Source: Amycolatopsis alba DSM 44262 (GTDB lineage Bacteria; Actinomycetota; Actinomycetes; Mycobacteriales; Pseudonocardiaceae). Taken from it: a stretch of 64,000 bases of DNA. The number at the start of each line of letters is the position of its first letter. Position 1 is the stretch's first letter. Below the pieces are notes generated by a model. The model was not told the origin of the DNA. It made no database searches and saw nothing but the letters and a program-made list of their open reading frames with translations. Of this stretch, positions 1-64,000 are shown in pieces. A program made the position numbers and the translations under genes. The DNA lies in contig NZ_KB913032.1 in the NCBI RefSeq assembly GCF_000384215.1, positions 7,897,605 to 7,961,604 of the forward strand, written 5' to 3'.

Positions 1-906
1 GGCAAACGCGCCTGGCAACGCTGGTTCTGGGCTGCCGCACAAACGATCGTTGACGCCGAGAGGGGCCTCTCAGAAGACACCGCCTGGCGACACTTCGCTC
101 AAGCCTCCCCCGCGCAAGCGCGCTACTTAGGCAGCACACGCTGGCGCGCGGAACGCTGGCTCCCCGCAGTCGACGAAGCCCGCACCGAACGTCCCCGCCG
201 CCGGCAATTTGGTCCGCCGCAGCCGTCACCTCCTGAACACGACAAACACCATCAACTCAACCAGATCGCAATGACGCAGCGGCTTCTGCGGATTACTGCA
301 TCAATGCATCTGCGTCGATCCACACCAACACGGGCCACCGTCAGACCCTCGACCCTGTACGCCGTGCTCGACGCCATCGCCACAGCCATCGTCACGCGAT
401 CCGGATCACTGTCAGTCCGATCCTGGGCCGAGAAGTCACTTCTTGACCCCAAGTCAGTACGGCGAGCACGAGACGCGGCCGAGCAGTTCGGACTTATTCA
501 TCGAACACACAGCTACCGAGGCGGCCCCAATGACTGCGACAGCTGGCAGCTCACTAAACACCTGGCCGAACGACTATCCACCCTCTTGAACCAATCCCCC
601 ACTAATCTGTACACCCCCCACATTCTCAGCGTTGGCACGGCGAACTACCAACGCCTTCGACGCACCCACGTACAGGAACGAGAATCATGGAGATCACTTT
701 GGAAGAACCTGCAGCAGTCTAACTTTGCACACAGCAATAAGATTTTCACCAATGCCATCAAGCTGAATTGTAGCGAGCAGATGATATGCACGAGACACCT
801 ACCCGAAGGCATACCTAAAAGCAGATGCCACAAGATCCACCCTCGGCGGACACGAAGCTATTTCGGAACCCATGATAGCTATTCGATCCAGATCCGCGGC
901 CCATAG
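1..906 (+). CDS. Mobile-element replication-type protein, C-terminal part (5' partial)
   Basis: The frame is open from the first base to a TAG at 904-906, so the start lies outside the window. The visible 301 residues begin with a Trp- and Arg-rich stretch, and around codons 115-165 have a small winged-helix-like segment (SVRSWAEKSLLDPKSVRRA) resembling DNA-binding parts of actinobacterial plasmid replication initiators. The last 100 codons are unlike the rest and have lower GC. It stands directly before an excisionase-like gene, the rep-xis order known from pSAM2-type integrative elements. The replication role is inferred from this position and the helix-turn-helix; I do not recognise a family with certainty. 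Confidence 0.45.
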   Translation, partial: GKRAWQRWFWAAAQTIVDAERGLSEDTAWRHFAQASPAQARYLGSTRWRAERWLPAVDEARTERPRRRQFGPPQPSPPEHDKHHQLNQIAMTQRLLRITASMHLRRSTPTRATVRPSTLYAVLDAIATAIVTRSGSLSVRSWAEKSLLDPKSVRRARDAAEQFGLIHRTHSYRGGPNDCDSWQLTKHLAERLSTLLNQSPTNLYTPHILSVGTANYQRLRRTHVQERESWRSLWKNLQQSNFAHSNKIFTNAIKLNCSEQMICTRHLPEGIPKSRCHKIHPRRTRSYFGTHDSYSIQIRGP

Positions 907-974
907 CACAAACTTTGAAACTAATTTTTGAGTCAAAGTTTACTTCCATACACCAATTGCATCCAGGGGAAACG

Positions 975-1250
975 ATGAGGAACCTAGGCGACAAAGCCGA
1001 GAAGCCGCGCTTCTTCAGCGTCAACGAGGCCGCGAGAATACTTCGAATGTCCCCCATGACACTCTATCGCGCAATAAACAGCGGATCTTTTCCCGCCATC
1101 CGAGTAAGAGGACGCCTGACCGTGCCAGCAGGCGCAATTGACAAAATGGAGAAGGCAGCTCTATATCGCAATGAAGTCGTCGATGCCGCCGAATTTACTT
1201 CAACAATGCCCGCCCCTGCCGACGTCCTAACACCAGAGACAGGCGCCTAG
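975..1250 (+). CDS. Excisionase-like small DNA-binding protein
   Basis: A 91-residue protein. I chose the ATG at 975 because a GGGGA Shine-Dalgarno lies just upstream; an earlier TTG at 915 lacks one. Residues about 13-62 form a helix-turn-helix of the MerR/excisionase type (FSVNEAARILRMSPMTLYRA, then a basic wing). Proteins of this kind bind the attachment-site arms and steer the integrase towards excision in actinomycete integrative elements. In pSAM2-type elements the integrase gene normally follows directly, but none follows here. The acidic Thr/Pro-rich tail is not conserved in the family as I know it. Confidence 0.75.
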   Translation: MRNLGDKAEKPRFFSVNEAARILRMSPMTLYRAINSGSFPAIRVRGRLTVPAGAIDKMEKAALYRNEVVDAAEFTSTMPAPADVLTPETGA

Positions 1251-2525
1251 ACTGTCCTTCAAAGCATACAACGGCGTGCGTGAGCACCCCGCAATCCCGC
1301 CGGACCAGGCTCCACGCACAGTCTTTCGGCGGCAGAGTCACCGACACACGTCGCGGCAGGGTTCCTGTGCGACAGGTCCCGCTTCGCTATGACATGCTGT
1401 GCGGCTCGCGGATCGCGCCCGCTCAGCTTCAGCCGCCGCGGACACGTCATGTCGGCGCTGGGTGCTACTGCCAGCAGGTATCGGACGCGGCGAGGTCACA
1501 CGCAGAAGTTCGGCGGTATCGCGCGCTTCCCTCTCATCGACCAGTTCGAAGCCGGGCGCCCATAGCCCTAGCGAGCGGACCGTGCCCGCTTACCCGCGCA
1601 GCGCCTGGTCAGCATCGGACAGCAGGTCACCGTGATGATCACGACTCCGGGCCTGCCGCTGCGCTCGGAGCGCAGGTCAGAGCTAACGCCGCCGCCCCTG
1701 CGTGCGACATAGTCTTTGACCTGCGCACCATAGTTGCGAAAGCCCGGAACGCATGGCCCTCACCGCGCCGTCCAGCTCTACTGGGACATCCGCACCGTCA
1801 CCGTTGACGGCCGCGGCTCCGCGCCCATGACCTATCCCGGTATCCGCATCACACGCTGCCAGTCCGGACGCGTCGTCTCCGATACCTGGCTGCCGGTAGG
1901 GCAAAGGCCGACCTACGCCGACGACGAAGCACTCATCACTGCCCTGCACGCCGCCTGGCGCCAGGCCGGAGACGACAGGCTGCCTGAATCCGCCGCCGAT
2001 TGAGTAGCCGAACCTCACGTCGCACATGCACGACAACAGACGCGGGAAGACTGAACCAGCAGCCCGCAGGGCATGTCCTCTCACTGCCCCATTAGGGTGA
2101 TTCTCGCACTCCTACTTTGGGCAAGATTTCATGACATGGTTCGTGACACGAACCCGAGTGACCTGGTGGGATTTCTGAGGCCTCTGCGGTTCCGAGTGAT
2201 GCTATAGTCGCTGGTAGAGGCCCTAGCAGCGCCTGTCGACCACCCTCCTAAAGCGGGCGTCAAAGGTTCGAATTCTCGCTCGGCGTGGCCAAGTCGCGGC
2301 CGGGCGCAGCTCGATGCACCTACCGTCATGGCATCACTGTCGACGCGGCGTTCGCTCATTGCATCAGCCCGCCCTGCGCCAGACGTAACACAGGACGGTA
2401 GCGCCCTCGGCCGTTTGACACATCCATTGATGTTCAACATGCTGGAGTGCAACAAGCTTGATCAAATGCTTGTGAGCATCAGCCCTCCTCCAGACCCGCC
2501 CTGTCCTGCGCGCGGAGGGAACGAT
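1251..2525. other. Long stretch without a convincing gene inside the mobile element
   Basis: About 1.27 kb separates the excisionase-like gene from the next clear gene. Short frames exist, the most protein-like being 1734-2003 on the plus strand (TTG start, or ATG at 1827; 89 or 58 codons), but none has a good ribosome site or a recognisable domain. This is where the integrase would be expected. The segment may be the remains of deleted genes. It also contains a tRNA-like fold at 2192-2283, described in the findings. Confidence 0.5.
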
Positions 2526-2813
2526 ATGGATCAGCAAGCCGATCGCCACGAGGGACGCACGCCAGCGCAACGATCCATGCAAGCTCGTTTGGCAGCACTT
2601 ACTTCGTGGGCGCAAACTACGGACCGACAACAGCGGACCGCTCCTGCGCGGAAAGCTGCCCTGACGCGCTTCGAACGTCAAGTCGATCCTGATGGCATAC
2701 TCGATGACAAGACCAGGCGCGAAAAAGCAGCCTACGCCAGAAGGGCACACTTCCAACGGCTCGCCCTCCTAAGCTCTCGTGCGCGCCGTCGAGGAAGCCG
2801 TAATCTCGGATGA
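2526..2813 (+). CDS. Conserved small actinobacterial protein of unknown function
   Basis: A 95-residue protein starting at the ATG preceded by a strong GGAGGGA site; the same frame is open further upstream, but that part is not protein-like. The core pattern (LAALTSWAQTTDRQQRTAPA, later FERQVDPDG and a C-terminal ARRAHFQRLALLSSRARR) matches a family found in many actinobacterial genomes and mobile elements and known only as hypothetical. It is basic and predicted soluble and helical. Its stop overlaps the next start as ATGA, so it is probably translationally coupled to the WhiB-like gene. Function unknown. Confidence 0.75.
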   Translation: MDQQADRHEGRTPAQRSMQARLAALTSWAQTTDRQQRTAPARKAALTRFERQVDPDGILDDKTRREKAAYARRAHFQRLALLSSRARRRGSRNLG

Positions 2814-3223
2814 AGCATCCGAACGCTCCACACGATCGCAACTGGCATCGACACGCAGCCTGCCGCGACAAACCCAACCTCGACTGGCACTCCGACGAAC
2901 CCGTCATCAGGCAAAGGTGCCTGGCCATCTGCCGCAACTGCACAGTACGGGCACCATGCGGCGATACCGCAATTTCACTGCGCGATCCATGGGGAATATG
3001 GGGAGGACAGTCTCCCGACGAACGCGATCGCCTGGCTGGGGATGAGCACCTGCGCATACTTCCCCCGCATGGCAACAACTCAAGGTACGTCAAACACTCG
3101 TGCCGTTGCGATGCATGCCGCGCAGGTCACACCTCGTACGAACACGCCCGACGACAATCAGCTTCCCAGCAAGAATTACAAGAACCGCGAACACCCCTTT
3201 TGCAGGGAAACCCCCTTGACTAA
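2810..3223 (+). CDS. WhiB-family iron-sulfur transcription factor
   Basis: A 137-residue protein whose start overlaps the stop of the preceding gene (ATGA). It has the Wbl signature: a first Cys in the AACRD context, then two further cysteines and a fourth in CLAICRNCTVRAPC, followed by GIWGG, the turn that contacts the primary sigma factor. These four Cys normally hold a 4Fe-4S cluster. A second Cys-rich patch follows (SCRCDACRAGH), a C-terminal extension not usual in short Wbl proteins. Its place next to the element border suggests an element-borne regulator, for example of excision or transfer, which is inference. Confidence 0.85.
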   Translation: MKHPNAPHDRNWHRHAACRDKPNLDWHSDEPVIRQRCLAICRNCTVRAPCGDTAISLRDPWGIWGGQSPDERDRLAGDEHLRILPPHGNNSRYVKHSCRCDACRAGHTSYEHARRQSASQQELQEPRTPLLQGNPLD

Positions 3224-3336
3224 TTGGGGTCCATCTAGCTCACATTGCCACTTGCTACCGACCCGAAAACTGATGATGCTATGCTCAGCTGCGAACTGGA
3301 ACGACGCTGATGAGCACAGCGTTCAGACTCCTAATA

Positions 3337-3379
3337 CTGGGGGTCAAGGGGTCGCAGGTTCGAATCCTGTCAGCCCGAC
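3337..3379 (+). other. Attachment site (attR-type): 3' half of tRNA-Pro(GGG)
   Basis: Sequence from the anticodon loop (CTGGGGG, anticodon GGG) through the 3' anticodon stem TCAAG, variable loop, T arm (GCAGG-TTCGAAT-CCTGT) and acceptor strand CAGCCCG plus discriminator A is tRNA-Pro. The matching 5' acceptor and D arm are absent upstream, where element DNA stands instead. This is the usual scar of an element inserted into the 3' end of a tRNA gene: the intact copy should lie at the other end of the element, outside this window. The native terminator follows at 3389. Confidence 0.8.
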
Positions 3380-3388
3380 GGACAGAAA

Positions 3389-3430
3389 GACCGCTTGATG
3401 TGAACGAAAGTTCAGGTCAGGCGGTTTTTT
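3389..3430 (+). terminator. Rho-independent terminator of the tRNA-Pro gene
   Basis: An imperfect long hairpin (arm beginning GACCGC, returning arm ending GGCGGT) with a GAAA loop is followed by TTTTTT. It lies 10 bases beyond the tRNA 3' end, as expected for the resident tRNA gene, and marks the start of ordinary chromosomal sequence. Confidence 0.8.
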
Positions 3431-3727
3431 CGTTGTGGCGAGAATTATTCTTCGGATACACCGAAGCGCTTGCTTGGGGACCACGTTGATCTTCAGGCGG
3501 CCCCGCCTACTTCTGCGGCACAGTCATGGCCAGCGAGTGGGCCTACCCGGAGGCGGGGGTTACCCCAGCGTCATGACCCGGCAGTAGCAGACCCGCACGT
3601 GGCGCCGCCCTCGGATTCCGAGTACTCGGCGACGGCGTCGAACTGGAGGCCACCGAGGACTGGGGCGACTGGGTGTATCCGTACCTCAGCTGCTGAACGA
3701 CCCGCGAGTGGCGCCGCACTGCACGAG
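3431..3727. other. Intergenic region with possible gene remnant
   Basis: No intact gene is visible. A short stretch ending at the TGA at 3694-3696 reads as a plausible protein tail (ELEATEDWGDWVYPYLSC) in one frame, preceded by frames broken by stops, so this may be the decayed end of a gene disrupted near the integration site. No domain is recognisable. Confidence 0.3.
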
Positions 3728-3780
3728 TCCGTGAAGGCCTCCTTGAGGGACTCTGAGTCCCTCAAGGAGGCCTTCACGGA
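3728..3780. repeat. Perfect 53-bp palindrome, GTGAAGGCCTCCTT family
   Basis: Two 26-nt arms around a single T (3754). The outer part of each arm carries GTGAAGGCCTCCTT or its complement, the same as in the palindrome at 22668-22722, while the inner parts differ. It lies about 70 bp past the 3' end of the VOC gene on the minus strand and could act as its terminator. No T tract follows on either strand. Confidence 0.85.
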
Positions 3781-3849
3781 CTTGGCACCGGACGGGATAC
3801 TTTTGCCTTATTTCTCAAGTGGTTCTCGTCGGCGAAGGAAATCGGGCGA

Positions 3850-4233
3850 TCAGGATCCCGATCCGTACGGGCGGGTGAGGACCTCCAGGATGTGACCGTC
3901 GGGATCGTCGAAGTAGACGCCCCGGCCACCGTCCTTGGTGTTGATCTCGCCGGGCCGGTAGTGCCTCGGTCCCGCCCAGTACGGCACGCCTCCCTCGCGG
4001 ATCCGGCCGAAGATCGTGTCGAACTCGTCCTCCTCGACCAGGAACGCGTAATGCTGCCTGGAGAACTCCTCGGTGCTGTGCATGACGTCGAGCGAGACCC
4101 CGTTGCCGGTCTGGACCACCAGGAACGGGCCGAATTCCGCGGGTTCGGGCAGCCCGAGGATCGAAACCAGGAAATCCGCCGTGGCGGTCCGGTCGGTGGC
4201 GTTGATGATCGTGTGATTCAGTTGCACTGTCAT
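3850..4233 (-). CDS. VOC-fold (glyoxalase/bleomycin-resistance type) protein
   Basis: A 127-residue protein of one vicinal-oxygen-chelate module pair: N-terminal LNHTIINATD, central SLDVMH, and the closing GVYFDDPDGHILEVLTRPYG, typical of metal-binding or drug-binding members. His near the N-terminus and Glu of the ILEVLT strand are candidate metal ligands. Substrate cannot be told from sequence. It is a single gene on the minus strand, preceded by an AT-rich promoter with a palindrome and followed by a large palindrome that may terminate it. Confidence 0.8.
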   Translation of the reverse strand: MTVQLNHTIINATDRTATADFLVSILGLPEPAEFGPFLVVQTGNGVSLDVMHSTEEFSRQHYAFLVEEDEFDTIFGRIREGGVPYWAGPRHYRPGEINTKDGGRGVYFDDPDGHILEVLTRPYGSGS

Positions 4234-4240
4234 GAAAAAA

Positions 4241-4265
4241 CTCTAAAATCTCAAGTTTACTAGAG
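4241..4265 (-). promoter_or_regulatory. Candidate operator/promoter of the VOC gene
   Basis: Just upstream of the start at 4233 lies an AT-rich block bounded by CTCTA and TAGAG, unusual in this GC-rich region. The inverted ends suggest a repressor site over the promoter. No Shine-Dalgarno is visible, so the mRNA may have a very short leader. Regulator unknown. Confidence 0.35.
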
Positions 4266-4332
4266 GTCAACACGCGCACGCGTAACGTTCCCGGCTCGCC
4301 ATGACATGAGTGCAGGCCGACACTAAGGGGAC

Positions 4333-4803
4333 GTGATGCGCGCTTTGACGATTGCCGGCGTTGCCGGACCACTCACCCTGCCCCTCGCTCCACCGGCTGC
4401 GGCCTCCGGCGTACCGGAACAGTGGTCGACCGATGCGCTCGAACGGTTCCGCCTTCCTGCCGCAGCGGAACTGGGGCGGGGCGACTTCTCGAACACCGGC
4501 TTCACCGGGAAGGCCGACTTCGTCGGCGACGTGGACAACGACGGCCGCGCCGACGCCATCGCCGTCCGTTGCCCACATCCACGACACCGCAAGGCATCTT
4601 CGTCGCGAAGGTGAAACGCTTCAAAAGCCCGCGCACTGGCTGGAGAACCGCATCGCCGCGATTACGGGAACCTGGCGGCGGACGCGATCGGTGACGGAAA
4701 GGCCGACTTCATCCTCGTCGACCAGAGCGGCACGAGAGCAGAGCCCGGCACTGCGAAATCGTGGACCACTGCTTTGACCGAGTGTCGCGACCTCCACCGG
4801 CGA
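4333..4803 (+). pseudogene. Decayed secreted FG-GAP/VCBS-repeat protein
   Basis: The beginning is intact (signal-like GVAGPLTLPLAPPAAA, then an FG-GAP unit KADFVGDVDNDGRADAIAV), but the frame is lost near 4575. Later FG-GAP-like pieces sit in other frames: KVKRFKSPRTGW near 4610-4645 and a clear unit AADAIGDGKADFILVDQSGT near 4678-4740. Intact family members are secreted, calcium-binding-type beta-propeller proteins. At least two frameshifts are needed to join the pieces, so this is a degraded gene unless the sequence has errors. Confidence 0.7.
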
Positions 4804-4909
4804 TTCAGCACTGGTTTTCCCTCGTTTCCGTCGACAGCGAAGGCGTACGCGCGAAGATCTCCCGAAAGACAGACGCGCGGCGAGCCGGTCGTCGAGCAGC
4901 CTGGTGAGC

Positions 4910-6313
4910 ATGAAGAAGATACGCGAGTTCGCGGCCGGTGGGCTCTGCCTGCTCGCCATGCTCAGTGGAGTGACGGGGACATCCGCCGCGGCCACGCCGA
5001 AACCCGTTCTGTCCTGGCAGGACTGCGGGGACGGCCTGCACTGTGGCTCGCTGGCCGTGCCGTCGGACTGGGCACGGCTGGACCAGGCGCCGATCACACT
5101 CGGCCTGGCGAAACTGCCTGCCACGAACGCGGCCGGTGACCATGGCGTCCTGCTGATGAACCTCGGCGGCCCGCAGGCGCAGATCTCCGCGTTCCGTCAA
5201 CCGGCCTTCCAGGAACGGTTCGCGGAGCTGCGGCAGTGGTTCGACATCGTCATCTTCGATCCTCGGGGGTTCGAGGCGAGCAGCGGCGTCTCCTGCCCGC
5301 TTCCGGCACCGGCCGAGGCGGACTACGTGTTCCCGGACCAGGCCGCCTTCGACGCGCACGCAGAACGAAACGCCCGCTTCGGCCGGGGGTGCGCCGCTAC
5401 GCCGCTGGCAGGCAAGCTCGACTCCTGGCAGGTCGCGCACGATCTGGAGGCGATACGGAAAGCGCTCGGTGAGCGGAAGCTCAACTATTTCGGCAACTCC
5501 TACTGCACCGTGTACGCACAGGCGTACGCCGATCTTTTCCCCGGCGGTGTCGGCCGGATGTATCTGGACAGCGTCATGGACCACACCAACCCTTCGCTGC
5601 GGAACTGGCTCGGCCAGCGAGCTCGCGCGAACGAGCGCACCCTGCACCGGTTCGCCGGCTGGTGTGCGGCTGAACCCAGCTGCGCACTGCACGGTCGCGA
5701 CGTCCTGACCGTCTGGGACGAGCTCATCGCACGGGCCGAACGGCAGCCGATCCCCGGCGGGGGCACCACGGTCAGCGCGGAGCAGATCGTCGCCCGCGCC
5801 GACATCCGTTCCGAACGGCGCTGGCCGGCGTTCGCCACCGCCCTCGCCGAGGCGCACGCGGGTGACGCGACGAAACTCGCCACCAAGCCGGTGTTCCCAC
5901 CCGGTCCTGACGTGATGCGGATCCCGACCTGCGCCGACTTCCCTTACCCCGGCGACTACCGGTCGGTCCGGGAGGTGGAAGCGTCGCTGCGCACGGTGGC
6001 GCCGCGGCTGGGCTGGCGTCAGGCGTGGATCTGGGCCATGCCGTGTGCGCGGCTGCCGGGCAACGGCACGTTCCCGCCGCACCGTCGCGACTTCGCCGGA
6101 GTCCCGCCGGTCCTGGTCGTGGGTGGCGTGGACGACGACAACACCCCGCCCGAGTGGGGGCGGCACCTCGCCGCCCAGCTTCCCGGCGCCCGGTACCTCG
6201 CGGCCGCCGGCGACCACGCGGTCTACGTGGACGGCAACGTCTGTGCGCGTGCCCGCGCGCACCGCTACCTGACCACTGGACAGCTGCCGCCGGAGAACAC
6301 GGTCTGTGCCTAG
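4910..6313 (+). CDS. Secreted alpha/beta hydrolase, tripeptidyl aminopeptidase (TAP-like) type
   Basis: About 467 residues from the ATG at 4910; a GTG six bases earlier is an alternative start. A signal peptide (LCLLAMLSGVTGTSAAA) is followed by a SWQDCGDGLHCGSLAVPSDW opening typical of the SlpD/SlpE-TAP group. Further landmarks are DPRGF, the nucleophile elbow FGNSYC, an Asp in the VVGGVDDDNTP strand and a C-terminal His in AGDHAVYV, with the TAP C-terminal domain. The elbow has Cys where the family has Gly (G-x-S-Y-G). Such enzymes release short peptides or hydrolyse esters outside the cell. The two-component genes follow closely, so they may be co-transcribed. Confidence 0.85.
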   Translation: MKKIREFAAGGLCLLAMLSGVTGTSAAATPKPVLSWQDCGDGLHCGSLAVPSDWARLDQAPITLGLAKLPATNAAGDHGVLLMNLGGPQAQISAFRQPAFQERFAELRQWFDIVIFDPRGFEASSGVSCPLPAPAEADYVFPDQAAFDAHAERNARFGRGCAATPLAGKLDSWQVAHDLEAIRKALGERKLNYFGNSYCTVYAQAYADLFPGGVGRMYLDSVMDHTNPSLRNWLGQRARANERTLHRFAGWCAAEPSCALHGRDVLTVWDELIARAERQPIPGGGTTVSAEQIVARADIRSERRWPAFATALAEAHAGDATKLATKPVFPPGPDVMRIPTCADFPYPGDYRSVREVEASLRTVAPRLGWRQAWIWAMPCARLPGNGTFPPHRRDFAGVPPVLVVGGVDDDNTPPEWGRHLAAQLPGARYLAAAGDHAVYVDGNVCARARAHRYLTTGQLPPENTVCA

Positions 6314-6323
6314 TGTCGCTGTC

Positions 6324-7346
6324 ATGAAGATCGTGCTGCTCGTGGTGGGGACCGCGGCCCTGCTGGTCGGTTTCACGCGCTGGGAGAACCCGGAGACCGA
6401 CCTGCCGATGCTCGCCGCGATCAGCCTCGCCGTCTGCCTGCCACTGGCACTGCGTAAGAGATTGCCGCTGACCGCGGCGATACTGGCGTCGGGGATCTCG
6501 TTGCTCGGCAGCGTGATCCCCGGCTGGCCGGGCCGGCTGGTGGCCATGGCGGCGTTGTGCTGCGCCGCCTACTACCGGCCGCTGCGCCTGTCATCGGTCG
6601 TGGCGGTGTCCCTGGTGTGGGTCATCGGCTACGGGATCCTGTCCAGCAAGATGGGCCCGGCCGCCGACCTGATCGTTCTCGGCGTCGCACTCCCGGTGGT
6701 CGGATACGCGCTGAGGCTGCAACGTGACCGGGCCGGGCAGACGGTCCGGCTACGTCTCGCCGAGGCGGACCGCGTGGCGGCCGAGGACCGCGCGCGCCTG
6801 GCCAGAGAGGTGCACGACAGCGTCGGTCACCACCTGACCGCGATCCGGTTGCAGGCCATGGCCGCCCGCCGGGCACTGGGCGGCACACCCGAGCTCGCCG
6901 ACCGTGTGCTCGGCACCATCGATGACCTCTCCTCGTCCGCGCTGAGCGAGGTGCGTGCTCTGCTGACCACGTCGCGCGGAGACACGGGGCTGGCGGAGGT
7001 AGGCGGCCTGGTCCGCCGACTATCCACTGTAGACCGCCGGATTACGGTGCGCGGTACGGCGGCCCCCTTGTCACCGGTCGTCGACCACGCTGCTTACCGT
7101 GTCGTGCAGGAAGCTCTGACCAACGCGGTGCGGCACACCGACGCCACCGAGATCGACGTGTGCCTGCGACACGACCGGCACGCCATCGAGGTCACGGTCA
7201 CCGACAACGGCACCGGCGTCGCTCAAGTCGTCGAGGGACACGGCATCCGCGGCATGCGTGAGCGGGTGCACGTGCTCGGCGGCACGCTGTCGGTCGGCCC
7301 CCGGCCCCGGCACGGGTGGTCGGTGCGGGCGACGATCCCGGCATGA
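6324..7346 (+). CDS. NarL-type sensor histidine kinase
   Basis: About 340 residues. The first 130 form five or so membrane segments; then comes a HisKA_3 dimerisation helix with phosphoacceptor His near 164 (EVHDSVGHH), followed by an HATPase domain with N-box VVQEALTNAVRH and G-box TDNGTG. It ends GWSVRATIPA, as usual. There is no extracellular sensor domain, so the signal may be membrane-derived. The start at 6324 follows the hydrolase stop by 10 bases and the stop overlaps the response-regulator ATG. No ligand can be named. Confidence 0.9.
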   Translation: MKIVLLVVGTAALLVGFTRWENPETDLPMLAAISLAVCLPLALRKRLPLTAAILASGISLLGSVIPGWPGRLVAMAALCCAAYYRPLRLSSVVAVSLVWVIGYGILSSKMGPAADLIVLGVALPVVGYALRLQRDRAGQTVRLRLAEADRVAAEDRARLAREVHDSVGHHLTAIRLQAMAARRALGGTPELADRVLGTIDDLSSSALSEVRALLTTSRGDTGLAEVGGLVRRLSTVDRRITVRGTAAPLSPVVDHAAYRVVQEALTNAVRHTDATEIDVCLRHDRHAIEVTVTDNGTGVAQVVEGHGIRGMRERVHVLGGTLSVGPRPRHGWSVRATIPA

Positions 7347-7999
7347 TCCGTGTACTGATCGCCGACGACCAGGCGCCCGTGCGTGAGGCGTTACGGCTGG
7401 TGCTCGACGGCGAGCCGGACATCGAGGTGGTCGACGAGGCGGCCAACGGCGCCGAGGCCGTGCGAAAAGCGCTGTGGCGGCAGCCGGACGTCGTGGTCAT
7501 GGATCTGCGCATGCCGCATCTCGACGGGATCACCGCCATCCGACGGCTCACCGAGACCGAGCCGGCGCCACGCGTGCTCGCGCTGACGACCTTCGACCTG
7601 GACGACTACCTGTTCGGTGCGTTGCAGGCGGGAGCCGCCGGTTTCCTGCTGAAGGACAGCGAACCCGAGCTGCTGCTGGACGGGGTGCGCGCACTGCACA
7701 CCGGTCAAGGGTTGATCGACCCCCAGGTCACCGGACGGCTGATCGACCGGTTCGCCGCGCTCTCGCCACGGGCACCGACACGCGAACTGGAGCTGCTCAC
7801 CCCACGCGAGCACGAAGTGCTGCGGCGCATCGCACGAGGGATGAGCAACGCCGAAATCGCCGACACCCTGGTGATCGAACCCGGCACGGTGAAGACCCAC
7901 GTCGCCAGGGTGCTCGGCAAACTGGGGCTGCGTACCCGTGTCCACGCGGTGATCTACGCCTACGAGCACGGTCTGGCAGGCGACGAACCCTCGTCTTGA
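7343..7999 (+). CDS. NarL/FixJ-type response regulator
   Basis: A 218-residue partner of the preceding kinase (ATGA overlap). The receiver domain has acidic residues at 8-9, phospho-acceptor Asp near 54 in VVMDLRMP, Thr in ALTTFD and Lys in FLLKDS. The C-terminal LuxR helix-turn-helix (LTPREHEVLRRIARGMSNAE, then TVKTHVARVLGKLGL) is complete. It probably controls nearby genes such as the secreted hydrolase, but no binding site is evident. Confidence 0.92.
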   Translation: MIRVLIADDQAPVREALRLVLDGEPDIEVVDEAANGAEAVRKALWRQPDVVVMDLRMPHLDGITAIRRLTETEPAPRVLALTTFDLDDYLFGALQAGAAGFLLKDSEPELLLDGVRALHTGQGLIDPQVTGRLIDRFAALSPRAPTRELELLTPREHEVLRRIARGMSNAEIADTLVIEPGTVKTHVARVLGKLGLRTRVHAVIYAYEHGLAGDEPSS

Positions 8000-8074
8000 T
8001 CATGCGTGCGGTTCGTTTTCGGCTCATTTGTTGCCTGGCAGTTTTCGGCGCCTTGCCCGTGCAAGGATTCTCAG

Positions 8075-9007
8075 ATGTCACCTCACCCGCATGCCGACGA
8101 TCCGGCGCGCCTTGCCGAGTGGTGCTTGGAGCATCTCGGTAGTTCGCCGGTGGAGGAGATCTTCAGATCCGGGCATCTCTCCGCCGTCATAGGTCTCCGG
8201 CTGGCCGACGACCGTGAGGTCGTGATCAAGGTGCGCCCGGACACGCCGCGGACGGCAGCCTGCGTCGAGGTCCAGCGGCGCATGTTCCAGGCCGGTTATC
8301 CGTGACCCCGGCCACTCAGCGGCGCCGCTCCCTTCGGCGAGGAAATCGCCACCGCGGAGGCCTACGTCCCCGGTGGCGCCATGCTCCCGAGCTCGGCCGA
8401 CGCCGCATGGGCCTTTGCCGAAGCCTTCGCGCGGCTGATCCGGCTCGCACCGGGGCCGGCCGAGGTGCCCACGCTCGACCCGGCACCGTCGTGGGCGGCC
8501 TGGAACCACGCCGAGGACGGCCTCTGGCCGTGTCCCGAGGACCCTGACACCGACCTCAACGAGGTGGCAGGCCCAGAGTGGATCGACGACGCAGGGCGCC
8601 GTGCCCGTGATCGGCTGCGAGCGGGCGAGTCCGAAGCCGTGCTCGGTCACTGCGACTGGCTTGCCGGCAACTTGTGCTGGAGCGGAGACACCCTGCTGGT
8701 GGTGCATGATTGGGACAGCATGATCGTTGACAGCGAAGCCGTCCTCGTCGGCTTCGCGGCCGCGCTTTATTCGACCGTCAGCGTGGACGAGTTGGCCACC
8801 GTCGAGGACACGGAGCGTTTCCTCGACGCGTACTGCCGCGCTCGTGGCCGCGAGTTCAGCGCCGACGAACTCGAGCGGTCGTGGGCGGCCGGAGTGTGGA
8901 CCAGGGCCTACGACGCCAAGTATCAGCACACGGTCGGGCGGCCCGTCACCTCACTGTCCGAGGATGAGGCCCGCGAGCGCCTCCGCCGGGGTGGGATCAG
9001 GTTCTGA
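8075..9007 (+). pseudogene. Aminoglycoside phosphotransferase-family gene with an in-frame TGA
   Basis: From the ATG at 8075 (AAGGA site upstream) the protein reads through an APH/choline-kinase-like N-lobe, with Lys in REVVIKVRPDTP, to a TGA at 8303-8305. The same frame continues intact for 233 codons to 9007 and contains the family motifs HCDWLAGN (catalytic Asp, metal Asn) and VVHDWDSM. The stop falls at a turn where relatives often have Cys (GYP-C-PRPL), so a one-base change of TGC or TGT to TGA explains it. The rest shows no decay, suggesting a recent event or a sequencing error. Restart at ATG 8381 would give a protein lacking the ATP lobe. Confidence 0.75.
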
Positions 9008-9157
9008 CCCGGCAAGATCATCATCGGCACCTGTCCTCGGCGAGAGTTGCAAGCTTGGTTACACCTGCATGGCGCGACGCCACCGCGCCGCTGCTCGAAT
9101 GGAGCATCACGCACCTGCCGCGGATCGATGCCGCACGCGAAGCGTACGACGAACGCT

Positions 9158-9184
9158 CTATCACCTGATTGAAACGAGTGATAG
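9158..9184 (+). promoter_or_regulatory. Candidate autoregulatory operator of the TetR gene
   Basis: CTATCAC and GTGATAG form an inverted repeat with a 13-bp centre, ending 9 bases before the GTG start of the TetR gene. TGATAG could double as a -10 box of a near-leaderless promoter. This is the usual arrangement for autorepression. Confidence 0.6.
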
Positions 9185-9193
9185 CCTGCTGCC

Positions 9194-9811
9194 GTGACCA
9201 GCACCGAGCAGCGGCTCATCGCCGCCGCCGAACGCCTTTTCGCCGAACAGGGCCTCGGAGCGGTTTCCCTGCGCACCGTGATGCAGGCGGCGGAAACGAA
9301 TGTGGCGGCGATCCACTATCACTTTGGATCCAAGGAAGGATTGCTCGACGCGGTCCTGCGCAGCCGCCTCGACCAGGTGACCGGCGAACGGGACGCGGCG
9401 CTGGCGGAACTGACCGGGGACGAGGTCACCTCGCGCGAACTGGCCGTCGCGTTCCTGCGACCCGTGGTCTCGGTGCTCGACTCCGGCGGCGAGCATTGGA
9501 TTCGCCTGGTCGGCCATCTGCTCGCCACCGACGAGAAAGGGCTGACCACTCTTTCCGGTTCGTTCTTCCAGCGCAACGCGAGGTTCGTCGAACTGCTGCG
9601 ACGCAAGTTCCCCGGCGTCCCGCGAAGGACGCTCGACTTCCGGATGACCCAGGCCATGCACGTGACACTGAACGTCCTGGGCGACGTCGAGCGCGTCCGA
9701 CGGCTCCTCGGCCCGGACACCACGCCCCGGACCTGGCCGCTCGACGAGGTCGTCGCCGATCTCGTCGATGTCGTGACGTCCGTACTCGCCGGACCATCCG
9801 GCGAGCGCTAG
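9194..9811 (+). CDS. TetR-family repressor
   Basis: A 205-residue protein with GTG start. N-terminal helix-turn-helix: RLIAAAERLFAEQGLGAVSL, then AETNVAAIHYHFGSKEGLLDAV. The C-terminal ligand domain is of the type often annotated TetR_C_17 and ends in an acidic helix. It probably controls itself and the following deazaflavin-type oxidoreductase gene through the palindrome at 9158-9184. Inducer unknown. Confidence 0.88.
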   Translation: MTSTEQRLIAAAERLFAEQGLGAVSLRTVMQAAETNVAAIHYHFGSKEGLLDAVLRSRLDQVTGERDAALAELTGDEVTSRELAVAFLRPVVSVLDSGGEHWIRLVGHLLATDEKGLTTLSGSFFQRNARFVELLRRKFPGVPRRTLDFRMTQAMHVTLNVLGDVERVRRLLGPDTTPRTWPLDEVVADLVDVVTSVLAGPSGER

Positions 9812-9887
9812 ATCCCGCCCAGCTTCAGGAGTTCACGATGGGACGTTTCAGTCTTCCCGAGAACACCCCCAAGGCCTGGACTCGCCC

Positions 9888-10331
9888 GTGACCGCCGCCG
9901 CCATGAAGTACATGGCCAAGGCGCAGGTGAAGATCTTCGAACTGACCAACGGCCGCGTCGGCGCCACATGGCGTGTCGGGGCGGGCTTTCGCAAACCGGT
10001 CCCGACGTTGCTGCTGGAACACCGGGGACGCAAGTCCGGCCGCCGGTTCACCACTCCCCTGTTGTACCTGCGTCACCACGAAGATCTCGTCATCGTGGCC
10101 TCCCAGGGCGGCCTGCCCCGGCACCCGCAGTGGTACTTCAACCTGATCGCGCATCCCGAGACCCGCGTCCACCTCAAAGGCCACCGCGGCCTTCCCGTCA
10201 CGGCGCGGGTCGCCTCGGCGGAGGAGCGCCGCGATCTCTGGCCGCTTCTGGTCGGCCTGTATGCCGATTTCGCGAAGTACCAGGCGTGGACCGAAAGGGA
10301 GATCCCGGTCGTAGTGCTCACTCCACGCTGA
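9888..10331 (+). CDS. Nitroreductase/quinone-reductase family, deazaflavin (F420)-dependent type
   Basis: About 147 residues (GTG 9888, or ATG 9903). It contains the DDN-family pattern: LTNGRVGATW, LEHRGRKSGRRFTTPLLY (the conserved GRKSG F420 contact), IVASQGGLPRHPQWYFNL and a closing VVVLTP. These small split-barrel enzymes use reduced F420 to reduce quinones or nitro compounds. A 17-codon frame at 9838-9891 with a good AGGAG site overlaps the start (GTGA); it is either a leader peptide or the true N-terminus cut off by a one-base shift. The 3' end overlaps the amidase gene, which is convergent. Confidence 0.85.
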   Translation: MTAAAMKYMAKAQVKIFELTNGRVGATWRVGAGFRKPVPTLLLEHRGRKSGRRFTTPLLYLRHHEDLVIVASQGGLPRHPQWYFNLIAHPETRVHLKGHRGLPVTARVASAEERRDLWPLLVGLYADFAKYQAWTEREIPVVVLTPR

Positions 10332-11727
10332 CGGCGTCCCCTCCGCTCCTTGGCAGGACCGTCCTCTGCCACGGCGCGGCTTCCTCGAGCCGCGCGGCCA
10401 GCCCGAGCAACAGCGGCTCCGCGCCGAGGTCACCGGCGAACTGCACCCCCAGCGGCAGTCCGTCCGAAGTGGACCCGAACGGCACGGACATCGCGGGCAT
10501 CCCGGTGAGGTTGAAGACCGAGGTGTACGCCGCGTAGACCGCCGCGTGCCGGTAGATCGTTTCGGGCCGGGAAGTGTCCAGTTCGCCGAGCCGGGGCGTC
10601 GGCCGGGCCAGAGTCGGGGTCAGCATCAGGTCGACCTCGCCGAACGCCCGTCCGACCTCCCAGCCGATCCCCTGCGCGCGCCGCAGCGTGCGATTCAGGT
10701 CGGCGGCGGAAAGGGTGCGATAGTGCTCGTAGAGCACCCTGGTGAGCGGCTCCAGATCGCCATCGCGCAGGTCCCGTTCCAGCTCCGCCAGGCGGTCTTC
10801 GACGGTGACGACGAGGTCGGCGCCCATCACGTCGCCCGACACGCGGGCGACTTCGGCAGGGTCGTAGCCCGCATCGAGGGGAACCACGGTGTGGCCGAGC
10901 GACTCGCACAACGCGGCGGCGCGTTCGGTCGCGGCGACGCACGACGGATCCGGGGTGACTCCGGGGAGCGCGGTGACGAGCCCGATCCTGAGCGGGCGCC
11001 GGGAGTCCGCCTCGTCGAGCGCGGGGGCGGAAAACGCGTCGCCGGGAAGCGGGCCCGCGGCGATGTCGAGGAGCAGGGCACTGTCGCGCACCGTGGTGGT
11101 CAGCGCGTGGTGGACCGAGACCAGGTTGGCGAACGACGCGGGAGACGGTGCGGGCGATACGCGGCCGCGGCTGGGTTTGAGGCCGAAGAGCCCGCACATC
11201 GCGGCCGGGATCCGGATGGACCCGCCGCCGTCGCTGCCGTGCGCGGCCGGGACCAGTCCGGCGGCCACGGCGGCCGCCGATCCGCCGCTCGATCCTCCCG
11301 CCGAATGCGTGGTGCGCCACGGGTTGCGGGTGGGACCGAAGAGGGCCGGTTCGGTACTCGCGTTCTTGCCCAGCTCCGCGGTGTTCGTCATGCCGAGGAC
11401 GACCATCCCGGCGCGGCGATAGCGGGCGACCAGTTCGCTGTCGCGACCGCCGATCCGCTCGGCGAACAACCGGCTCCCCCCGGTCGACGGCAGCCCGGCG
11501 ACCGTCGCCCCCAGATCCTTGATCAGGACGGGCACACCGTGCAGCGGCCCGGCGGGCAAGCCGCCGTCGACCTCGGCGAGCGCCTGGTCGAACCGTGAGC
11601 TCACGACCGCGTTCACCACCGGATCGAGCTTCTCGATCCGGTCGATCGCGGCCTCGACGACCTCCCGCGCGCTGACGTCGCCCTTTTGGATCGCCTCGGC
11701 GGTACCGATCGCGTCGAGTTCGCTCAC
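10318..11727 (-). CDS. Amidase-signature hydrolase at the end of the steroid side-chain operon
   Basis: A 469-residue amidase-signature enzyme. Catalytic Lys lies in VPVLIKDLGATV; the Ser-rich stretch THSAGGSSGGSAAAVAAGL followed by GSDGGGSIRIPA provides the cis-Ser and nucleophile Ser. Such enzymes cleave carboxamides, for example cyclic dimers or N-acyl amino acids. Its start overlaps the stop of the MaoC gene, so it is the last gene of the operon that begins at 20909. In a steroid operon an amidase could free an amide-linked steroid acid, such as a conjugated bile acid; this is inference. Confidence 0.85.
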   Translation of the reverse strand: MSELDAIGTAEAIQKGDVSAREVVEAAIDRIEKLDPVVNAVVSSRFDQALAEVDGGLPAGPLHGVPVLIKDLGATVAGLPSTGGSRLFAERIGGRDSELVARYRRAGMVVLGMTNTAELGKNASTEPALFGPTRNPWRTTHSAGGSSGGSAAAVAAGLVPAAHGSDGGGSIRIPAAMCGLFGLKPSRGRVSPAPSPASFANLVSVHHALTTTVRDSALLLDIAAGPLPGDAFSAPALDEADSRRPLRIGLVTALPGVTPDPSCVAATERAAALCESLGHTVVPLDAGYDPAEVARVSGDVMGADLVVTVEDRLAELERDLRDGDLEPLTRVLYEHYRTLSAADLNRTLRRAQGIGWEVGRAFGEVDLMLTPTLARPTPRLGELDTSRPETIYRHAAVYAAYTSVFNLTGMPAMSVPFGSTSDGLPLGVQFAGDLGAEPLLLGLAARLEEAAPWQRTVLPRSGGDAVSVE

Positions 11728-12518
11728 TGGAAACTCACCTCTCCTCCGGTCAGGACCGGCCGGTCACCGATCGACGCCTCGAATCCCGTCGCCGCCTCGC
11801 CGGGGTGGATCGCGACCGCCACGACGTCGCCGGGGAACACCGGCCCGGCGAACCGGCCGGTGAGCCTCCGCAGATCCGCGGGATGGGCGCCCGCCCCGGC
11901 CGCGATCGGGAACAGCACGGCGGCCAAGGTGCAGAGGCCGTGCAGGAACGGCCGGGGCTGACCGGCCGCCCGCGCGGCGACCGGGTCGACGTGCATGTGG
12001 TGACGATCGCCGAGCAGGCGGTAGAGCGCGGCTTGGTTCTCCCCGGTCGGGACGTTCACGGTGACGCGGGCGGGCTCCGAGGCGCGCCGCGGCGCGGACG
12101 GACCGCGATCGCCCCCGAATCCCCCGGCTCCAGGGGCATAGATCGACCACGCCGCCACGAAACAGTCGCTTTCGACCTCGACGTCGAAGATCGCCGCGGA
12201 CCCCTTGTCCCAGACGTCACGCACCCGCGCCTTCATCGCGAGTTCTCCCGACCGCGGCAGTGGCCGCAGCACTTCCAGCCGTTGCGCCCCGTGCACCGCC
12301 GTGCGGGTGTCGAACGCGCCTGCCGACCCGAGCGCGTCCGGCGCCCACTGGGCGAGAGTGAGCGCGAAGGTGGGCAGGACCCGTAGACGCTCTTCGAACA
12401 CCAGGTCCAGCTGAGCCGCCTTCGCTCCTACCGCGAGGGCGTACAGGATCGCGTCCCGCTCGGCGTAGTCGACGGTCCGCTCACCCAGGGAGCGCCCCGC
12501 CCACTCGCCCGCGTTCAC
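11724..12518 (-). CDS. MaoC-like double-hotdog enoyl-CoA hydratase
   Basis: 264 residues with an N-terminal non-catalytic hotdog (RVLPTFALTLAQ, DVWDKGSAAIFDVEVES) and a C-terminal catalytic one carrying YRLLGDRHHMHVDPVAARAA, where Asp and the second His are the hydratase-2 acid/base pair. The usual NP before IH is HH here. It is related to the protein at 23367-24224 (same layout, about the same length). It probably hydrates a steroid side-chain enoyl-CoA. Overlaps both neighbours by 4 bp in the operon. Confidence 0.82.
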   Translation of the reverse strand: MNAGEWAGRSLGERTVDYAERDAILYALAVGAKAAQLDLVFEERLRVLPTFALTLAQWAPDALGSAGAFDTRTAVHGAQRLEVLRPLPRSGELAMKARVRDVWDKGSAAIFDVEVESDCFVAAWSIYAPGAGGFGGDRGPSAPRRASEPARVTVNVPTGENQAALYRLLGDRHHMHVDPVAARAAGQPRPFLHGLCTLAAVLFPIAAGAGAHPADLRRLTGRFAGPVFPGDVVAVAIHPGEAATGFEASIGDRPVLTGGEVSFQ

Positions 12519-13678
12519 GCGGCGCCGCCGAGGACGAGGCCGCTGGTCGGCACGCCGGTGCCGGCGGTGACGAGGACGTGCGCCGCCGAAGCCGGTTGAT
12601 TGACCGAGGTGCCGCGCACCAGCCGGACCGCTTCGGCGATGCCGTTCATCCCGTGCAGATACGCCTCGCCCAGTTGCCCGCCGTGGGTGTTGAGCGGCAT
12701 CCGGCCACCGGGGTCGAGATGTCCGTCCGCCAGGAAGTGCCGGGCCTCTCCGCGCCCGCAGAAGCCGAATTCCTCCAGCTGGGGCAACACGAACGGGGTG
12801 AAGTGGTCATAGAGCACGAGCGCCTCCATGTCGGTGGGCCCGAGCCCGCTCTGCGCCCACAGCCGCTCCGCCACCAGGCCGAGTTCGGGGATACCGGAGA
12901 TCGAAGGGCGGTAGTACGACGTCATCATGTGCTGGTCCCGGCCCGCGCCCTGTGCCGCGCCGAGGATGTACGCCGGTGCGTGCGGAAGGTCCCGTGCGCG
13001 TTCGGCGGACACGACCACGAGCGCCTGACCGCCGTCGGTCTCCTGGCAGCAGTCGAGCAGGTGCAGCGGCTCGGCGATCCACCGCGACGCCTGGTGCTCG
13101 GCGAGGGTGATCGGCCTGCCGTGGAACCAGGCCTTCGGGTTGGTGGCGGCGTGCGCCCGGTCGATCACCGCGACGCGGCCGAAATCCTCCGACGTGGCCC
13201 CGTATTCGTGCATGTACCGCCGGGCGAACATGGCCACCCACTGTGCCGGGGTGGACAAGCCGAACGGGGTCATCCAGGAATAGGCGGCACGGTCCGCGCT
13301 CACGTCCATCGGCCGGTCTGCCTGCCCGAGCCCGTAGCGTTCCCCGGAGCGTTCGTTGAAGGCGCGCCAGCACACCACGACCTCGGCGAGACCGGCGGTG
13401 ATCGCCGCGACCGCGTGCGCGACCGTGCCACACGCCGCGCCGCCACCGTGCGGCACCCGTGAGAAGAAGGACAGGTCCCCGATGCCGACGTTGCGCGTGA
13501 CGTGGATCTCCGCGCTGGACTCGGCGGTGAAGGTGACCATACCGTCCACATCGGACGGTTGGAGCCCGGCGTCCTCGATCGCGGCCGATACCGCCTCACA
13601 CGCCAGCCGCAGCTCGCTCCGCCCGGACGCCTTCGAGAACTCCGTCGCGCCGATACCCGCGATCGCGGTCCGCCTCAT
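12515..13678 (-). CDS. ltp2: Steroid side-chain aldolase, thiolase-like (Ltp2)
   Basis: 387 residues from the ATG at 13678; the frame extends further upstream only as overlap with other genes. It is thiolase-superfamily of the SCP2/Ltp2 group: AIAGIGATEFSKASGRSELR start, VPHGGGAACGTVAHAV, and no thiolase Cys nucleophile. LYDHFTPFVLPQLEEFG and NTHGGQLGEAYLHG contain the two Tyr used by Ltp2 for retro-aldol cleavage. Ltp2 works with ChsH2 to split the 17-hydroxy C22 CoA ester into androstenedione-type ketone and propionyl-CoA. ChsH1 lies directly upstream and ChsH2 two genes upstream, as expected. Confidence 0.88.
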   Translation of the reverse strand: MRRTAIAGIGATEFSKASGRSELRLACEAVSAAIEDAGLQPSDVDGMVTFTAESSAEIHVTRNVGIGDLSFFSRVPHGGGAACGTVAHAVAAITAGLAEVVVCWRAFNERSGERYGLGQADRPMDVSADRAAYSWMTPFGLSTPAQWVAMFARRYMHEYGATSEDFGRVAVIDRAHAATNPKAWFHGRPITLAEHQASRWIAEPLHLLDCCQETDGGQALVVVSAERARDLPHAPAYILGAAQGAGRDQHMMTSYYRPSISGIPELGLVAERLWAQSGLGPTDMEALVLYDHFTPFVLPQLEEFGFCGRGEARHFLADGHLDPGGRMPLNTHGGQLGEAYLHGMNGIAEAVRLVRGTSVNQPASAAHVLVTAGTGVPTSGLVLGGAA

Positions 13679-14061
13679 CGCCCGGCCTCGATTTCCACCG
13701 TGCCGCTGACGTGGGTGCCCAGGCCGTTCTCGCCGCGGACCTCCACCTCGACCCGGCTCCCGTCGACGGCGCTCACCGTTCCCGTGAGCACCATCGTGTC
13801 CCCAGGGTGATTGGGGGCGCCGAGGCGGATCTTGACCCTCTTGACCCTCGCCGACGGCCCGGCCCACGCGGTCACGAAGCGATCGACGAGTCCGTTGGTG
13901 GTCAGGATGTTCATGAACACGTCCGGTGAACCGCGTTCGATCGCGAGGTCCGGATCGTGGTGCACGTCCTGGTAGTCGCGCGAGGCGATCGCGGCCGCCA
14001 CGATCATCGTGCGGGTCACCGGGATCTCCAGCGGCGGCAGCCGGTCGCCGGCGGCCGTCAT
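13675..14061 (-). CDS. chsH1: ChsH1-like MaoC hotdog subunit of the steroid enoyl-CoA hydratase
   Basis: 128 residues, a single hotdog domain with ASRDYQDVHHDPDLAIERGS, where Asp and His form the hydratase dyad. In the known system ChsH1 pairs with the MaoC part of ChsH2 to hydrate the C17(20) double bond of the pregnene-carboxyl-CoA. Length, motif and position between an acyl-CoA dehydrogenase and ltp2 match the igr operon of mycobacteria. ATGA overlaps on both sides indicate translational coupling. Confidence 0.87.
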   Translation of the reverse strand: MTAAGDRLPPLEIPVTRTMIVAAAIASRDYQDVHHDPDLAIERGSPDVFMNILTTNGLVDRFVTAWAGPSARVKRVKIRLGAPNHPGDTMVLTGTVSAVDGSRVEVEVRGENGLGTHVSGTVEIEAGR

Positions 14062-15131
14062 GCGTTCGCCGCCAGAAGATCGCCGAGGTGGGACAGCACC
14101 GCCGTGGGCCCGCCCAAGGTGCCTGCGAGCTGACGTCCCCAGAGGAAATGCCGGTGCACCGGATAGTCGACGTCGACCCCGATGCCTCCGTGGACGTGCT
14201 GCACCCGGTAGACGACGTCGAGCCCGCCTTGCGCCCGCCACCAGGAGGCAACTTGGACCGCCCGTTCCGCGTCCGCGTCGCCGGTGTCCATCGCCTGGAT
14301 CGCCTGCCACAACGTCACGCGCATCGCGTCGAGGTCGATCAAGCAGTCGGCCAGCTGATGCTGCAGGGACTGGAAAGTCGCCAACGGGCGGCCGAACTGC
14401 TCCCGCGCCGAGGTATAGGAGGCGGCCAGGTGCAGCGCGCCGTCGGCGACGCCGAGCTGGACCGCGGCGATCGCGACGGCCGCGGCCCGCAGCACACCGC
14501 CGAACGCGGCGGAGCTCATCGGCTGGGCAGGTGCCTCGGTCAAGGACAGTTCGGCGGCTCGCTCGTGGGCGGTGGTCTCACACTCGTGCCACGAGACGCC
14601 CTCGCCCTCACCCGGCACGAGGAAGATCGCGGGACCGTCGAGGCCGGCCGCGGAGACGACGACGTGCGCCGCCCCTGCCGGTGACGGGACGGCGGCCTTG
14701 GTCCCGGTCAACCGCCAGGAGCCGGCGGAGCAGGTGGCCACGCAGCCAGGATCCTGTGGTGAGCGGCCGTATTCTTCGAGGGCCACGGTGAGCCGCGCCT
14801 TCCCTTCGGCCGTTTCCCGGACCAGCGACCCGTAGCGGGCGACCGCCCAGGTTGCGACACTGTGCGACCAGAGAGGCACGGGGGCGACATGCCTGCCCTG
14901 TTCCTCCAGCAGGACGGCCAATCCGGCCAGCCCGAGCCCGGATCCACCGTCCTTTTCGGACAGCGCGAGCCCGAGAAGGTCGGCCTGCGCCAGGGCCTGC
15001 CACAGATCTTCGTCGATCCGGGTGGGTGTCTCCTCGACGGCACGCACCCGCGCTGTCGTGGCCTGGTCGGTGAAGATCGTGCGTGAGAGCTCCCGCACCG
15101 CGAGCAGGTCTTCGTCCAGGGTGAAATCCAT
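14058..15131 (-). CDS. chsE1: Acyl-CoA dehydrogenase, ChsE1/FadE28-like subunit
   Basis: 357 residues from the ATG at 15131, which shares bases with the preceding stop (TAATG). It is acyl-CoA dehydrogenase-like but shorter than usual: DFTLDEDLLAVRELSRTIF start, YTSAREQFGRPLATFQSLQH in the FAD-binding C-terminal bundle, HVHGGIGVDVDYPVHRHFLW near the end. In the known pair, FadE28 and FadE29 form an alpha2beta2 dehydrogenase acting on the three-carbon steroid side chain. Assigned to the ChsE1 side by length and order. Confidence 0.82.
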   Translation of the reverse strand: MDFTLDEDLLAVRELSRTIFTDQATTARVRAVEETPTRIDEDLWQALAQADLLGLALSEKDGGSGLGLAGLAVLLEEQGRHVAPVPLWSHSVATWAVARYGSLVRETAEGKARLTVALEEYGRSPQDPGCVATCSAGSWRLTGTKAAVPSPAGAAHVVVSAAGLDGPAIFLVPGEGEGVSWHECETTAHERAAELSLTEAPAQPMSSAAFGGVLRAAAVAIAAVQLGVADGALHLAASYTSAREQFGRPLATFQSLQHQLADCLIDLDAMRVTLWQAIQAMDTGDADAERAVQVASWWRAQGGLDVVYRVQHVHGGIGVDVDYPVHRHFLWGRQLAGTLGGPTAVLSHLGDLLAANA

Positions 15132-16048
15132 TACCGTTCCTTCGCGGGTACTGGGCGGAACACGGGAAGGACAAGGCCGTCGCCTGCCTCGTGCCAGTCG
15201 AGCTCCAGCGCCATGCCGATGGTCACCTCGTCGGCGGTCACACCGACCAGGTTCGTGATGAGCCGGGTCTCTTCGCCGAGTTCCACGAGAGCGATCAGCA
15301 ACGGGTACTCGAACGCGGGATGCCGCGGGTGATGCGCCACGACGTACGAGTAGAGCGTTCCCCGCCCCGCGGCCTCGACGGTGTCCCAGTCGAACGACCG
15401 GCATTCCGGGCAGCACGGGCCCGGTGGATGACGCAAGGTCCCGCAGCCGGCACAGCGCTGCACGACGAGCCGACGGTCACGGGCCGCCTCGAACCAGAAG
15501 GAGTTGTCAGGGTTGAGCGCCGGTCGCGGCCGCGGTTCCTGCCGCGGTGCCGGCCGGAAACGCAAGGTGCGCCACTGCTGGGTGGCCACCACTTCGCCGT
15601 CGGCGTCGCGGTAGGTCTTGACCGTGGTCACGAACCGGCCGGTGCCGAGCGCGGTGGACTTCTCCGGCGAGATGGACTCGACCACCTCCTCGACGCTCAC
15701 CCGGTCCCCCGGCACCAGCTCCCGGACCAGCCTCAGGTCGGAGTCGGTCGCCACGACGGACGTGTAACCGCCTTCCGCGAGCAGCGCGACCAGCTCGTCG
15801 AACGGGCCGTCGGCCACCGGGGCGGCATAACCTCGCATCGTCCAGGCCTGCATCATCGTGGCGGGCGCGACGACACCCTCGCGTCCGGTGGCCCGAGCCG
15901 CTTCGTCGGACACGTAGACGGGGTTGCCGTCGCCCATCGCCTCCGCCCAGTGCCGGATCATCGGCCGGTTGACCGGATCCGGCGCGACCCGCCCCGGTAC
16001 CAGCACCTTCCCGACGAAAGCGGCCAGACGGTCCTCATAGGACGTCAT
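15131..16048 (-). CDS. chsH2: ChsH2-like MaoC-DUF35 fusion of the steroid hydratase/aldolase complex
   Basis: 305 residues in two parts. Residues 1-170 are a MaoC-like hotdog (NRPMIRHWAEAMGDGNPVYV). Residues 180-300 are DUF35: a zinc ribbon CAGCGTLRHPPGPCCPEC followed by an OB fold (GTLYSYVVAHHPRHPAFEYP). This fusion is diagnostic for ChsH2, whose MaoC half forms the hydratase with ChsH1 and whose DUF35 half holds Ltp2. All three partners are in this operon. Confidence 0.9.
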   Translation of the reverse strand: MTSYEDRLAAFVGKVLVPGRVAPDPVNRPMIRHWAEAMGDGNPVYVSDEAARATGREGVVAPATMMQAWTMRGYAAPVADGPFDELVALLAEGGYTSVVATDSDLRLVRELVPGDRVSVEEVVESISPEKSTALGTGRFVTTVKTYRDADGEVVATQQWRTLRFRPAPRQEPRPRPALNPDNSFWFEAARDRRLVVQRCAGCGTLRHPPGPCCPECRSFDWDTVEAAGRGTLYSYVVAHHPRHPAFEYPLLIALVELGEETRLITNLVGVTADEVTIGMALELDWHEAGDGLVLPVFRPVPAKER

Positions 16049-17205
16049 CGGCGCGACCTCGGCAGGCCGAGTCCCTGGGTGGCGACGAGATCACGCAGGA
16101 TGTCGTTCACCCCGCCGCCGAAGGTGTTCACGATGCCGTGCCGGGAAAGCTGTTCGATCTGGCCGCCGAGGACCGCGCCGGGCGAACCGGGCCGGATCCG
16201 GCCCGCCGCGCCGATCACCTGGCTGAGGCCGCGCTGCACCTCGATATGGGTTTCCGTGCCGTACGTCTTGGCCGCGCCCGCGATGGCTCCGGTGAGCGTG
16301 CCGTCGGCGACGGCCGCGGTCATCTTCCAGTTCAGCAGGCGCATCGCTTCGAGCTTGGCGTGGCTGCGAGCCAGCTCGTGCCGGACCCAGGGTTCCGCCA
16401 GCACCCCGGTTTCCTTTGCCCAGGCGAGGGTTTCGTCCCAGAGCTGGATCATCCTGCCGCCCAGCGCGGCCAGCCCGACGCGCTCGTGATTCAGCTGGGC
16501 CGTGATGAGTTTCCAGCCCCGGTCGACCTCACCGACCACGTTGGCGGCCGGGACCCGGATGCCGCTGTAGTAGGTGGCGGTCACGGTCATGCCGCCGACC
16601 GTCCTGATCGGACTCCAGCCGAAGCCGGGGTCGTCACACGGCACGATCAGGATCGAGATCCCCCGGTGTTTCGGCGCTTCGGGATCCGTGCGGGCGGCGA
16701 GCCAGACGAAGTCGGCGGTGTTCCCGCCGGTGGTGAAGATCTTGCTCCCGTCGATCACGTACTCGTCGCCGTCGCGCGCCGCGCGCGTCCGCAGCGAAGC
16801 GAGGTCGGTTCCGGCTTCGGGTTCGGTGTAGCCGATGGCGAACACGATGTCGCCGGACAGGATTCCCGGCAGATAGGCGCTCTTCTGCTCCTCGGTCCCG
16901 TACTCCATGAGGGTCGGGCCGACCGTGTTCACCGTGACGAACGGGAACGGCAGCCCGGCCCGCTGCACCTCGTCGAAGAACACGTACTGGTCCTCGATCG
17001 GCCGTCCCTGCCCGCCGTACTCCACCGGCCAGCCGATCCCGAGCCAGCCGTCCTTGCCCAGCATCCGCACCACCTCGCGGAACAGGTCCCCGCCGGCGCC
17101 CGCCTCGCTCGCCGCCCGGCGCTTGTCCTCGGGCAGCAGTCCCGCGAAATAACCGCGCAACTCCTGGCGTAACCGCTGTTGGGCGGGCGTTTCCCGCAGA
17201 TCCAC
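16045..17205 (-). CDS. chsE2: Acyl-CoA dehydrogenase, ChsE2/FadE29-like subunit
   Basis: 386 residues with GTG start sharing bases with the upstream stop (TAGTG). Full acyl-CoA dehydrogenase signatures: WPVEYGGQGRPIEDQYVFFD, FAIGYTEPEAGTDLASLRT, DGSKIFTTGG, ITAQLNHERVGLAALGGRM, and QVIGAAGRIRPGSPGAVLGG near the C-terminus. Length and motifs fit FadE29, partner of FadE28. Together they dehydrogenate the C22 pregnenoyl-CoA ester before hydration by ChsH1/ChsH2. Confidence 0.87.
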   Translation of the reverse strand: MDLRETPAQQRLRQELRGYFAGLLPEDKRRAASEAGAGGDLFREVVRMLGKDGWLGIGWPVEYGGQGRPIEDQYVFFDEVQRAGLPFPFVTVNTVGPTLMEYGTEEQKSAYLPGILSGDIVFAIGYTEPEAGTDLASLRTRAARDGDEYVIDGSKIFTTGGNTADFVWLAARTDPEAPKHRGISILIVPCDDPGFGWSPIRTVGGMTVTATYYSGIRVPAANVVGEVDRGWKLITAQLNHERVGLAALGGRMIQLWDETLAWAKETGVLAEPWVRHELARSHAKLEAMRLLNWKMTAAVADGTLTGAIAGAAKTYGTETHIEVQRGLSQVIGAAGRIRPGSPGAVLGGQIEQLSRHGIVNTFGGGVNDILRDLVATQGLGLPRSRR

Positions 17206-18872
17206 TACCTGCTCCTCACATGCGTTCGCTCCGGCGGCCCGAGGAAACGCAGCCGCCCGGCGGACTCGAATTCCCGTCGGAGCGCCTCACGCGCCGCCGG
17301 GTCCAACAGGGTGTAGCCGTCGTCGCGGCCGATCCGGCTGTACACCGGTTCGGGACAGCGCCAGCCCTCCAGCTGCAACGCCTTGCGCTGGAGCTTCCCC
17401 GAGCCGGTGGTCGGCAGTCCGTGAGAGACCCGCACGAACCGTGGCGCCCCCTTCGTGCCGAGGTCCGTCTGGGCGGCCAAGAACGCGGGCAGCTCCAGAT
17501 CGTCGAAAGTGACACCTTCGGGGACTTCGAGGGCGGCCATCACCTGGTCCCCGGAGCGCGGGTCCGGCACCCCGAAGACCGCGGCCGCGAGGACGGACCG
17601 ATGCCTGCGGAGGACACGCTCGACGTGCACCGCCGAGGTGTTCTCGCCGTCCACCCGGATCCAGTCGCCGGATCTCCCGGCGAAATAGAGGTATCCCTCG
17701 CGATCGAGGTAGCCGAGGTCGCCCGTCCAGTACCAGCCGTGCCGGACCCGTTCCGCGTCGGCGGCGGGGTTGTTCCAGTAGCCCTCGAACTTCGCCGCGC
17801 CGAGGGTGTTCACCAGTTCGCCGATCGCTTCCTCGGCATTGCGCACCCGGCCGTGTTCGTCGAGTTCCGCGGGCGGGCAGGTCTTCCGGGTCTCCGGGTC
17901 GACCACCCGGACGCCGTCGTGCGCGGGGCGGCCGAGCGCGGTCGGCGGGCCGGACGGGGCGAGGGTGACCATGCCCGCCCCTTCGCTCGATCCATAGGCC
18001 TCGAGGAGTTCCGCGCCGAACCGGGCTGCGAACAACTCGCGGTCCTCGGGCGAGGCCTCGGTACCGAAGCCGTGGGTGAGCGGGTTCTCCCGGTCGTCAG
18101 GGTGTTCCGGTGTGGCGAGCACGTAGCTGACCGCCTTGCCGACATACGTGAAGTAGGTCGCGCCGAGGGCGCGGACGTCGGGCAGGAACCCGGACGCGGA
18201 GAACTTCGGCGTCAGCGCGACACAAGCCCCCGCGACGAGCGCCGGCGCCCACAGCCCCATCACCGCGTTGCCGTGGAAGAGCGGCATGCAGCAGTAGCAG
18301 ACGTCGTCCTGGGTGACGCGGTATTTCGCCGCGTTCTGATAGCCCAGCCCGGCGAGTCTCCCCTGGCTGCATCGAGCGGCCTTGGAGATCCCGGTGGTAC
18401 CGGAGGTGAACAGCAACAGCAGAGGTGTGCCGGGGTCGATCTCCGGGTCTCGGAAGGGTTCCTGGTCGGCGAAATCCGCGTCGTCGACCAGCAGGTACCG
18501 GTCCTGTGGCACCCCGAGATCCAAGCCTTCGAGCTGCGCGAGTCCCGCCTGGTCGGTGACCACGAGCTGCGGTTCGGTATGCCGCACCTCCTGTTCGAGA
18601 TAGGCGCCCCGCCGGGTCGGATTGACCCCCACGACGGTCGCGCCGGCCAGCGCCGCGGCGCCGAGCCACCACACGAACTCCGGAACGTTCTCCAGCAGGA
18701 CGGCGATGTGGAACGGGCCGTCCCGGCGCAGCCGCCGGGCGAGAGCGGCGCGGGCCGCGCTCTCCCGCACCACCTCGTCCCAGGTCCACTCGCGATCACG
18801 CGTGCGCAATCCGGGGCGGGGGTCTCCGGCGCGGGCCAGCAGGAGATCGGCGATCGTCTGCCCGGACGTCAC
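17205..18872 (-). CDS. Acyl-CoA synthetase, FadD19/FadD17-like steroid CoA ligase
   Basis: 555 residues from the GTG at 18872, which overlaps the upstream stop as GTGA. AMP-binding enzyme with P-loop-like LLLFTSGTTGISKAA, EAYGSSEGAG, YWTGDLGYLDREGYLYFAGR and catalytic Lys in TTGSGKLQRKALQ. It resembles the FadD19/FadD17 group that activates long steroid side-chain acids. Within this operon it most likely makes the CoA ester that ChsE1/ChsE2 oxidise. Which chain length it prefers cannot be read from sequence. Confidence 0.82.
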   Translation of the reverse strand: MTSGQTIADLLLARAGDPRPGLRTRDREWTWDEVVRESAARAALARRLRRDGPFHIAVLLENVPEFVWWLGAAALAGATVVGVNPTRRGAYLEQEVRHTEPQLVVTDQAGLAQLEGLDLGVPQDRYLLVDDADFADQEPFRDPEIDPGTPLLLLFTSGTTGISKAARCSQGRLAGLGYQNAAKYRVTQDDVCYCCMPLFHGNAVMGLWAPALVAGACVALTPKFSASGFLPDVRALGATYFTYVGKAVSYVLATPEHPDDRENPLTHGFGTEASPEDRELFAARFGAELLEAYGSSEGAGMVTLAPSGPPTALGRPAHDGVRVVDPETRKTCPPAELDEHGRVRNAEEAIGELVNTLGAAKFEGYWNNPAADAERVRHGWYWTGDLGYLDREGYLYFAGRSGDWIRVDGENTSAVHVERVLRRHRSVLAAAVFGVPDPRSGDQVMAALEVPEGVTFDDLELPAFLAAQTDLGTKGAPRFVRVSHGLPTTGSGKLQRKALQLEGWRCPEPVYSRIGRDDGYTLLDPAAREALRREFESAGRLRFLGPPERTHVRSR

Positions 18873-20086
18873 GAGGCATACCCCGCCGGTGTACCCCACT
18901 CGACACTGCGGGGCGCCGACCGTTCGACCAGCACGCACCGGGTCCCGACGAAGTTCGTCGGCATGCATTTGTTGCAGTGGATGCACAACGACGGGGTGGC
19001 CGGATCCTTCATGATCCGGTTCGGCAGATCCGGCTCACGCAGGAGCGCTCGGGCCATCGCGACGAACTCGAAACCCTCCGCCATCGCGCGATCCATCATC
19101 GGCCGGTCGGTGATCCCGCCCAGCAGCACCATCGGCAGGTCGACCGCCGCCCGGATCTGCCGCGCGTCCTCCAGCAGGTAGCCGTCGCGGTACGGGTAGG
19201 TCTTCAGTTTCGTCTTCCCGAACAGCTGGACGCCGAGTTTGACCGGCTGCGGCATCACGGCCGCGAACTCCTGCATCGGCACGTCACCCTTGAACAGGTA
19301 CATCGGGTTCAGCAAGGAGCTCCCGGCGGTCATTTCGAGGGCGTCGATACCGCCGTCGGCTTCGAGCCACTGCGCGACCGGGATCGCTTCGTCGATCCAG
19401 AAGCCACCGGGAACGCCGTCGTCCATGTTGAGCTTGGCGATGATCGCGACCTGGTTCCCGACGGCGTCGCGCACCGACCGGCAGATCTCCCTGGCCAGCC
19501 GCGCCCGGTTCTCCAGGCTGCCGCCGTAGGCGTCGGTGCGGTGGTTCACCTTGGGGCTGAGGAACGAACTCGCCAGGTAGTTGTGCCCGAGGTGCACCTC
19601 GATCGCGTCGAAACCGGCCTCGACCACGAGCTTGGCCGCCTCGCCGAAGTCACGGACCACCGCGGCGAGCTCCTCGACCGTGGCCTCGCGGGCCCAGCTG
19701 AGCGACGTCGCGTGGAAATGACGGCTCGGTGCCAGCGCGGGCCGCTTGTTGAGCTTCGGGCTCGCCACCGGTCCGCCGTGCACGAGCTGGGCCGCGATCG
19801 CGGCGCCCTCCGCGTGCACCTCTTCGGCCAGCTTGCTCAGCCCTGGCACGGCTTTCGGCCGCCACACGATCTGATGCGGCGACGTGCAGCCGCCGTCGGA
19901 CACGATGCTCGCCCCGATCGTCGTCATGGCCGCGCCGCCCGCGGCCACCCGGACGTGGAAATCGACAAGATCGCGGGTCACCAGGCCGCGGTGGCTCAGG
20001 CCCTCGTAGGTCGCGGCCTTGAGCACGCGGTTGCGCAGCCGTACGGGACCGAGCTGGGCGGGGGCGAATACCTCGGGCGGTGTCAT
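18869..20086 (-). CDS. Old-yellow-enzyme family NADH:flavin oxidoreductase
   Basis: 405 residues: FMN TIM barrel with RLRNRVLKAATYEGLS, AAQLVHGG, GFDAIEVHLGHNYLASSFLS, NHRTDAYGGSLENRARL and a C-terminal CIHCNKCMP cluster followed by a further Cys. It lacks the FAD/NADPH domain of full 2,4-dienoyl-CoA reductases. In steroid clusters such proteins may reduce enone or dienone intermediates, possibly at ring A or of side-chain dienoyl-CoA esters. The exact reaction is unknown. Confidence 0.82.
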   Translation of the reverse strand: MTPPEVFAPAQLGPVRLRNRVLKAATYEGLSHRGLVTRDLVDFHVRVAAGGAAMTTIGASIVSDGGCTSPHQIVWRPKAVPGLSKLAEEVHAEGAAIAAQLVHGGPVASPKLNKRPALAPSRHFHATSLSWAREATVEELAAVVRDFGEAAKLVVEAGFDAIEVHLGHNYLASSFLSPKVNHRTDAYGGSLENRARLAREICRSVRDAVGNQVAIIAKLNMDDGVPGGFWIDEAIPVAQWLEADGGIDALEMTAGSSLLNPMYLFKGDVPMQEFAAVMPQPVKLGVQLFGKTKLKTYPYRDGYLLEDARQIRAAVDLPMVLLGGITDRPMMDRAMAEGFEFVAMARALLREPDLPNRIMKDPATPSLCIHCNKCMPTNFVGTRCVLVERSAPRSVEWGTPAGYAS

Positions 20087-20120
20087 GTCCGGCCTTTCTG
20101 TTCCTGTTTCGCGTTCCGGG

Positions 20121-20909
20121 TCACCCGAAGAACGCCTGTCCGCCGTCGAGCGGGAGCGTCGCGCCGGTCAGATACCGCAGATCCGGCCCGACCAGCGCCG
20201 CCACCGCGCGGCCGATGTCCCGTTCCGGGTCGCCGATCCGCCGCATCGGGATGGTCGCGACGAACGCTTCGGCCTCTTCCGGGTTCCGTTTCGTCCATCG
20301 CTCGAGTCCTGGGGAGAGCGCGTGCGGGGCGATCGAGTTCGCGCGGATCCCGTCGGGCGCCCATTCGACCGCCGCGGTCCGGGTGAGGGAGCGCAACGCC
20401 TGTTTCGCCGCCGCGTACCCGCCGTAGGTGGTCGGGTCCCAGCGGACCATCGCCGACGTGACGAGATTGACGATGTCCCCGCCGCCCCGCGCCTTGAAGT
20501 GCGGATGTACCGCCTTCATGAAGGCGAAAGCGGCGAACGGCGCCGTCTGGAAACCCAGCCGGAAGTCCTCTTCGGACAAGGACAGCAACGGGCCGTACGC
20601 GCCGGTGTAGGCGTTGTTGACCAGGATGTCGACCCCGCCGAACTCGGCGACGACGTCCTCGACGACACCGGGGATCGCGGCCGTGTCCGCGACGTCGCAG
20701 GTGAACGGGCTCGCGGTGCCACCGCGGGCACGGATCGCCGCGCAGGTGTCCGCGAGCCGGTCCGGGGTCCGTCCCAGCGCGGCGACGGCGGCCCCGTCCG
20801 CGGCGAGCGCGAGGGCGATCCCGAGCCCGACCCCCTGGCCGGCCCCGGTGATGATCGCGATCTTGCCGGACAGCGGCCGGGTCGCGCTGTACTCGTCGGT
20901 TTCGGGCAT
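20121..20909 (-). CDS. Short-chain dehydrogenase/reductase, first gene of the side-chain operon
   Basis: 262 residues. Rossmann motif [22 protein letters not shown], catalytic Ser in LVTSAMV, YxxxK in [11 protein letters not shown], and a C-terminal GGQAFFG. The start at 20909 has no clear Shine-Dalgarno and lies 51 bp from the centre of the operator-like motif at 20951, so its mRNA may be leaderless. It heads a seamless operon reaching to 10318. It could oxidise a hydroxysteroid or a beta-hydroxyacyl-CoA. Confidence 0.85.
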
Positions 20910-20950
20910 GGCGACGACTTTCGCGCGCCCCGCGCGGATCGGGCCGGGCC

Positions 20951-20969
20951 GATCCCGCTGACCGGAATC
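20951..20969. promoter_or_regulatory. Steroid-cluster operator motif, site 1 (divergent promoters)
   Basis: GATCCCGCTGACCGGAATC, an imperfect palindrome (GAT-CCG-T-A-CGG-ATC). Its centre is 51 bp from the SDR start at 20909 and 75 bp from the CoA-ligase start at 21035, which has a Shine-Dalgarno. One of 11 related copies across the cluster. Confidence 0.65.
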
Positions 20970-21034
20970 GGCGCACAGGCCGACGGCGCAGAATGACACT
21001 GTTCGCCGTCGGCAACGTCGTCGAGGAGGAGCGG

Positions 21035-22660
21035 ATGCACAAGGAGCTCGACCCCCGCGCCGCGGTGGAAACCCTCACAGGCCCCGGAGGTCCCTTCGAG
21101 CTCGTGGAGGAGACGGTGCTGGGCAGGCCCCTGCCCGTCTTCGGCACCCGCGCTCGCGCACTGCACGAACTGCTCGCGGGCAGCCTCGCCCACGCCGGAC
21201 GGGACTACCTCGTCACGGCGGACCGCCGGATGACCTACGCCGAGCACGCGAGGCAGGTCGCCTCACTCGCCAAGGCCCTGCGGGAGCAGTACGGGGTGCG
21301 GGCCGGGGACCGGGTCGCCATCGCCGCCTCGAACAGTCCGGAATGGATCGTCACCTTCTGGGCAACGGTCGCGATCGGAGCGGTGTCGGTGGGCTTCAAC
21401 GCCTGGTGGTCCGCCCGCGAACTCGAATACGGCCTGGCGCACGCGACCCCCGTCCTGGTGGTCGCCGACGCCAAACGCGCGGCGCTGCTGCCGTCGGCGA
21501 CCCCGGTCCTCTCGATCGAGACCGACATCCCCCGGCTCGCCACGTCCCATCCGGACAGTCCCTTGCCCACCGCCGCGGTGGAGGAGGACGCCCCGGCCGT
21601 CATCCTGTACACCTCGGGCACCTCGGGCAGGCCCAAAGGCGCGACCCACTCCCACCGCAACCTGCTGGCCGTGGTGCAGTACCACCGGTTCAACGACGCG
21701 CTCATGGCCGCTCACGGCGACCCCGCGGACCCCTGCGACCGGGCGTATCTCCTGACGCTGCCGCTGTTCCACATCGCCAGCCTGCACAACCTGGCGGTCC
21801 CCCGGCTCGCCACCGGCAGCAAGGTGGTCCTGCACCAGGGCGCTTTCGACGTCGACAGGCTGCTGAGCCTGGTCGAGCGGGAACGCGTGACGCACTGGGG
21901 CGCTGTCCCGACCATGGCGCGGCGGCTCCTCGACCACGAGGACCTCACGTCCTACGACACCTCGTCGCTCACCAGCTTTTCGCTCGCGTCCGCGCCGTCG
22001 TCGCCCCAGTTCAAGGCGCGGCTGCGGGACAAGCTCCCGTTCGCCTCCGCGCTGGTGGACAGCTACGGCCTGACGGAGTCGTGCACGGCCATCTCGGCGG
22101 CGAGCCCGCTCGATCTGGAGGCGGAACCCGGCACGCTGGGCAGGCCGATCGTCGGGGTACGGCTGGAGATCCGCGACGCGCACGGCAAGCCCGTGCCGGA
22201 CGGCGTCGAGGGCGAGGTCTGCGTGCGCAGCATGTACACCATGCTCGGCTACTGGGGCGACGAAGAAGCGACCGCAGCCGCGATCCGGGAGGACCGCTGG
22301 CTGCACACCGGCGACATCGGCGTCTTCGAGCACGGCAGGCTGCGGCTGTCCGCGCGACGGTCGGATCTCATCATCCGGGGCGGCGAGAACGTCTATCCGG
22401 CCGAGATCGAGACCGTGCTCGCCGAACATCCGGGAGTCGCCGAGGTGCTGGTGACCGGGCTCCCGCATCCGGATCTGGGCCAGGAGGTCGCGGCCGTCGT
22501 GGTGACCCGCGACGAGGCGGCACCTTCGGAGGACGAACTGCGGGCGTTCGTCGCCGAACGGCTCGCGTACTTCAAGGTCCCCGCCCACTGGCGGATCACC
22601 CCGGACCCGTTGCCCCGCAACGCGACCGGGAAGGTGATGCGGGCCAAGGTCGAGTTCTGA
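21035..22660 (+). CDS. Acyl-CoA synthetase (FadD family)
   Basis: 541 residues from the ATG at 21035, chosen for the GAGGAGGAG site just upstream; an ATG at 20993 in the same frame is possible. AMP-binding signatures: [65 protein letters not shown], and catalytic Lys in [11 protein letters not shown]. It is divergent from the side-chain operon and shares its operator. In steroid clusters such ligases activate either the C24-type side chain or the later ring propionate (FadD3 role). The choice is not resolved here. Confidence 0.85.
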
Positions 22661-22667
22661 GCGGACC

Positions 22668-22722
22668 GGCCGTGAAGGCCTCCTTCCCTACTCTCAGGGT
22701 AGGGAAGGAGGCCTTCACGGCC
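22668..22722. repeat. Palindrome, GTGAAGGCCTCCTT family, between convergent genes
   Basis: 24-nt arms around a 7-nt loop (22692-22698). The outer arm sequence is shared with the palindrome at 3728-3780; the inner bases differ but still pair. It lies 8 bp after the FadD stop and 28 bp before the end of the thioesterase gene on the other strand, so it can serve as a two-way terminator. Confidence 0.85.
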
Positions 22723-22749
22723 GCTACCGCGGGTACGCGTCCAGCCCGC

Positions 22750-23370
22750 TCAGCGAGGTCGCGCGAGGTGCTTGTTCACGAAGATGCCTTCAGCCGAGAC
22801 ACAGACCTGCCCGCCCGCGCTGATGGTGCCGCTCGTGAAGATCTTCCGACCCTCGACCGAGTCCTGGCGCGCGGTCACGGTCAGCTCCTCGAACAGCGGG
22901 GTCGTCCGGTGATACCGCAGGGTGAGCGTCCCGGTCATACCCGATTCCCCCGCCCAGTGGTTGGCGACGCCGAGGGTGTGGTCGAGCAGCAAGGCCGAAA
23001 TCCCGCCGTGGACACAGCCCGGCGGCCCCTGATACGGCATCCCGAGCGTCACCTTGCCCTCGATTCCGCCGTCGGCGAGGCCGACCAGGTGCAGCGGCGG
23101 CGCGATGGCGTTCTCCGGCCCGGTCACCGGGTCGTGCCGGGTCACCCCTTCGCCCGCCCACATGTCGACCAGCCTGTCGGCCACCGCGGGGGCGTGCTCT
23201 TCGAGGTGATCGGCGACCGCGTTCAGCCGTCCGGCGATCTCGGTCATCTCGGCCGGGGTGCCGTCCCCCGCGTGCAGCAGGGCGGCGATCACCCGGCGGG
23301 CGGCGGCGACGGCCGCGTCGACACCGCCGTTTCCGGGCGAGGCGGTCAGTTCGGGCTGGGTGGCGGTCAC
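22750..23370 (-). CDS. PaaI-type hotdog thioesterase
   Basis: 206 residues. The C-terminal two thirds are a 4HBT hotdog with GCVHGGISALLLDHTLGVAN, the HGG motif and acid residue of PaaI-like acyl-CoA thioesterases. The N-terminal 75 residues are helical and unassigned. It overlaps the MaoC gene by 4 bp and is the last gene of the thiolase-led operon (27521 to 22750). It probably releases CoA from dead-end steroid or acyl-CoA intermediates. Confidence 0.82.
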   Translation of the reverse strand: MTATQPELTASPGNGGVDAAVAAARRVIAALLHAGDGTPAEMTEIAGRLNAVADHLEEHAPAVADRLVDMWAGEGVTRHDPVTGPENAIAPPLHLVGLADGGIEGKVTLGMPYQGPPGCVHGGISALLLDHTLGVANHWAGESGMTGTLTLRYHRTTPLFEELTVTARQDSVEGRKIFTSGTISAGGQVCVSAEGIFVNKHLARPR

Positions 23371-24224
23371 CAGGTCACCTCCGCGGTCGCGTGGTCGAGC
23401 ACCGAGACGTCGTCACGTTCGGGACAGGTCGCCGACAGCGACAGCCGGGAACCGTCACGCCACACCGCGATCCGCATCGTCTCCCCAGGGTGCAGTACCC
23501 CGGCGAAGCGGACCGCGAGCCCGCGCAACCGGGTGGAGTCGCCGTCGAGCAGCCTGTCGACCACTGTTCCCGCCAGGATCCCGTACGAGGCCAGCCCGTG
23601 CAGAATCGGCCTTTCCAAACCTGCCGCCTTGGCGAAGGCCGGGTCCGCGTGGATCGGGTTCAGATCCCCGTTGAGTCGGTAGAGCAGCGCCTGCCCCGGA
23701 TCGGTGGGCGTGTCGACGACCAGATCGGGCTCACGGGACGGCGGCCCGGAAGGCGCGGCGGGACCAGCCGGGCCGCCGAAGCCACCCTCGCCCCGCAACC
23801 AGATGCGCATCCGCGATGTCCACAAAGGACTCCCGTCCGGGGTGGCCGCGGCGGATTCGTACTCGACGACCGCCGCCTTGCCCTTGTCGAAGACGTCCGC
23901 GATCCGGCTGACGAGCCGCGCGGACCCGCTCGGCGGCAGCGGCGCGTGCACGGTCAGCGCCTGACCGGCGTGCAGGACACGGCGCAGGTCCACGTCGACC
24001 CCCGGCAGATCGAGCGACGCGGCCTGCCGCGTTCCGGCGGAAATCCCTTGGCCCGCCACCATCGCGAAGGTCGGCAGCACCTGGAGGTCGCGCTCGTAGG
24101 TGTAGGTCAGGTCGTCCGGGCGGACGCCGACCGAAAGGTGGTACAGCAGCACATCGCGCCGGGTCCAGGTGATCGTGCGGACGGACGGCTCGGCCGCCAG
24201 CGCCTTCTCGACGTCGATCGGCAT
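23367..24224 (-). CDS. MaoC-like double-hotdog enoyl-CoA hydratase (ChsH3/Hsd4B type)
   Basis: 285 residues from the ATG at 24224. Layout matches eukaryotic-type hydratase-2: N-terminal VLPTFAMVAGQG, DVFDKGKAAVVEYES, then the active hotdog YRLNGDLNPIHADPAFAKAAG with a perfect catalytic Asp/His motif, and ERPILHGLASYGILA. It should add water to the enoyl-CoA made by the FadE34-type enzyme encoded just upstream. It is related to, but better conserved than, the gene at 11724-12518. Confidence 0.87.
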   Translation of the reverse strand: MPIDVEKALAAEPSVRTITWTRRDVLLYHLSVGVRPDDLTYTYERDLQVLPTFAMVAGQGISAGTRQAASLDLPGVDVDLRRVLHAGQALTVHAPLPPSGSARLVSRIADVFDKGKAAVVEYESAAATPDGSPLWTSRMRIWLRGEGGFGGPAGPAAPSGPPSREPDLVVDTPTDPGQALLYRLNGDLNPIHADPAFAKAAGLERPILHGLASYGILAGTVVDRLLDGDSTRLRGLAVRFAGVLHPGETMRIAVWRDGSRLSLSATCPERDDVSVLDHATAEVTW

Positions 24225-24226
24225 GG

Positions 24227-26377
24227 TCACGCCTTCCCGTGCTCGTCGCGAGGGAGCCCGAGGATCCGCTCTCCGATGATGTTCAGCTGGATGTCGGTCG
24301 TGCCGCCGGCGATCGACAGGCAGCGGCTGTTGAGGAACCACCAGGTGGCGTCCCGGACCCGCGGCTCGGTGGTGAGCGACGCGACCCCCTGCCACTCCAT
24401 CGCGGTCTCCCACAGCGTCTGGATCTGCTCGGTCGCGAGCAGTTTGGCGATACTGGACTCGGCGCCGGGCTGGGCACCGGAGAGCGAGCGCAGCGTCGTC
24501 CGCAAACCGAGCAGCGCCACGCATTGCGCGTCACCCAGCAGCTTGCCGAGGGCCGCCTCCCTGGCCGGATCCGGTGAGGTACCGGCGAGCGCGATCAGCT
24601 CCTCCCCCGGATCGCCGAACGCGGAACCCTTGGTCATGGCGACACGTTCGTTGGCCAGCGTCGTCCTGGCGAGCTTCCAGCCGTCGCCCGGCTGCCCGAC
24701 CAGAGCACTGTCGGGGATGAAGACCTGGTCGAGGAAGACCTCGTTGAACAACGCCTCCCCGGTCAGTTCCCGCAGCGGCCGGATCTCGATGCCGGGGCTG
24801 GTCATGTCGAGGACGAAGTAAGACAGGCCGCGGTGCCGGGGCGCGGCCGGATCGGTCCGGGCGAGCAAGATGCCCAGCCCGGCCTCGTGCGCACCGGAAG
24901 TCCAGACCTTCTGCCCGGTGATCCGCCAGCCGCCGTCGACCTTCTCCGCGCGGGTGCTCAGCCCGGCGAGATCGGAACCGGCGCCGGGTTCGCTGAAGAG
25001 CTGGCACCACACGACGTCTCCGCGCAGCGAAGGCGGGATCCACGACCGCTGCTGTTCCGGGCTGCCGTGCGCGACCAGGGTCGGCACCACCCAGTCGCCG
25101 ATCACCATGTCGTGCGGTTCCAGCTCCGCCGCTTCGAGCTCGTCGGCGATCACCAGCTGGGTGATCGCGTCGGCTCCCTTGCCCCAGGGTCCGGGCAGAT
25201 GCGCCGCGGTGTAGCCGCGGTCGGCGAGGTAGGTGGTCCGCTCCTGACCCGCCAGCTCCTTCGCCGGGGCGAGTTCTGCCCGGATCCGGTCACGGGTTTC
25301 GGTGGCGGAGTCGGGCAGGCTGATCCCGAGCCGTCGGCGCACCCCGGCGCGCGAGAGCTCCCCCACCCGGCGATGCCAGCGTTGCGCGGATCCCAGCACG
25401 ATCCGGTTCGTCTGCGCGCGGCGCAGGTAGAACCCGGCGAGGTGCTCCCAGGTGAAGCCGATCCCGCCGAGCGTGTTGATCAGGTCCTTGACCGTGCCGA
25501 ACCCGGCGTCGACCGAGGTGGCCGCGGCGATCGCGGCGGCGAGCGAGCGTTCGTCCGGATCCGTCGGCTCGTCCCACGCGCGTGCCGCGTCCCAGGCGCA
25601 AGCCCGCGCGTGCTCGGCCCGCGCCAGCATCCGCGCGACGCGGTGTTTCACGGCTTGGAACCGGCCGATCGGCCTGCCGAACTGGATCCTGGTCCGCGCG
25701 TAGTCCGCCGCGGTCCAGGTGGCGTAGTCGGCGATTCCCGCCGCCTCCGCGGCGAACAGGGTCGCCGCCAGATCGAGCGGCAACCGCGCGTCACAGTCGA
25801 GCAGCTCGGCCGGCACGTGGTCCAGGGTGACGCTGGCGAGGCGGCGGGTCAGGTCATGACTGGGCGGCTCGGTGACCTGTGCGTGAGCCCCGGCCACGAC
25901 GGCCCAGCGGCTCACGCCCTGACAGGTCACCGGGAGCACGAGGACGTCGGCCAGGACACCGCCCAGCACCGTCGTCTCACCGGTCACCACCGACCCGTCG
26001 GACGTCAGCTCCTCGTCGAGGGCCACCGCGCCGAGAGCCGAGCCGTCCGCCAGACCGGCCAGATGCGCGGTGTGGCCCGCGCGTTCCAGCACCGCCGACG
26101 CGAGGGTGGTGGGCAGCCACGGTCCCGGCACCAGTCCACGGGCCAGTTCTTCCACCACGACGGCGAGTTCGAGCATGCCGTAGCCGGAGCCGCCGTGCTC
26201 CTCCGTCAGATGCAGCCCGAGAAGACCGAGTTCGGCGAATTCCGGCCAGCAGCCGGGAAGCTGGTCCTTCCCGGCGTCGATCGCTTGCCGGATGGCGGGT
26301 TCGCCGCAGTGGCGGGAAACGAGCCCGCGCACCGTGTCCCGCAGGTCGAGGTGTTCCTGGTCGAGTCCGAGGCTCAT
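24227..26377 (-). CDS. fadE34: Fused double acyl-CoA dehydrogenase (FadE34/ChsE3-like)
   Basis: 716 residues from the ATG at 26377, about twice the usual acyl-CoA dehydrogenase length. Residues 1-330 are a first, degenerate module (DYARTRIQFGRPIGRFQAVK); residues 360-716 are a second with GPWGKGADAITQLVIADELE, LFSEPGAGSDLAGLST, GQKVWTSGAH and a final AGGTTDIQLNIIGERILGLP. FadE34 has this fused form and acts on five-carbon steroid side chains such as those of bile acids. It sits between a FadA5-type thiolase and a MaoC hydratase, forming one beta-oxidation round. Confidence 0.87.
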   Translation of the reverse strand: MSLGLDQEHLDLRDTVRGLVSRHCGEPAIRQAIDAGKDQLPGCWPEFAELGLLGLHLTEEHGGSGYGMLELAVVVEELARGLVPGPWLPTTLASAVLERAGHTAHLAGLADGSALGAVALDEELTSDGSVVTGETTVLGGVLADVLVLPVTCQGVSRWAVVAGAHAQVTEPPSHDLTRRLASVTLDHVPAELLDCDARLPLDLAATLFAAEAAGIADYATWTAADYARTRIQFGRPIGRFQAVKHRVARMLARAEHARACAWDAARAWDEPTDPDERSLAAAIAAATSVDAGFGTVKDLINTLGGIGFTWEHLAGFYLRRAQTNRIVLGSAQRWHRRVGELSRAGVRRRLGISLPDSATETRDRIRAELAPAKELAGQERTTYLADRGYTAAHLPGPWGKGADAITQLVIADELEAAELEPHDMVIGDWVVPTLVAHGSPEQQRSWIPPSLRGDVVWCQLFSEPGAGSDLAGLSTRAEKVDGGWRITGQKVWTSGAHEAGLGILLARTDPAAPRHRGLSYFVLDMTSPGIEIRPLRELTGEALFNEVFLDQVFIPDSALVGQPGDGWKLARTTLANERVAMTKGSAFGDPGEELIALAGTSPDPAREAALGKLLGDAQCVALLGLRTTLRSLSGAQPGAESSIAKLLATEQIQTLWETAMEWQGVASLTTEPRVRDATWWFLNSRCLSIAGGTTDIQLNIIGERILGLPRDEHGKA

Positions 26378-26378
26378 C

Positions 26379-27539
<1,161 letters not shown>

Positions 27540-27562
27540 TCACCGGTTCGCGGCGTCGGAGC

Positions 27563-27598
27563 GATCCCACTCACCGGTCGACGCCCGCTGACCGGGAC
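27563..27598. promoter_or_regulatory. Steroid-cluster operator motif, sites 2 and 3 (paired)
   Basis: GATCCCACTCACCGGTC (27563-27579) and GCCCGCTGACCGGGAC (27583-27598), centres 18 bp apart, between the divergent thiolase and SDR genes. Site 2 is 51 bp from the thiolase start; site 3 is 75 bp from the SDR start, which has a Shine-Dalgarno. Confidence 0.65.
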
Positions 27599-27664
27599 GA
27601 GCCGGACGCTTCCGCCGCCTCGCGCCTTAGCGTGCGGCCACCCGTATCCGAAGGAGTGCACAGC

Positions 27665-28591
27665 ATGAGCAGTACTGACCTGTCCGGCCGCACCGCGATC
27701 GTCACCGGAGCAGGCGGAGGATTGGGCCGCGCCGAAGCGCTCGCGCTGGCCACCGCCGGCGCGAACGTCGTGGTCAACGACATGGGCGAGGCCGCCGAGA
27801 CGGTCGCCGCCGAGATCCGCGCGCTGGGCCGCGACGCCGTCGCCGTGCGGGGCGACGTCGGTGACTGGGCGCTGGGCGACACCCTGGTGTCCGCCGCCGT
27901 CGACACCTTCGGCTCTCTCGACATCGTGGTCAACAACGCCGGTGTGCTGCGCGACATGATGCTCTTCAATCTCACCGAGCAGGCGTGGGACGACGTGATC
28001 CGCGTGCACCTGAAAGGCCACGCGTCGGTGTCGCGCGCCGCCGCCGTGCACTGGCGCGCGGCGGCCAAGTCCTCTGGTGAACCCGTCTACGGCCGGTTGA
28101 TCAACACCTCGTCCGAGGCGTTCCTCTTCGGCGCCGCGGGCCAGCCCAACTACTCCGCCGCCAAGGCGGGCATCACGGCGCTCACGCTGTCGGCCGCGCA
28201 GGGCCTGAGCCGGTACGGCGTGACCGCCAACGTCCTCTGCCCCCGCGCCCGCACGGACATGACGGCGCACGTGTTCTCCGCCGATCCCGACGGGGCCAGG
28301 GAACTGGACATCCTCGCGCCCGAACGGGTCGGCACCTTCGTGTCCTGGCTCGCCTCCCCCGCCTCGCAGGAGGTCAACGGGCAGGTGTTCGTGGTGTACG
28401 GCGACATGGTCGCGCTCATGGCCGCTCCCACGGTCGAGCGGAAATTCACCGCCGCCTCCGGCACCTTCAGCACCGAAGAGCTGGCAAGCGAAGTGACCCC
28501 GCACTTCGCAGACCGCAAGCCGTGGCAGGGTTACGCCGCCTACTCGGTGGCCGAGCTGGACACCACGGGGGTGTCCAACCTGGCCACCTGA
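27665..28591 (+). CDS. SDR, Hsd4A-like 17-beta-hydroxysteroid/beta-hydroxyacyl-CoA dehydrogenase
   Basis: 308 residues from the ATG at 27665, preceded by AAGGAG. Rossmann TGAGGGLGRAEALALA, NNAGVLRD, Ser in NTSSEA and YSAAKAG active site. The long C-terminal extension after the core (VYGDMVALMAAPTVERKFTA on) is characteristic of the Hsd4A/MFE-type SDR group, which oxidises the beta-hydroxyacyl-CoA of the side chain and can act on 17-hydroxy steroids. It supplies the dehydrogenase step between the MaoC hydratase and FadA5. Single-gene unit, convergent with the next gene. Confidence 0.85.
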   Translation: MSSTDLSGRTAIVTGAGGGLGRAEALALATAGANVVVNDMGEAAETVAAEIRALGRDAVAVRGDVGDWALGDTLVSAAVDTFGSLDIVVNNAGVLRDMMLFNLTEQAWDDVIRVHLKGHASVSRAAAVHWRAAAKSSGEPVYGRLINTSSEAFLFGAAGQPNYSAAKAGITALTLSAAQGLSRYGVTANVLCPRARTDMTAHVFSADPDGARELDILAPERVGTFVSWLASPASQEVNGQVFVVYGDMVALMAAPTVERKFTAASGTFSTEELASEVTPHFADRKPWQGYAAYSVAELDTTGVSNLAT

Positions 28592-29368
28592 TCAGAAGAC
28601 CGCCGGCCCGCGCACCGTCACCTCTGCCCCGCCGTCCACGTAGACGACCTGGCCGGTGACGTGCGTGTTGGCCGTCGAGATCAGGAAGCCCAACACCTCC
28701 GCGACGTCCTCGGGCGTCGCGTGGCCGTTCAGCGGCATCGGTACCGCCGTGGCCATCGCCTCGCGCATCCTCGCGTCCTCGAACAGCGGCGCGCTCATCG
28801 GTGTCAGCACGACTCCGGGTGCCACCACGTTCAGCGGGATCCCGGCGTCGGCGTAACCGGGCGCGATCGCCAGCCGCCGGGCCCACTGTGCCAAAGCCGA
28901 TTTCGTCGACGGGTAGATCCGGTGCCCGTTGCCGGTTTCGAGCAACGGAGTGCAGCGTGCGACCGCCGCCTCTTCGTCACCGGCCAGGAGCGCCGCGACG
29001 AGGTCCGCGTCGACCGGCTGGGTGCCGGAGATCGATCCGGTCACCGCGATCCGCCCGGCGGCCGACTTCGCGAGCAACGGCTGGAGAGCGGTCACCAGTT
29101 CGGTGGTCCCGAAGAAGTTGACCCGCACCATGGTTTCGCCGGGCGTGGCGACCCCGGCGCAGGCGACCAGTGCGTCGAGCGTTCCCCCGCTCTGCTCGGC
29201 GATCCGTTCGGCCGCTTCGGTGCGGCCAGCCGCGGTGGACAGATCGGCTTCGATTTCGGTGCCGCGCAGATCGACGCCGAGGACACGGTCGCCCTGGTCT
29301 CGCGACAGCCGGGCGGTGGCCTGGCCGATGCCCGAGCCGGCTCCGGTGACAACGATGGTGCGGGACAT
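28592..29368 (-). CDS. hsdA: 3-alpha-hydroxysteroid dehydrogenase-like SDR
   Basis: 258 residues with GGAGG site at the start 29368. It resembles the Comamonas 3-alpha-HSD/carbonyl reductase family: VVTGAGSGIGQATARL, GVDLRGTEIEADLSTAAGR, ACAGVATPGETMVRVNFFGT, Ser in VTGSISG, YPSTKSAL active site and the closing EVTVRGPAVF, with an inserted region 145-165 as in that family. This enzyme would oxidise a 3-alpha-hydroxyl, the configuration of bile acids, to the 3-ketone needed by KstD and KshAB. Assigned from remembered family similarity. Confidence 0.75.
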   Translation of the reverse strand: MSRTIVVTGAGSGIGQATARLSRDQGDRVLGVDLRGTEIEADLSTAAGRTEAAERIAEQSGGTLDALVACAGVATPGETMVRVNFFGTTELVTALQPLLAKSAAGRIAVTGSISGTQPVDADLVAALLAGDEEAAVARCTPLLETGNGHRIYPSTKSALAQWARRLAIAPGYADAGIPLNVVAPGVVLTPMSAPLFEDARMREAMATAVPMPLNGHATPEDVAEVLGFLISTANTHVTGQVVYVDGGAEVTVRGPAVF

Positions 29369-29431
29369 GAGACCTCCGGATTCAGAATGTGCGAGCGACG
29401 GTAGGGGCCGCCGGGAATCCGGAACCGCGAT

Positions 29432-29449
29432 GATCCCGCTCAGTGGGCC
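29432..29449. promoter_or_regulatory. Steroid-cluster operator motif, site 4
   Basis: GATCCCGCTCAGTGGGCC, centre 73 bp upstream of the 3-alpha-HSD-like gene (which has a Shine-Dalgarno) and overlapping the stop codon of the TetR gene behind it. Confidence 0.65.
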
Positions 29450-30051
29450 TTGTGGGGCAAGGGCGCCAGCAGCAGCTCGCACAGGCGGCGCACGTCGGCC
29501 TCCGCCTCCGCGAGCGACCAGTGGCCGTTGAGCGTGCCGATGAGCACGCCGTACCAGCCCTGCTCGACCAGCCGCATGATCCGCAGATGGTCGTCGGTCG
29601 GGTCGGTGATCCCGGCGGTGCGCAGCAACAACTCCTGGAACACGTCGTCGATCCGGGTCGAGCCGGTCACCGTGTCGGCGTGCGCCGCGTTGTTGGACTG
29701 CATCATCGCCAGCGCCAGGCGGGGCCGTTCGCACAGCCGCCGCCCGGCCTCGAGCAGGAGCGCGGCGACGGCCTCGGCGGGAGTCCCGTTCTCGGGAGGT
29801 TTGGCCGTCTCGGCCAGCCGCTCCACCTGGGCTCGCATCACGCCCAGGAACAGATGGGTCTTGGACGGGAAGTACCGGTAGAGCGTCGCGATCGCGACGC
29901 CGGACTCCTTGGCCACGTCGTGCATCTGCATGCGTTCGAGCCCGTGCTCGGCACCGAGCCGCCCGGCGGCCTGCAAGATCCGGCGGTAGCGCTCCTTCTG
30001 CTCCGCAGAGCTCGGCCGGGCGGGCGCCCTGACCTCCGCGATACGTGGCAC
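29440..30051 (-). CDS. KstR-like TetR-family regulator
   Basis: About 203 residues from a GTG at 30051 with AAGGGGG upstream. The helix-turn-helix reads ERYRRILQAAGRLGAEHGLE, then AKESGVAIATLYRYFPSKTH, close in style to KstR. The C-terminal ligand domain is helical and Leu-rich. It lies inside the steroid cluster and has its own copy of the cluster motif 70 bp upstream, so it is a candidate regulator of the cluster, probably responding to a steroid CoA ester. The motif is, however, unlike the known KstR operator. Confidence 0.82.
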   Translation of the reverse strand: MPRIAEVRAPARPSSAEQKERYRRILQAAGRLGAEHGLERMQMHDVAKESGVAIATLYRYFPSKTHLFLGVMRAQVERLAETAKPPENGTPAEAVAALLLEAGRRLCERPRLALAMMQSNNAAHADTVTGSTRIDDVFQELLLRTAGITDPTDDHLRIMRLVEQGWYGVLIGTLNGHWSLAEAEADVRRLCELLLAPLPHKAH

Positions 30052-30113
30052 CTGTCCCCCTTGGTCGGTTCGTCGTCCAGTGTCCGCGCGGCGGGCCGAA
30101 CCCGCTCGCATGC

Positions 30114-30129
30114 TACCGGTGACCGGGAC
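30114..30129. promoter_or_regulatory. Steroid-cluster operator motif, site 5 (weaker)
   Basis: CTACCGGTGACCGGGAC, matching the right half of the consensus well and the left half poorly. Centre 70 bp upstream of the TetR start. Confidence 0.45.
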
Positions 30130-30168
30130 GGCCGTCGCCACGAAGCGACGGCCGCCCCGCCACCCTGA

Positions 30169-31653
30169 TCAGGCGGTCTTGACCACTTCGCCCCGCACCG
30201 CGCCGTCCTCGGTGTCCAGGCCACCCTGCGCCGGCTGACGGCCGTGGCGCATCACCAGCACCACCAGGACGCCGACGACCCCGATGACCCCGGACACCAG
30301 GTACGAGCTGGTGAACGCGGAATCCGCGTAGATCACCGTATGCGAACCGGGCAGCACGGCCCGGACGTGCTGCGCCATCACCGATCCCGTGACCGCCGTG
30401 CCCGCCGCGGCGGCGACCAGCGCGATCACCCCGGCGATCCCGTTGCCGACGCCGCTTTCCCTCTTCGGCAACGCGTCCTGCAGCAGGTTCGCGTTGGACG
30501 AGTGCAGGAAACCGACCGCGAAACCGGCGATCACACTGGTGATGGCGACCTGCCACTGCACGGTGAACAGCCGCGAGCCGAGGAACTGCACGACCAGGAA
30601 CAGGAGACCGGCGGTCAGGAGCACGTTCCGGGCGCCGATCCGCCTCGACAGGTGACCACCGAGCGGTCCGGCGACCATCGCGACCGCGCCGAGCGGGAAC
30701 GTCCACACCGCGAGCTCGACCGCCGACAATCCGACGCCGTAGCCGTTACCGGGGAAGGGCGGGGTCTGGAAGATGGTCGGGCTGCTGACCGCGTGCGCGT
30801 TCATCATGTACGAGATCAGCCCGACGGCGACCACCGTCGCCCCGAACTTCCTGCCGACGAGCAGGCGCAGATCGATCAGCGGCTCCTTTGAGCGCATCTC
30901 GACGAGCACGAAGACGGCCATGACCACGAGACCCACGCCGACCAGGCCGAGGGTCGCGGGCGAGGTCCAGCCCTGTTTGGCGCCACCGCCGAGGCCCACC
31001 ATCAACGCGGTCAGGCCGACACCGAGCAGCAAGGCGCCCAGGTAGTCCATCCGGGACCGGACCCGCACCGGGCTTTCGGGCACCGTCACCAGGAACACCG
31101 GCAGCACCAGGGCGATGTAGGCGATCAGGAACCAGAACACGCCCCGGTAGCCGAACGAATCGACGAGCCAGCCCGCCACGAACGGCCCGGCGACCGCGCC
31201 CATCCCGACCCCGGTCACCACCGTGCCCAGCGCCACCGGGACCTGGCTGCGCGGGAGGATGTCGCGCACCAGGCTGTAGGACAGCGAAACGATGCCGACC
31301 AGCGGCCCCTGCAACGCCCGGCCGAGCAGCATCAGCGCGAACGAATCCGTCACCGCGCACAGCACGCTGCCCGCCAGGAAGACCACCGCGAGCACGGTCA
31401 GCACGCGCTTCTTGCCGAAGCGGTCCCCCGCCTTCCCCGCCAGTGGCAGGACGACCGCTCCGGTGAGCGTGACGATCGAAGCCACCCACGCGACGTTCAG
31501 CGTCTGGAAATGGGCGGCCATCTTGGGCAGGGCGGGGAAGACCATCAGGATCTCGAACGTGGCGACCTCCGTGAGCAGGATGATCGGCACGATCAGGAGG
31601 AACAGCCTCAGCTTCGAGACCGGAACCTCCTCGGAGGTGGTGTTCAGCGCCAT
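30169..31653 (-). CDS. MFS transporter (DHA2-like), steroid cluster
   Basis: 494 residues from the ATG at 31653 (AGGAG site). About 14 membrane segments; motif A-like GKAGDRFGKKRVL and motif C-like VTGVGMGAVAGPFVAGWLVD place it in the drug:H+ antiporter DHA2 type. Embedded among steroid genes and with an operator copy in front, it may import or export the steroid or intermediates. No mce4-type uptake genes are visible in this window. Confidence 0.85.
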   Translation of the reverse strand: MALNTTSEEVPVSKLRLFLLIVPIILLTEVATFEILMVFPALPKMAAHFQTLNVAWVASIVTLTGAVVLPLAGKAGDRFGKKRVLTVLAVVFLAGSVLCAVTDSFALMLLGRALQGPLVGIVSLSYSLVRDILPRSQVPVALGTVVTGVGMGAVAGPFVAGWLVDSFGYRGVFWFLIAYIALVLPVFLVTVPESPVRVRSRMDYLGALLLGVGLTALMVGLGGGAKQGWTSPATLGLVGVGLVVMAVFVLVEMRSKEPLIDLRLLVGRKFGATVVAVGLISYMMNAHAVSSPTIFQTPPFPGNGYGVGLSAVELAVWTFPLGAVAMVAGPLGGHLSRRIGARNVLLTAGLLFLVVQFLGSRLFTVQWQVAITSVIAGFAVGFLHSSNANLLQDALPKRESGVGNGIAGVIALVAAAAGTAVTGSVMAQHVRAVLPGSHTVIYADSAFTSSYLVSGVIGVVGVLVVLVMRHGRQPAQGGLDTEDGAVRGEVVKTA

Positions 31654-31726
31654 CCTTGCTCCTTCGGGCTGGGAGGGACCAGTGGCCGGGGAGCGTAAGT
31701 CGGCACTTCCGGCGCCGATGTGACCC

Positions 31727-31743
31727 GTCCCACTCACCGGGCC
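31727..31743. promoter_or_regulatory. Steroid-cluster operator motif, site 6
   Basis: GTCCCACTCACCGGGCC, centre 82 bp upstream of the MFS start. Confidence 0.6.
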
Positions 31744-31746
31744 TGG

Positions 31747-32886
31747 TCAGACGAGGTTGTCCTCGACGGGTATTCCGAAGATCCCCTTGCCGTACATGGC
31801 AAGCGCGCGTTCGACGTCGTTGGCGACGTGCACCGAGCCGGCATGCGCGTCGCGCCAGGCCCGTTCGATCGGATTGCCCCGGCGCAGGGAATTCCCGCCC
31901 GCCGTCCGGAACAGGATGTCGATCGCCGTCAGCGCGCGTTCGGTTCCGAGCACCTGGTCCCGCCGGGCCCGCAGGCGCAGTTCCTTCGGCAGTTCAAGGC
32001 CTGCGGACGCCGTCGCGTACAGCTCGTCGAGATTGCGGTCCATCTGCAGGATCGCGGCGTCCACTTCGGACGCCACCCGTGCGACGGAGACCTGCGCGTA
32101 GTGGTCCTCCGCGAAGCGCCCGCCGCCCAGGCTGGCCCGCACCCGGTGCCGCATTTCCTCGGTGTAGGCGGCGAAACAGCCGCTTACCGCGCCGATCACG
32201 GGCGCGGTGATCGCCGAGGTGAAGACGGCACCGAACGGCAGCCGGTACAGCGGACCGTCGTTCACCTCCTGTCCCGGACCGCGCAGCAGCGCGTGCTCTC
32301 GGTTACGCAGAACCCGGTGCCCTGGCACGAAAGCGTCCTCGACCACGAGGTCGTTGCTGCCGGTCCCGCGCAGTCCCACGGTGTCCCACGTGTCGGCCAC
32401 GGTGAAGTCCGCCGCCGGTACGAGCACGGTGAGGAAGTCACCTTCCTCGGCGGTCGCGCCGAGCAGCGCCCAGCCGGCGTGCGCGCAGCCGGAGGAGAAA
32501 CTCCAGCGTCCCGACAGCGACCAGCCGCCGTCGGCCGGGGTCAGGCGCCCGATGGGGCTGTAGGAGGAGCACAGCAGGGTGTCGGGATCCGCTCCCCACA
32601 CGTCGTCCTGCGCCGGTTCGGGGAACAACGCGAGCTGCCACGGATGCACCCCGAGGACCGAGGCGACCCAGCCGGTCGAGCCGCAGGCGCCCGCGATCTC
32701 CCGGATCACCTCGTAGAACCGGCGGGGTGCGCATTCATGGCCGCCGTAGCGTTTCGGCTGAAGCATGCGGAAGACACCGGCTTCGGTCAGCTCCGCGATC
32801 GTCTCGGCCGGTACTTCGCGCTGTTCGTCGGTTCGCCCGGCACGAGCCGTGATCTCGGGCAGCAGTTCGAGCACCTGAACGTTCAT
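31747..32886 (-). CDS. HsaA-like flavin-dependent monooxygenase, paralogue 1
   Basis: 379 residues. It has the HsaA/group-D hydroxylase fold (acyl-CoA dehydrogenase-like): FRMLQPKRYGGHECAPRRFY, CGSTGWVASVLGVHPWQLAL, WSFSSGCAHAGWALLG, DTVGLRGTGSNDLVVEDAFV, and RTAGGNSLRRGNPIERAWRD near the end. HsaA with reductase HsaB hydroxylates 3-HSA on ring A. A second copy at 36704 matches HsaA in length, so this paralogue may act on another phenolic or steroid intermediate. It shares operator site 7 with KshA and appears leaderless. Confidence 0.83.
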   Translation of the reverse strand: MNVQVLELLPEITARAGRTDEQREVPAETIAELTEAGVFRMLQPKRYGGHECAPRRFYEVIREIAGACGSTGWVASVLGVHPWQLALFPEPAQDDVWGADPDTLLCSSYSPIGRLTPADGGWSLSGRWSFSSGCAHAGWALLGATAEEGDFLTVLVPAADFTVADTWDTVGLRGTGSNDLVVEDAFVPGHRVLRNREHALLRGPGQEVNDGPLYRLPFGAVFTSAITAPVIGAVSGCFAAYTEEMRHRVRASLGGGRFAEDHYAQVSVARVASEVDAAILQMDRNLDELYATASAGLELPKELRLRARRDQVLGTERALTAIDILFRTAGGNSLRRGNPIERAWRDAHAGSVHVANDVERALAMYGKGIFGIPVEDNLV

Positions 32887-32929
32887 CGGCCGAGGATGCT
32901 CCGCCCGTCGGCCGGTCGCGCTGGTCCAC

Positions 32930-32945
32930 TTCCGATGAGCGGGAC
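32930..32945. promoter_or_regulatory. Steroid-cluster operator motif, site 7 (symmetrical divergent)
   Basis: TTCCGATGAGCGGGAC (reverse complement of the consensus). Its centre is 51 bp from the HsaA-like start at 32886 and 50 bp from the KshA start at 32987. Neither gene has a well-placed Shine-Dalgarno. Confidence 0.65.
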
Positions 32946-32986
32946 TTCGGGCTCCCGGATCCCGGCGAAGTCCGACACTCGGGGCC

Positions 32987-34117
32987 ATGACCGCACCGGA
33001 CGAAATCCGCCGCATCGAAGCCGACGCCACCCCGACCCGCTTCGCCCGCGGCTGGCATTGCCTGGGCCTCGCGAAGGACTTCACGGACGGTAAACCGCAT
33101 CAGGTACTCGCCTTCGGCCAGAAGCTCGTCGTCTTCGCGGGCACGGACGGCCGGGTCAACGTGCTCGACGGCTACTGCCGTCACATGGGCGGCGATCTGT
33201 CGATGGGCACGGTGAAAGGCGACGAGATCGCTTGCCCGTTCCACGACTGGCGCTGGGGCGGCGACGGCCGATGCAAGAAGATCCCCTACGCCCGGCGGGT
33301 GCCGCTGAGGGCCAGGACCGCGGCGTGGCCCACCCTCGTCCAGGACGGTCTTCTGTTCGTCTGGAACGATCCTGAGGGCAAACCGGCTCCCGAGGGGGTC
33401 ACGATCCCGCGTATCGAAGGCGCCGAGCGGGACGACTGGACCGACTGGCACTGGTACACCACCGTCATCGAGGGCGCCAACTGCCGCGAGATCGTGGACA
33501 ACCTGGTGGACATGGCCCACTTCTTCTACGTCCACTTCTCCTTTCCCACGCAGTTCAAGAACGTCTTCGACGGCCACGTCGGATGGCAGTTCCAGCAAGG
33601 GATCGGCCGGGAGGACGCGCGGCCTCAAGCGAGCAAGAGCGGTGTCACTCAGCTGCTGGGAAACACCAGCGTCGCGGCCTATCACGGTCCTTCGTTCATG
33701 ATCGACGATCTGACCTACCACTATTCCGACGGCGACGTGCGCAGCGTGCTGATCAACTGTCACTATCCGATCAGCGCCGACTCGTTCGTGCTGCAGTACG
33801 GGATCATCGTCGAGAAGGCCGCACATCTGGCCGACCCGGCCGCGATGGCCTCGAAAATGGGCGACTTCATCAAGATCGGGTTCGAACAGGACGTCGCCAT
33901 CTGGAAGAACAAGACCCGGATCGACAACCCGCTGCTGTGCGAAGAGGACGGTCCGGTCTACCAGCTGCGCCGGTGGTACGAGCAGTTCTACGTCGACGCC
34001 GCCGACGTGACGCCCGACATGACCGACCGGTTCGAGTTCGAGATCGACACGGCCCGCCCCAACGAGGCGTGGCGGGCCGAGGTCGCGGCCAACCTGGCCG
34101 CACGTGCCGCGCGATGA
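32987..34117 (+). CDS. kshA: 3-ketosteroid 9-alpha-hydroxylase, oxygenase component KshA
   Basis: 376 residues. Rieske centre C64-R-H66 and C83-P-F-H86 (YCRHMGGDL, CPFHDWRW). The mononuclear iron motif is around N172, D175, H178, H183 (NLVDMAHFFYVHF). C-terminal KshA domain (EDGPVYQLRRWYEQFYVD). With reductase KshB it hydroxylates C9 of 3-ketosteroids, which with KstD's delta-1 desaturation opens ring B. First gene of a three-gene operon; likely leaderless. Confidence 0.92.
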   Translation: MTAPDEIRRIEADATPTRFARGWHCLGLAKDFTDGKPHQVLAFGQKLVVFAGTDGRVNVLDGYCRHMGGDLSMGTVKGDEIACPFHDWRWGGDGRCKKIPYARRVPLRARTAAWPTLVQDGLLFVWNDPEGKPAPEGVTIPRIEGAERDDWTDWHWYTTVIEGANCREIVDNLVDMAHFFYVHFSFPTQFKNVFDGHVGWQFQQGIGREDARPQASKSGVTQLLGNTSVAAYHGPSFMIDDLTYHYSDGDVRSVLINCHYPISADSFVLQYGIIVEKAAHLADPAAMASKMGDFIKIGFEQDVAIWKNKTRIDNPLLCEEDGPVYQLRRWYEQFYVDAADVTPDMTDRFEFEIDTARPNEAWRAEVAANLAARAAR

Positions 34118-34407
34118 AGACGCGCTCCGACGAACGGCTCGCCGACACCCCGTTGCGGGAGATCGGCTGCGGAAACTGCGGCGCTCAGGTGCGAGTGCGC
34201 AAGTCGAGCTGGGAACAAACCAGCATCCAATGGACGACCTCGGCACAGGAGGCCTGCCGCGAACGACAGGCGGCGTCACCGGGCCCCGGCCCTAACGGCG
34301 CCTTCTTCCGCGGCTGCGAGGCCCTTCGCGCCGCGATCGCGGACGCCGCCGTGTGCGGGGAATTGCCCGTTCACGATTCTTCCGACTCCCCTGGAGGTCC
34401 GCTCTGA
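34114..34407 (+). CDS. Small Cys-containing protein of the kshA operon
   Basis: 97 residues, overlapping kshA (ATGA) and the following SDR (TGATG). It has a CGNC pair near residue 19-22 and further Cys at about 49, 69 and 82, with QVRVRKSSWEQTSIQWT between. Spacing suggests a small zinc ribbon or redox protein. I do not recognise the family. Tight coupling to KshA suggests a helper for the oxygenase, such as an electron carrier or assembly factor; that is inference. Confidence 0.7.
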   Translation: MKTRSDERLADTPLREIGCGNCGAQVRVRKSSWEQTSIQWTTSAQEACRERQAASPGPGPNGAFFRGCEALRAAIADAAVCGELPVHDSSDSPGGPL

Positions 34408-35192
34408 TGCTCGACAAATACGGACCGTGGGCGGTCATCACCGGCGGCTCGGAAGGAGTGGGCGCCGAGTTCGCCTTCCAACTCGCCGAAGCCGGCGTCA
34501 ACCTGATGCTGGTCGCCAGGAAACCCGGTCCGCTCGAAGAAACCGCGGTCAAGGCGCGGGCCCTCGGCGTCGAGGTACGCACACTCGCACTGGACCTGCT
34601 GGCGTCCGGGGCCGCCGCGGAGATCATCGCTGCGGTGTCCGATGTGGACGTCGGCTTGCTCGTCCACAACGCCGGCGCGAACAGCCACGGACATGAGTTC
34701 CTCGACGGCGACCTGGCCGGATTTCAGGGCGTCATCGACCTCAACATCACGGTGCCGCTGGCGCTGGCCCACCACTTCGGCGCGCGGATGAAGGAACGAC
34801 GGCGCGGCGGCATCCTTCTGGTCGGCTCGATGGCAGGCTACCTGGGCGCGACCCGGCAGAGCGTGTACGGCGGGGTGAAGGCGTTCGGCCGGATCTTCGC
34901 CGAAGGGCTGTGGCTGGAACTGCGCGACCACGGCGTCGACGTTCTCGAACTCGTCCTGGGCGTGACCCGCACGCCGTCGATGGAGCGAGCCGGACTGAAC
35001 TTCGACCTCCCCGGCCTGCAGGTCGCCGAGCCCGCCGAGGTGGCTCGCGAAGGGCTTCAGCACCTGGCCGACGGTCCGGTGTGGATCGCCGGGGGTAACG
35101 CCGGCGCCGTGCGGCATCGCAGTGGCACGGACCGCGCCGGGCTGGCCTTGGGCGCGCACGAGGCGATGATGCGGCTGCTACCGAAGGCTTGA
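34407..35192 (+). CDS. SDR-family oxidoreductase, last gene of the kshA operon
   Basis: 261 residues. Rossmann TGGSEGVGAEFAFQLAEAG, HNAGANSHG in place of NNAG, Ser in LVGSMAGYL, YGGVKAFG active site, and an extended C-terminus. The family resembles DltE/short-chain dehydrogenases acting on hydroxysteroids or acyl-CoA esters. Probable role: oxidation or reduction of a steroid hydroxyl. Substrate unknown. Confidence 0.82.
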   Translation: MLDKYGPWAVITGGSEGVGAEFAFQLAEAGVNLMLVARKPGPLEETAVKARALGVEVRTLALDLLASGAAAEIIAAVSDVDVGLLVHNAGANSHGHEFLDGDLAGFQGVIDLNITVPLALAHHFGARMKERRRGGILLVGSMAGYLGATRQSVYGGVKAFGRIFAEGLWLELRDHGVDVLELVLGVTRTPSMERAGLNFDLPGLQVAEPAEVAREGLQHLADGPVWIAGGNAGAVRHRSGTDRAGLALGAHEAMMRLLPKA

Positions 35193-35238
35193 GTCTCGTG
35201 AGTGGTAAAGCTGGTTCTTGCGGTCTGGCGGGGAGGTC

Positions 35239-35295
35239 GCGTTGCGAAAGCCACTTTCGCAACGTTGAAGGTTGCGAAAGTGGCTTTCGCAACGC
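35239..35295. repeat. Nested palindrome, GCGAAAGCCACTTTCGC family, copy 1
   Basis: Two 25-nt arms with a 7-nt spacer (35264-35270). Each arm is itself a small inverted repeat: a 10-bp stem ending GCGAAAG and CTTTCGC around CCA or TGG. All 25 arm positions pair. Confidence 0.85.
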
Positions 35296-35355
35296 GATCA
35301 GCAGGGCGCGTGCTTGGTGACCGTCGGCAGGGCTGGTCAGCCCGGACACAGGCCG

Positions 35356-35414
35356 CGTGTCGCGAAAGCCACTTTCGCGACGTCTGATGTCCCGAAAGTG
35401 GCTTTCGCGACACG
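35356..35414. repeat. Nested palindrome, GCGAAAGCCACTTTCGC family, copy 2
   Basis: 26-nt arms with a 7-nt spacer and one mismatch (35392). Same nested design as copy 1, but TTGCG/CGCAA is replaced by TCGCG/CGCGA on both sides, so pairing is kept. Confidence 0.85.
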
Positions 35415-35453
35415 ATCACCGGGTAGCGCCCAGGGCACAGGGCAGGCGTCTAA

Positions 35454-35471
35454 GGCGTGACTCGCGTGATC
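35454..35471 (-). repeat. GATCACGCGAG repeat, inverted single copy
   Basis: On the minus strand this reads GATCACGCGAGTCACGCC, identical to the second unit of the repeat at 55350-55367. Confidence 0.7.
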
Positions 35472-35765
35472 CGTCCTTGATTACGCACGACCGCCCATCC
35501 CACCCGAACACGACACCTCTGCCCTCGCCTCAACAGAACGCGCTCTACCACTCACGACTCCACTGTGAAGCCGGCCGCCTCACGTGATTGAACGGACGAC
35601 ACGCGAGTCGTCCCACCAGACACACGTGTCGTCCATCCCGTCACGCGTGTCGTCCCGCTGAACACACGACACCGCCACCCTCGCACCGCGTTCCTTTGAA
35701 CGCTGTGATCGTGAGCTTCAGTGGCCAGGTGAGCGTCGGCGCCAAAGGCCCGGCGCCCGACCCGG

Positions 35766-36692
35766 TCACGAAGGCGAAGCGAACGCGGCCAACGGTTCGG
35801 ACCCCGACCAGTCATGTCCCCAGTACGAATCGGCCGTGATTTCCTCAGCCGTGTAATGGGTCTCGTCCACGAGCATGCCTTCGGTGCCGTACTCCAGATC
35901 CCAGCCACCGGGGGCCCGCACATAGAAAGACACCATCTTGTCGTTCGTGTGCCTGCCCAGCGTCGAGGACACCGAGAAGCCGCGTTTGTTCACCTCGTCC
36001 AGCGCCCGCCCGACCGCGTCGAGGGTGTCGACCTCCACCATCAGGTGCACCAGGCCCGGCGGTTCGCCGTGCGGCGCCGGGCAGACGGCCAGGCTGTGGT
36101 GGCGCCGGTTCACGCCGAGGAACCGCACGCGGCGCGGTCGCTGCCCGTTGGGTTTCTTGTCCCCGATGCGGACAGCGCCGCGGGGCAGGAAGCCGAGCAC
36201 TTCGGTGTAGAAAGTGACCGTCTCGTCCATCGCCGTGGTCGGCAGCACGACATGTCCCATGCCCTGCTCCCCCGTCACGAAGGTCTGCCCCCAGCCGGTG
36301 TGCACCACGTCGTGGTCGAGCACCGGGCCGAAGAAGACCTCGACGGGCGTGCCTGCCGGGTCGTCGAACAGGATCGCCGACTCGACGCGGCGTTCGTCGC
36401 ACTGTGCCTGGGAAAGCTCCTTCACCGCGACACCGGCGGCGGCGACGGCTTCGGCGACGCGGGCGAGCGCGAACTGGTCACGGACTTCCCAGCCGACGGC
36501 CAGCACCCGGTCGCTGTCACCGGGAAGCACGATCAGGCGGGCTTCGCGTTCGTCCATGCGCAGGTAGAGCCCGTCCTCGACCGGGCCGGTGGTCTCCCCG
36601 AAGCCGAGGGCGCCGACGGTGAGTTCCCGCCAGCGTGCGACGTCGCGGGCCTGCACCCGGAGATAGCCGAGTCCGCGGATGTCGTTCGTCAT
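35766..36692 (-). CDS. hsaC: Extradiol dioxygenase HsaC
   Basis: 308 residues from the ATG at 36692 (AGGAGGAAA site). Type I extradiol dioxygenase with two VOC repeats. The iron ligands are His in GMGHVVLPT, His in GLVHLMVEVD and Glu in GGWDLEYGTEG; the active-site Tyr region is VDETHYTAEEIT. HsaC cleaves the catechol 3,4-DHSA made by HsaA/HsaB in ring A degradation. It follows the HsaA gene by 11 bp, so the two form one operon under operator site 8. Confidence 0.9.
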   Translation of the reverse strand: MTNDIRGLGYLRVQARDVARWRELTVGALGFGETTGPVEDGLYLRMDEREARLIVLPGDSDRVLAVGWEVRDQFALARVAEAVAAAGVAVKELSQAQCDERRVESAILFDDPAGTPVEVFFGPVLDHDVVHTGWGQTFVTGEQGMGHVVLPTTAMDETVTFYTEVLGFLPRGAVRIGDKKPNGQRPRRVRFLGVNRRHHSLAVCPAPHGEPPGLVHLMVEVDTLDAVGRALDEVNKRGFSVSSTLGRHTNDKMVSFYVRAPGGWDLEYGTEGMLVDETHYTAEEITADSYWGHDWSGSEPLAAFASPS

Positions 36693-36703
36693 CGAGTTTC
36701 CTC

Positions 36704-37888
36704 CTAGATCATCGAGAGCATCGGACCGGGCGGCGGGGTGATGCCGATGCCGGTCAGCGCGGCCACGTGGAACACCGCGCCTGGCACGTGGATCGCGTGC
36801 GCGAGGCCCATGTGACCGTCGCGCCAGAAACGCTGGATCGGGTTGTCCATCCGCAGGCCGTTGCCGCCCGAACGCGCGACGATCTCGTCCATCGCCTGCA
36901 CCGCGCGCCACGCGGCGGCGACCTGGGTGCGCCGGGAGGCGGCGCGTTCCTCGAACGTCACTTCCCCGGCAGCGGCGGCTTTGTCGTAGAACCGGCTCGC
37001 GTTGTCCAGCAGCGCCGTCCGCGAGGCCTTGATCTCCTCGGCCGCCGCGCTGATCGCGTACAGCACATACGGATCGTCCTTCACCTGCGTGCCGGTGATC
37101 TGGACACGGGTCTTCTGATAGGCCAGGTGGGCGGCGAGCGCGCCCTCCGCGATGCCGATCACCGCGCTGGTGATGCCGAGCGGGAACATCGTGGTGAACG
37201 GGACGTGGTAGGTGGGATTGACCAGCCCGGCGTTCCGGGGCGCCGAGCCGTCGAGCATCGAAGAGAACGGCACCACCCGGTAGTCCGGCACGAACGCGTT
37301 CTCGACGACGATGTCCTTCGACCCGGTTCCCCGCAGCCCGACGACGTCCCAGGAGTCCTCGACGATCGTGTAGTCCGCTCGCGGCAGGATCACGTGGTAA
37401 CTCCGCCGGGGAGTCAGCGGGGCGCCGTCCGCGTCGCCGAGGAAGCCGCCGAGGAAGATCCAGTCACAGTGATCGGTCCCGGAGGAGAACTGCCACCGCC
37501 CGGAGAAGAGGTAGCCACCGTCGACCGGGCGGAGAACACCCATCGGCGCGTACGGCGAGGCGATCCAGGTCTCCTGGTCCTCGCCCCAGATCTCTTGCTG
37601 TACGCGGGAATCGCACATCGCCATCTCCCACGGGTGGACCCCGACGATGCCCGCCACCCAGCCGGTGGCACCGTCGAGGGACGCGATCCGCATGACCGTC
37701 TCGGCGAACTCCCGCGGATGTGCCTCGGCGCCGCCGTACTTCGACGGCTGCAACATCCGGATCACCCCGGTGTCGCGCAGGATCGCGGCCGCGGCGTCGT
37801 CCAGCCTGCCGAGCTTTTCGTTGGACTCGCCCAGCGAAGCGATCTCCTCGGCGCGCGCCTCGATGGCGGCCAGTGCCGGGTTCGTCAT
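36704..37888 (-). CDS. hsaA: 3-HSA 4-hydroxylase HsaA (oxygenase), paralogue 2
   Basis: 394 residues, the length of characterised HsaA. Acyl-CoA dehydrogenase-like flavin monooxygenase: IRMLQPSKYGGAEAHPREFA, GATGWVAGIVGVHPWEMAM, WQFSSGTDHCDWIFLGGF, DVVGLRGTGSKDIVVENAFV, RSGGNGLRMDNPIQRFWRDG. Uses reduced flavin from HsaB. AGGAGG site at the start; operator site 8 is centred 70 bp upstream. Directly followed by hsaC. Confidence 0.9.
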   Translation of the reverse strand: MTNPALAAIEARAEEIASLGESNEKLGRLDDAAAAILRDTGVIRMLQPSKYGGAEAHPREFAETVMRIASLDGATGWVAGIVGVHPWEMAMCDSRVQQEIWGEDQETWIASPYAPMGVLRPVDGGYLFSGRWQFSSGTDHCDWIFLGGFLGDADGAPLTPRRSYHVILPRADYTIVEDSWDVVGLRGTGSKDIVVENAFVPDYRVVPFSSMLDGSAPRNAGLVNPTYHVPFTTMFPLGITSAVIGIAEGALAAHLAYQKTRVQITGTQVKDDPYVLYAISAAAEEIKASRTALLDNASRFYDKAAAAGEVTFEERAASRRTQVAAAWRAVQAMDEIVARSGGNGLRMDNPIQRFWRDGHMGLAHAIHVPGAVFHVAALTGIGITPPPGPMLSMI

Positions 37889-37949
37889 GACTTGCCTCCT
37901 GACTGCATGGCGTCACGGTGTCACCGGGTCCGGGATCGGGTCCGGCCCT

Positions 37950-37967
37950 CTCCCGTTCACCGGGATC
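37950..37967. promoter_or_regulatory. Steroid-cluster operator motif, site 8
   Basis: CTCCCGTTCACCGGGATC, centre 70 bp upstream of hsaA and only a few bases after the stop of the reductase gene behind it, which shows that hsaA-hsaC has its own promoter. Confidence 0.65.
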
Positions 37968-37971
37968 ACCG

Positions 37972-38964
37972 TCAGCCGTCGAAAGTGACCTGGACGGTGG
38001 GTGAGGTCGGGCGTGCCTGGCAGGACAGCACCATCCCGTCGGCGAGGTCGGCATCGTCGAGCACTTCGTTGTGCGCGAAGGAAACGGTCCCTCCCCGGAC
38101 GAAACACGCGCAGGCGCCGCAGGAACCCTCCCGGCAGGAGTACGGCACGTCGAGCCCGCCCGCGATGGCCGCTTCGAGCAGGGTCGCCCCGGAAGGCCAC
38201 TCGACCGTCGTGGTCACGCCGTCGAGCAGGACCTCGAGTTCGGTCCTGTCGCCGGTTCCTGCTTCGAAGACGGCGAACGGGTCACGAGTGAGCGACGTGA
38301 ACCGCTCCAGGTTGATCCGCTCGTCCGGGAACCCCGCTGACCGAAGGGTTTCGACGGCGAGGTCCATCAGCGCGGCGGGACCGCAGACGAACGCGTCGCG
38401 TGCGGTGTACCTCTCGACGAGGGCAAGAAGACCGCCGCGCGTCGGGAGTCCCTGGACAGATTCGAGCCAGTGCACCACGGTGAAGCGGTCCGGGAACTCG
38501 GCGGCGAGCGCGACGAGCTCGTCGCGGAAGATGACCGACTGTTCGTCCCGGTTCGCGTACACCAGCGTCACGTTCCCGGTGCCGGCGTGCAAAACGGTCT
38601 TGAGGATCGACAGCACCGGCGTGATCCCGCTGCCGCCGGCGAGCAGCAGGAGATCGCGGTCCAGCCCCGCCGGGACGAACGTGCCCGCCGGCCGCAGCAC
38701 CTCGAACTCCGCACCCTCGACGGCGTTGTCGCAGATCCAGTTCGACGCGTGGCCGCCACGGGTCCGTTTGACGGTCACCTTGAGCTCGTCGTCCCGCACC
38801 GGCGACGAGCTGAGCGAGTAGCACCGAGCCGCCCCGCCCGGCAGCTTGATGGTGAGGAACTGCCCCGGCCGGTAGTCCATCGCCTCGCAATCGAGGGGCC
38901 GGAGAACGAGCGAACACGCGTCGGCGGTCTCGCGCACCACCTCCAGCACCCGAACCCGCGGCAT
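37972..38964 (-). CDS. kshB: 3-ketosteroid 9-alpha-hydroxylase reductase KshB
   Basis: 330 residues: FAD domain (RCYSLSSSP, a RxYS motif), NAD domain (LLAGGSGITPVLSILK, FVCGPAALMD) and a C-terminal plant-type 2Fe-2S ferredoxin (YSCREGSCGACACFV with a fourth Cys in LSCQARP). This is the KshB layout. It passes electrons to KshA. It is the last gene of the operon HsaD-KstD-KshB. Confidence 0.9.
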   Translation of the reverse strand: MPRVRVLEVVRETADACSLVLRPLDCEAMDYRPGQFLTIKLPGGAARCYSLSSSPVRDDELKVTVKRTRGGHASNWICDNAVEGAEFEVLRPAGTFVPAGLDRDLLLLAGGSGITPVLSILKTVLHAGTGNVTLVYANRDEQSVIFRDELVALAAEFPDRFTVVHWLESVQGLPTRGGLLALVERYTARDAFVCGPAALMDLAVETLRSAGFPDERINLERFTSLTRDPFAVFEAGTGDRTELEVLLDGVTTTVEWPSGATLLEAAIAGGLDVPYSCREGSCGACACFVRGGTVSFAHNEVLDDADLADGMVLSCQARPTSPTVQVTFDG

Positions 38965-38967
38965 GGC

Positions 38968-40614
38968 TCAGCCCGCCGCGGCGTGCCGCGCCGCCACGTA
39001 CCCGAAGACGATCGACGGCCCGATCGTCGCCCCCGGACCGGCGTACTCGTTCGCCATCACCGAGGCGGTCGCGTTGCCGGTCGCGTAGAGCCCGGCGATC
39101 GCGGTCCCGTCTTCGCGGAGCACGCGGCTGTGCTCGTCGCAGACCAGCCCGCCCTTGGTGCCCAGGTCACCGAGCTGGATGCGCACGGCGTAGAACGGCG
39201 CCTTGTCGATCACGTCGAGGTTGGGGTTCTTCAACGTCGGATCCCCGTAGTACCGGTCGTGCGCGCTTTCGCCGCGGTGGAAGTCTTCGTCGGCACCCGC
39301 GCGGGCGAAACCGTTGAAGCGGTCGACAGTGGCGACGAGACGGTCCTCGGCGATCCCGATCTCGCGGGCCAGCGCCGCCACCGTCTCCGCCCGGTGCACC
39401 AGGCCCGACTTGTAGAACGCTTCGGGGAACGGCATTCCGGGCAGGATCTGCGCGAACGGGTACCGTGCGCGCGCCTTGGCGTCCATGACGCACCAGGTCT
39501 CGAAGTGCTTGCCCTCGATCTGGTCGTGCACGAAGTTGACGTACGGCGAGGCTTCGTTCGTGAAGCGCCTGCCGTCCTGGGACACGATGATCTGGCCGGG
39601 GATCGCGCGTTCGGACACCAGCGGGATGGTCGCGCCACTCGGATGTTCGACCGACGGCATCCACCAGGCGTCGTCCATGAAACCGAGGGACGCGCCGAGA
39701 GCCGCGCCTGCCTTGATGCCGTCCCCGGTGTTCTCCTTGGCGCCGAGGCTGTGATCGGCGGAGGCGCCGTCGGGCAGGTACTGCTCGCGCATCACCGGGT
39801 TGTGATCGAACCCGCCGCAGGCGAGCAGGACACCACGCCTGGCACGGATGTACTCCGTGCGCCCTTCGCGAGTGATCGCGATGCCGTCGACACGGCCTTC
39901 CTCGACGACGAGCTCGGTCATCGGGGCCTTGAGCCAAAGCGGGACTCCGGCGTCCTTGAGCGCCATCCGCAGCCGGGCGACCAAGGCCCGCCCGCCGGTG
40001 GCCATATGCCTGCGCCGCACCAGGTTGGAGGTCACCCGCCAGGCCGCGACCAGCGACGCGCGACGCCCCTGCCAGGTCCGCTTGACCATCGCCAGGTCGT
40101 GATAGTCCTTGGCGGTGATCCAGAGCCCGAGCGGGCCCTTCATGCTGTTCGGACGTTGAAAAGCCTCGTCGGCCTTGAGTTTGCGGGTGTCGAACGGCTT
40201 CGGTTCGACAGACCGTCCGAGCGGCCTGCCGCCTTCGTACTCGGGGTGGTAGTCGGCATAACCTTTGGTCCAGACGAGCTTCCACCATTTGCTCCGGCCG
40301 AGCAGTTCCATCGCCGCGGGGCCGTGGTCGACATAGGCGTCGAGCCGCGCCGCGGGCACCTTCCCTTCGGTGAGCACGTCGAGATACCGGCGGATCGACT
40401 GCCGTGAGTCGTCGTGCCCACGCTCGCGCAGGGTCGGATTGTTCGGGATCCAGATGCCGCCCCCGGAGATGCCGGTGCTGCCGCCGTACCGCGAGGCCTT
40501 TTCCACGACGACGGAGCTGAGCCCGGCGTCGTGCGCGGTCAGGGCGGCGGTCATCCCGCCGCCTCCGGATCCGACGATGACGAAGTCGTAGGTGTGCTCC
40601 CAAACCCGGCTCAT
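38968..40614 (-). CDS. kstD: 3-ketosteroid delta-1-dehydrogenase (KstD-like flavoprotein)
   Basis: 548 residues. FAD motif IVGSGGGGMTAALTA, GGSTGISGGGIWIP, and C-terminal APFYAVRIQLGDLGTKGG and NEYAGPGATIGPSIVFGY, which include the Tyr and Gly used by KstD to desaturate C1-C2. It is closer to KstD than to fumarate reductases. Together with KshAB it breaks ring B. It lies between the HsaD and KshB genes with 3-5 bp spacing. Confidence 0.87.
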   Translation of the reverse strand: MSRVWEHTYDFVIVGSGGGGMTAALTAHDAGLSSVVVEKASRYGGSTGISGGGIWIPNNPTLRERGHDDSRQSIRRYLDVLTEGKVPAARLDAYVDHGPAAMELLGRSKWWKLVWTKGYADYHPEYEGGRPLGRSVEPKPFDTRKLKADEAFQRPNSMKGPLGLWITAKDYHDLAMVKRTWQGRRASLVAAWRVTSNLVRRRHMATGGRALVARLRMALKDAGVPLWLKAPMTELVVEEGRVDGIAITREGRTEYIRARRGVLLACGGFDHNPVMREQYLPDGASADHSLGAKENTGDGIKAGAALGASLGFMDDAWWMPSVEHPSGATIPLVSERAIPGQIIVSQDGRRFTNEASPYVNFVHDQIEGKHFETWCVMDAKARARYPFAQILPGMPFPEAFYKSGLVHRAETVAALAREIGIAEDRLVATVDRFNGFARAGADEDFHRGESAHDRYYGDPTLKNPNLDVIDKAPFYAVRIQLGDLGTKGGLVCDEHSRVLREDGTAIAGLYATGNATASVMANEYAGPGATIGPSIVFGYVAARHAAAG

Positions 40615-40618
40615 CCGG

Positions 40619-41479
40619 TCAGTCCTTCCTGGTCAGAAACGCGAGAACGGTGCTCTCCCAGGCGGACTTCTGCTCGATCATCGCCCAGTGACCGCAGTCG
40701 GGGAAGACATGGAGTTCGGCGCCGGGGATGGTGCGCATCGGGACCAGCGCCATGTCGAGCGGGCTCACCCGGTCGTCCCGACCCCACGTGATCAGCGTCC
40801 TGGCCCGGATCTTGTGCAGCATCGCCCAGTACGGCGGCTGATCGGACCGGTCGGCGGCCGCCGCCATCGCCTCCAGCACTCCCCGCCCGTACATCTTCTT
40901 CGCGGCGGCGAGCGTGCCCGGCTCGGTGGCGTGTGCCCAGCGCTCCTCGACGAGTTCGTCGGTGATCAGCGACTGGTCGTACACCATGGACCGCAGCCAC
41001 TGCACCAGCCGTTCCCGCGTCGGGTTCTCGGTGAACTCGACGAGCAGGTTGATCCCTTCGGCGGGGCCGGGGCTGAACAGCGCGCGTCCCATCCCGCCGA
41101 TGGTCACCAGCCGGCGCACCCGGTCCGGCTCCGCGATCGCCGTCCGGGTCGCCACGATGCCGCCCATCGAGTTGCCGATGACGTCGACCTCGGACAGGTC
41201 GAGGCCGTCCAGGAAACGCCCGACAGCGCCGGACGCGGCGGACATCGGCGGCTCCCCGGTCGGGTCACTGACCCCGAATCCGGGGAATTCCAGTACCAGG
41301 CAACGAAAGCGCGCCGCCAGGGCCGGCAGGTTGCCGCGGAAGTTGCGCCAGCCGGTCACCCCTGGGCCGGACCCGTGCAGCAACAGCAGCGGCGGACCGT
41401 CCCCGGCTTCGTGGTATCTCAGCACCCCCTGTTCGGTCGAAAGCTCCCGCAGCGTGCTCTCGTAGCTCGGCTCACTCAC
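40619..41479 (-). CDS. hsaD: HsaD-like meta-cleavage product hydrolase
   Basis: 286 residues from the GTG at 41479. Alpha/beta hydrolase with HGSGPGVTGWRNF oxyanion region, nucleophile in IGNSMGG, Asp in TWGRDDRVSP and His in FPDCGHWAMIEQ, the C-C hydrolase pattern. HsaD cleaves the ring-opened 4,9-DSHA. First gene of its operon; no Shine-Dalgarno. Its start is 49 bp from operator site 9, and a -10-like TACGGT lies 6 bases before the GTG, fitting a leaderless mRNA. Confidence 0.87.
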   Translation of the reverse strand: MSEPSYESTLRELSTEQGVLRYHEAGDGPPLLLLHGSGPGVTGWRNFRGNLPALAARFRCLVLEFPGFGVSDPTGEPPMSAASGAVGRFLDGLDLSEVDVIGNSMGGIVATRTAIAEPDRVRRLVTIGGMGRALFSPGPAEGINLLVEFTENPTRERLVQWLRSMVYDQSLITDELVEERWAHATEPGTLAAAKKMYGRGVLEAMAAAADRSDQPPYWAMLHKIRARTLITWGRDDRVSPLDMALVPMRTIPGAELHVFPDCGHWAMIEQKSAWESTVLAFLTRKD

Positions 41480-41518
41480 CGGGTCACCGTAGGAATCCTT
41501 GCGCGGCAACGGTGCCGC

Positions 41519-41554
41519 GATCCCGATGACCGGGAGCGAGCCACTGAGCGGGAC
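41519..41554. promoter_or_regulatory. Steroid-cluster operator motif, sites 9 and 10 (paired)
   Basis: GATCCCGATGACCGGGAGC (41519-41537) and CCACTGAGCGGGAC (41541-41554, reverse orientation), centres 18 bp apart. Site 9 is 49 bp from the HsaD start and site 10 is 50 bp from the HsaB start. A weaker copy (CTCACTCACCGGGTC, 41471-41485) covers the HsaD start codon. Confidence 0.68.
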
Positions 41555-41595
41555 GACGGCGGCACGGACGCGGCGAGCCGCCCTACCTTCGGCGC

Positions 41596-42141
41596 ATGAG
41601 CCGCACAATCCGCACGAGTGAGCCCACCCCGGCCGAGATGCGCCGCGCGATGGGTGGTTTCGCGACCGGTGTCACGGTCGTGACCGGCCTGCACGAAGCC
41701 GAGCCTGTCGGGTTCGCGTGCCAGTCCTTCGCGTCGGTTTCGCTCGAACCGCCGCTGGTCCTGTTCTGCGCCGACCATCGCGGCCGGGCCTGGCCGAAGA
41801 TCCGCGACTCGGGCCGGTTCACCGTGCACGTGCTCGCCGAGGACCAGAGCGAACTGTGCGCTCGCTTCGGTTCCCGGAACGGGCGGAAGTACGACGGTCT
41901 GGAGTGGACGGTCTCGCAGTGGGACACGCCGGCCCTGTACGGAGCGCTGCTCCGGGTGCACGCGGAGGTCGACGCCGTGCACGAGGCGGGTGACCACGAC
42001 GTCGTGATCGGCCGGGTGCTGGAACTGGAGACGCTCGACGGCGACCGGCCGATGCTCTTCTTCCGCGGCGGCTTCGGGGTGCACAGCGCACACGAACGGG
42101 TCGCCCCGGCCCGGTGGGGCTGGGGCGACCATTGGGGCTGA
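41596..42141 (+). CDS. hsaB: Flavin reductase HsaB
   Basis: 181 residues of the flavin-reductase-like split barrel: MRRAMGGFATGVTVVTG, GFACQSFASVSLEPPLVLFC, RFTVHVLAEDQSELCARFG and a closing LFFRGGFG. It supplies reduced flavin to HsaA-type monooxygenases. Single gene, divergent from HsaD. No Shine-Dalgarno; TACCTT lies 6 bases before the ATG. Confidence 0.88.
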   Translation: MSRTIRTSEPTPAEMRRAMGGFATGVTVVTGLHEAEPVGFACQSFASVSLEPPLVLFCADHRGRAWPKIRDSGRFTVHVLAEDQSELCARFGSRNGRKYDGLEWTVSQWDTPALYGALLRVHAEVDAVHEAGDHDVVIGRVLELETLDGDRPMLFFRGGFGVHSAHERVAPARWGWGDHWG

Positions 42142-42180
42142 GCCGCCTCAGCACGCGGTCCGGACGGCACCGCCACGACG

Positions 42181-42966
42181 TCAGGACCGGCCGGGGAACA
42201 GCAGCGCCGAGACCCTGTGCGTGGCGTGCGCGACCAGTGGGGCGAGCCGCTCCAACGGCGCCTTCAGATCGCCCACCAGGGAGATCGCGCCGACCGGCCC
42301 TTCCGGACCGTGCACGGCGGCGGCGACACAGGCGATGTCGGGAAAGCATTCGCCCCGCTCGTAGGCGACCCCGCCCCGGTCCCGGATCCGGTTCAGTTCC
42401 TGGTGCAGCGCACCGAGATCCGCGATGCTGCACGGGGTCCGGGTGGCGGGCCGGGCGCCGACGAGATCGTCCACGTCCTCCGCGGGAAGCGCGGCGAGCA
42501 TCGCCTTGCCCAGCGCCGTCGAGGACGCCGGGGCGTGGCCGCCGACCCGTGACGGCACGGTCGTCGCCCGCCGTCCGCCGAGCTTGTCCAGGTACTGCAC
42601 CCGGCCTTCGTCCAGGACGGCGAGGTGCACGGTCATCCCGGTCCGCACCATCAGCCCGTGCACCAGCGGCGCGGCCGAGGCCCGCAGCTCACCGTGCGCG
42701 TACTCGTCCCCGCCGAGGTGCAGTGCCCGGCGGCCGAGCGAGTAGCCGAGGCTGGAATGGTCGAGCCAGTTCAGGTTGACCAGCTGGTCGAGGATCCGGT
42801 GCGCGGTCGACCTCGGCAGCCGCGTCGCACGGGCGACGTCCTCCAGCGTGAGCCGCGCGAAGCGGCCGGGGAAGGCGTCGAGGATGAGCGTCATCCGCTC
42901 GACCATCGACGGCGGGAGCGGGTCGCGGTGGTCCGATCCGGGCGCTTCGACGGTGGTGACGCTCAT
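42181..42966 (-). CDS. IclR-family regulator of the steroid cluster (candidate)
   Basis: 261 residues with AGGAGG site. Winged helix-turn-helix at about 20-80 (LTLEDVARATRLPRSTAHRI) and a C-terminal IclR ligand domain (VHLAVLDEGRVQYLDKLGG, SSTALGKAMLAALP, ACVAAAVHGPEGPVGAISLV). IclR proteins can repress themselves and activate catabolic operons. It lies within the cluster next to operator site 11 and is the best-placed activator candidate. Its own leader contains a distinct repeat, AACTGAAATGAATTC. Confidence 0.87.
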   Translation of the reverse strand: MSVTTVEAPGSDHRDPLPPSMVERMTLILDAFPGRFARLTLEDVARATRLPRSTAHRILDQLVNLNWLDHSSLGYSLGRRALHLGGDEYAHGELRASAAPLVHGLMVRTGMTVHLAVLDEGRVQYLDKLGGRRATTVPSRVGGHAPASSTALGKAMLAALPAEDVDDLVGARPATRTPCSIADLGALHQELNRIRDRGGVAYERGECFPDIACVAAAVHGPEGPVGAISLVGDLKAPLERLAPLVAHATHRVSALLFPGRS

Positions 42967-42980
42967 CGCGAACCTCCTAA

Positions 42981-43069
42981 AACTGAAATGAATTCTAGAT
43001 GGAGATTAGCAGTCGCCCGACCTCGAACGGAAGACCGGAACTGAAATTCATTCTTCCGCTGAGCGAGAC
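42981..43069. promoter_or_regulatory. IclR/LLM intergenic control region
   Basis: It contains two direct repeats, AACTGAAATGAATTCTA (42981-42997) and GAACTGAAATTCATTC (43038-43053), and, abutting the second, cluster motif site 11, TTCCGCTGAGCGAGAC (43054-43069), centred 51 bp from the oxidoreductase start at 43112. The first repeat overlaps the IclR leader, fitting autoregulation. Confidence 0.55.
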
Positions 43070-43111
43070 CGTCTCCCCGCGCCCCGGTCCCGCGCGGTTC
43101 ACTGCGCTCCC

Positions 43112-43954
43112 ATGAAGATCGGCATCGTCAGCCCGGTGGTCACCGCAGTTCCGGGAGCCGCCTCCGCGTGGGAACGGGACGCGGGCATCGAGGACCTGGC
43201 GCGGATCGCCGAGGCCGCCGACGAACTCGGCTTCCACCACCTCACCTGCAGCGAACACGTGGCCGTCCCGGCCGACGTCGCGGCGGTGCGCGGCGCGACC
43301 TACTGGGATCCGCTGGCCACCTTCGGGTACCTCGCCGCGCGCACCCGCCGGATCCGGTTCGCGACCCAGGTCCTCGTCCTCGGCTACCACCACCCGCTCG
43401 CGATCGCCAAGCGCTACGGCACGCTCGACGTCGTGAGCGGCGGCCGTCTCGTGCTCGGACTCGGCGTCGGCAGCCTCGAAGAGGAGTTCGGCCTTCTGGG
43501 CGCACCGTTCGCCGCCCGCGGCGAACGGGCCGACGACGCGATCGCCGCCCTTCGCGCCGGCTTGTCCGAACGCCTGCCCGAACATCACGGCACGCACTAC
43601 GACTACGCCGGTTTCGTGGTGGAGCCGCACGCGGTGCAGCCACGGGTGCCGCTGTGGGTCGGCGGCCGGACTCTTCGTTCGCTGCGCCGGGCCATCACCT
43701 TCGGCGACGGCTGGGTCCCGTTCGGGCTGAGTCTCGACGAGGCGGCGCGGTTCCTCGCCACCGTCGAACGTCCGCCGGGGTTCGACGTCGTGCTCGGCAC
43801 CGGCCGCCCGGTCGACCCGCTCGGCGATCCCGGCGGCACCGCGCGGCGGCTCGATCGGGCCGCCGCGGCGGGCGCGACGATCGTCAGCACGAGCGTCGCG
43901 GCCCGCGACGCCGAGCACTACCGTGAGCAGCTGGCCGGATTGGCGGACCGATGA
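43112..43954 (+). CDS. LLM-class F420-dependent oxidoreductase
   Basis: 280 residues, luciferase-like barrel: FHHLTCSEHVAVP, RIRFATQVLVLGYHHPLAIAKRYGTLD, GGRLVLGLGVGSLEEEF and PLWVGGRTLRSLRRA. The common N-terminal TIM-barrel pattern fits F420-dependent enzymes that reduce or oxidise C=C or alcohol groups. Probably leaderless (TTCACT 8 bases before the ATG). Overlaps the next gene by ATGA. Confidence 0.85.
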   Translation: MKIGIVSPVVTAVPGAASAWERDAGIEDLARIAEAADELGFHHLTCSEHVAVPADVAAVRGATYWDPLATFGYLAARTRRIRFATQVLVLGYHHPLAIAKRYGTLDVVSGGRLVLGLGVGSLEEEFGLLGAPFAARGERADDAIAALRAGLSERLPEHHGTHYDYAGFVVEPHAVQPRVPLWVGGRTLRSLRRAITFGDGWVPFGLSLDEAARFLATVERPPGFDVVLGTGRPVDPLGDPGGTARRLDRAAAAGATIVSTSVAARDAEHYREQLAGLADR

Positions 43955-44424
43955 CCGAGGAACGACTGGCAGCGCTCGAAACGCGGCTGCGCAGGCTTGA
44001 GGACGAAGCCGAAATCCGCCGTCTGATCGCCTCCTACGGGCCACTCGTGGACAGCGGCGCCGCCGACGAAGTGGCCGCGCTCTGGACATCGGACGGGTGT
44101 TACGACGTCGACGAGATCTTCCTGGACGGCCAGGCGGCGATCTCCGCCATGGTGCGCTCGGCCGGTCATCAACGGTGGATCCAGGGCGGCTGCGCGCATT
44201 TCGTGGGCCCGCCCCACGTGACGCTGAAGGGGGACGACGCCGTCGCCGTCTGCCATTCGCTGATGATCGTGCACGAGGACGGGCGATTCGTCGTGCGCCG
44301 GGCCACCGCCAACCACTGGCGCCTGCGTCGCGAGGAAAGCGGCTGGGCGGTCACGGTCCGCACCAACCGCGTCCTCGACGGACGCCCGGAATCCCCGGCG
44401 CTTCTCCGCCGGGCCGGGGATTAG
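43951..44424 (+). CDS. SnoaL/NTF2-fold protein, possible hydroxysteroid dehydratase
   Basis: 157 residues. An N-terminal helix LEDEAEIRRLIASYGPLVDS leads into an NTF2-like cone. Tyr29, Asp34, His83 and Arg140 fall at or close to the positions of the Tyr30, Asp35, His83 and Arg146 active-site residues of the bile acid 7-alpha-dehydratase BaiE, as I recall them. In a bile-acid-type cluster a 7- or 12-hydroxyl dehydratase is plausible. Other SnoaL proteins are isomerases or have no known reaction, so function is inferred. Confidence 0.7.
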   Translation: MTEERLAALETRLRRLEDEAEIRRLIASYGPLVDSGAADEVAALWTSDGCYDVDEIFLDGQAAISAMVRSAGHQRWIQGGCAHFVGPPHVTLKGDDAVAVCHSLMIVHEDGRFVVRRATANHWRLRREESGWAVTVRTNRVLDGRPESPALLRRAGD

Positions 44425-45191
44425 CCGTTCGGGGTGTGCTGCAGGAAGGCAGGCCATTCCCCGCCGCCGTCGACGTTCAGCACCGCGCCGGTCACATGGC
44501 TCGCCAAGGGTGAGGCGAGGAAGAGGCAGACCTGGCCGATTTCGGCCGGAGTCGCGAACCGTCCTCTCGGGATGGTCCGCGCGACCGACTCGCGCTGCGC
44601 GGGGTCGCCGTAGTGATCGGTGGAACCGGGTGTCTCCACCAGCCCGCAGCTGACCGCGTTCACCCGGACCTCGGGAGCCCACTCAACTCCCAGGCTGCCG
44701 GTCAGGCTCTCCAACGCCGCCTTCGCCGCGCCGTACACGGCGGTCCCCGGACTCGGCCGCCGCGCCGAGATCGAGGTGATGTTGACGACGGATGAGCCCG
44801 CCGTCGCCCGCAGAAGCGGGTGTGCCGCGTGGAGCACGTGAGCCGCCGCCATGAAGTTGAGGTCGCTGATCTTCTGGTGGAACCGCGGGGACGCGTCGGC
44901 GAACTGCGCGAAAGGCGCGCCTCCGGCGTTGTTGACCACGACGTCGACGCGTCCGTGCCGTTCGCCGACCACCCCGAGCCACCGCTGGACCTCTTCGGCC
45001 TCGCGGACGTCCACCCGCTCGAACCGGGGACGGCGGCCGTCGGCCTCACGAAGCCCGTCGGGCACCGTGCGGCCGCAGATCTCGACCTCCGCGCCCGCCT
45101 CGAGGAAGGTCGCCACGATGCCGTCCCCGACACCGCGCGCTCCCCCGGTGACCAGGACGACCCGGCCGGTCATGTCGAAACTGACAGGCAT
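44421..45191 (-). CDS. SDR-family dehydrogenase at the edge of the steroid cluster
   Basis: 256 residues from the ATG at 45191. TGGARGVGDGIVATFLEAGA, NNAGGAPF, Ser in ITSISARR, YGAAKAALE, and NVDGGGEWPAFLQ at the end, typical of FabG/hydroxysteroid-type SDRs. It converges on the SnoaL gene with a 4-bp overlap. Candidate for oxidation of another steroid hydroxyl. No cluster motif was seen in front of it. Confidence 0.83.
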   Translation of the reverse strand: MPVSFDMTGRVVLVTGGARGVGDGIVATFLEAGAEVEICGRTVPDGLREADGRRPRFERVDVREAEEVQRWLGVVGERHGRVDVVVNNAGGAPFAQFADASPRFHQKISDLNFMAAAHVLHAAHPLLRATAGSSVVNITSISARRPSPGTAVYGAAKAALESLTGSLGVEWAPEVRVNAVSCGLVETPGSTDHYGDPAQRESVARTIPRGRFATPAEIGQVCLFLASPLASHVTGAVLNVDGGGEWPAFLQHTPNG

Positions 45192-45300
45192 TTCGCTCTC
45201 CTCTCGACGACGAGGCGAGCTTACCAAGCAAACGCTAGGTTGCTGACGGCGCGGTGACCGCGATCACCGCGACCCCCTGCCGCTGACGTGAACGTCGTCT

Positions 45301-45332
45301 GATCACGCGAGTTCCGCCTCCGATCACGCGAG
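45301..45332. repeat. Tandem GATCACGCGAG repeat (two units, 21-bp period)
   Basis: Units at 45301-45311 and 45322-45332 in the gap between the steroid cluster and the next gene. The same pair with the same 21-bp period occurs at 55329-55360. CCACTCACGA of another repeat family follows at 45337. Confidence 0.75.
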
Positions 45333-45406
45333 ATCGCCACTCACGACCACCTGGCCCGGACGGCACCTCGCCGTGGCTTTACAAAGACGCCTTTACTCTT
45401 CGGTCC

Positions 45407-45826
45407 GTGCCCGGCGAAAGGACTGCGACGACGGCCGCGCGGCTGTTCGCCGTGCTGGCCGCGCTCACCATCGTCGCCCTGGTCCAGGGCGCGCTGTGCA
45501 GTGACGGCGCCGCGGCGGCCGGATCGCCTTGCGCTCCCCTGTTCGCCACGGAAACCACCCGTGACGCGGCCGTCGAATGCGAACCGGCGACGCCGCAGGC
45601 AAGCCCCGCCGGCGGGCATGCCGCCTGGCTCGTCCCGGCCGAGCCTCCGCACAACCACCTCGACGACGCCATCGGGATCGGCGTGGCGCTGGCCGCGCTC
45701 TTCCTGCTCGTCCGCCGCCGTCGTCCCGACACCGCAGGCCTGCCATCCGGCCTGCCGTTGTCCTCGCTGTCCAGGCGATTGGCGACCACACCGCCGCTCG
45801 TCCAGCTCTGCGTTTCCCGCACCTGA
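45407..45826 (+). CDS. Small membrane/secreted protein ending LCVSRT (LpqS-like)
   Basis: 139 residues, GTG start. An N-terminal hydrophobic segment (FAVLAALTIVALVQGALC), a Cys- and Ala/Pro-rich middle with His (PPHNHLDD), a second membrane segment (AIGIGVALAALFLLV) and a basic tail ending PLVQLCVSRT. The same C-terminal LCVSRT ends the protein at 49508-49852. It resembles the LpqS-type small proteins found near thiol or copper genes in actinobacteria. It stands before a DsbA/VKOR pair, separated by a strong hairpin. Function unknown. Confidence 0.65.
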   Translation: MPGERTATTAARLFAVLAALTIVALVQGALCSDGAAAAGSPCAPLFATETTRDAAVECEPATPQASPAGGHAAWLVPAEPPHNHLDDAIGIGVALAALFLLVRRRRPDTAGLPSGLPLSSLSRRLATTPPLVQLCVSRT

Positions 45827-45845
45827 TCGGCACTCCCGGTCGTGA

Positions 45846-45869
45846 CCGGTCCGCCCCGCGGCGGACCGG
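45846..45869 (+). terminator. GC-rich hairpin between small gene and dsbA
   Basis: CCGGTCCGCC and GGCGGACCGG form a perfect 10-bp stem with a 4-nt loop, 20 bases after the LCVSRT stop and about 50 bases before the DsbA-like start. No T tract follows. It may be a partial terminator or attenuator. Confidence 0.6.
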
Positions 45870-45919
45870 CAGGCCATGCCGTCTTCAGTTGCCCGATCCC
45901 GAGCCAAGGACTCAGCAGA

Positions 45920-46588
45920 ATGACCAAGAACAGCAAGGTTTCCCTGACGGTCGTCGCCGTCGTCGTCGCGGTGGTGGCCGCGTTGCTCGTCTTCACCAAG
46001 CCGGGTGAGGACACCCCGGCCGCCCAGGCGGACGCGCCCCCGGTGGTGCCCGCGTCGGTCCTGGTCCGGCCGGACAGTCATCGGCTGTCCGATCCGGCCG
46101 GCGCCAAGGTGACCGTCGTGGAGTTCCTCGACCTGGAGTGCGAAGCGTGCGGCGCCGCGTTTCCCGGCGTCGAGCGCCTGCGCGCGGAGTACGGGGACCG
46201 CGTCACCTTCGTGATGCGCTACTTCCCCATCCCCAGCCATCAGAACGCCGAACTCGCCGCGCGGGCCGTGGAGGCCGCCGGCAAGCAGGGCAAGCTCGAA
46301 CCGATGTACCGCCTGATGTTCGAGAAGCAGCCGGAATGGGGTGACCAGCAGGTCTCCCACCGCGACACCTTCGTCGGCTTCGCCCGCCGGCTCGGGCTCG
46401 ACACGGCCGCCTTCGAGATCGCACTGGACGACCCGGTCACGCTGGGCCGCGTCCTGGCCGACCGCACCGACGGAGCGAACGTCGGCGTCGAGGGGACGCC
46501 GACGTTCTTCGTCAACGGCGTCAAGTTCTCGGGATCACCGTCCTATCAGGCGCTCAAGGCCACCATCGACCGGGAGCTGGCGAAATGA
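45920..46588 (+). CDS. DsbA-family membrane-anchored thiol:disulfide oxidoreductase
   Basis: 222 residues from the ATG at 45920 (AAGGA site). One N-terminal membrane anchor (LTVVAVVVAVVAALLVF), then an extracellular thioredoxin/DsbA domain with active site C74-E-A-C77 and cis-Pro loop GTPTFFVNG. It introduces disulfides in secreted proteins. The overlapping VKOR gene re-oxidises it. Confidence 0.9.
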   Translation: MTKNSKVSLTVVAVVVAVVAALLVFTKPGEDTPAAQADAPPVVPASVLVRPDSHRLSDPAGAKVTVVEFLDLECEACGAAFPGVERLRAEYGDRVTFVMRYFPIPSHQNAELAARAVEAAGKQGKLEPMYRLMFEKQPEWGDQQVSHRDTFVGFARRLGLDTAAFEIALDDPVTLGRVLADRTDGANVGVEGTPTFFVNGVKFSGSPSYQALKATIDRELAK

Positions 46589-47154
46589 CGGAGGAGCGCG
46601 CGCCGTTCGCGATCCGCGTGACGCCGTGGGTGCTGCTGATCGGCGGCGCGATCGGCCTGGTGGCCGCGCTGGTGCTCACCGTCGAGAAGATCAAGCTGCT
46701 CAAGGACTTCTCCTACATTCCCACGTGCAGTGTCAATCCGGTCCTCAGCTGCGGGTCGATCATGAAGACGCCGCAGGCGGAGCTGTTCGGCTTCCCTAAT
46801 CCGCTGCTGGGGATCGCTGGGTTCACCGTCGTCCTGACGACCGGGGTCGCGGTGCTGAGTGGCGCGCGGCTCCCCCGCTGGTACTGGCTGGGCCTGCAAG
46901 CGGGCTCGGCGCTCGGCGTGGTCTTCGTGCATTGGCTGATGCTCCAGAGCCTGTACGTCATCGGCGCGCTCTGCCCGTACTGCATGGTCGTCTGGGCGGT
47001 CACCATCGCCGTCTTCTGGTACACGACCCTGCACAACCTCCACAAAGGACGGACGGTGCTCCGCTACCACAGCGTGGTGCTCGTGGTCTGGTACGCCGTC
47101 ATCGCCGCCGCGGTCCTGCAGGCCTTCTGGAGCTACTGGAAGACGCTCGTCTGA
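46585..47154 (+). CDS. VKOR-family membrane oxidase (DsbB analogue)
   Basis: 189 residues with five membrane segments. Loop Cys pair C48/C56 (TCSVNPVLSCGSIM) and the membrane active site C130-P-Y-C133, the bacterial VKOR pattern. It passes electrons from the DsbA protein to quinone. ATGA overlap with dsbA. Its 3' end overlaps the convergent MFS gene by 22 bp. Confidence 0.92.
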   Translation: MTEERAPFAIRVTPWVLLIGGAIGLVAALVLTVEKIKLLKDFSYIPTCSVNPVLSCGSIMKTPQAELFGFPNPLLGIAGFTVVLTTGVAVLSGARLPRWYWLGLQAGSALGVVFVHWLMLQSLYVIGALCPYCMVVWAVTIAVFWYTTLHNLHKGRTVLRYHSVVLVVWYAVIAAAVLQAFWSYWKTLV

Positions 47155-48365
47155 AGGCGGCTCCGGTCGAGGGCACGTAACCCGGCCGCGCACACGACAC
47201 CGATCACCGTCAGGGCGAGCCAAGGGATTTCCGGCAGGCCCGCCCGGCGCGCGAGGTCGAACACGGTGCCGGTGAAGAGATTCCCGAGGAGGATGCCCAC
47301 CCCGACGATCGTGTTGTAGAAGCCGTAGTGCGTGGCGACCAGGCGGTCACCGGACAGCCGGACGACGGTGTCCATTTCGAACGGGAAGACGATCACCGTG
47401 CCGACGGCCAGCAACACGGCCGAGACGAGCAGCCCGGCGCCTGCCACGACCGGTCCGGCACGGGCGACCGTCAGCGGCGCGACGAACGCCACCGCCATGA
47501 ACACCATCCCCACCGCCAGACAGGTGCCGGGCGACCACCGGTCCTTGGCCCAGGCGGTGATCTTGAGCTGCCCGGCGATCGCGAGGCCGCCCGAGATCAC
47601 GAACAGCCCGGCGATGAGCACGGTGGCCGACGTCTCCGAGCCGGTGATCCGGCGGGCCTCCATCGGCAGGGCGAGGTAGGTCTGGAAGGACAGCACGTAC
47701 GAGCCGATCATGACCAGCGCGAAGAGCAGGAAGGGACGATTCGCCGTCACGACCCGCCAGTCCGCCCGGATCGACGAACGTTCCTTTCCGTTTTCGTGCG
47801 CGGGCAGCGCACGCACCTGGACCACGGTCAGGACACCGAAGACCGCAGCCGCCACCAGGCAGGTCAGCCGGAAGTCGACGGCCGTCAGCGCCAGCCCGAC
47901 CACCGGACCGACGAGGATCCCGCCCTGGTAGAACACGTTGAACACGGAGAACGCCTCCAACCGCCGCTCCCCCGCGTCCGCCGCCAGATAGGCGCGGACA
48001 GCCGGGTTGAACAGGGCCCCGGCGAATCCGGTGGCCGCGGAGGCGACGATCAGTGACGGCAGCGAGGACGTCACGCTCAACAACGCGAAGCCCGCCGTCC
48101 GCAGCACGCATCCGGCGACGATGAGCGGCTTGTAGCCGAACCGGTCGGCGAGCGTGCCGCCGACCAGGAACATGCCCTGCTGCGAGAAGTTGCGGATGCC
48201 CAGCACCAGGCCGACGGCCCAGCCCGCCAGCCCCAGCGGGCCGGAAAGGTAACCGGCGAGGTACGGCATCAGCATGTAGAAGCCGACGTTGATGGTGAAC
48301 TGGTTGACCATCAGCACTTTGCTCGGCCGGTCGAAGGACCGGAACCGCTCGAAGAACCCCGTCAC
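47133..48365 (-). CDS. MFS transporter of the cysK2 operon
   Basis: 410 residues from the GTG at 48365 (GTGA overlap with cysK2). Twelve membrane segments; [17 protein letters not shown] motif A. A cysK2-MFS pair also occurs in mycobacteria (Rv0848-Rv0849 order). It may export S-sulfocysteine or a related sulfur compound; inference. Confidence 0.85.
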
Positions 48366-49453
48366 AGCGCGGGGTCCACGACGGTGCGGCAGCGGGTCCA
48401 GCGTTCCACCACGCGTTCGCCGGGATGCCCGATGACGTCCGGTTCCCGTGGCGGGACGACGTCGAGCAGACCGTGTCCCGCGCAGTATTCGTCGTTGTAG
48501 ACGGTGTCGAAGTAGCGCTGCGGGCCGTCCGGGAAGATCGCCGCGATCCGCACGTCCGGATCGTGCGTCCGGGCCAGCCAGGCCGCGACGAGGGCGACCG
48601 CGCCGACACTCCAGCCGCCGGTCGCGTACTGGGCGGCGGCGAGACGGCGGCAGGTCCACACGGCCTCGGCCGGGGCGACCCAGTGGACCTCCTCGAAGGC
48701 GTCGTAGTCGACGTTGCGGGGATGGATGCTCGAACCGAGCCCGCGCATCAGCCGCGAGGTGGCGGGTTGCCCGAAGATCGTCGACCCGACGGTGTCCACC
48801 CCGATCAGGCGCAGATGCGGGAAGTACCGCCGCAGCGCGCGGAAGGTCCCGGCCGAATGCCCGCCGGTGCCGACCGAGCACACCAGGACGTCGATCCGGC
48901 CCAGTTGCGCGGCCAGTTCGTCGGCCAGGCCCGCATACGCCGCCACGTTGTCCGGGTTGTGGTACTGGTCGGGGCACCACGCGCCGGGTTTCTCTTCGAG
49001 TACCCGCCGGACCCGGTCTCGGCGCGCCTGCTGCCAGCCGCCGTCCGGATGCGGCTCGGTGACGAGGTCGACCCTGGTGCCGTGCGCGGTGAGCATCCGC
49101 CGCACGATCGGTTCCATGCCCGGATCGGTGACCAGGGTGACCGGATGGCCGTGCACGATCCCGGCCAGTGCCAGCCCGAGCCCGAGGGTCCCGCTGGTCG
49201 ACTCGACGATCGTCGCGCCGTCGGCGAGATCGCCGCGCGCCTTGGCCTCGCCCACCATGTGCAACGCGGGACGGTCCTTCATGCCGCCGGGGTTGAAGCC
49301 CTCCAGTTTGGCCCAGAAACCCTTGCCGGAACCGGTGAGGCGCTCGTCGATCCACAGCACGGGCGTGTTGCCGACGGCCAGCGCCGGGTTCACGCAGCGC
49401 GCGGCGGTACTCAAGAGACGGGACGGCGCGAAATGAGGCAGGACAGCGTTCAT
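48362..49453 (-). CDS. cysK2: Cysteine synthase family PLP enzyme (CysK2-like)
   Basis: 363 residues. PLP Lys near 59 ([12 protein letters not shown]), substrate loop [11 protein letters not shown] and phosphate-binding [10 protein letters not shown]. The long form and the lpqS-like/cysK2/MFS order match the mycobacterial CysK2 locus, where CysK2 makes S-sulfocysteine from O-phosphoserine and thiosulfate. Its 5' leader holds a long hairpin with the last codons of the upstream small gene. Confidence 0.82.
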
Positions 49454-49469
49454 CGGGGATTCGTCTTTC

Positions 49470-49528
49470 TGTGCGGTGCGGACATGACCGGGACGACGCG
49501 GGATCGGTCACGTCCGCGAGACGCACAG
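49470..49528 (-). promoter_or_regulatory. Long hairpin joining the LCVSRT codons to the cysK2 leader
   Basis: In the minus-strand RNA a 13-bp stem (49505-49517 with 49479-49491, one G-U) and, after a small internal loop, a further 7-bp stem (49522-49528 with 49470-49476) enclose a 13-nt loop. The 5' arm is the last codons of the small gene, including its Cys codon; the 3' arm ends 17 bases before the cysK2 ATG. A ribosome on those codons would open the stem. Confidence 0.55.
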
Positions 49529-49852
49529 CTCGGCGAGTATCCGCGGACCGCTTCGCGCGAAGGCGAGCGAACGCGGGCTTTCCTCGGTGACAGCCGAAAA
49601 GACCCGGCCTGGCATGAGCGGCGGCAAGGAGTCCGGCGTGGACGGCGAGTGGTCGCTCCGCACCACGACCGCGGAGAGCGGACGGGAGTGCAGATGTCCT
49701 TCGTTCGGCGGGCACGACGAGTCAGGGGAAGCCGCCGCGACGACGGCTGACCTGTCGCGACCGTCGAGGCAGTCGTAGGCCTGCGTTCCCGCCACGACCA
49801 CCAGCAGCAAAGCCAGCAGGAGGCGACGAAGAGTAGCCGGAGAGACACTCAC
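49508..49852 (-). CDS. Small secreted protein ending LCVSRT (LpqS-like)
   Basis: About 114 residues from GTG 49852, or 117 from GTG 49861. Signal-like RRLLLALLLVVVAGTQAYDC, then a Cys/His-bearing middle (DSSCPPNEGHLHSRPL), ending RILAELCVSRT. The C-terminal hexapeptide is identical to that of the gene at 45407. In mycobacteria LpqS lies in the same place before cysK2 and is copper-responsive; no such site is evident here. The BlaI-type sites between it and the divergent NlpC gene may control it. Confidence 0.65.
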   Translation of the reverse strand: MSVSPATLRRLLLALLLVVVAGTQAYDCLDGRDRSAVVAAASPDSSCPPNEGHLHSRPLSAVVVRSDHSPSTPDSLPPLMPGRVFSAVTEESPRSLAFARSGPRILAELCVSRT

Positions 49853-49898
49853 GGTTCCCACCGTAGCAAAGATCGACTCGATCTCCCATGGCCGCTAG

Positions 49899-49966
49899 TA
49901 CTAACTGACTTAGTAGGACTTCACCGCGCGCTCACAACCGTCCCCGTACTACTAAGCGCGATAGTT
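49899..49966. promoter_or_regulatory. Two BlaI/MecI-type operator candidates
   Basis: A perfect palindrome TACTAA-CTGAC-TTAGTA (49899-49915) and an imperfect one TACTAA-GCGCG-ATAGTT (49950-49966) lie between the small secreted protein gene and the divergent NlpC/P60 gene. The TACTAN5-type inverted repeat resembles BlaI/MecI operators, and a BlaI-family gene lies at 51072. Confidence 0.6.
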
Positions 49967-49995
49967 GAACCTGTGCGACAGGAGATTCGGCACCC

Positions 49996-51045
49996 GTGAC
50001 CCCACACCGGCGCTCGCTGCGGCACCCCCTCGCCGCCACCGCCGCCCTCATGGTCCTCGGCCTCGGCACGCTCCCCGCGAGCGCGCAACCGGCCCCACCG
50101 GACGGCCAGGATCCGATGCGGCGCTACCAGGAACTCGGCGCTCAGGCGGCGAAGGCCGACGAGGATCTGCAGGAATCACAAGACCGGCTGAAGACCCGCG
50201 AGACCGAACGCGACCAGGCCACGGCCGCCCTCGGCCGCGCCGACGGCGACCTCACGCAGGCGCGGTCGGCGATCGATCGCTTCCGGCCGCAGGTCGAGGC
50301 GATCGCACGGTCCGCGATGAGCGGCGAGCGGCTCGGCAACGCCGTCCTGCTGCTCGACAGCGGAAGCAGGCAGGAGTTCCTCGACCGTTCCTCGGCGTTA
50401 GAGGTACTGGCCGGAGAGAAGGCGAAGGCACTGAACGGCCTGCGTGAAGCGCTCGGGAAGGCGCAGACCGCCCGTGCCACCGCCGCGAACGCGCGGGAAA
50501 CGGCCCAGCTCGCCGCCAACGACGCCACTTTGGCGCTGGACCAGGTCCGCACGCGCAAGAAAGACCTCGACACCCAGATCGCCAAGGTCCGCGAGGCACT
50601 CGGCGACCTTCCCTCGGCTGACAAGGCGAAACTCGGCAAGGTCCAGGACAAGGGCTCCTACCTCGGCCCGCCCGGTGCCGCGAACGACGCGCTTCAGGCG
50701 GCGCTGTCCAAACGGGGCTCGCAATACCAATGGGGCGCCACCGGGCCGAGCGAATTCGACTGCTCCGGACTGACCTCGTGGGCGTACAAACAGGCGGGCA
50801 TCTCGCTTCCCCGGACCAGCCGCCAGCAGTACACCGTCGGCAAGCCCGTCCCGCTCGACCGGCTCGTCCCCGGCGACCTCGTGTTCTACGACGACGGCAC
50901 CGGAAACCCCGGCGCGATCCACCACGTCGGCATGTACGTCGGGCCGGGCAAGATGGTCGACGCGCCGACGGAGGGCCAGCTGGTCGACGTCCGGTCGGTC
51001 AAGGGCGACGGACATCTGATGGGCGCCCGGCGCATCGTCGGCTGA
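49996..51045 (+). CDS. Secreted NlpC/P60 peptidoglycan hydrolase
   Basis: 349 residues, GTG start. Signal peptide ending near PASAQP; a long coiled coil at about 40-215 (Lys/Glu/Ala-rich heptads); a C-terminal NlpC/P60 domain with catalytic Cys in FDCSGLTSWAYKQAG and His in IHHVGMYVG. This is the RipA-like arrangement in which the coiled coil controls the endopeptidase. Probably controlled by BlaI through the sites upstream, linking cell-wall stress to wall turnover. Confidence 0.9.
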   Translation: MTPHRRSLRHPLAATAALMVLGLGTLPASAQPAPPDGQDPMRRYQELGAQAAKADEDLQESQDRLKTRETERDQATAALGRADGDLTQARSAIDRFRPQVEAIARSAMSGERLGNAVLLLDSGSRQEFLDRSSALEVLAGEKAKALNGLREALGKAQTARATAANARETAQLAANDATLALDQVRTRKKDLDTQIAKVREALGDLPSADKAKLGKVQDKGSYLGPPGAANDALQAALSKRGSQYQWGATGPSEFDCSGLTSWAYKQAGISLPRTSRQQYTVGKPVPLDRLVPGDLVFYDDGTGNPGAIHHVGMYVGPGKMVDAPTEGQLVDVRSVKGDGHLMGARRIVG

Positions 51046-51071
51046 GCAGTATCCTTCCGGGCGGAGGTGTC

Positions 51072-51434
51072 ATGCAACGGCTGGGCGAGCTCGAAGCGTC
51101 GGTGATGGACGTGCTCTGGAATTCGGCGGAACCCCTGCGGGTGCGCCAGGTTCTCGAGGCGATCAACCAGCACCGCGCTCTCGCCTACACCACGGTGATG
51201 ACGGTGCTGGACAATCTGCACCGCAAGGAATGGGTCGTCCGCGAGATGGAGAATCGCGCGTACCACTATCGTGCCGCGACGACCCGCGAAGAGGCCACCG
51301 CGCAAAGCCTGCGCGAACTGCTCGACGCCTCCGACGACCGGGAATCGGTGCTGCTGCATTTCGCGCGCTCGGTCACCGAAGAGGAGTCGGACATCCTGCG
51401 GAAGGCGCTGCGACGGAAGCCCGGCAAGCGATGA
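51072..51434 (+). CDS. BlaI/MecI-family repressor
   Basis: 120 residues, GGAGG site. Winged helix with LGELEASVMDVLWN, LAYTTVMTVLDNLHRKEWV and a C-terminal dimer/cleavage region (ARSVTEEESDILRKAL). Family members bind TACTA-type palindromes and are released after proteolysis by an M56 protease. The M56 gene overlaps it by ATGA. Confidence 0.9.
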   Translation: MQRLGELEASVMDVLWNSAEPLRVRQVLEAINQHRALAYTTVMTVLDNLHRKEWVVREMENRAYHYRAATTREEATAQSLRELLDASDDRESVLLHFARSVTEEESDILRKALRRKPGKR

Positions 51435-52366
51435 TCCTGGCGGCGGTGCTCCTGTTCGGCGTCGTGCTGATCGGCTGGTTCTCACCCCGCGTGCTCGGCA
51501 GGCTCACCGCGGGCGGGATCACCCCCGGCACGGCGCTGGCGTGGTGGCTGCTGACCGCGCTCGGCGTCCTCGGCGGCACCTTGGGCACCGTCCTGCTCCT
51601 CGTGCTGCCGGACCACGGTCCCGCCACGGCCATCACGGGGGTCCTCCACGACTGCTGGGCCGCGGTCGGCCACAGTGACGTTCCCGCCCTCGACCCGGTC
51701 GCCGGCACGTTCGCGGGCGCCGCCCTCGTGATCGCTGCGGCCCGGCTGGCCGTGGCGTCGGCGCGGCGCCGCAAGCGCAGCACCCGGCTGCACCGGCGTC
51801 ATCTCGACGTGCTCCGGCTGTCCGGCGCCCGGTCGGGGCCGACGCTGTGGCTGCCCGACGACCGTCCGATCGCCTACAGCCTCGGCGGACGGGACGGCCT
51901 GATCGTCGCCAGCGAGGGACTGGCCGCGCGTCTCTCGCGCCACGAACTGAACGCCGTGCTCGCCCACGAACAGGCGCATCTGCGCGGCAGGCATCACCTC
52001 TTGACCGCCTCGGCCGACGTCCTGGGCCGCACGCTGCGGTTCGTCCCGCTCATGCGCGAGCTTCCCGGCGCGATCCGGCTGCTGGTCGAACTTGCCGCGG
52101 ACCGGGCCGCCGCCACCCGGCACGGACCCGAGACCGTGCGCTCGGCCCTGCTGTCCATCCACTCGGCGGACGGGCCACGCCGCGCGCTCGGCATGGCCGG
52201 AGGCGACACCGAGATCCGGCTGCGCGTGCTGGCCTCGCACACCGCCGGGCCGTCCCGTTTCCCCGCGTGGGCGAAGGCCGTCGCGGGCGGGACCGTCGCG
52301 CTGCTGGCGCCGTCCGCTTTCACCGTCGGACTGCTTTTCGCGAGCGGACTCGTTTCCTGCTGGTGA
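51431..52366 (+). CDS. M56 (BlaR1-like) membrane metallopeptidase
   Basis: 311 residues. Membrane segments flank a cytoplasmic peptidase with H179-E-x-x-H183 (LAHEQAHLRG) and a downstream ELAADRAA ligand region. No penicillin-sensor domain, so the signal is not a classic beta-lactam sensor. Should cut BlaI and so release the operon. Confidence 0.9.
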   Translation: MILAAVLLFGVVLIGWFSPRVLGRLTAGGITPGTALAWWLLTALGVLGGTLGTVLLLVLPDHGPATAITGVLHDCWAAVGHSDVPALDPVAGTFAGAALVIAAARLAVASARRRKRSTRLHRRHLDVLRLSGARSGPTLWLPDDRPIAYSLGGRDGLIVASEGLAARLSRHELNAVLAHEQAHLRGRHHLLTASADVLGRTLRFVPLMRELPGAIRLLVELAADRAAATRHGPETVRSALLSIHSADGPRRALGMAGGDTEIRLRVLASHTAGPSRFPAWAKAVAGGTVALLAPSAFTVGLLFASGLVSCW

Positions 52367-52678
52367 GCCTTTCGTCATCAAATCGGGCAAACGGGTTCTG
52401 CCGCACACAATCAGGTGATGAACGCGGAACAGGCCTTTTCCCGAATGCCACACTCCCGTCGCGGATTGTCGTGGATCCGCCAACACATCGGGGACGGTAA
52501 ATCGGGCACGCTCCACTCACAAGAGTGATCAGCAGCCGATGTCACCGCCTCGCCTTGCGCCGGAAAGGGGAATTACCGGCGCTACTCAAATGGCGGCATT
52601 CGCGCGGGACCGCATTGTCGTAACGTCGATTCCCGATCCACACCCCGCAACGAATTTCCACGATATCTGGAGGTTTTC
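52367..52678. other. Intergenic region before the protease gene
   Basis: 312 bp. No gene or strong repeat was seen. The promoter of the secreted protease must lie here; a TGGAGG ribosome site stands at its right end. Confidence 0.5.
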
Positions 52679-53770
52679 GTGATACGACGTCCTCTGCGCA
52701 CACTCACCGTCCTGATCGGCGCCACCGCGGCCGTCACCGCTTTCGCGGCCCCCGCTTCGGCGGCGCCGGCGCTGAACGAAGCGGCGGGTCCGGCGACGTT
52801 GGCCGCCGCGCAGCAGAAGCTCGGCACGTCGCTCGGTGCCGCGTTCGCCGGGTCCTGGCTGGACACGACGACCGGCGGACTGGTCGTCGGCACCACCGAC
52901 GCGAGCCAGTCGGCCAGGATCCGCGCGGCGGGTGCCGTCCCGAAGGTGGTGCGGCACAGTTCGGCCGAGCTGAAGCGGATTCAGTCCACATTGGACGAGA
53001 GAACCGCGGCCCTTCCCGGCTCGGTCGCGGGCTGGTACGTCGACGCGCCCTCGAACGAGGTCGTCGTCAGCGTGGTGGGCGGTGACGCCGCGGGCCGGGC
53101 GTGGGCGGAATCGGCAGGCGTCCCGGTCCGGGTGGACCAGGTCGCGCACGCGCCGCGACCGTTCTGGAGCGTGGTCGGCGGGCAAGGTCTCTACTTCAAC
53201 GGCGGTGCCTGCTCGGTCGGGTTCAACGCCCACGACGATGACGACGACTACGTGATCACAGCGGGCCATTGCACCGAACTCGGCGGCACCGTGACCGGCG
53301 TCGGCGGCACGATCGGCAAGGTCGCGAAGTCGTCCTTCCCCGGCAACGACTACGGGACCGTCAAGGTGACCCACTCCGACGTCTCGAACCCGCCGCGGGT
53401 CGACCGGTACGAGGACGGTACGGACGTGCGGATCGAGGGCTCGGACGTCGTCGGCGTCGGCGGGCGGATCTGCCGGTCCGGGATCACCACCCACTGGCAG
53501 TGCGGCCGGGTCGAAGCGCTCGATCAGACGGTCAACTACGGCAACGGGAACGTCGTGCGGGGGCTCACCCAGACCGACGCCTGCGCCGAGCCGGGCGACT
53601 CCGGCGGCTCGTTCGTCAGCCGTCCTTCGTCGGGTTCCGGGACGAAGCTGGTGCAGGCGCAGGGCATGACCTCAGGCGGTTCCGGTGACTGCCACTCGGG
53701 TGGCACCACCTACTTCCAGCCCGTCAAGGAGGTGCTCAACCGCTACGACCTGACCCTCGAGAAGGACTGA
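52679..53770 (+). CDS. Secreted trypsin-like serine protease, streptogrisin/alpha-lytic type
   Basis: 363 residues, GTG start after TGGAGG. Signal peptide 1-28, pro-region to about 160 with the alpha-lytic-type prodomain, then a chymotrypsin fold with His197 (TAGHCTE), Asp224 (GNDYGTVKV) and Ser308 (EPGDSGGSF). Cys pairs in ACSVG/GHC and CRSG/WQC fit family S1E. Made as a zymogen and matured outside the cell. Single gene. Confidence 0.92.
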   Translation: MIRRPLRTLTVLIGATAAVTAFAAPASAAPALNEAAGPATLAAAQQKLGTSLGAAFAGSWLDTTTGGLVVGTTDASQSARIRAAGAVPKVVRHSSAELKRIQSTLDERTAALPGSVAGWYVDAPSNEVVVSVVGGDAAGRAWAESAGVPVRVDQVAHAPRPFWSVVGGQGLYFNGGACSVGFNAHDDDDDYVITAGHCTELGGTVTGVGGTIGKVAKSSFPGNDYGTVKVTHSDVSNPPRVDRYEDGTDVRIEGSDVVGVGGRICRSGITTHWQCGRVEALDQTVNYGNGNVVRGLTQTDACAEPGDSGGSFVSRPSSGSGTKLVQAQGMTSGGSGDCHSGGTTYFQPVKEVLNRYDLTLEKD

Positions 53771-54172
53771 TCACCCTGCCGGGAGGGGCGGCCGATCCCT
53801 CGGCCGCCCCCTGATCCGCCCGGCGAGTTCGCCAGCCTCCTCGACCAGCGCCTCGATCTCGGCCCACCGGCGGCGGACCCGCTCGTGATCGGTGACCAGC
53901 GTGCCGGAGACCATGCCCAGGAAGAGGTTCGCGTCCGTCCCGACCTCCGCGAGCCGCAGGAAGTGGACACGGTCCTCCTCGGTTCCCGCGCCATGCGCCG
54001 CCGCCCATTCACGGGCCCGCATCCCGGCGTCGTGGCACGCGTCGACGAGGAGGGCCCTGATCTCCTCCGGCCTGCTCCTCGGGCTCGCGGGCGGTTTCCC
54101 CATCAACGGGAAAATGTTCCAGGCCACCGAGAGCAGACAGTCGGCCACGTCGTCCATCGACTCCACGTCCAC
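53771..54172 (-). CDS. Conserved hypothetical protein
   Basis: About 133 residues; the start is unsure (GTG 54172 or ATG 54157). Soluble, mostly helical: VADCLLSVAWNIFPLMGKPP, then EIRALLVDACHDAGMRAREW and a charged C-terminus. No family recognised. Stops back to back with the protease gene. Confidence 0.55.
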   Translation of the reverse strand: MDVESMDDVADCLLSVAWNIFPLMGKPPASPRSRPEEIRALLVDACHDAGMRAREWAAAHGAGTEEDRVHFLRLAEVGTDANLFLGMVSGTLVTDHERVRRRWAEIEALVEEAGELAGRIRGRPRDRPPLPAG

Positions 54173-54256
54173 CGCGCGGAGTGTTCCCGCCCGCGCCCGC
54201 TGCCAGGCGTAATGACTCGCCCGAGCGCCAGGATCGACCCGATCGGGTGGCCGGTG

Positions 54257-55222
54257 TCAGAAGCGGCGCAGCGCGAACGTCCGCGCGGACGGGTCACCCG
54301 CGAGCAGCGTGTCGAGGTGGCCGGTCAGCACCACGACACCGGCCGGGGTCTCCGCCGCGGTGGTCGGTTTCCCGTCCGGCCACGGGGTGACGATCCGCCG
54401 CTCGCGCGCCGCACGCCAGTGATCGGCGGAGGTCAGCACCCGGACCCCGGTCAGCCCCGGCGTGCCGAGGTCGTTGGTGACCGAGACGAGCGAGCCGTCA
54501 CGGCGCAGGACGAGCCCGTCCCCGCCGATCAGCGGACGCTCCAGCGCGACGGCGACGGCCTTCCCCGAGTCCATGTCCACCTTGAACAGCCGTCCCGAGC
54601 TGTACAGGACGGTGAGCACGAAACCGTCCGGATGCCAGACGACGCCATTGAGCCCGAACCCCTCGCCGGTGAACTCCGGACTGGTGACGCGCGCGGTGAT
54701 CCGGCCTCGCGGATCGACGCGGTACAGCGCGTCGCCGACGGTGTCGGTGACATAGGCGTTGCCGCGCGGGTCGATCGCGACGTCGTTGGCGGCGTGTTCG
54801 CCCGCACCGACGGCCAGGTCGACCAGCGCGATCCGCTTCCCCGTGCGCAGATCGAAGATCCCGAGCCCGGACTGGTGGTTCACCGTCGACGGCGTCGACC
54901 GCTCGCCGAGCCCGAGATCGCCGTAGGTGACCAGGATCCGGCCTCGCGCCGCGTCGACGGCGATACCGAACACCGACACCATGCCGGGATCGCTCACCAG
55001 GGTCCGGACGGTCCGGTCGCGCTGGACCACCGCGACAGTGCCGAAGCGGACGGAGCCCACCAGAGTGGTCTGTCTGCCCGGATCCCAGGCGACCCCTTCC
55101 GGATAGAGGGACGGCGCGGTGACCTCCACCGCCGCTCCCCTGGCCTCCGCGGGCGCCGTCCCGATCCCGGCGACGACGGCGGCCAGCAGGACGGGCAGGA
55201 CCAGACGTTGACGTAAGCGCAT
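54257..55222 (-). CDS. Secreted SMP-30/gluconolactonase-like beta-propeller
   Basis: 321 residues from the ATG at 55222. Signal peptide (LVLPVLLAAVVAGIGTAPAEA), then six-blade propeller units: YPEGVAWDPGRQTTLVGSV, FGIAVDAARGRILVTYGD, ANDVAIDPRGNAYVTDTVGD, LNGVVWHPDGFVLTVLY. It resembles extracytoplasmic SMP-30-like proteins; ligand or lactone substrate unknown. Confidence 0.8.
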   Translation of the reverse strand: MRLRQRLVLPVLLAAVVAGIGTAPAEARGAAVEVTAPSLYPEGVAWDPGRQTTLVGSVRFGTVAVVQRDRTVRTLVSDPGMVSVFGIAVDAARGRILVTYGDLGLGERSTPSTVNHQSGLGIFDLRTGKRIALVDLAVGAGEHAANDVAIDPRGNAYVTDTVGDALYRVDPRGRITARVTSPEFTGEGFGLNGVVWHPDGFVLTVLYSSGRLFKVDMDSGKAVAVALERPLIGGDGLVLRRDGSLVSVTNDLGTPGLTGVRVLTSADHWRAARERRIVTPWPDGKPTTAAETPAGVVVLTGHLDTLLAGDPSARTFALRRF

Positions 55223-55328
55223 TGCGATTCCTCCCTTTCGCTTGTCGTCAACGAGCCTGCTGCCCGTCCCCCGGCCCAACCAGGTCGTGCGGATCCTGTT
55301 ACCAGGACTACCCGGAACCTGGACAGGC

Positions 55329-55367
55329 GATCACGCGAGTTCCGTTCCTGATCACGCGAGTCACGCC
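55329..55367. repeat. Tandem GATCACGCGAG repeat (two units, 21-bp period)
   Basis: Units at 55329-55339 and 55350-55360, the first followed by TTCCG as at 45301, the second by TCACGCC as in the inverted copy at 35454-35471. It sits just beyond the end of the VanZ-type gene. Confidence 0.75.
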
Positions 55368-55368
55368 T

Positions 55369-56505
55369 TCACTCACCTCGGGCCTGACCGATGCCACCCT
55401 GCGCGTCGACGGTGGCGGGCGGCTCGTCCGGGCCGTCGATCGCGCGCGCGTCGACCACCCGCAGGCCGGCGACGAGACCGGACAGTCCTTGGTGGCCTTG
55501 CGGCCGGATCGCGAGGATGCCGCTGACGAAGAACAGCAGGTTCGCGAGCGGCTCGAATCCGCCGTTGACCGCGGACGCCAGGGTGAGCAGGGTGAAGTAG
55601 CCGCCGGAACCGGCGAGGAAGCGCACGATCATCCGCCAGGCGGCGGGTTTCCCGCCGTCCGGCCCGGCCGGGCGCAGCAGGACGATCCGTTGCCCGAAGG
55701 TGGCGCCGTTGCCCGCGACCGGGATGACGAACAGCAGGAGCAGCGCGGGCAGCAGGGTGGCGATCAGCGCGTTGACCACGGTGTTCGGCTCACCCGCCAG
55801 CAGGGTCGTCACGATCCCGACGGTGGTGCCGAGCAAGATGACCGAGACGACGTCGATGGCCATCCCGAGAAGACGGCGGCGCGCGGTGACCGGCCTCGGT
55901 GTTCCCGGCGGCGCGGAGGGCTCGTTCCCCGGCAGCAGCGGCAGCAGCGGGGCGAGCCCGAAGCCGACGGCGGCGCCGAGCGTGTTGGTCAGCAGGTCGT
56001 CGACGTCGGCGAGCCGGTACGGGCACTCGAACAGGAACCAGACCCCGGTGAGCTGAGTGCACTCGATGAACAGGGAGACCACGAACCCGAGGGCGACGGT
56101 GGTCAGGAAGCCTCGCCGGAAGAGATGCCGCACGAACATGCCCAGCGGAACGAACAGGGCGACGTTGAACACCGCCTGCTGGACGGCGGGGTTGCGCAGG
56201 ACCGCCCGCAGGCCGGCGCCGGTCTGCTCGCGGCGGATGTCGGCGACGAACTGGAACGGGCGGAGCTGCAGATGGCTGCTCGCGTGCTCGGCGCACCACG
56301 CCGCCGTCGTCTCCGGGATGGGGAGCAAGGTGTACGTCCACAAGGACATGGCGTAGACCAGGAAACCGAACACCAGCAGGACCCGCCAGAACCCGAGCTC
56401 TCCGCGTCGCCGGTAGCTCGCCGCGATGTACGGGACGGCCAGGAGACACGCGAGCACGAAACCCGCGAACACCGCGATGACCGCGGAGATGGTCGGATCA
56501 GTCAC
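55369..56505 (-). CDS. VanZ-RDD fusion membrane protein
   Basis: 378 residues, GTG start. The N-terminal half is VanZ-like (LVYAMSLWTYTLLPIP, FNVALFVPLGMFVRHLF, FIECTQLTG, DVDDLLTNTLGAAVGFGLA). The C-terminal 170 residues are an RDD domain (RRLLGMAIDVVSVILLG, GATFGQRIVLLRP). About nine membrane segments. VanZ proteins can give low-level glycopeptide tolerance; most are of unknown role. Confidence 0.85.
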   Translation of the reverse strand: MTDPTISAVIAVFAGFVLACLLAVPYIAASYRRRGELGFWRVLLVFGFLVYAMSLWTYTLLPIPETTAAWCAEHASSHLQLRPFQFVADIRREQTGAGLRAVLRNPAVQQAVFNVALFVPLGMFVRHLFRRGFLTTVALGFVVSLFIECTQLTGVWFLFECPYRLADVDDLLTNTLGAAVGFGLAPLLPLLPGNEPSAPPGTPRPVTARRRLLGMAIDVVSVILLGTTVGIVTTLLAGEPNTVVNALIATLLPALLLLFVIPVAGNGATFGQRIVLLRPAGPDGGKPAAWRMIVRFLAGSGGYFTLLTLASAVNGGFEPLANLLFFVSGILAIRPQGHQGLSGLVAGLRVVDARAIDGPDEPPATVDAQGGIGQARGE

Positions 56506-56800
56506 TCGCGGAAGCTAACAACGCTCGCTCCGGAGCACCTGTCACGCCACCTGGCCGGGTGACTTCGGCCGGGGCGAGGGCCCGCTGATGCGCGAGCGCG
56601 GCGATGGCGAAGGTCAAGTGGACGACGACCCAGTTGCGGTCCTCGCGGTGGACCCGCTGCAGAAGGTCGAGTGCGGCGTCGCCCGGAGTGCGGCCCTGAC
56701 GGCAGGCGTCGATGTACGCCTGGGTCAGGTCGTCGACATTCCTCCGGAACTCCGCGAAGGCGTCGGCGGGTTGGGCGTTGATACAGAAATCCACGGTCAC
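56498..56800 (-). CDS. Small hypothetical protein before the VanZ-type gene
   Basis: About 100 residues from a GTG at 56800 (frame open to 56857). Helical, with DFCINAQPADAFAEFRRNVD and RQGRTPGDAALDLLQRVHRE. Overlaps the VanZ-type start by 8 bp, so probably one operon. No family recognised. Confidence 0.55.
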   Translation of the reverse strand: MTVDFCINAQPADAFAEFRRNVDDLTQAYIDACRQGRTPGDAALDLLQRVHREDRNWVVVHLTFAIAALAHQRALAPAEVTRPGGVTGAPERALLASASD

Positions 56801-56896
56801 GTCACTCAGCGTTCCATAACGCGACACAAAGTTACGACTTGACGGGTTTGGAATCACTCACGTGAGGTAGTCCCGCAAAATCGCCTGTGCTCTGCG

Positions 56897-57061
56897 TCAC
56901 GCCGAAGCGAGTCCGGCGGGCACCCGGTGTTCCCGTTCGGCCGCCTTGGCCCGCCGGGTGACCGGGAAGCGCTGGTCGAGTTCGACCAGCAGCGGGGTCG
57001 CCGCCATCAGCGCCAGCAGTGCGAGCCCGGCGTAAGCACCCAAAGTCGCGATGATCGTCAT
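56897..57061 (-). CDS. 54-residue single-pass membrane peptide
   Basis: ATG at 57061 after a very strong GAGGAGG site. One membrane helix (LGAYAGLALLALMAATPLLV) and a basic tail (TRRAKAAEREHRVPAGL). Encoded 80 bp downstream of the RpiR gene on the same strand. Unknown function. Confidence 0.5.
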   Translation of the reverse strand: MTIIATLGAYAGLALLALMAATPLLVELDQRFPVTRRAKAAEREHRVPAGLASA

Positions 57062-57141
57062 GTCTGCCTCCTCGATCCCCGTACCGCCTGTTCCGGCGGC
57101 CTGGAACCAGGATCGCCCGCCGACCGGGGCAGGCGGATCGG

Positions 57142-58068
57142 TCATCCGGCGGAGACGCCTCGACCGGTCGGCCTTTTCGGCACTGACCGTTCGGCCGACC
57201 CAGGGCGGCGGTGCAGCAGATCGAACCGCGACCACATGGCCTCGGCCGCTTCGATGGACTCCCCGGTGCGGACCGGGTCGACGGTCGCGAGCTGCGCGAC
57301 GATGGCCTGCACCAGGCTCATGCCCGCGGTCAGCGACGGGAAGAAGGTGACGCCCTCGGCAGGCACCATCAGCACCTGCTCGACGGCGCCCGCCAGCGCG
57401 GGACTCGCGGCGTCGGTGATCGCGAACGCGCGCGCTCCCCTGGCTTTGGCCTCGTTCGCCGCGAGCACGGTGCTCTCGTACAGGCGCCAGAAGCTGATCG
57501 CGATCAGCACGTCTTCGGCGGTGAGTTTCGCCGTGGCGTTGGCGAGTTCGGCATCCCCGGCGGTGATCGCGTGGACGTCGTAACCGGCGAGCCGGGCGTT
57601 GTGCGCGAAGGCGATCCCGACGGCCGCGTAACTGCCGTCGGCGATGACGAGCGTGCGGCGCGCGGCGGCGACGGCCTCGGCGACGTTGCGGATCTCCTCC
57701 TCGGCGAGCCGCCGGTTGAGCAGAGCGAGGCTGTCGAGGTCGCGGCGCAGTGACGCCGATCCCGGCGAGCCGACGTCCCGGTGCTCCTCGGCCACCTGCG
57801 GCGCGCTCAGCGACGACATGTACCGCGCCCGCAACTCCTGTTGCAGCGCGGGCCAGCCGGCGAAACCCAGCGCCTGCGCGGTCCGGGTGACCGTGGCGAC
57901 GTTGACCCCGGCGAGCTGGGCGAGTTCGGCCGTCGAGCCGAACGACGCCCGGCGCGGTTGCGAGACCAGCACTTCGAGTACCGCGGCCGACTTCGGCCGC
58001 AGGCCGCGTTCCGGCGTCCGATCCCGAAGCCACGCCTCGAAACCGTCGTCGATTCCCGTCTCTGTCAC
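57142..58068 (-). CDS. RpiR/MurR-family regulator with SIS domain
   Basis: 308 residues from the GTG at 58068. N-terminal helix-turn-helix (TAELAQLAGVNVATVTRTAQ) and a C-terminal SIS sugar-phosphate-type domain (TLVIADGSYAAVGIAFAHNA, DVLIAISFWRLYESTVLAAN). Divergent from the hydroxyproline-type operon; the GTTTC/GAAAC palindrome between them is its probable operator. Its ligand here may be an amino-acid derivative. Confidence 0.87.
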   Translation of the reverse strand: MTETGIDDGFEAWLRDRTPERGLRPKSAAVLEVLVSQPRRASFGSTAELAQLAGVNVATVTRTAQALGFAGWPALQQELRARYMSSLSAPQVAEEHRDVGSPGSASLRRDLDSLALLNRRLAEEEIRNVAEAVAAARRTLVIADGSYAAVGIAFAHNARLAGYDVHAITAGDAELANATAKLTAEDVLIAISFWRLYESTVLAANEAKARGARAFAITDAASPALAGAVEQVLMVPAEGVTFFPSLTAGMSLVQAIVAQLATVDPVRTGESIEAAEAMWSRFDLLHRRPGSAERSVPKRPTGRGVSAG

Positions 58069-58132
58069 GCACGCCCTCCCTCGACCGCGCCACGGTAACG
58101 CATCGTGCCCGTCGGACCACTTGCAACAACCA

Positions 58133-58160
58133 TTGCAGTTTCGACGAAACGCAGTATACG
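58133..58160 (+). promoter_or_regulatory. Promoter and RpiR-type operator of the MFS operon
   Basis: TTGCAG (-35, 58133-58138) and TATACG (-10, 58155-58160) with a 16-bp spacer. Between them GTTTCGACGAAAC (58138-58150) is a perfect palindrome around A, of the GTTTC-GAAAC type bound by RpiR/MurR proteins. Occupancy would block transcription. Confidence 0.7.
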
Positions 58161-58203
58161 TTGTCCGCACTCCTCGTCGCCCGAACCACGGAAGGCGTTC
58201 CCC

Positions 58204-59595
58204 ATGACGCTTCTGGCACGACTGGACCGGCTCCCGCTGAGCCGTCCCCATTACAAACTCCTGTTCATCGGCGGGCTCGGTTACACCTTCGACGGCATGG
58301 ACTCCGCCGTGGTCGCCTTCCTCCTGCCGAGCGCGAAAGCGGCCTGGGGCCTCGACAACGGGCATCTGGGGCTGATCGGTTCGGCGACGCCGTTCGGCTT
58401 CCTCTTCGGCGCGATCGCCGCCGGCCTGCTGGGCGACCGCATCGGTCGCAAGAAGGTCATGATGTACGCGCTGGCCTTCTACGCGGTCTTCTCGGTGCTC
58501 GCCGCCTTCTCCCCCAACTACGAGATCTTCCTGGGCGCCCGCGTGCTGGCCGGAGCGGGCGCGGGCGCCGAAAGCGCGATCATCGCGCCGTTCCTTTCCG
58601 AGTTCGTCCCCGCCAAACGACGCGGCTGGTTCGTCGGCGCGCTCGCCGGATTCTTCTCGTTCGGGTTCGTCATGGCCGCGCTGATCGGCCGGTTCATCGT
58701 CCCGACGGTGCCGGAAGGCTGGCGGGTCGCGCAGCTGATCACCGCGCTACCGATCGTCATGCTGCTGTGGTGGCGCCGTTCGCTGCCGGAGTCACCGAGG
58801 TTCCTGGTCGCGAACGGACGGCACGCCGAGGCGGAGAAGATCGTCGCGAAACTGGAGCGGGACGTCGAAAGGGCGACCGGACAAGAACTTCCGGCCGTCG
58901 CTCAAGCCGACGCCCAGCCCGCGACGGAAACCCCCAAGGTCAACCTCTTCAGCGCGCTGAAGTTCCTGTGGAGCCCGGCGATGGCGCGCCGCACCGCGGT
59001 GATCTGGACCGTGTGGTTCGTGATCACGTTCTCCTACTACGGCTTCTTCTCCTGGATCCCGACGCTGCTCGTCGAACGCGGGATCACGGTGACGAAGAGC
59101 TTCGAGTTCTCCATCATCATCTACCTGGCGCAGATCCCCGGATACTTCTCCGCGGCATGGCTGTCGGAGCGGCTCGACCGCAAGCACACCATCGCGCTGT
59201 ACCTCGCGGGTTCGGCGGTGAGCGCGTTCTGGCTGAGCCAGATGGACGCGCCGTGGTCGATCACCCTCGCCGGGGCGGTGCTGTCGTTCTTCCTCAACGG
59301 CACCTACGCCGGCGTGTACTCCTACACCCCCGAGGTGTTCCCGACCTGGATCCGCGCCAGCGGGACCGGGCTGTCCAGCGCGTTCGGCCGCGTCGGCAGC
59401 ATCCTGGCCCCGACGATCATCGGGCTGTCCGCGGCGAGTCTCGGTTTCGCGGGCGTCTTCGGCCTGACCACCGCCGTCCTGGCGGCCGGGGTGGTGTGCG
59501 TGGTCGTGTTCGGCCTGTCCACCGCCGGCCGCTCCCTGGAAGAACTGACCGAACACGGCAAGCCCGTGGAGACCGCGAAGGAGATGACGAAGTGA
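58204..59595 (+). CDS. MFS transporter, sugar/aromatic-acid porter type
   Basis: 463 residues from the ATG at 58204. Twelve membrane segments; FDGMDSAVVAFLLPSAK, GDRIGRKKVMMYALAFYAVF (motif A), RVLAGAGAGAESAIIAPFLSEF and SYTPEVFPTWIRASGTGL are typical of the AAHS/SHS-like group. First gene of the operon and the likely importer of hydroxyproline or a hydroxyproline-containing compound. Confidence 0.87.
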   Translation: MTLLARLDRLPLSRPHYKLLFIGGLGYTFDGMDSAVVAFLLPSAKAAWGLDNGHLGLIGSATPFGFLFGAIAAGLLGDRIGRKKVMMYALAFYAVFSVLAAFSPNYEIFLGARVLAGAGAGAESAIIAPFLSEFVPAKRRGWFVGALAGFFSFGFVMAALIGRFIVPTVPEGWRVAQLITALPIVMLLWWRRSLPESPRFLVANGRHAEAEKIVAKLERDVERATGQELPAVAQADAQPATETPKVNLFSALKFLWSPAMARRTAVIWTVWFVITFSYYGFFSWIPTLLVERGITVTKSFEFSIIIYLAQIPGYFSAAWLSERLDRKHTIALYLAGSAVSAFWLSQMDAPWSITLAGAVLSFFLNGTYAGVYSYTPEVFPTWIRASGTGLSSAFGRVGSILAPTIIGLSAASLGFAGVFGLTTAVLAAGVVCVVVFGLSTAGRSLEELTEHGKPVETAKEMTK

Positions 59596-60032
59596 CCGTG
59601 TCGCTGTCCACTGTGGAGGACAAGACCCGCGCGACCATCGGCGTACGGCTGTTCACCGTGCTGGCGTGGGTGCCCGAACGACGGGCGCTGCGGCGCGTGC
59701 ACAGCAGCCACCCGCACGACTACCCGGTCGGCGGTGAGAAGACCGTCGAAGTGGCGGCGGGCTGGCTGGAGCGATGCATCACCGGGCAGGAACCGTATTT
59801 CGGCCCGGACAGCGCTGCCGTGCGGGAGATCTTCGCCGACCACGAGCTCATCGACAGGCTCGGCTGCGGCGCGGTGATCAACGTGCCGGTGGTGGACGAC
59901 GGACGCACGCTCGGCGTCCTCAACATCCTCGACGCCGAAGGCAGTTACGACGACGATTCCGTCGCGGCGGCCCGTTCTCTGGCACCGTTGGCGGTCCCGG
60001 CCCTGCGCGAACTCCTGGAGGAAACCCGATGA
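59592..60032 (+). CDS. GAF-domain protein
   Basis: 146 residues, GTG start overlapping the MFS stop. One GAF domain: FTVLAWVPERRALRRVHSSH, CGAVINVPVVDDGRTLGVLNILDAEGSY. Not fused to any output domain. It may bind a small molecule and allosterically control the transporter or enzymes. Overlaps the next gene as ATGA. Confidence 0.8.
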   Translation: MTVSLSTVEDKTRATIGVRLFTVLAWVPERRALRRVHSSHPHDYPVGGEKTVEVAAGWLERCITGQEPYFGPDSAAVREIFADHELIDRLGCGAVINVPVVDDGRTLGVLNILDAEGSYDDDSVAAARSLAPLAVPALRELLEETR

Positions 60033-61243
60033 CCGGATCGCTGCTGCTGCGCAACGCCCGACTGCTCGACCCGGTCACGGGCGAGTACACCGAGGGAGAC
60101 CTCCGGTGCGCCGACGGCCGGATCGTCGAGATCGGCACGGGTCTCGGCGCGGGTGAAGCGAGGACCGAAGACCTGCGCGGCGCGTTCGTGCTGCCCGGTC
60201 TCGTCGACGCCCACGTGCACGTGACCGCGTCGACCGCGGATCTCGGGTCGCTCCCCGCGTCGTCGCCGTCCTACGTGGCCGCGCACAGCGCCCGCACCAT
60301 GAGCCGGATGCTGGACCGGGGCTTCACGACGGTCCGGGATGCCTCCGGCGCCGACTACGGTCTCGCCGACGCGCAGGCCGAGGGCCTGTTCCGGGGCCCG
60401 CGCCTGCTGTTCTGCGGACGCGCGCTGAGCCAGACCGGCGGGCACGGCGACAGCCGGACCCGCGGCGCCAACGTCAGCGAAGACCACCCGTGCTGCGCGG
60501 GTCTCGGCCGCGTCGCCGACGGCGTCGACGCGGTCCGCGCGGCGGCGCGCGACGAACTGCGCAAGGGCGCGCACCACATCAAGGTGATGGCTTCGGGCGG
60601 CGTCGCCTCCCCCACCGACCGGATCGACTCGACGCAGTACTCCGCCGAGGAACTGCGCGCGATCGTCGAGGAGGCGGAGTCCGCCAACCGCTACGTCGCC
60701 GCGCACGCCTACACCGCCCGCGCGGTGAACCGGGCGCTGGAACTGGGCGTGCGGTCGATCGAGCACGGCAACCTGATCGACGACCTGAGTGTCGAACTGT
60801 TCCTCCGGCACGACGCGTATCTCGTGCCCACCTTGGTCACGTACTGGGCGCTGAAGGAGGAAGGGCGCGAGCACGGCCTGCCGGAATCCAGCTGGCGCAA
60901 GGTCGACGACGTCCTCGGAGCGGGCATGGCCGCGCTCGAACGGGCCGCCAAGGGCGGGGTGAAGCTGGTCTACGGCACCGATCTGCTCGGCGGGATGCAC
61001 CGGCACCAGAACCACGAGTTCCGGTTGCGCGCGGAAGTCCAGTCCCCGCTGGAGGTGATCCGCTCCGCGACGTCGACGGCGGCGGATCTGCTGAACCTGA
61101 CCGGCGAGATCGGCACCCTGGCCGTCGGCGCCCACGCGGACCTGCTCGTGGTGGACCGGGATCCGCTGGAGGACATCGGTGTCCTGGCCGAGCCCAAGTC
61201 CTTCCGGCACGTCGTCCAGGCCGGGACGGTGGTCTCCCCCTGA
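60029..61243 (+). CDS. Metal-dependent amidohydrolase (Xaa-Pro/imidodipeptidase-like)
   Basis: 404 residues. HVHV near residue 66, metal Lys in HHIKVMASGG, His in AAHAYTA and SIEHGN, Asp in YGTDLLGGM: the binuclear amidohydrolase set with carboxy-lysine. Close in style to the cyclic-imidodipeptidase/Xaa-Arg and Xaa-Pro groups. In this locus it may release hydroxyproline from an N-acyl or dipeptide form; inference. Confidence 0.85.
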   Translation: MTGSLLLRNARLLDPVTGEYTEGDLRCADGRIVEIGTGLGAGEARTEDLRGAFVLPGLVDAHVHVTASTADLGSLPASSPSYVAAHSARTMSRMLDRGFTTVRDASGADYGLADAQAEGLFRGPRLLFCGRALSQTGGHGDSRTRGANVSEDHPCCAGLGRVADGVDAVRAAARDELRKGAHHIKVMASGGVASPTDRIDSTQYSAEELRAIVEEAESANRYVAAHAYTARAVNRALELGVRSIEHGNLIDDLSVELFLRHDAYLVPTLVTYWALKEEGREHGLPESSWRKVDDVLGAGMAALERAAKGGVKLVYGTDLLGGMHRHQNHEFRLRAEVQSPLEVIRSATSTAADLLNLTGEIGTLAVGAHADLLVVDRDPLEDIGVLAEPKSFRHVVQAGTVVSP

Positions 61244-61301
61244 CCCGTTTCGTCCTCTGGTTGCGGCGGTCGTGTCGCACCCAGAGGACGAAACGCGGGT
61301 C
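61242..61301. terminator. Palindromic terminator shared by two convergent genes
   Basis: Arms GACCCGTTTCGTCCTCTGG (61242-61260) and CCAGAGGACGAAACGCGGGTC (from 61281) pair except for a short bulge, around a 20-nt loop. The left arm overlaps the amidohydrolase stop and the right arm overlaps the epimerase stop. AGAGGACGAAAC is repeated once more inside the end of the epimerase gene. Confidence 0.75.
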
Positions 61302-62301
61302 AGAGGACGAAACCCTCGGGGAACGGATCGTCCGGATCGAGCAGGTAGGTGGCGTTGCCGGTGATCCACGCCCGCCCGGAGAACTCCGGGACCACGGCGG
61401 GAACACCACCGACGGTGGTCTCGGCGACCAGTTCGCCGGTGAACGTGGTGCCGATGAACGAGCTGTTCTCGAACGGCGTGTGCAGCGGCAGCTCACCGCG
61501 CGCGTGCAGCTGGGCCATCCGTGCCGAGGTGCCGGTGCCGCACGGCGACCGGTCGAACCAGCCGGGATGGATCGCCATCGCGTGCCGCGACACGCGGGCG
61601 TCCGCGCCCGGCGCGAGGAACTGGACGTGCTTGCAGCCGCCGATCAGCGGGTCGACCGGATGCTTCGGCGGACGCTGGTCGTTGATCGCGGCCATGATGT
61701 CCAGCCCCGCGGCGAGGATCCGGTCCTTCTCCGCCCTGTCGAACGGAATGTCCACTTGGGACAGTTCGAGGATGGCGTAGAAGTTGCCGCCGTAGGCCAG
61801 GTCGTAGCGCACCTCACCGAGACCGGGCACCTCGACGACGGCGTCACGCTCGGCGAGAAACGACGCGACGTTGCGGAGCTTGACGCGTTCCGCGCGGCCG
61901 TCCCGGACGTCGACCTCGGCGAGCACGAGCCCGGCCGGGGTGTCCAGCCGTACCACGGTCTTCGGTTCGGTCACCTCGACCATGCCGGTCTCCACCAGCA
62001 CGGTCGCCACGCCGATGGTGCCGTGCCCGCACATCGGCAGGCAGCCGGACACCTCGATGTACACCACGCCCCAGTCGGCGTCCGGCCGCGTCGGCGGCTG
62101 CAGGATCGCGCCGCTCATCGCGGAATGCCCGCGCGGCTCGTTCACCAGGAACCGCCGCAGGTGGTCCAGGTGCGCCATGAAGTACCGGCGGCGTTCGGCC
62201 ATGGTGTCGCCGGGGATGACGCCGACCCCGCCGGTCACCACCCTGGTCGGCATGCCCTCGGTATGCGAGTCGACGGCGGTGATCGACCGGATCGACCGCA
62301 C
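61300..62301 (-). CDS. 4-hydroxyproline 2-epimerase (proline racemase family)
   Basis: 333 residues, GTG start. Two catalytic Cys: C91 (PMCGHGTIG) and C254 (SPCGTGTSARMA); this two-Cys form is an epimerase/racemase and not the Thr-type dehydratase. HSAMSGAILQPP and ALEV-like loops fit hydroxyproline 2-epimerase, which turns trans-4-L- into cis-4-D-hydroxyproline. Neighbours supply the next steps. Confidence 0.85.
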   Translation of the reverse strand: MRSIRSITAVDSHTEGMPTRVVTGGVGVIPGDTMAERRRYFMAHLDHLRRFLVNEPRGHSAMSGAILQPPTRPDADWGVVYIEVSGCLPMCGHGTIGVATVLVETGMVEVTEPKTVVRLDTPAGLVLAEVDVRDGRAERVKLRNVASFLAERDAVVEVPGLGEVRYDLAYGGNFYAILELSQVDIPFDRAEKDRILAAGLDIMAAINDQRPPKHPVDPLIGGCKHVQFLAPGADARVSRHAMAIHPGWFDRSPCGTGTSARMAQLHARGELPLHTPFENSSFIGTTFTGELVAETTVGGVPAVVPEFSGRAWITGNATYLLDPDDPFPEGFVL

Positions 62302-63213
62302 CTACGCCACCCCCAGCGAGGCGAGCGCGCGGCCCATGTCGGCGGTGACCTGCTCGTGGTGGTCGCCGGTCAGCGGGCCACGGGGCGGGCGGCACGGTCC
62401 GCCGTAGCGGCCGACGAGGTCCATCCCGAGTTTGATCGCCTGGACGAACTCGGTGCGTGAGTCCCAGCGGAACGCGGCCACCAGCGGTTCGTAGAGCGCC
62501 CTTGCCTCGTCGAGCTTGCCTGCCCTCGCCAGGTCGAACAGGCGCACCGACTCGGCCGGGAACACGTTGGGGAAGCCCGCGAACCAGCCCGTCGCGCCCA
62601 TCAGCAGGCTTTCCAGCACGACGTCGTCGGCGCCGCTGATCACGTCGAGGCCCGGCGCCTGCTCGCGGATCTCCAGCACCCGCCGGACGTCACCGGAGAA
62701 CTCCTTGACCGCGACCACGTTGTCGATCTGCGCGATTTCGGCGAGCAAGGCGGGCGTGAGGTCGACCTTGGTGTCGATCGGGTTGTTGTAGACCATCACC
62801 GGCAGGCCGACCGACGCCACGGCCTCGAAATGCGCGAGCACCTCGCCGCGGTTCGCCCGGTACATCGTGGGCGGCAGGCACAGCAGGCCACCGGCGCCGT
62901 CCTCGGCCGCGACCTCGGCCCAGTGCCTGGCCTGGTGCGAACCGGGGCCGTGCACGCCGACGACGACGATCCCGTCCTCGCCGACGGTTTCGATCGCGGT
63001 GCGGGCGACGCGTCGGCGTTCCTCGTCGGTCAGCGACGAGTACTCGCCGAGGGAGCCGTTCGGGCCGACACCCCGGCAGCCGTTGTCGATCAGCCACCGG
63101 CAGTGCGCGGCGTAGGCGTCGTAGTCCACGGCCAGCCCGGCGGGCGCCGCTTCGTCCGCCCGGTACGGGAGGGCTGTCGCGACGACGACGCCACCGAGGT
63201 CGGGGGTGCTCAT
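62302..63213 (-). CDS. DapA-family lyase/deaminase, probable pyrroline-hydroxycarboxylate deaminase
   Basis: 303 residues of the dihydrodipicolinate-synthase superfamily: GPNGSLGEYSSLT, Tyr142 (VMVYNNPID), Schiff-base Lys170 (VVAVKEFSGD). Beside a hydroxyproline epimerase the likely reaction is deamination of 1-pyrroline-4-hydroxy-2-carboxylate to alpha-ketoglutarate semialdehyde. Start and stop abut the neighbours. Confidence 0.8.
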   Translation of the reverse strand: MSTPDLGGVVVATALPYRADEAAPAGLAVDYDAYAAHCRWLIDNGCRGVGPNGSLGEYSSLTDEERRRVARTAIETVGEDGIVVVGVHGPGSHQARHWAEVAAEDGAGGLLCLPPTMYRANRGEVLAHFEAVASVGLPVMVYNNPIDTKVDLTPALLAEIAQIDNVVAVKEFSGDVRRVLEIREQAPGLDVISGADDVVLESLLMGATGWFAGFPNVFPAESVRLFDLARAGKLDEARALYEPLVAAFRWDSRTEFVQAIKLGMDLVGRYGGPCRPPRGPLTGDHHEQVTADMGRALASLGVA

Positions 63214-64000
63214 TCAGGTTCTCCTTCGGTTCGGGCGGCGAGCTCGCCGAGCCGGATCGGCTGGGCGATGGGGCGGTGGTGCCGTTCGGTGCCGCCGCAG
63301 AGTTCGGCCACGGCCGGGCCGCACATCCGGCCCTGGCACGGGCCGAGGCCCGCACGGGTGCCGAGTTTCAGCGCGTGCGAGCCGGGGCAGGCCGCGTCCC
63401 CGGCCGCACGCGTCACTTCGCCGTACGTGGTTTCCTCGCAGCGGCAGACGATCGTGTCTTCGCGCAGCCAGCCGAGCCAGGCCGGGCCGATCGGGTGAGC
63501 CGTGGCGAGGCGGCCGGCGAAGGTGAGGGCTCGGTCGCGCGCCCGGATCAACGCCGAAGCGGGCTTGCCCCCGGCGGCGGCGCATCCCGCCACCGCACCC
63601 TCGGCCGCAGCGGTGACCGCGCCGCCGATACCGGTGATCTCGCCCGCGGCGAAGACACCGTCCACGGTGGTCTGTTGCGCACCGTCCACCCGCACGAAAC
63701 CGGCGTCCAGGACGCAGCCCGCGGCGACGGCCAGTTCCGGCTGCGGGACGAAGCCGTGCCCGACGCAGACCGCGTCCACCGCGTAGGTCCGCTCGGTGCC
63801 GGGGACGATCGACCAGTCCGCACGGACCTTCGCGGTCACGACCTCGCGGACGCGGTCGGCGCCGCGTGCTTCGATCACGGCGCGGCCCAGCCGGTACGGA
63901 ACACGACGGCGGGCCAGCGCCGCGGCGTACCGCGCCAGTTCGCCCGCCTTGCCCGCGTGGGCGGCCAGGCGCCACGGCCGGGCCGACCATCCTTTCCGGA
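63210..64000 (-). CDS. FAD-dependent oxidoreductase with 2Fe-2S (BFD-like) C-terminus, partial
   Basis: The frame is open to the window edge, so the N-terminus with the FAD site is missing. Visible parts: VDAVCVGHGFVPQPELAVAA (second dinucleotide-fold region), VFAAGEITGIGGAVTAAAEG, then a bacterioferredoxin-associated-type iron-sulfur domain CRCEETTYGEV and GLGPCQGRMC. This matches the alpha subunit type of D-hydroxyproline/opine dehydrogenases. It would oxidise cis-4-D-hydroxyproline. GTGA-type overlap with the DapA-family gene. Confidence 0.82.
   Translation of the reverse strand, partial: RKGWSARPWRLAAHAGKAGELARYAAALARRRVPYRLGRAVIEARGADRVREVVTAKVRADWSIVPGTERTYAVDAVCVGHGFVPQPELAVAAGCVLDAGFVRVDGAQQTTVDGVFAAGEITGIGGAVTAAAEGAVAGCAAAGGKPASALIRARDRALTFAGRLATAHPIGPAWLGWLREDTIVCRCEETTYGEVTRAAGDAACPGSHALKLGTRAGLGPCQGRMCGPAVAELCGGTERHHRPIAQPIRLGELAARTEGEPE

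Follow-up and report, generated by a model that had tools for sequence, protein, structure and literature searches.

A palindrome at the promoters of a steroid gene cluster

A near-palindromic sequence recurs at the promoters of a steroid gene cluster in the window (the whole 64-kb stretch of DNA that was analysed), which raises the question of which regulator might bind it and whether it defines a regulon of its own. The genes on which the argument turns are the following.

20993..22660, + strand, CasG, steroid-24-oyl-CoA synthetase (899 bits, cut-off 750)
29440..30051, - strand, KstR-like TetR-family repressor, termed KstR3, proposed owner of the motif (PF17925 + PF00440; 94.4 bits, below the KstR equivalog cut-off of 280)
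32987..34117, + strand, kshA, 3-ketosteroid 9alpha-hydroxylase oxygenase (PF19298)
36704..37888, - strand, HsaA-like oxygenase, HsaA2 (380 bits to NF045629, below the cut-off of 450)
37972..41479, - strand, KshB-, KstD- and HsaD-like genes (profile matches), probably one operon judging from gene spacing
41596..42141, + strand, hsaB-like flavin reductase (190 bits to NF045630, below the cut-off of 230)
42181..42966, - strand, IclR-family regulator with a different box of its own (PF09339 + PF01614)
43112..43954, + strand, LLM-class flavin oxidoreductase (PF00296)

All eleven sites listed in a preliminary description were found by searching the window, some of them shifted by 1–3 bases, and their consensus is the 15-bp palindrome TCCCRNTSANYGGGA. 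Matches with up to three mismatches number 62 in the window versus 30.6 ± 6.0 in shuffled sequences, with none of 100 shuffles reaching 62. A matrix built from the window sites gave 12 matches scoring at least 13 between positions 15000 and 45300, 10 of them with an intergenic centre according to our own gene list. Against an intergenic share of 6.9% for this region, the binomial p is ~1e-10, a value that is circular since the same sites built the matrix. We also used a second matrix, made from 46 foreign sites and independent of the window letters, although this cross-test is only partly independent because the window matrix had served to locate those 46 sites before TetR genes. In the 64 kb, it returned 10 matches of at least 11 bits, nine with an intergenic centre and all already among the eleven sites. 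The predicted operators (no strand assigned) are as follows.

20953..20967, predicted operator flanked by CasG (20993, +) and the divergently transcribed side-chain operon that begins with an SDR (20121-20909, -); 18.3 and 19.6 bits, second matrix 16.2
27565..27579, predicted operator in the region dividing thiolase (-) from the hsdA-like SDR (+), the first of two in tandem there; second matrix match
27583..27597, predicted operator, the second of these two tandem sites; second matrix match
29434..29448, predicted operator upstream of SDR 28592-29368 (-), overlapping the end of the TetR gene; second matrix match
30114..30128, predicted operator through which TetR (KstR3) would regulate its own gene; 20.5 bits, the top second-matrix match
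31728..31742, predicted operator in front of the gene for the MFS transporter; second matrix match
32930..32944, predicted operator between HsaA1 (-) and kshA (+); second matrix match
37951..37965, predicted operator upstream of HsaA2-HsaC; exact match to TCCCRNTSANYGGGA, second matrix match
41521..41535, predicted operator between HsaD-KstD-KshB (-) and hsaB (+); exact match to TCCCRNTSANYGGGA, second matrix match
41539..41553, predicted weaker second copy 18 bp on; 13.2 bits, second matrix below 11
43054..43068, predicted operator in the region shared by IclR (-) and LLM (+), 51 bp upstream of LLM; second matrix match

Site centres lie 30–95 bp upstream of the start codons as chosen in our analysis; for the SDR at 20121 we used the start at 20930, giving 30 bp, while the listed candidate ATG at 20909 gives 51 bp. 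The sites had been described as intergenic; the site at 29434 is not strictly so because its centre falls in the last codons of TetR. Their assignment to transcription units needs one change, in that 29434 serves SDR 28592-29368 and the site of TetR itself is the one at 30114. Likewise, the SDR at 44421 is not the only unit without a site, as had been proposed, since SDR 34353-35192 also lacks one of its own and may be read together with kshA.

The motif is conserved at orthologous promoters

Across 80 related loci, we counted 271 sites of at least 15 bits versus 0–26 in 20 permuted controls. These controls were stricter than the column-permuted ones of the orthologue-promoter scan, which were partly near the true matrix and therefore had inflated maxima. 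In that scan of the 80 loci, a site was defined as a match of at least 15 bits within 300 bp, and we kept matches reaching set bit cut-offs, with alignments starting by query residue 25 and at least 200 bp of upstream sequence. Sites precede 58 of 59 HsaB orthologues, 15 of 17 TetR, all CasG (5/5) and MFS (3/3), 7 of 12 HsaD, 19 of 40 kshA and 20 of 80 HsaA2 orthologues, as against a single promoter each for the operon-internal genes KshB (1/57) and KstD (1/57). The HsaA1 promoters gave no site (0/12) in a scanned window that was misplaced because the query start is too long. The HsaA1, HsaD, TetR and MFS queries all begin too early, so that few rows were kept and windows were misplaced by up to ~200 bp. 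Loss of the motif in related clusters, which the preliminary description had named as evidence against a regulon, is not the case, the motif being conserved across the 80 loci and at the best KstR3 copy of the 46 genomes described below.

A KstR-like TetR protein is the probable owner of the motif

We consider it likely, judging from the placement of sites, that the motif is the operator of the KstR-like TetR protein encoded at 29440-30051. The best KstR3 copy carries a site of at least 14.5 bits just before its start in 46 of 46 genomes, covering 17 named genera and 45–62% identity. This site persists where KstR3 sits tens of kilobases from IclR or on another contig (for example in G019, G022 and G023). 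It is also kept, at 15.4–18.6 bits, by distant KstR3 relatives (40–48% identity) in G205, G355, G280, G052 and G208, which are genomes without an IclR match at E ≤ 1e-60 and have weaker IclR homologues (38–54%) nearby. The source genome has one KstR3 copy (505 bits), and its next-best TetR is KstR itself (29% identity). In 12 of 13 mapped loci, the KstR3 orthologue has relatives of kshA, HsaA or hsdA nearby; the stretch of L107 shows none.

Our regulator search covered 49 genomes from 50 of the 80 loci (L057 left out). Since KstR3 and IclR are each present in 47 of these 49, we rejected co-occurrence as a discriminator. Presence alone does not decide, and KstR3 was chosen for the position of the sites at promoters and because IclR has a separate box. 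There were 56 KstR3-like matches, of which 52 were scanned (one further copy each in G014, G016, G021 and G049 was left out). Counting against KstR3 as owner, six further copies fetched from the cluster genomes comprise two with a weak site and four without; the second copies of G048 and G049 (55–56% identity) have weak sites of 13.6 and 11.9 bits, and no upstream site was found at L162–L165 (37–48%). A class sample was drawn from 51 genomes with a TetR match, with 30 genomes of one genus (33–40% identity) left out; the loci of 15 were fetched, five had the coordinates of earlier genomes and one was G000. Among its 16 KstR3 copies, 10 have a site of at least 13 bits, two a weak one and four (L179, L180, L182 and L185) none in the upstream scan. 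The sequence of the recognition helix alone was rejected as a predictor of sites, since L162, L163 and L185 have a similar helix although the upstream site is absent.

The motif outside the cluster

A third regulator encoded elsewhere, such as another TetR or a global factor, might bind the motif with KstR3 only one of its targets, which we regard as very unlikely. Linkage alone does not separate this reading from KstR3 because motif and KstR3 mostly share one cluster. The preliminary description had expected matches to be confined to steroid or bile-acid genes, which they are not. Two of the seven exact TCCCRNTSANYGGGA matches in the source genome fall in the 22-kb cluster (0.016 expected), and the five outside it speak for a third factor. 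Using TNCCRNTSANYGGNA, a pattern relaxed after the sites were seen, there are 55 matches, at least five of them in the cluster versus 0.12 expected (p = 2e-7; 50 of the 55 listed). We read 11 outside sites (ten stretches, L166–L175). Seven fall within ORFs, and the other four precede genes without an evident steroid role (peptidase S37, alpha-L-fucosidase-like, ROK and an uncharacterised ORF). This argues against a third factor, as does the site at the best KstR3 copy in all 46 genomes, remote ones included. Profile searches of ten ORFs flanking outside sites revealed no obvious steroid gene. One neighbour of the outside sites is an enoyl-CoA hydratase, and the site before the alpha-L-fucosidase-like gene overlaps the end of an AraC-type gene.

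Genomes without a close KstR3 speak for a third factor. Seven exact matches each were counted in G410, which lacks a close KstR3, and in G396, which has no TetR match at E ≤ 1e-30. Exact-match counts per genome were nevertheless rejected as a discriminator because they are too noisy, the mean being 5.6 in 14 sampled genomes with KstR3 of at least 46% identity. Two Hoyosella loci without KstR3, each with one 18-bit site, also count against KstR3 as owner. The same holds for G135, whose assembly is 96% complete: a perfect site stands ~90 bp upstream of an HsaA-HsaC pair, yet its best TetR is only 31% identical.

IclR has a box of its own

The preliminary description had offered either IclR or TetR as the regulator. 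TetR fits, whereas IclR (42181-42966) as owner of the motif and regulator of the whole cluster is very unlikely, since a different conserved box, AAGAATTCATTTCAGTTTT, stands before 61 of 62 IclR orthologues and is rare elsewhere. In the 62 loci scanned, its matches are nearly confined to IclR (72 near it versus three elsewhere), and of 482 stretches upstream of other genes, just three are within six mismatches of it. Two copies are present in the window.

42979..42997, - strand, IclR box TAGAATTCATTTCAGTTTT, immediately before the IclR gene; 41.1 bits
43037..43055, - strand, another IclR box, AAGAATGAATTTCAGTTCC, on the LLM side, with a 2-base overlap with the operator at 43054; 29.1 bits

In favour of IclR, it occurs as often as KstR3 among the cluster genomes that were searched, and 20 of 62 IclR promoters bear a copy of the TCCC motif, a proportion showing that the motif is not general at IclR's own promoter. 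G135 also combines IclR (52%) with a single motif copy in the cluster stretch and lacks a close KstR3, but its IclR start bears a TAGAACGCGTTCTA palindrome instead. Conversely, the five KstR3-positive genomes named above keep the motif without an IclR match at the E-value used, their nearby homologues being weaker.

Finally, chance or the codon usage of high-GC DNA might have produced the pattern, and one could cite for this the 163 genome matches with at most one mismatch versus 24 for a reversed control pattern (listed for positions up to ~3 Mb). This reading is already refuted by the intergenic enrichment, by conservation at orthologous promoters and not at operon-internal genes, and by the 271 sites versus 0–26 in controls.

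Relation to known operators

KstR3 resembles KstR in protein family, C-terminal domain (PF17925) and steroid catabolic targets. It differs in its score (94.4 bits versus the KstR cut-off of 280), the true KstR being encoded elsewhere in the genome, and in its predicted operator. The KstR operator is TnnAACnnGTTnnA and that of KstR2 is AnCAAGnnCTTGnT. No AACnnGTT core is present in the cluster promoters, and an exact search found the sole core of the cluster inside the HsaA2 gene. The full KstR operator has no exact match in the cluster, its sole match in the window being at 47929, outside the cluster, and the KstR2 operator, core or full, has no exact match in the window. The motif therefore differs from the KstR operator, as originally noted.

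The suggestion of a distinct steroid or bile-acid regulon is supported by the CasG assignment and by these exact operator searches, but the motif is not new. It is Lcin1, TCCCGGT[C/G]ACCGGGA, predicted in 2020 by phylogenetic footprinting in one strain, in the bile-acid cluster of Nocardioides simplex VKM Ac-2033D (PMC7593942). Both are the same 15-bp palindrome with a central C/G, and both stand before bile-acid (cholate-type) operons, the N. simplex cluster genes being orthologous to the cholate genes known from R. jostii RHA1. Genes behind Lcin1 are reported to be induced by lithocholate, and Lcin1 is also reported before an hsaEGF-like operon (PMC7593942). Here, the best hsaE-like gene (L209; 281 bits, below the family cut-off of 408.8) has only a 10.8-bit site, ~80 bp upstream. 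Here, we tie the motif to TetR's own promoter in 46 other genomes and separate it from the IclR box. The authors of the 2020 paper did not settle on a regulator; they suggested KR76_18060 and KR76_18605 for their two motifs and called for further research (PMC7593942). Since the TetR gene of Pimelobacter simplex 3E (L047) directly adjoins kshA, and kshA of the N. simplex cluster is KR76_18045 (PMC7593942), the N. simplex KstR3 may be its neighbour KR76_18040, which was not induced (PMC7593942), rather than the favoured KR76_18060.

Our literature searches on the subject did not turn up AAGAATTCATTTCAGTTTT as an IclR operator. This AT-rich box, a second motif distinct from the TCCC motif, resembles operators of group 2 IclR-family proteins, described as inverted half-sites like TGRAACAN1-2TGTTYCA (PMC8222616).

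A model for KstR3 and IclR

By analogy with KstR, a KstR3 dimer would bind TCCCRNTSANYGGGA ~50 bp upstream of each start. It would keep its own gene repressed, along with those for transport and for the side chain and A/B rings of bile acids, until a catabolite of steroids or bile acids, which may be a CoA ester, frees it from DNA. IclR would form a separate small circuit, acting via the AT-rich box to control its own promoter and the LLM gene that diverges from it. Since their common promoter would also bear one KstR3 operator, two signals would meet at one intergenic region.

On balance, we favour the view that bile-acid catabolism in many actinobacterial genera is under a third KstR-type regulon, with its own operator and side-chain, ring and transport genes, in which a self-contained IclR circuit (AAGAATTCATTTCAGTTTT) is nested. 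If so, KstR and KstR2 would be joined by a named repressor, with its operator, for the bile-acid branch of steroid catabolism in actinobacteria, and Lcin1 would gain its regulator. The motif would also be a candidate for a promoter part that responds to bile acids and would mark the regulon in at least 17 genera.

By sequence, the closest solved structure to the window TetR is the TetR-family protein of PDB 3bjb (187.8 bits), with which its N-terminus agrees, the alignment beginning at the conserved PRIAEVR start.

A TCCC motif in a bile-acid steroid cluster

Profile searches identify a steroid cluster of the bile-acid (cholate-type) kind. Both CasG (steroid-24-oyl-CoA synthetase) and one HsaA exceed their equivalog cut-offs, and a second HsaA and relatives of HsaB and HsaD score under theirs. 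The same searches returned a KstD relative, kshA (KshA_C), a KshB-like reductase, an HsaC-like dioxygenase, an old-yellow-enzyme gene, CoA ligases, acyl-CoA dehydrogenases, a thiolase and an MFS transporter. Three further genes are central to what follows.

29440-30051, minus strand: TetR regulator inside the cluster (hereafter KstR3, for its likeness to KstR), with C-terminal domain PF17925
42181-42966, minus strand: IclR regulator inside the cluster
43112-43954, plus strand: flavin oxidoreductase gene (LLM), divergent from IclR

PF17925 is common to KstR3 and the true KstR of this genome. The closest solved structure to KstR3 by sequence is PDB 3bjb (187.8 bits), followed by KstR at about 72 bits.

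Allowing up to three mismatches, the near-palindromic pattern first proposed for the cluster promoters has 62 matches in the window versus 30.6 ± 6.0 in dinucleotide shuffles, and all eleven sites originally listed are among them. Their shared core is a 15-bp word, TCCCRNTSANYGGGA, palindromic around a central C/G. At every site, the centre lies 30-95 bp upstream of a start codon (50-70 bp for the majority), distances that rest on our own choice of starts. Two promoters carry tandem copies with 18-bp spacing (27565/27583 and 41521/41539, of which 41539 is the weak member). The sites had all been described as intergenic, which holds by centre for ten; the one at 29434 is centred within the last codons of the TetR gene. 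Confinement of the motif to steroid genes did not survive a genome-wide search, since five of the seven exact matches in this genome fall outside the cluster, three of them within ORFs, one before a peptidase S37 gene and one before an ORF of uncharacterised function. We consider the motif real and functional-looking.

Two motif matches outside the cluster, possibly due to chance, stand directly before the peptidase S37 gene just named (L166, 2025-2039) and an alpha-L-fucosidase-like gene (L171, 2017-2031).

Conservation at orthologous promoters

We scanned 80 named loci, picked via relatives of HsaA2, with a weight matrix built from the window sites. This gave 271 sites of at least 15 bits, while twenty column-permuted control matrices gave 0-26 sites and at most 3 loci with two or more. 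Loss of the motif in related clusters, named in the preliminary description as evidence against it, was not seen: two or more sites stand in 70 of the 80. A site was found at the orthologous promoters of HsaB (58/59), CasG (5/5), kshA (19/40), hsdA (4/11), LLM (15/44), IclR (20/62) and HsaA2 (20/80). The counts for TetR (15/17), MFS (3/3), HsaD (7/12) and HsaA1 (0/12) come from queries that begin too early, which leaves few rows and misplaced windows. The operon-internal negative controls, KshB and KstD, scored 1/57 each.

KstR3 as candidate owner of the motif

Of 49 cluster genomes, 47 have a KstR3 relative, whose identity is 37% in Nocardia vermiculata and 45-62% in the other 46. In each of these 46, a site of at least 14.5 bits stands directly upstream of the best copy; second copies in two genomes (G048 and G049) have weak sites (13.6 and 11.9 bits), and scanning found no upstream site for four paralogous or distant copies (L162-L165). 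A second matrix, made from the 46 sites before foreign KstR3 genes, has exactly ten matches of at least 11 bits in the window, all from the original list, a test that is only partly independent because those 46 sites, solely before TetR genes, were located with the window matrix. On this test, the motif spread over the cluster and the autoregulatory site of KstR3 appear to be one and the same. From a class sample of 394 evenly drawn genomes, we inspected KstR3 relatives in 15 more genomes, 16 copies in all: the site scores at least 13 bits in 10 copies, is weak in 2 and is missing from 4. In five of the site-bearing genomes (G205, G355, G280, G052 and G208), IclR has no match at E ≤ 1e-60, though weaker IclR homologues (38-54%) lie close by.

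Several observations speak against this assignment, among them the five exact matches outside the cluster in this genome. In G135 an HsaA-HsaC pair is preceded by a perfect site, with no close KstR3 in the genome (best TetR 31%). Seven exact motif matches occur in G410, at seven places (L199-L205), and seven in G396; the former has no close KstR3, the latter no TetR match at E ≤ 1e-30. KstR3 is missing from two Hoyosella loci, which nevertheless carry one 18-bit site each. The recognition helix is similar in some KstR3 copies without a site, and the best hsaE-like gene has a site of only 10.8 bits.

A separate IclR box

An AT-rich box with consensus AAGAATTCATTTCAGTTTT, nearly restricted to the IclR promoter, lies upstream of 61 of 62 IclR orthologues (L031-L110), with 0-5 mismatches in 19 to the search word; the only homologue without it (L108) is a 53% homologue. 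Across these loci its matrix has 72 matches near IclR versus 3 in other places. The window holds just two matches that score above 11.

42979-42997: IclR box
43037-43055: IclR box

In G135, TAGAACGCGTTCTA stands at the IclR start. The box resembles the group 2 IclR operators of PMC8222616, and through it IclR probably controls its own gene and the divergent LLM gene.

Relation to known motifs and a proposed mechanism

The motif is not new. In PMC7593942, the same motif appears as Lcin1, TCCCGGT[C/G]ACCGGGA, a phylogenetic-footprinting prediction for cluster E of Nocardioides simplex. Cluster E contains orthologues of R. jostii cholate genes, and lithocholate raised most of the genes in it; KR76_18060 and KR76_18605 are proposed there, subject to further research, as factors for the paper's two motifs. 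To a motif already known from prediction, the present analysis adds its assignment to the TetR, and the IclR box. In the openly licensed literature, we did not meet Lcin1 in a second biological paper or four exact motif versions as strings, which does not prove absence from print; nor was the IclR box found there in papers on this subject, one IclR-box string occurring only in two papers on unrelated subjects. Of three papers there that contain the name 'kstR3', one gives it to a Mycolicibacterium regulator controlling another operon.

Beyond what is observed directly (the motif, its positions and conservation, its linkage to KstR3 and the separate IclR box), analogy with KstR and KstR2 suggests that KstR3 would bind the motif as a dimer, repress the genes behind it and be released by a bile-acid catabolite. 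The ligands of KstR and KstR2 are catabolites, according to PMC8399759.

Paralogues and a second cluster

Several genomes carry a paralogous TetR-IclR gene pair elsewhere. In L162, L163 and L165, the TCCC site is absent before TetR, and IclR-box-like words stand at the IclR starts; match lists alone point to further pairs in G014:C20 (about 1.049 Mb), G016:C33 and G021:C170. In L185, a KstR3-like gene (49%) has no TCCC site and has an IclR-box-like word, CTAGAGTGAATTCTAGTTTTT, upstream (about 7150-7330), as if the regulator had been switched. Finally, a locus from a genome of the same order (L197, G156) holds a second steroid cluster at 8626-17484, with relatives of kshA, HsaA, HsaC, HsaB and KstD and six strong TCCC sites.
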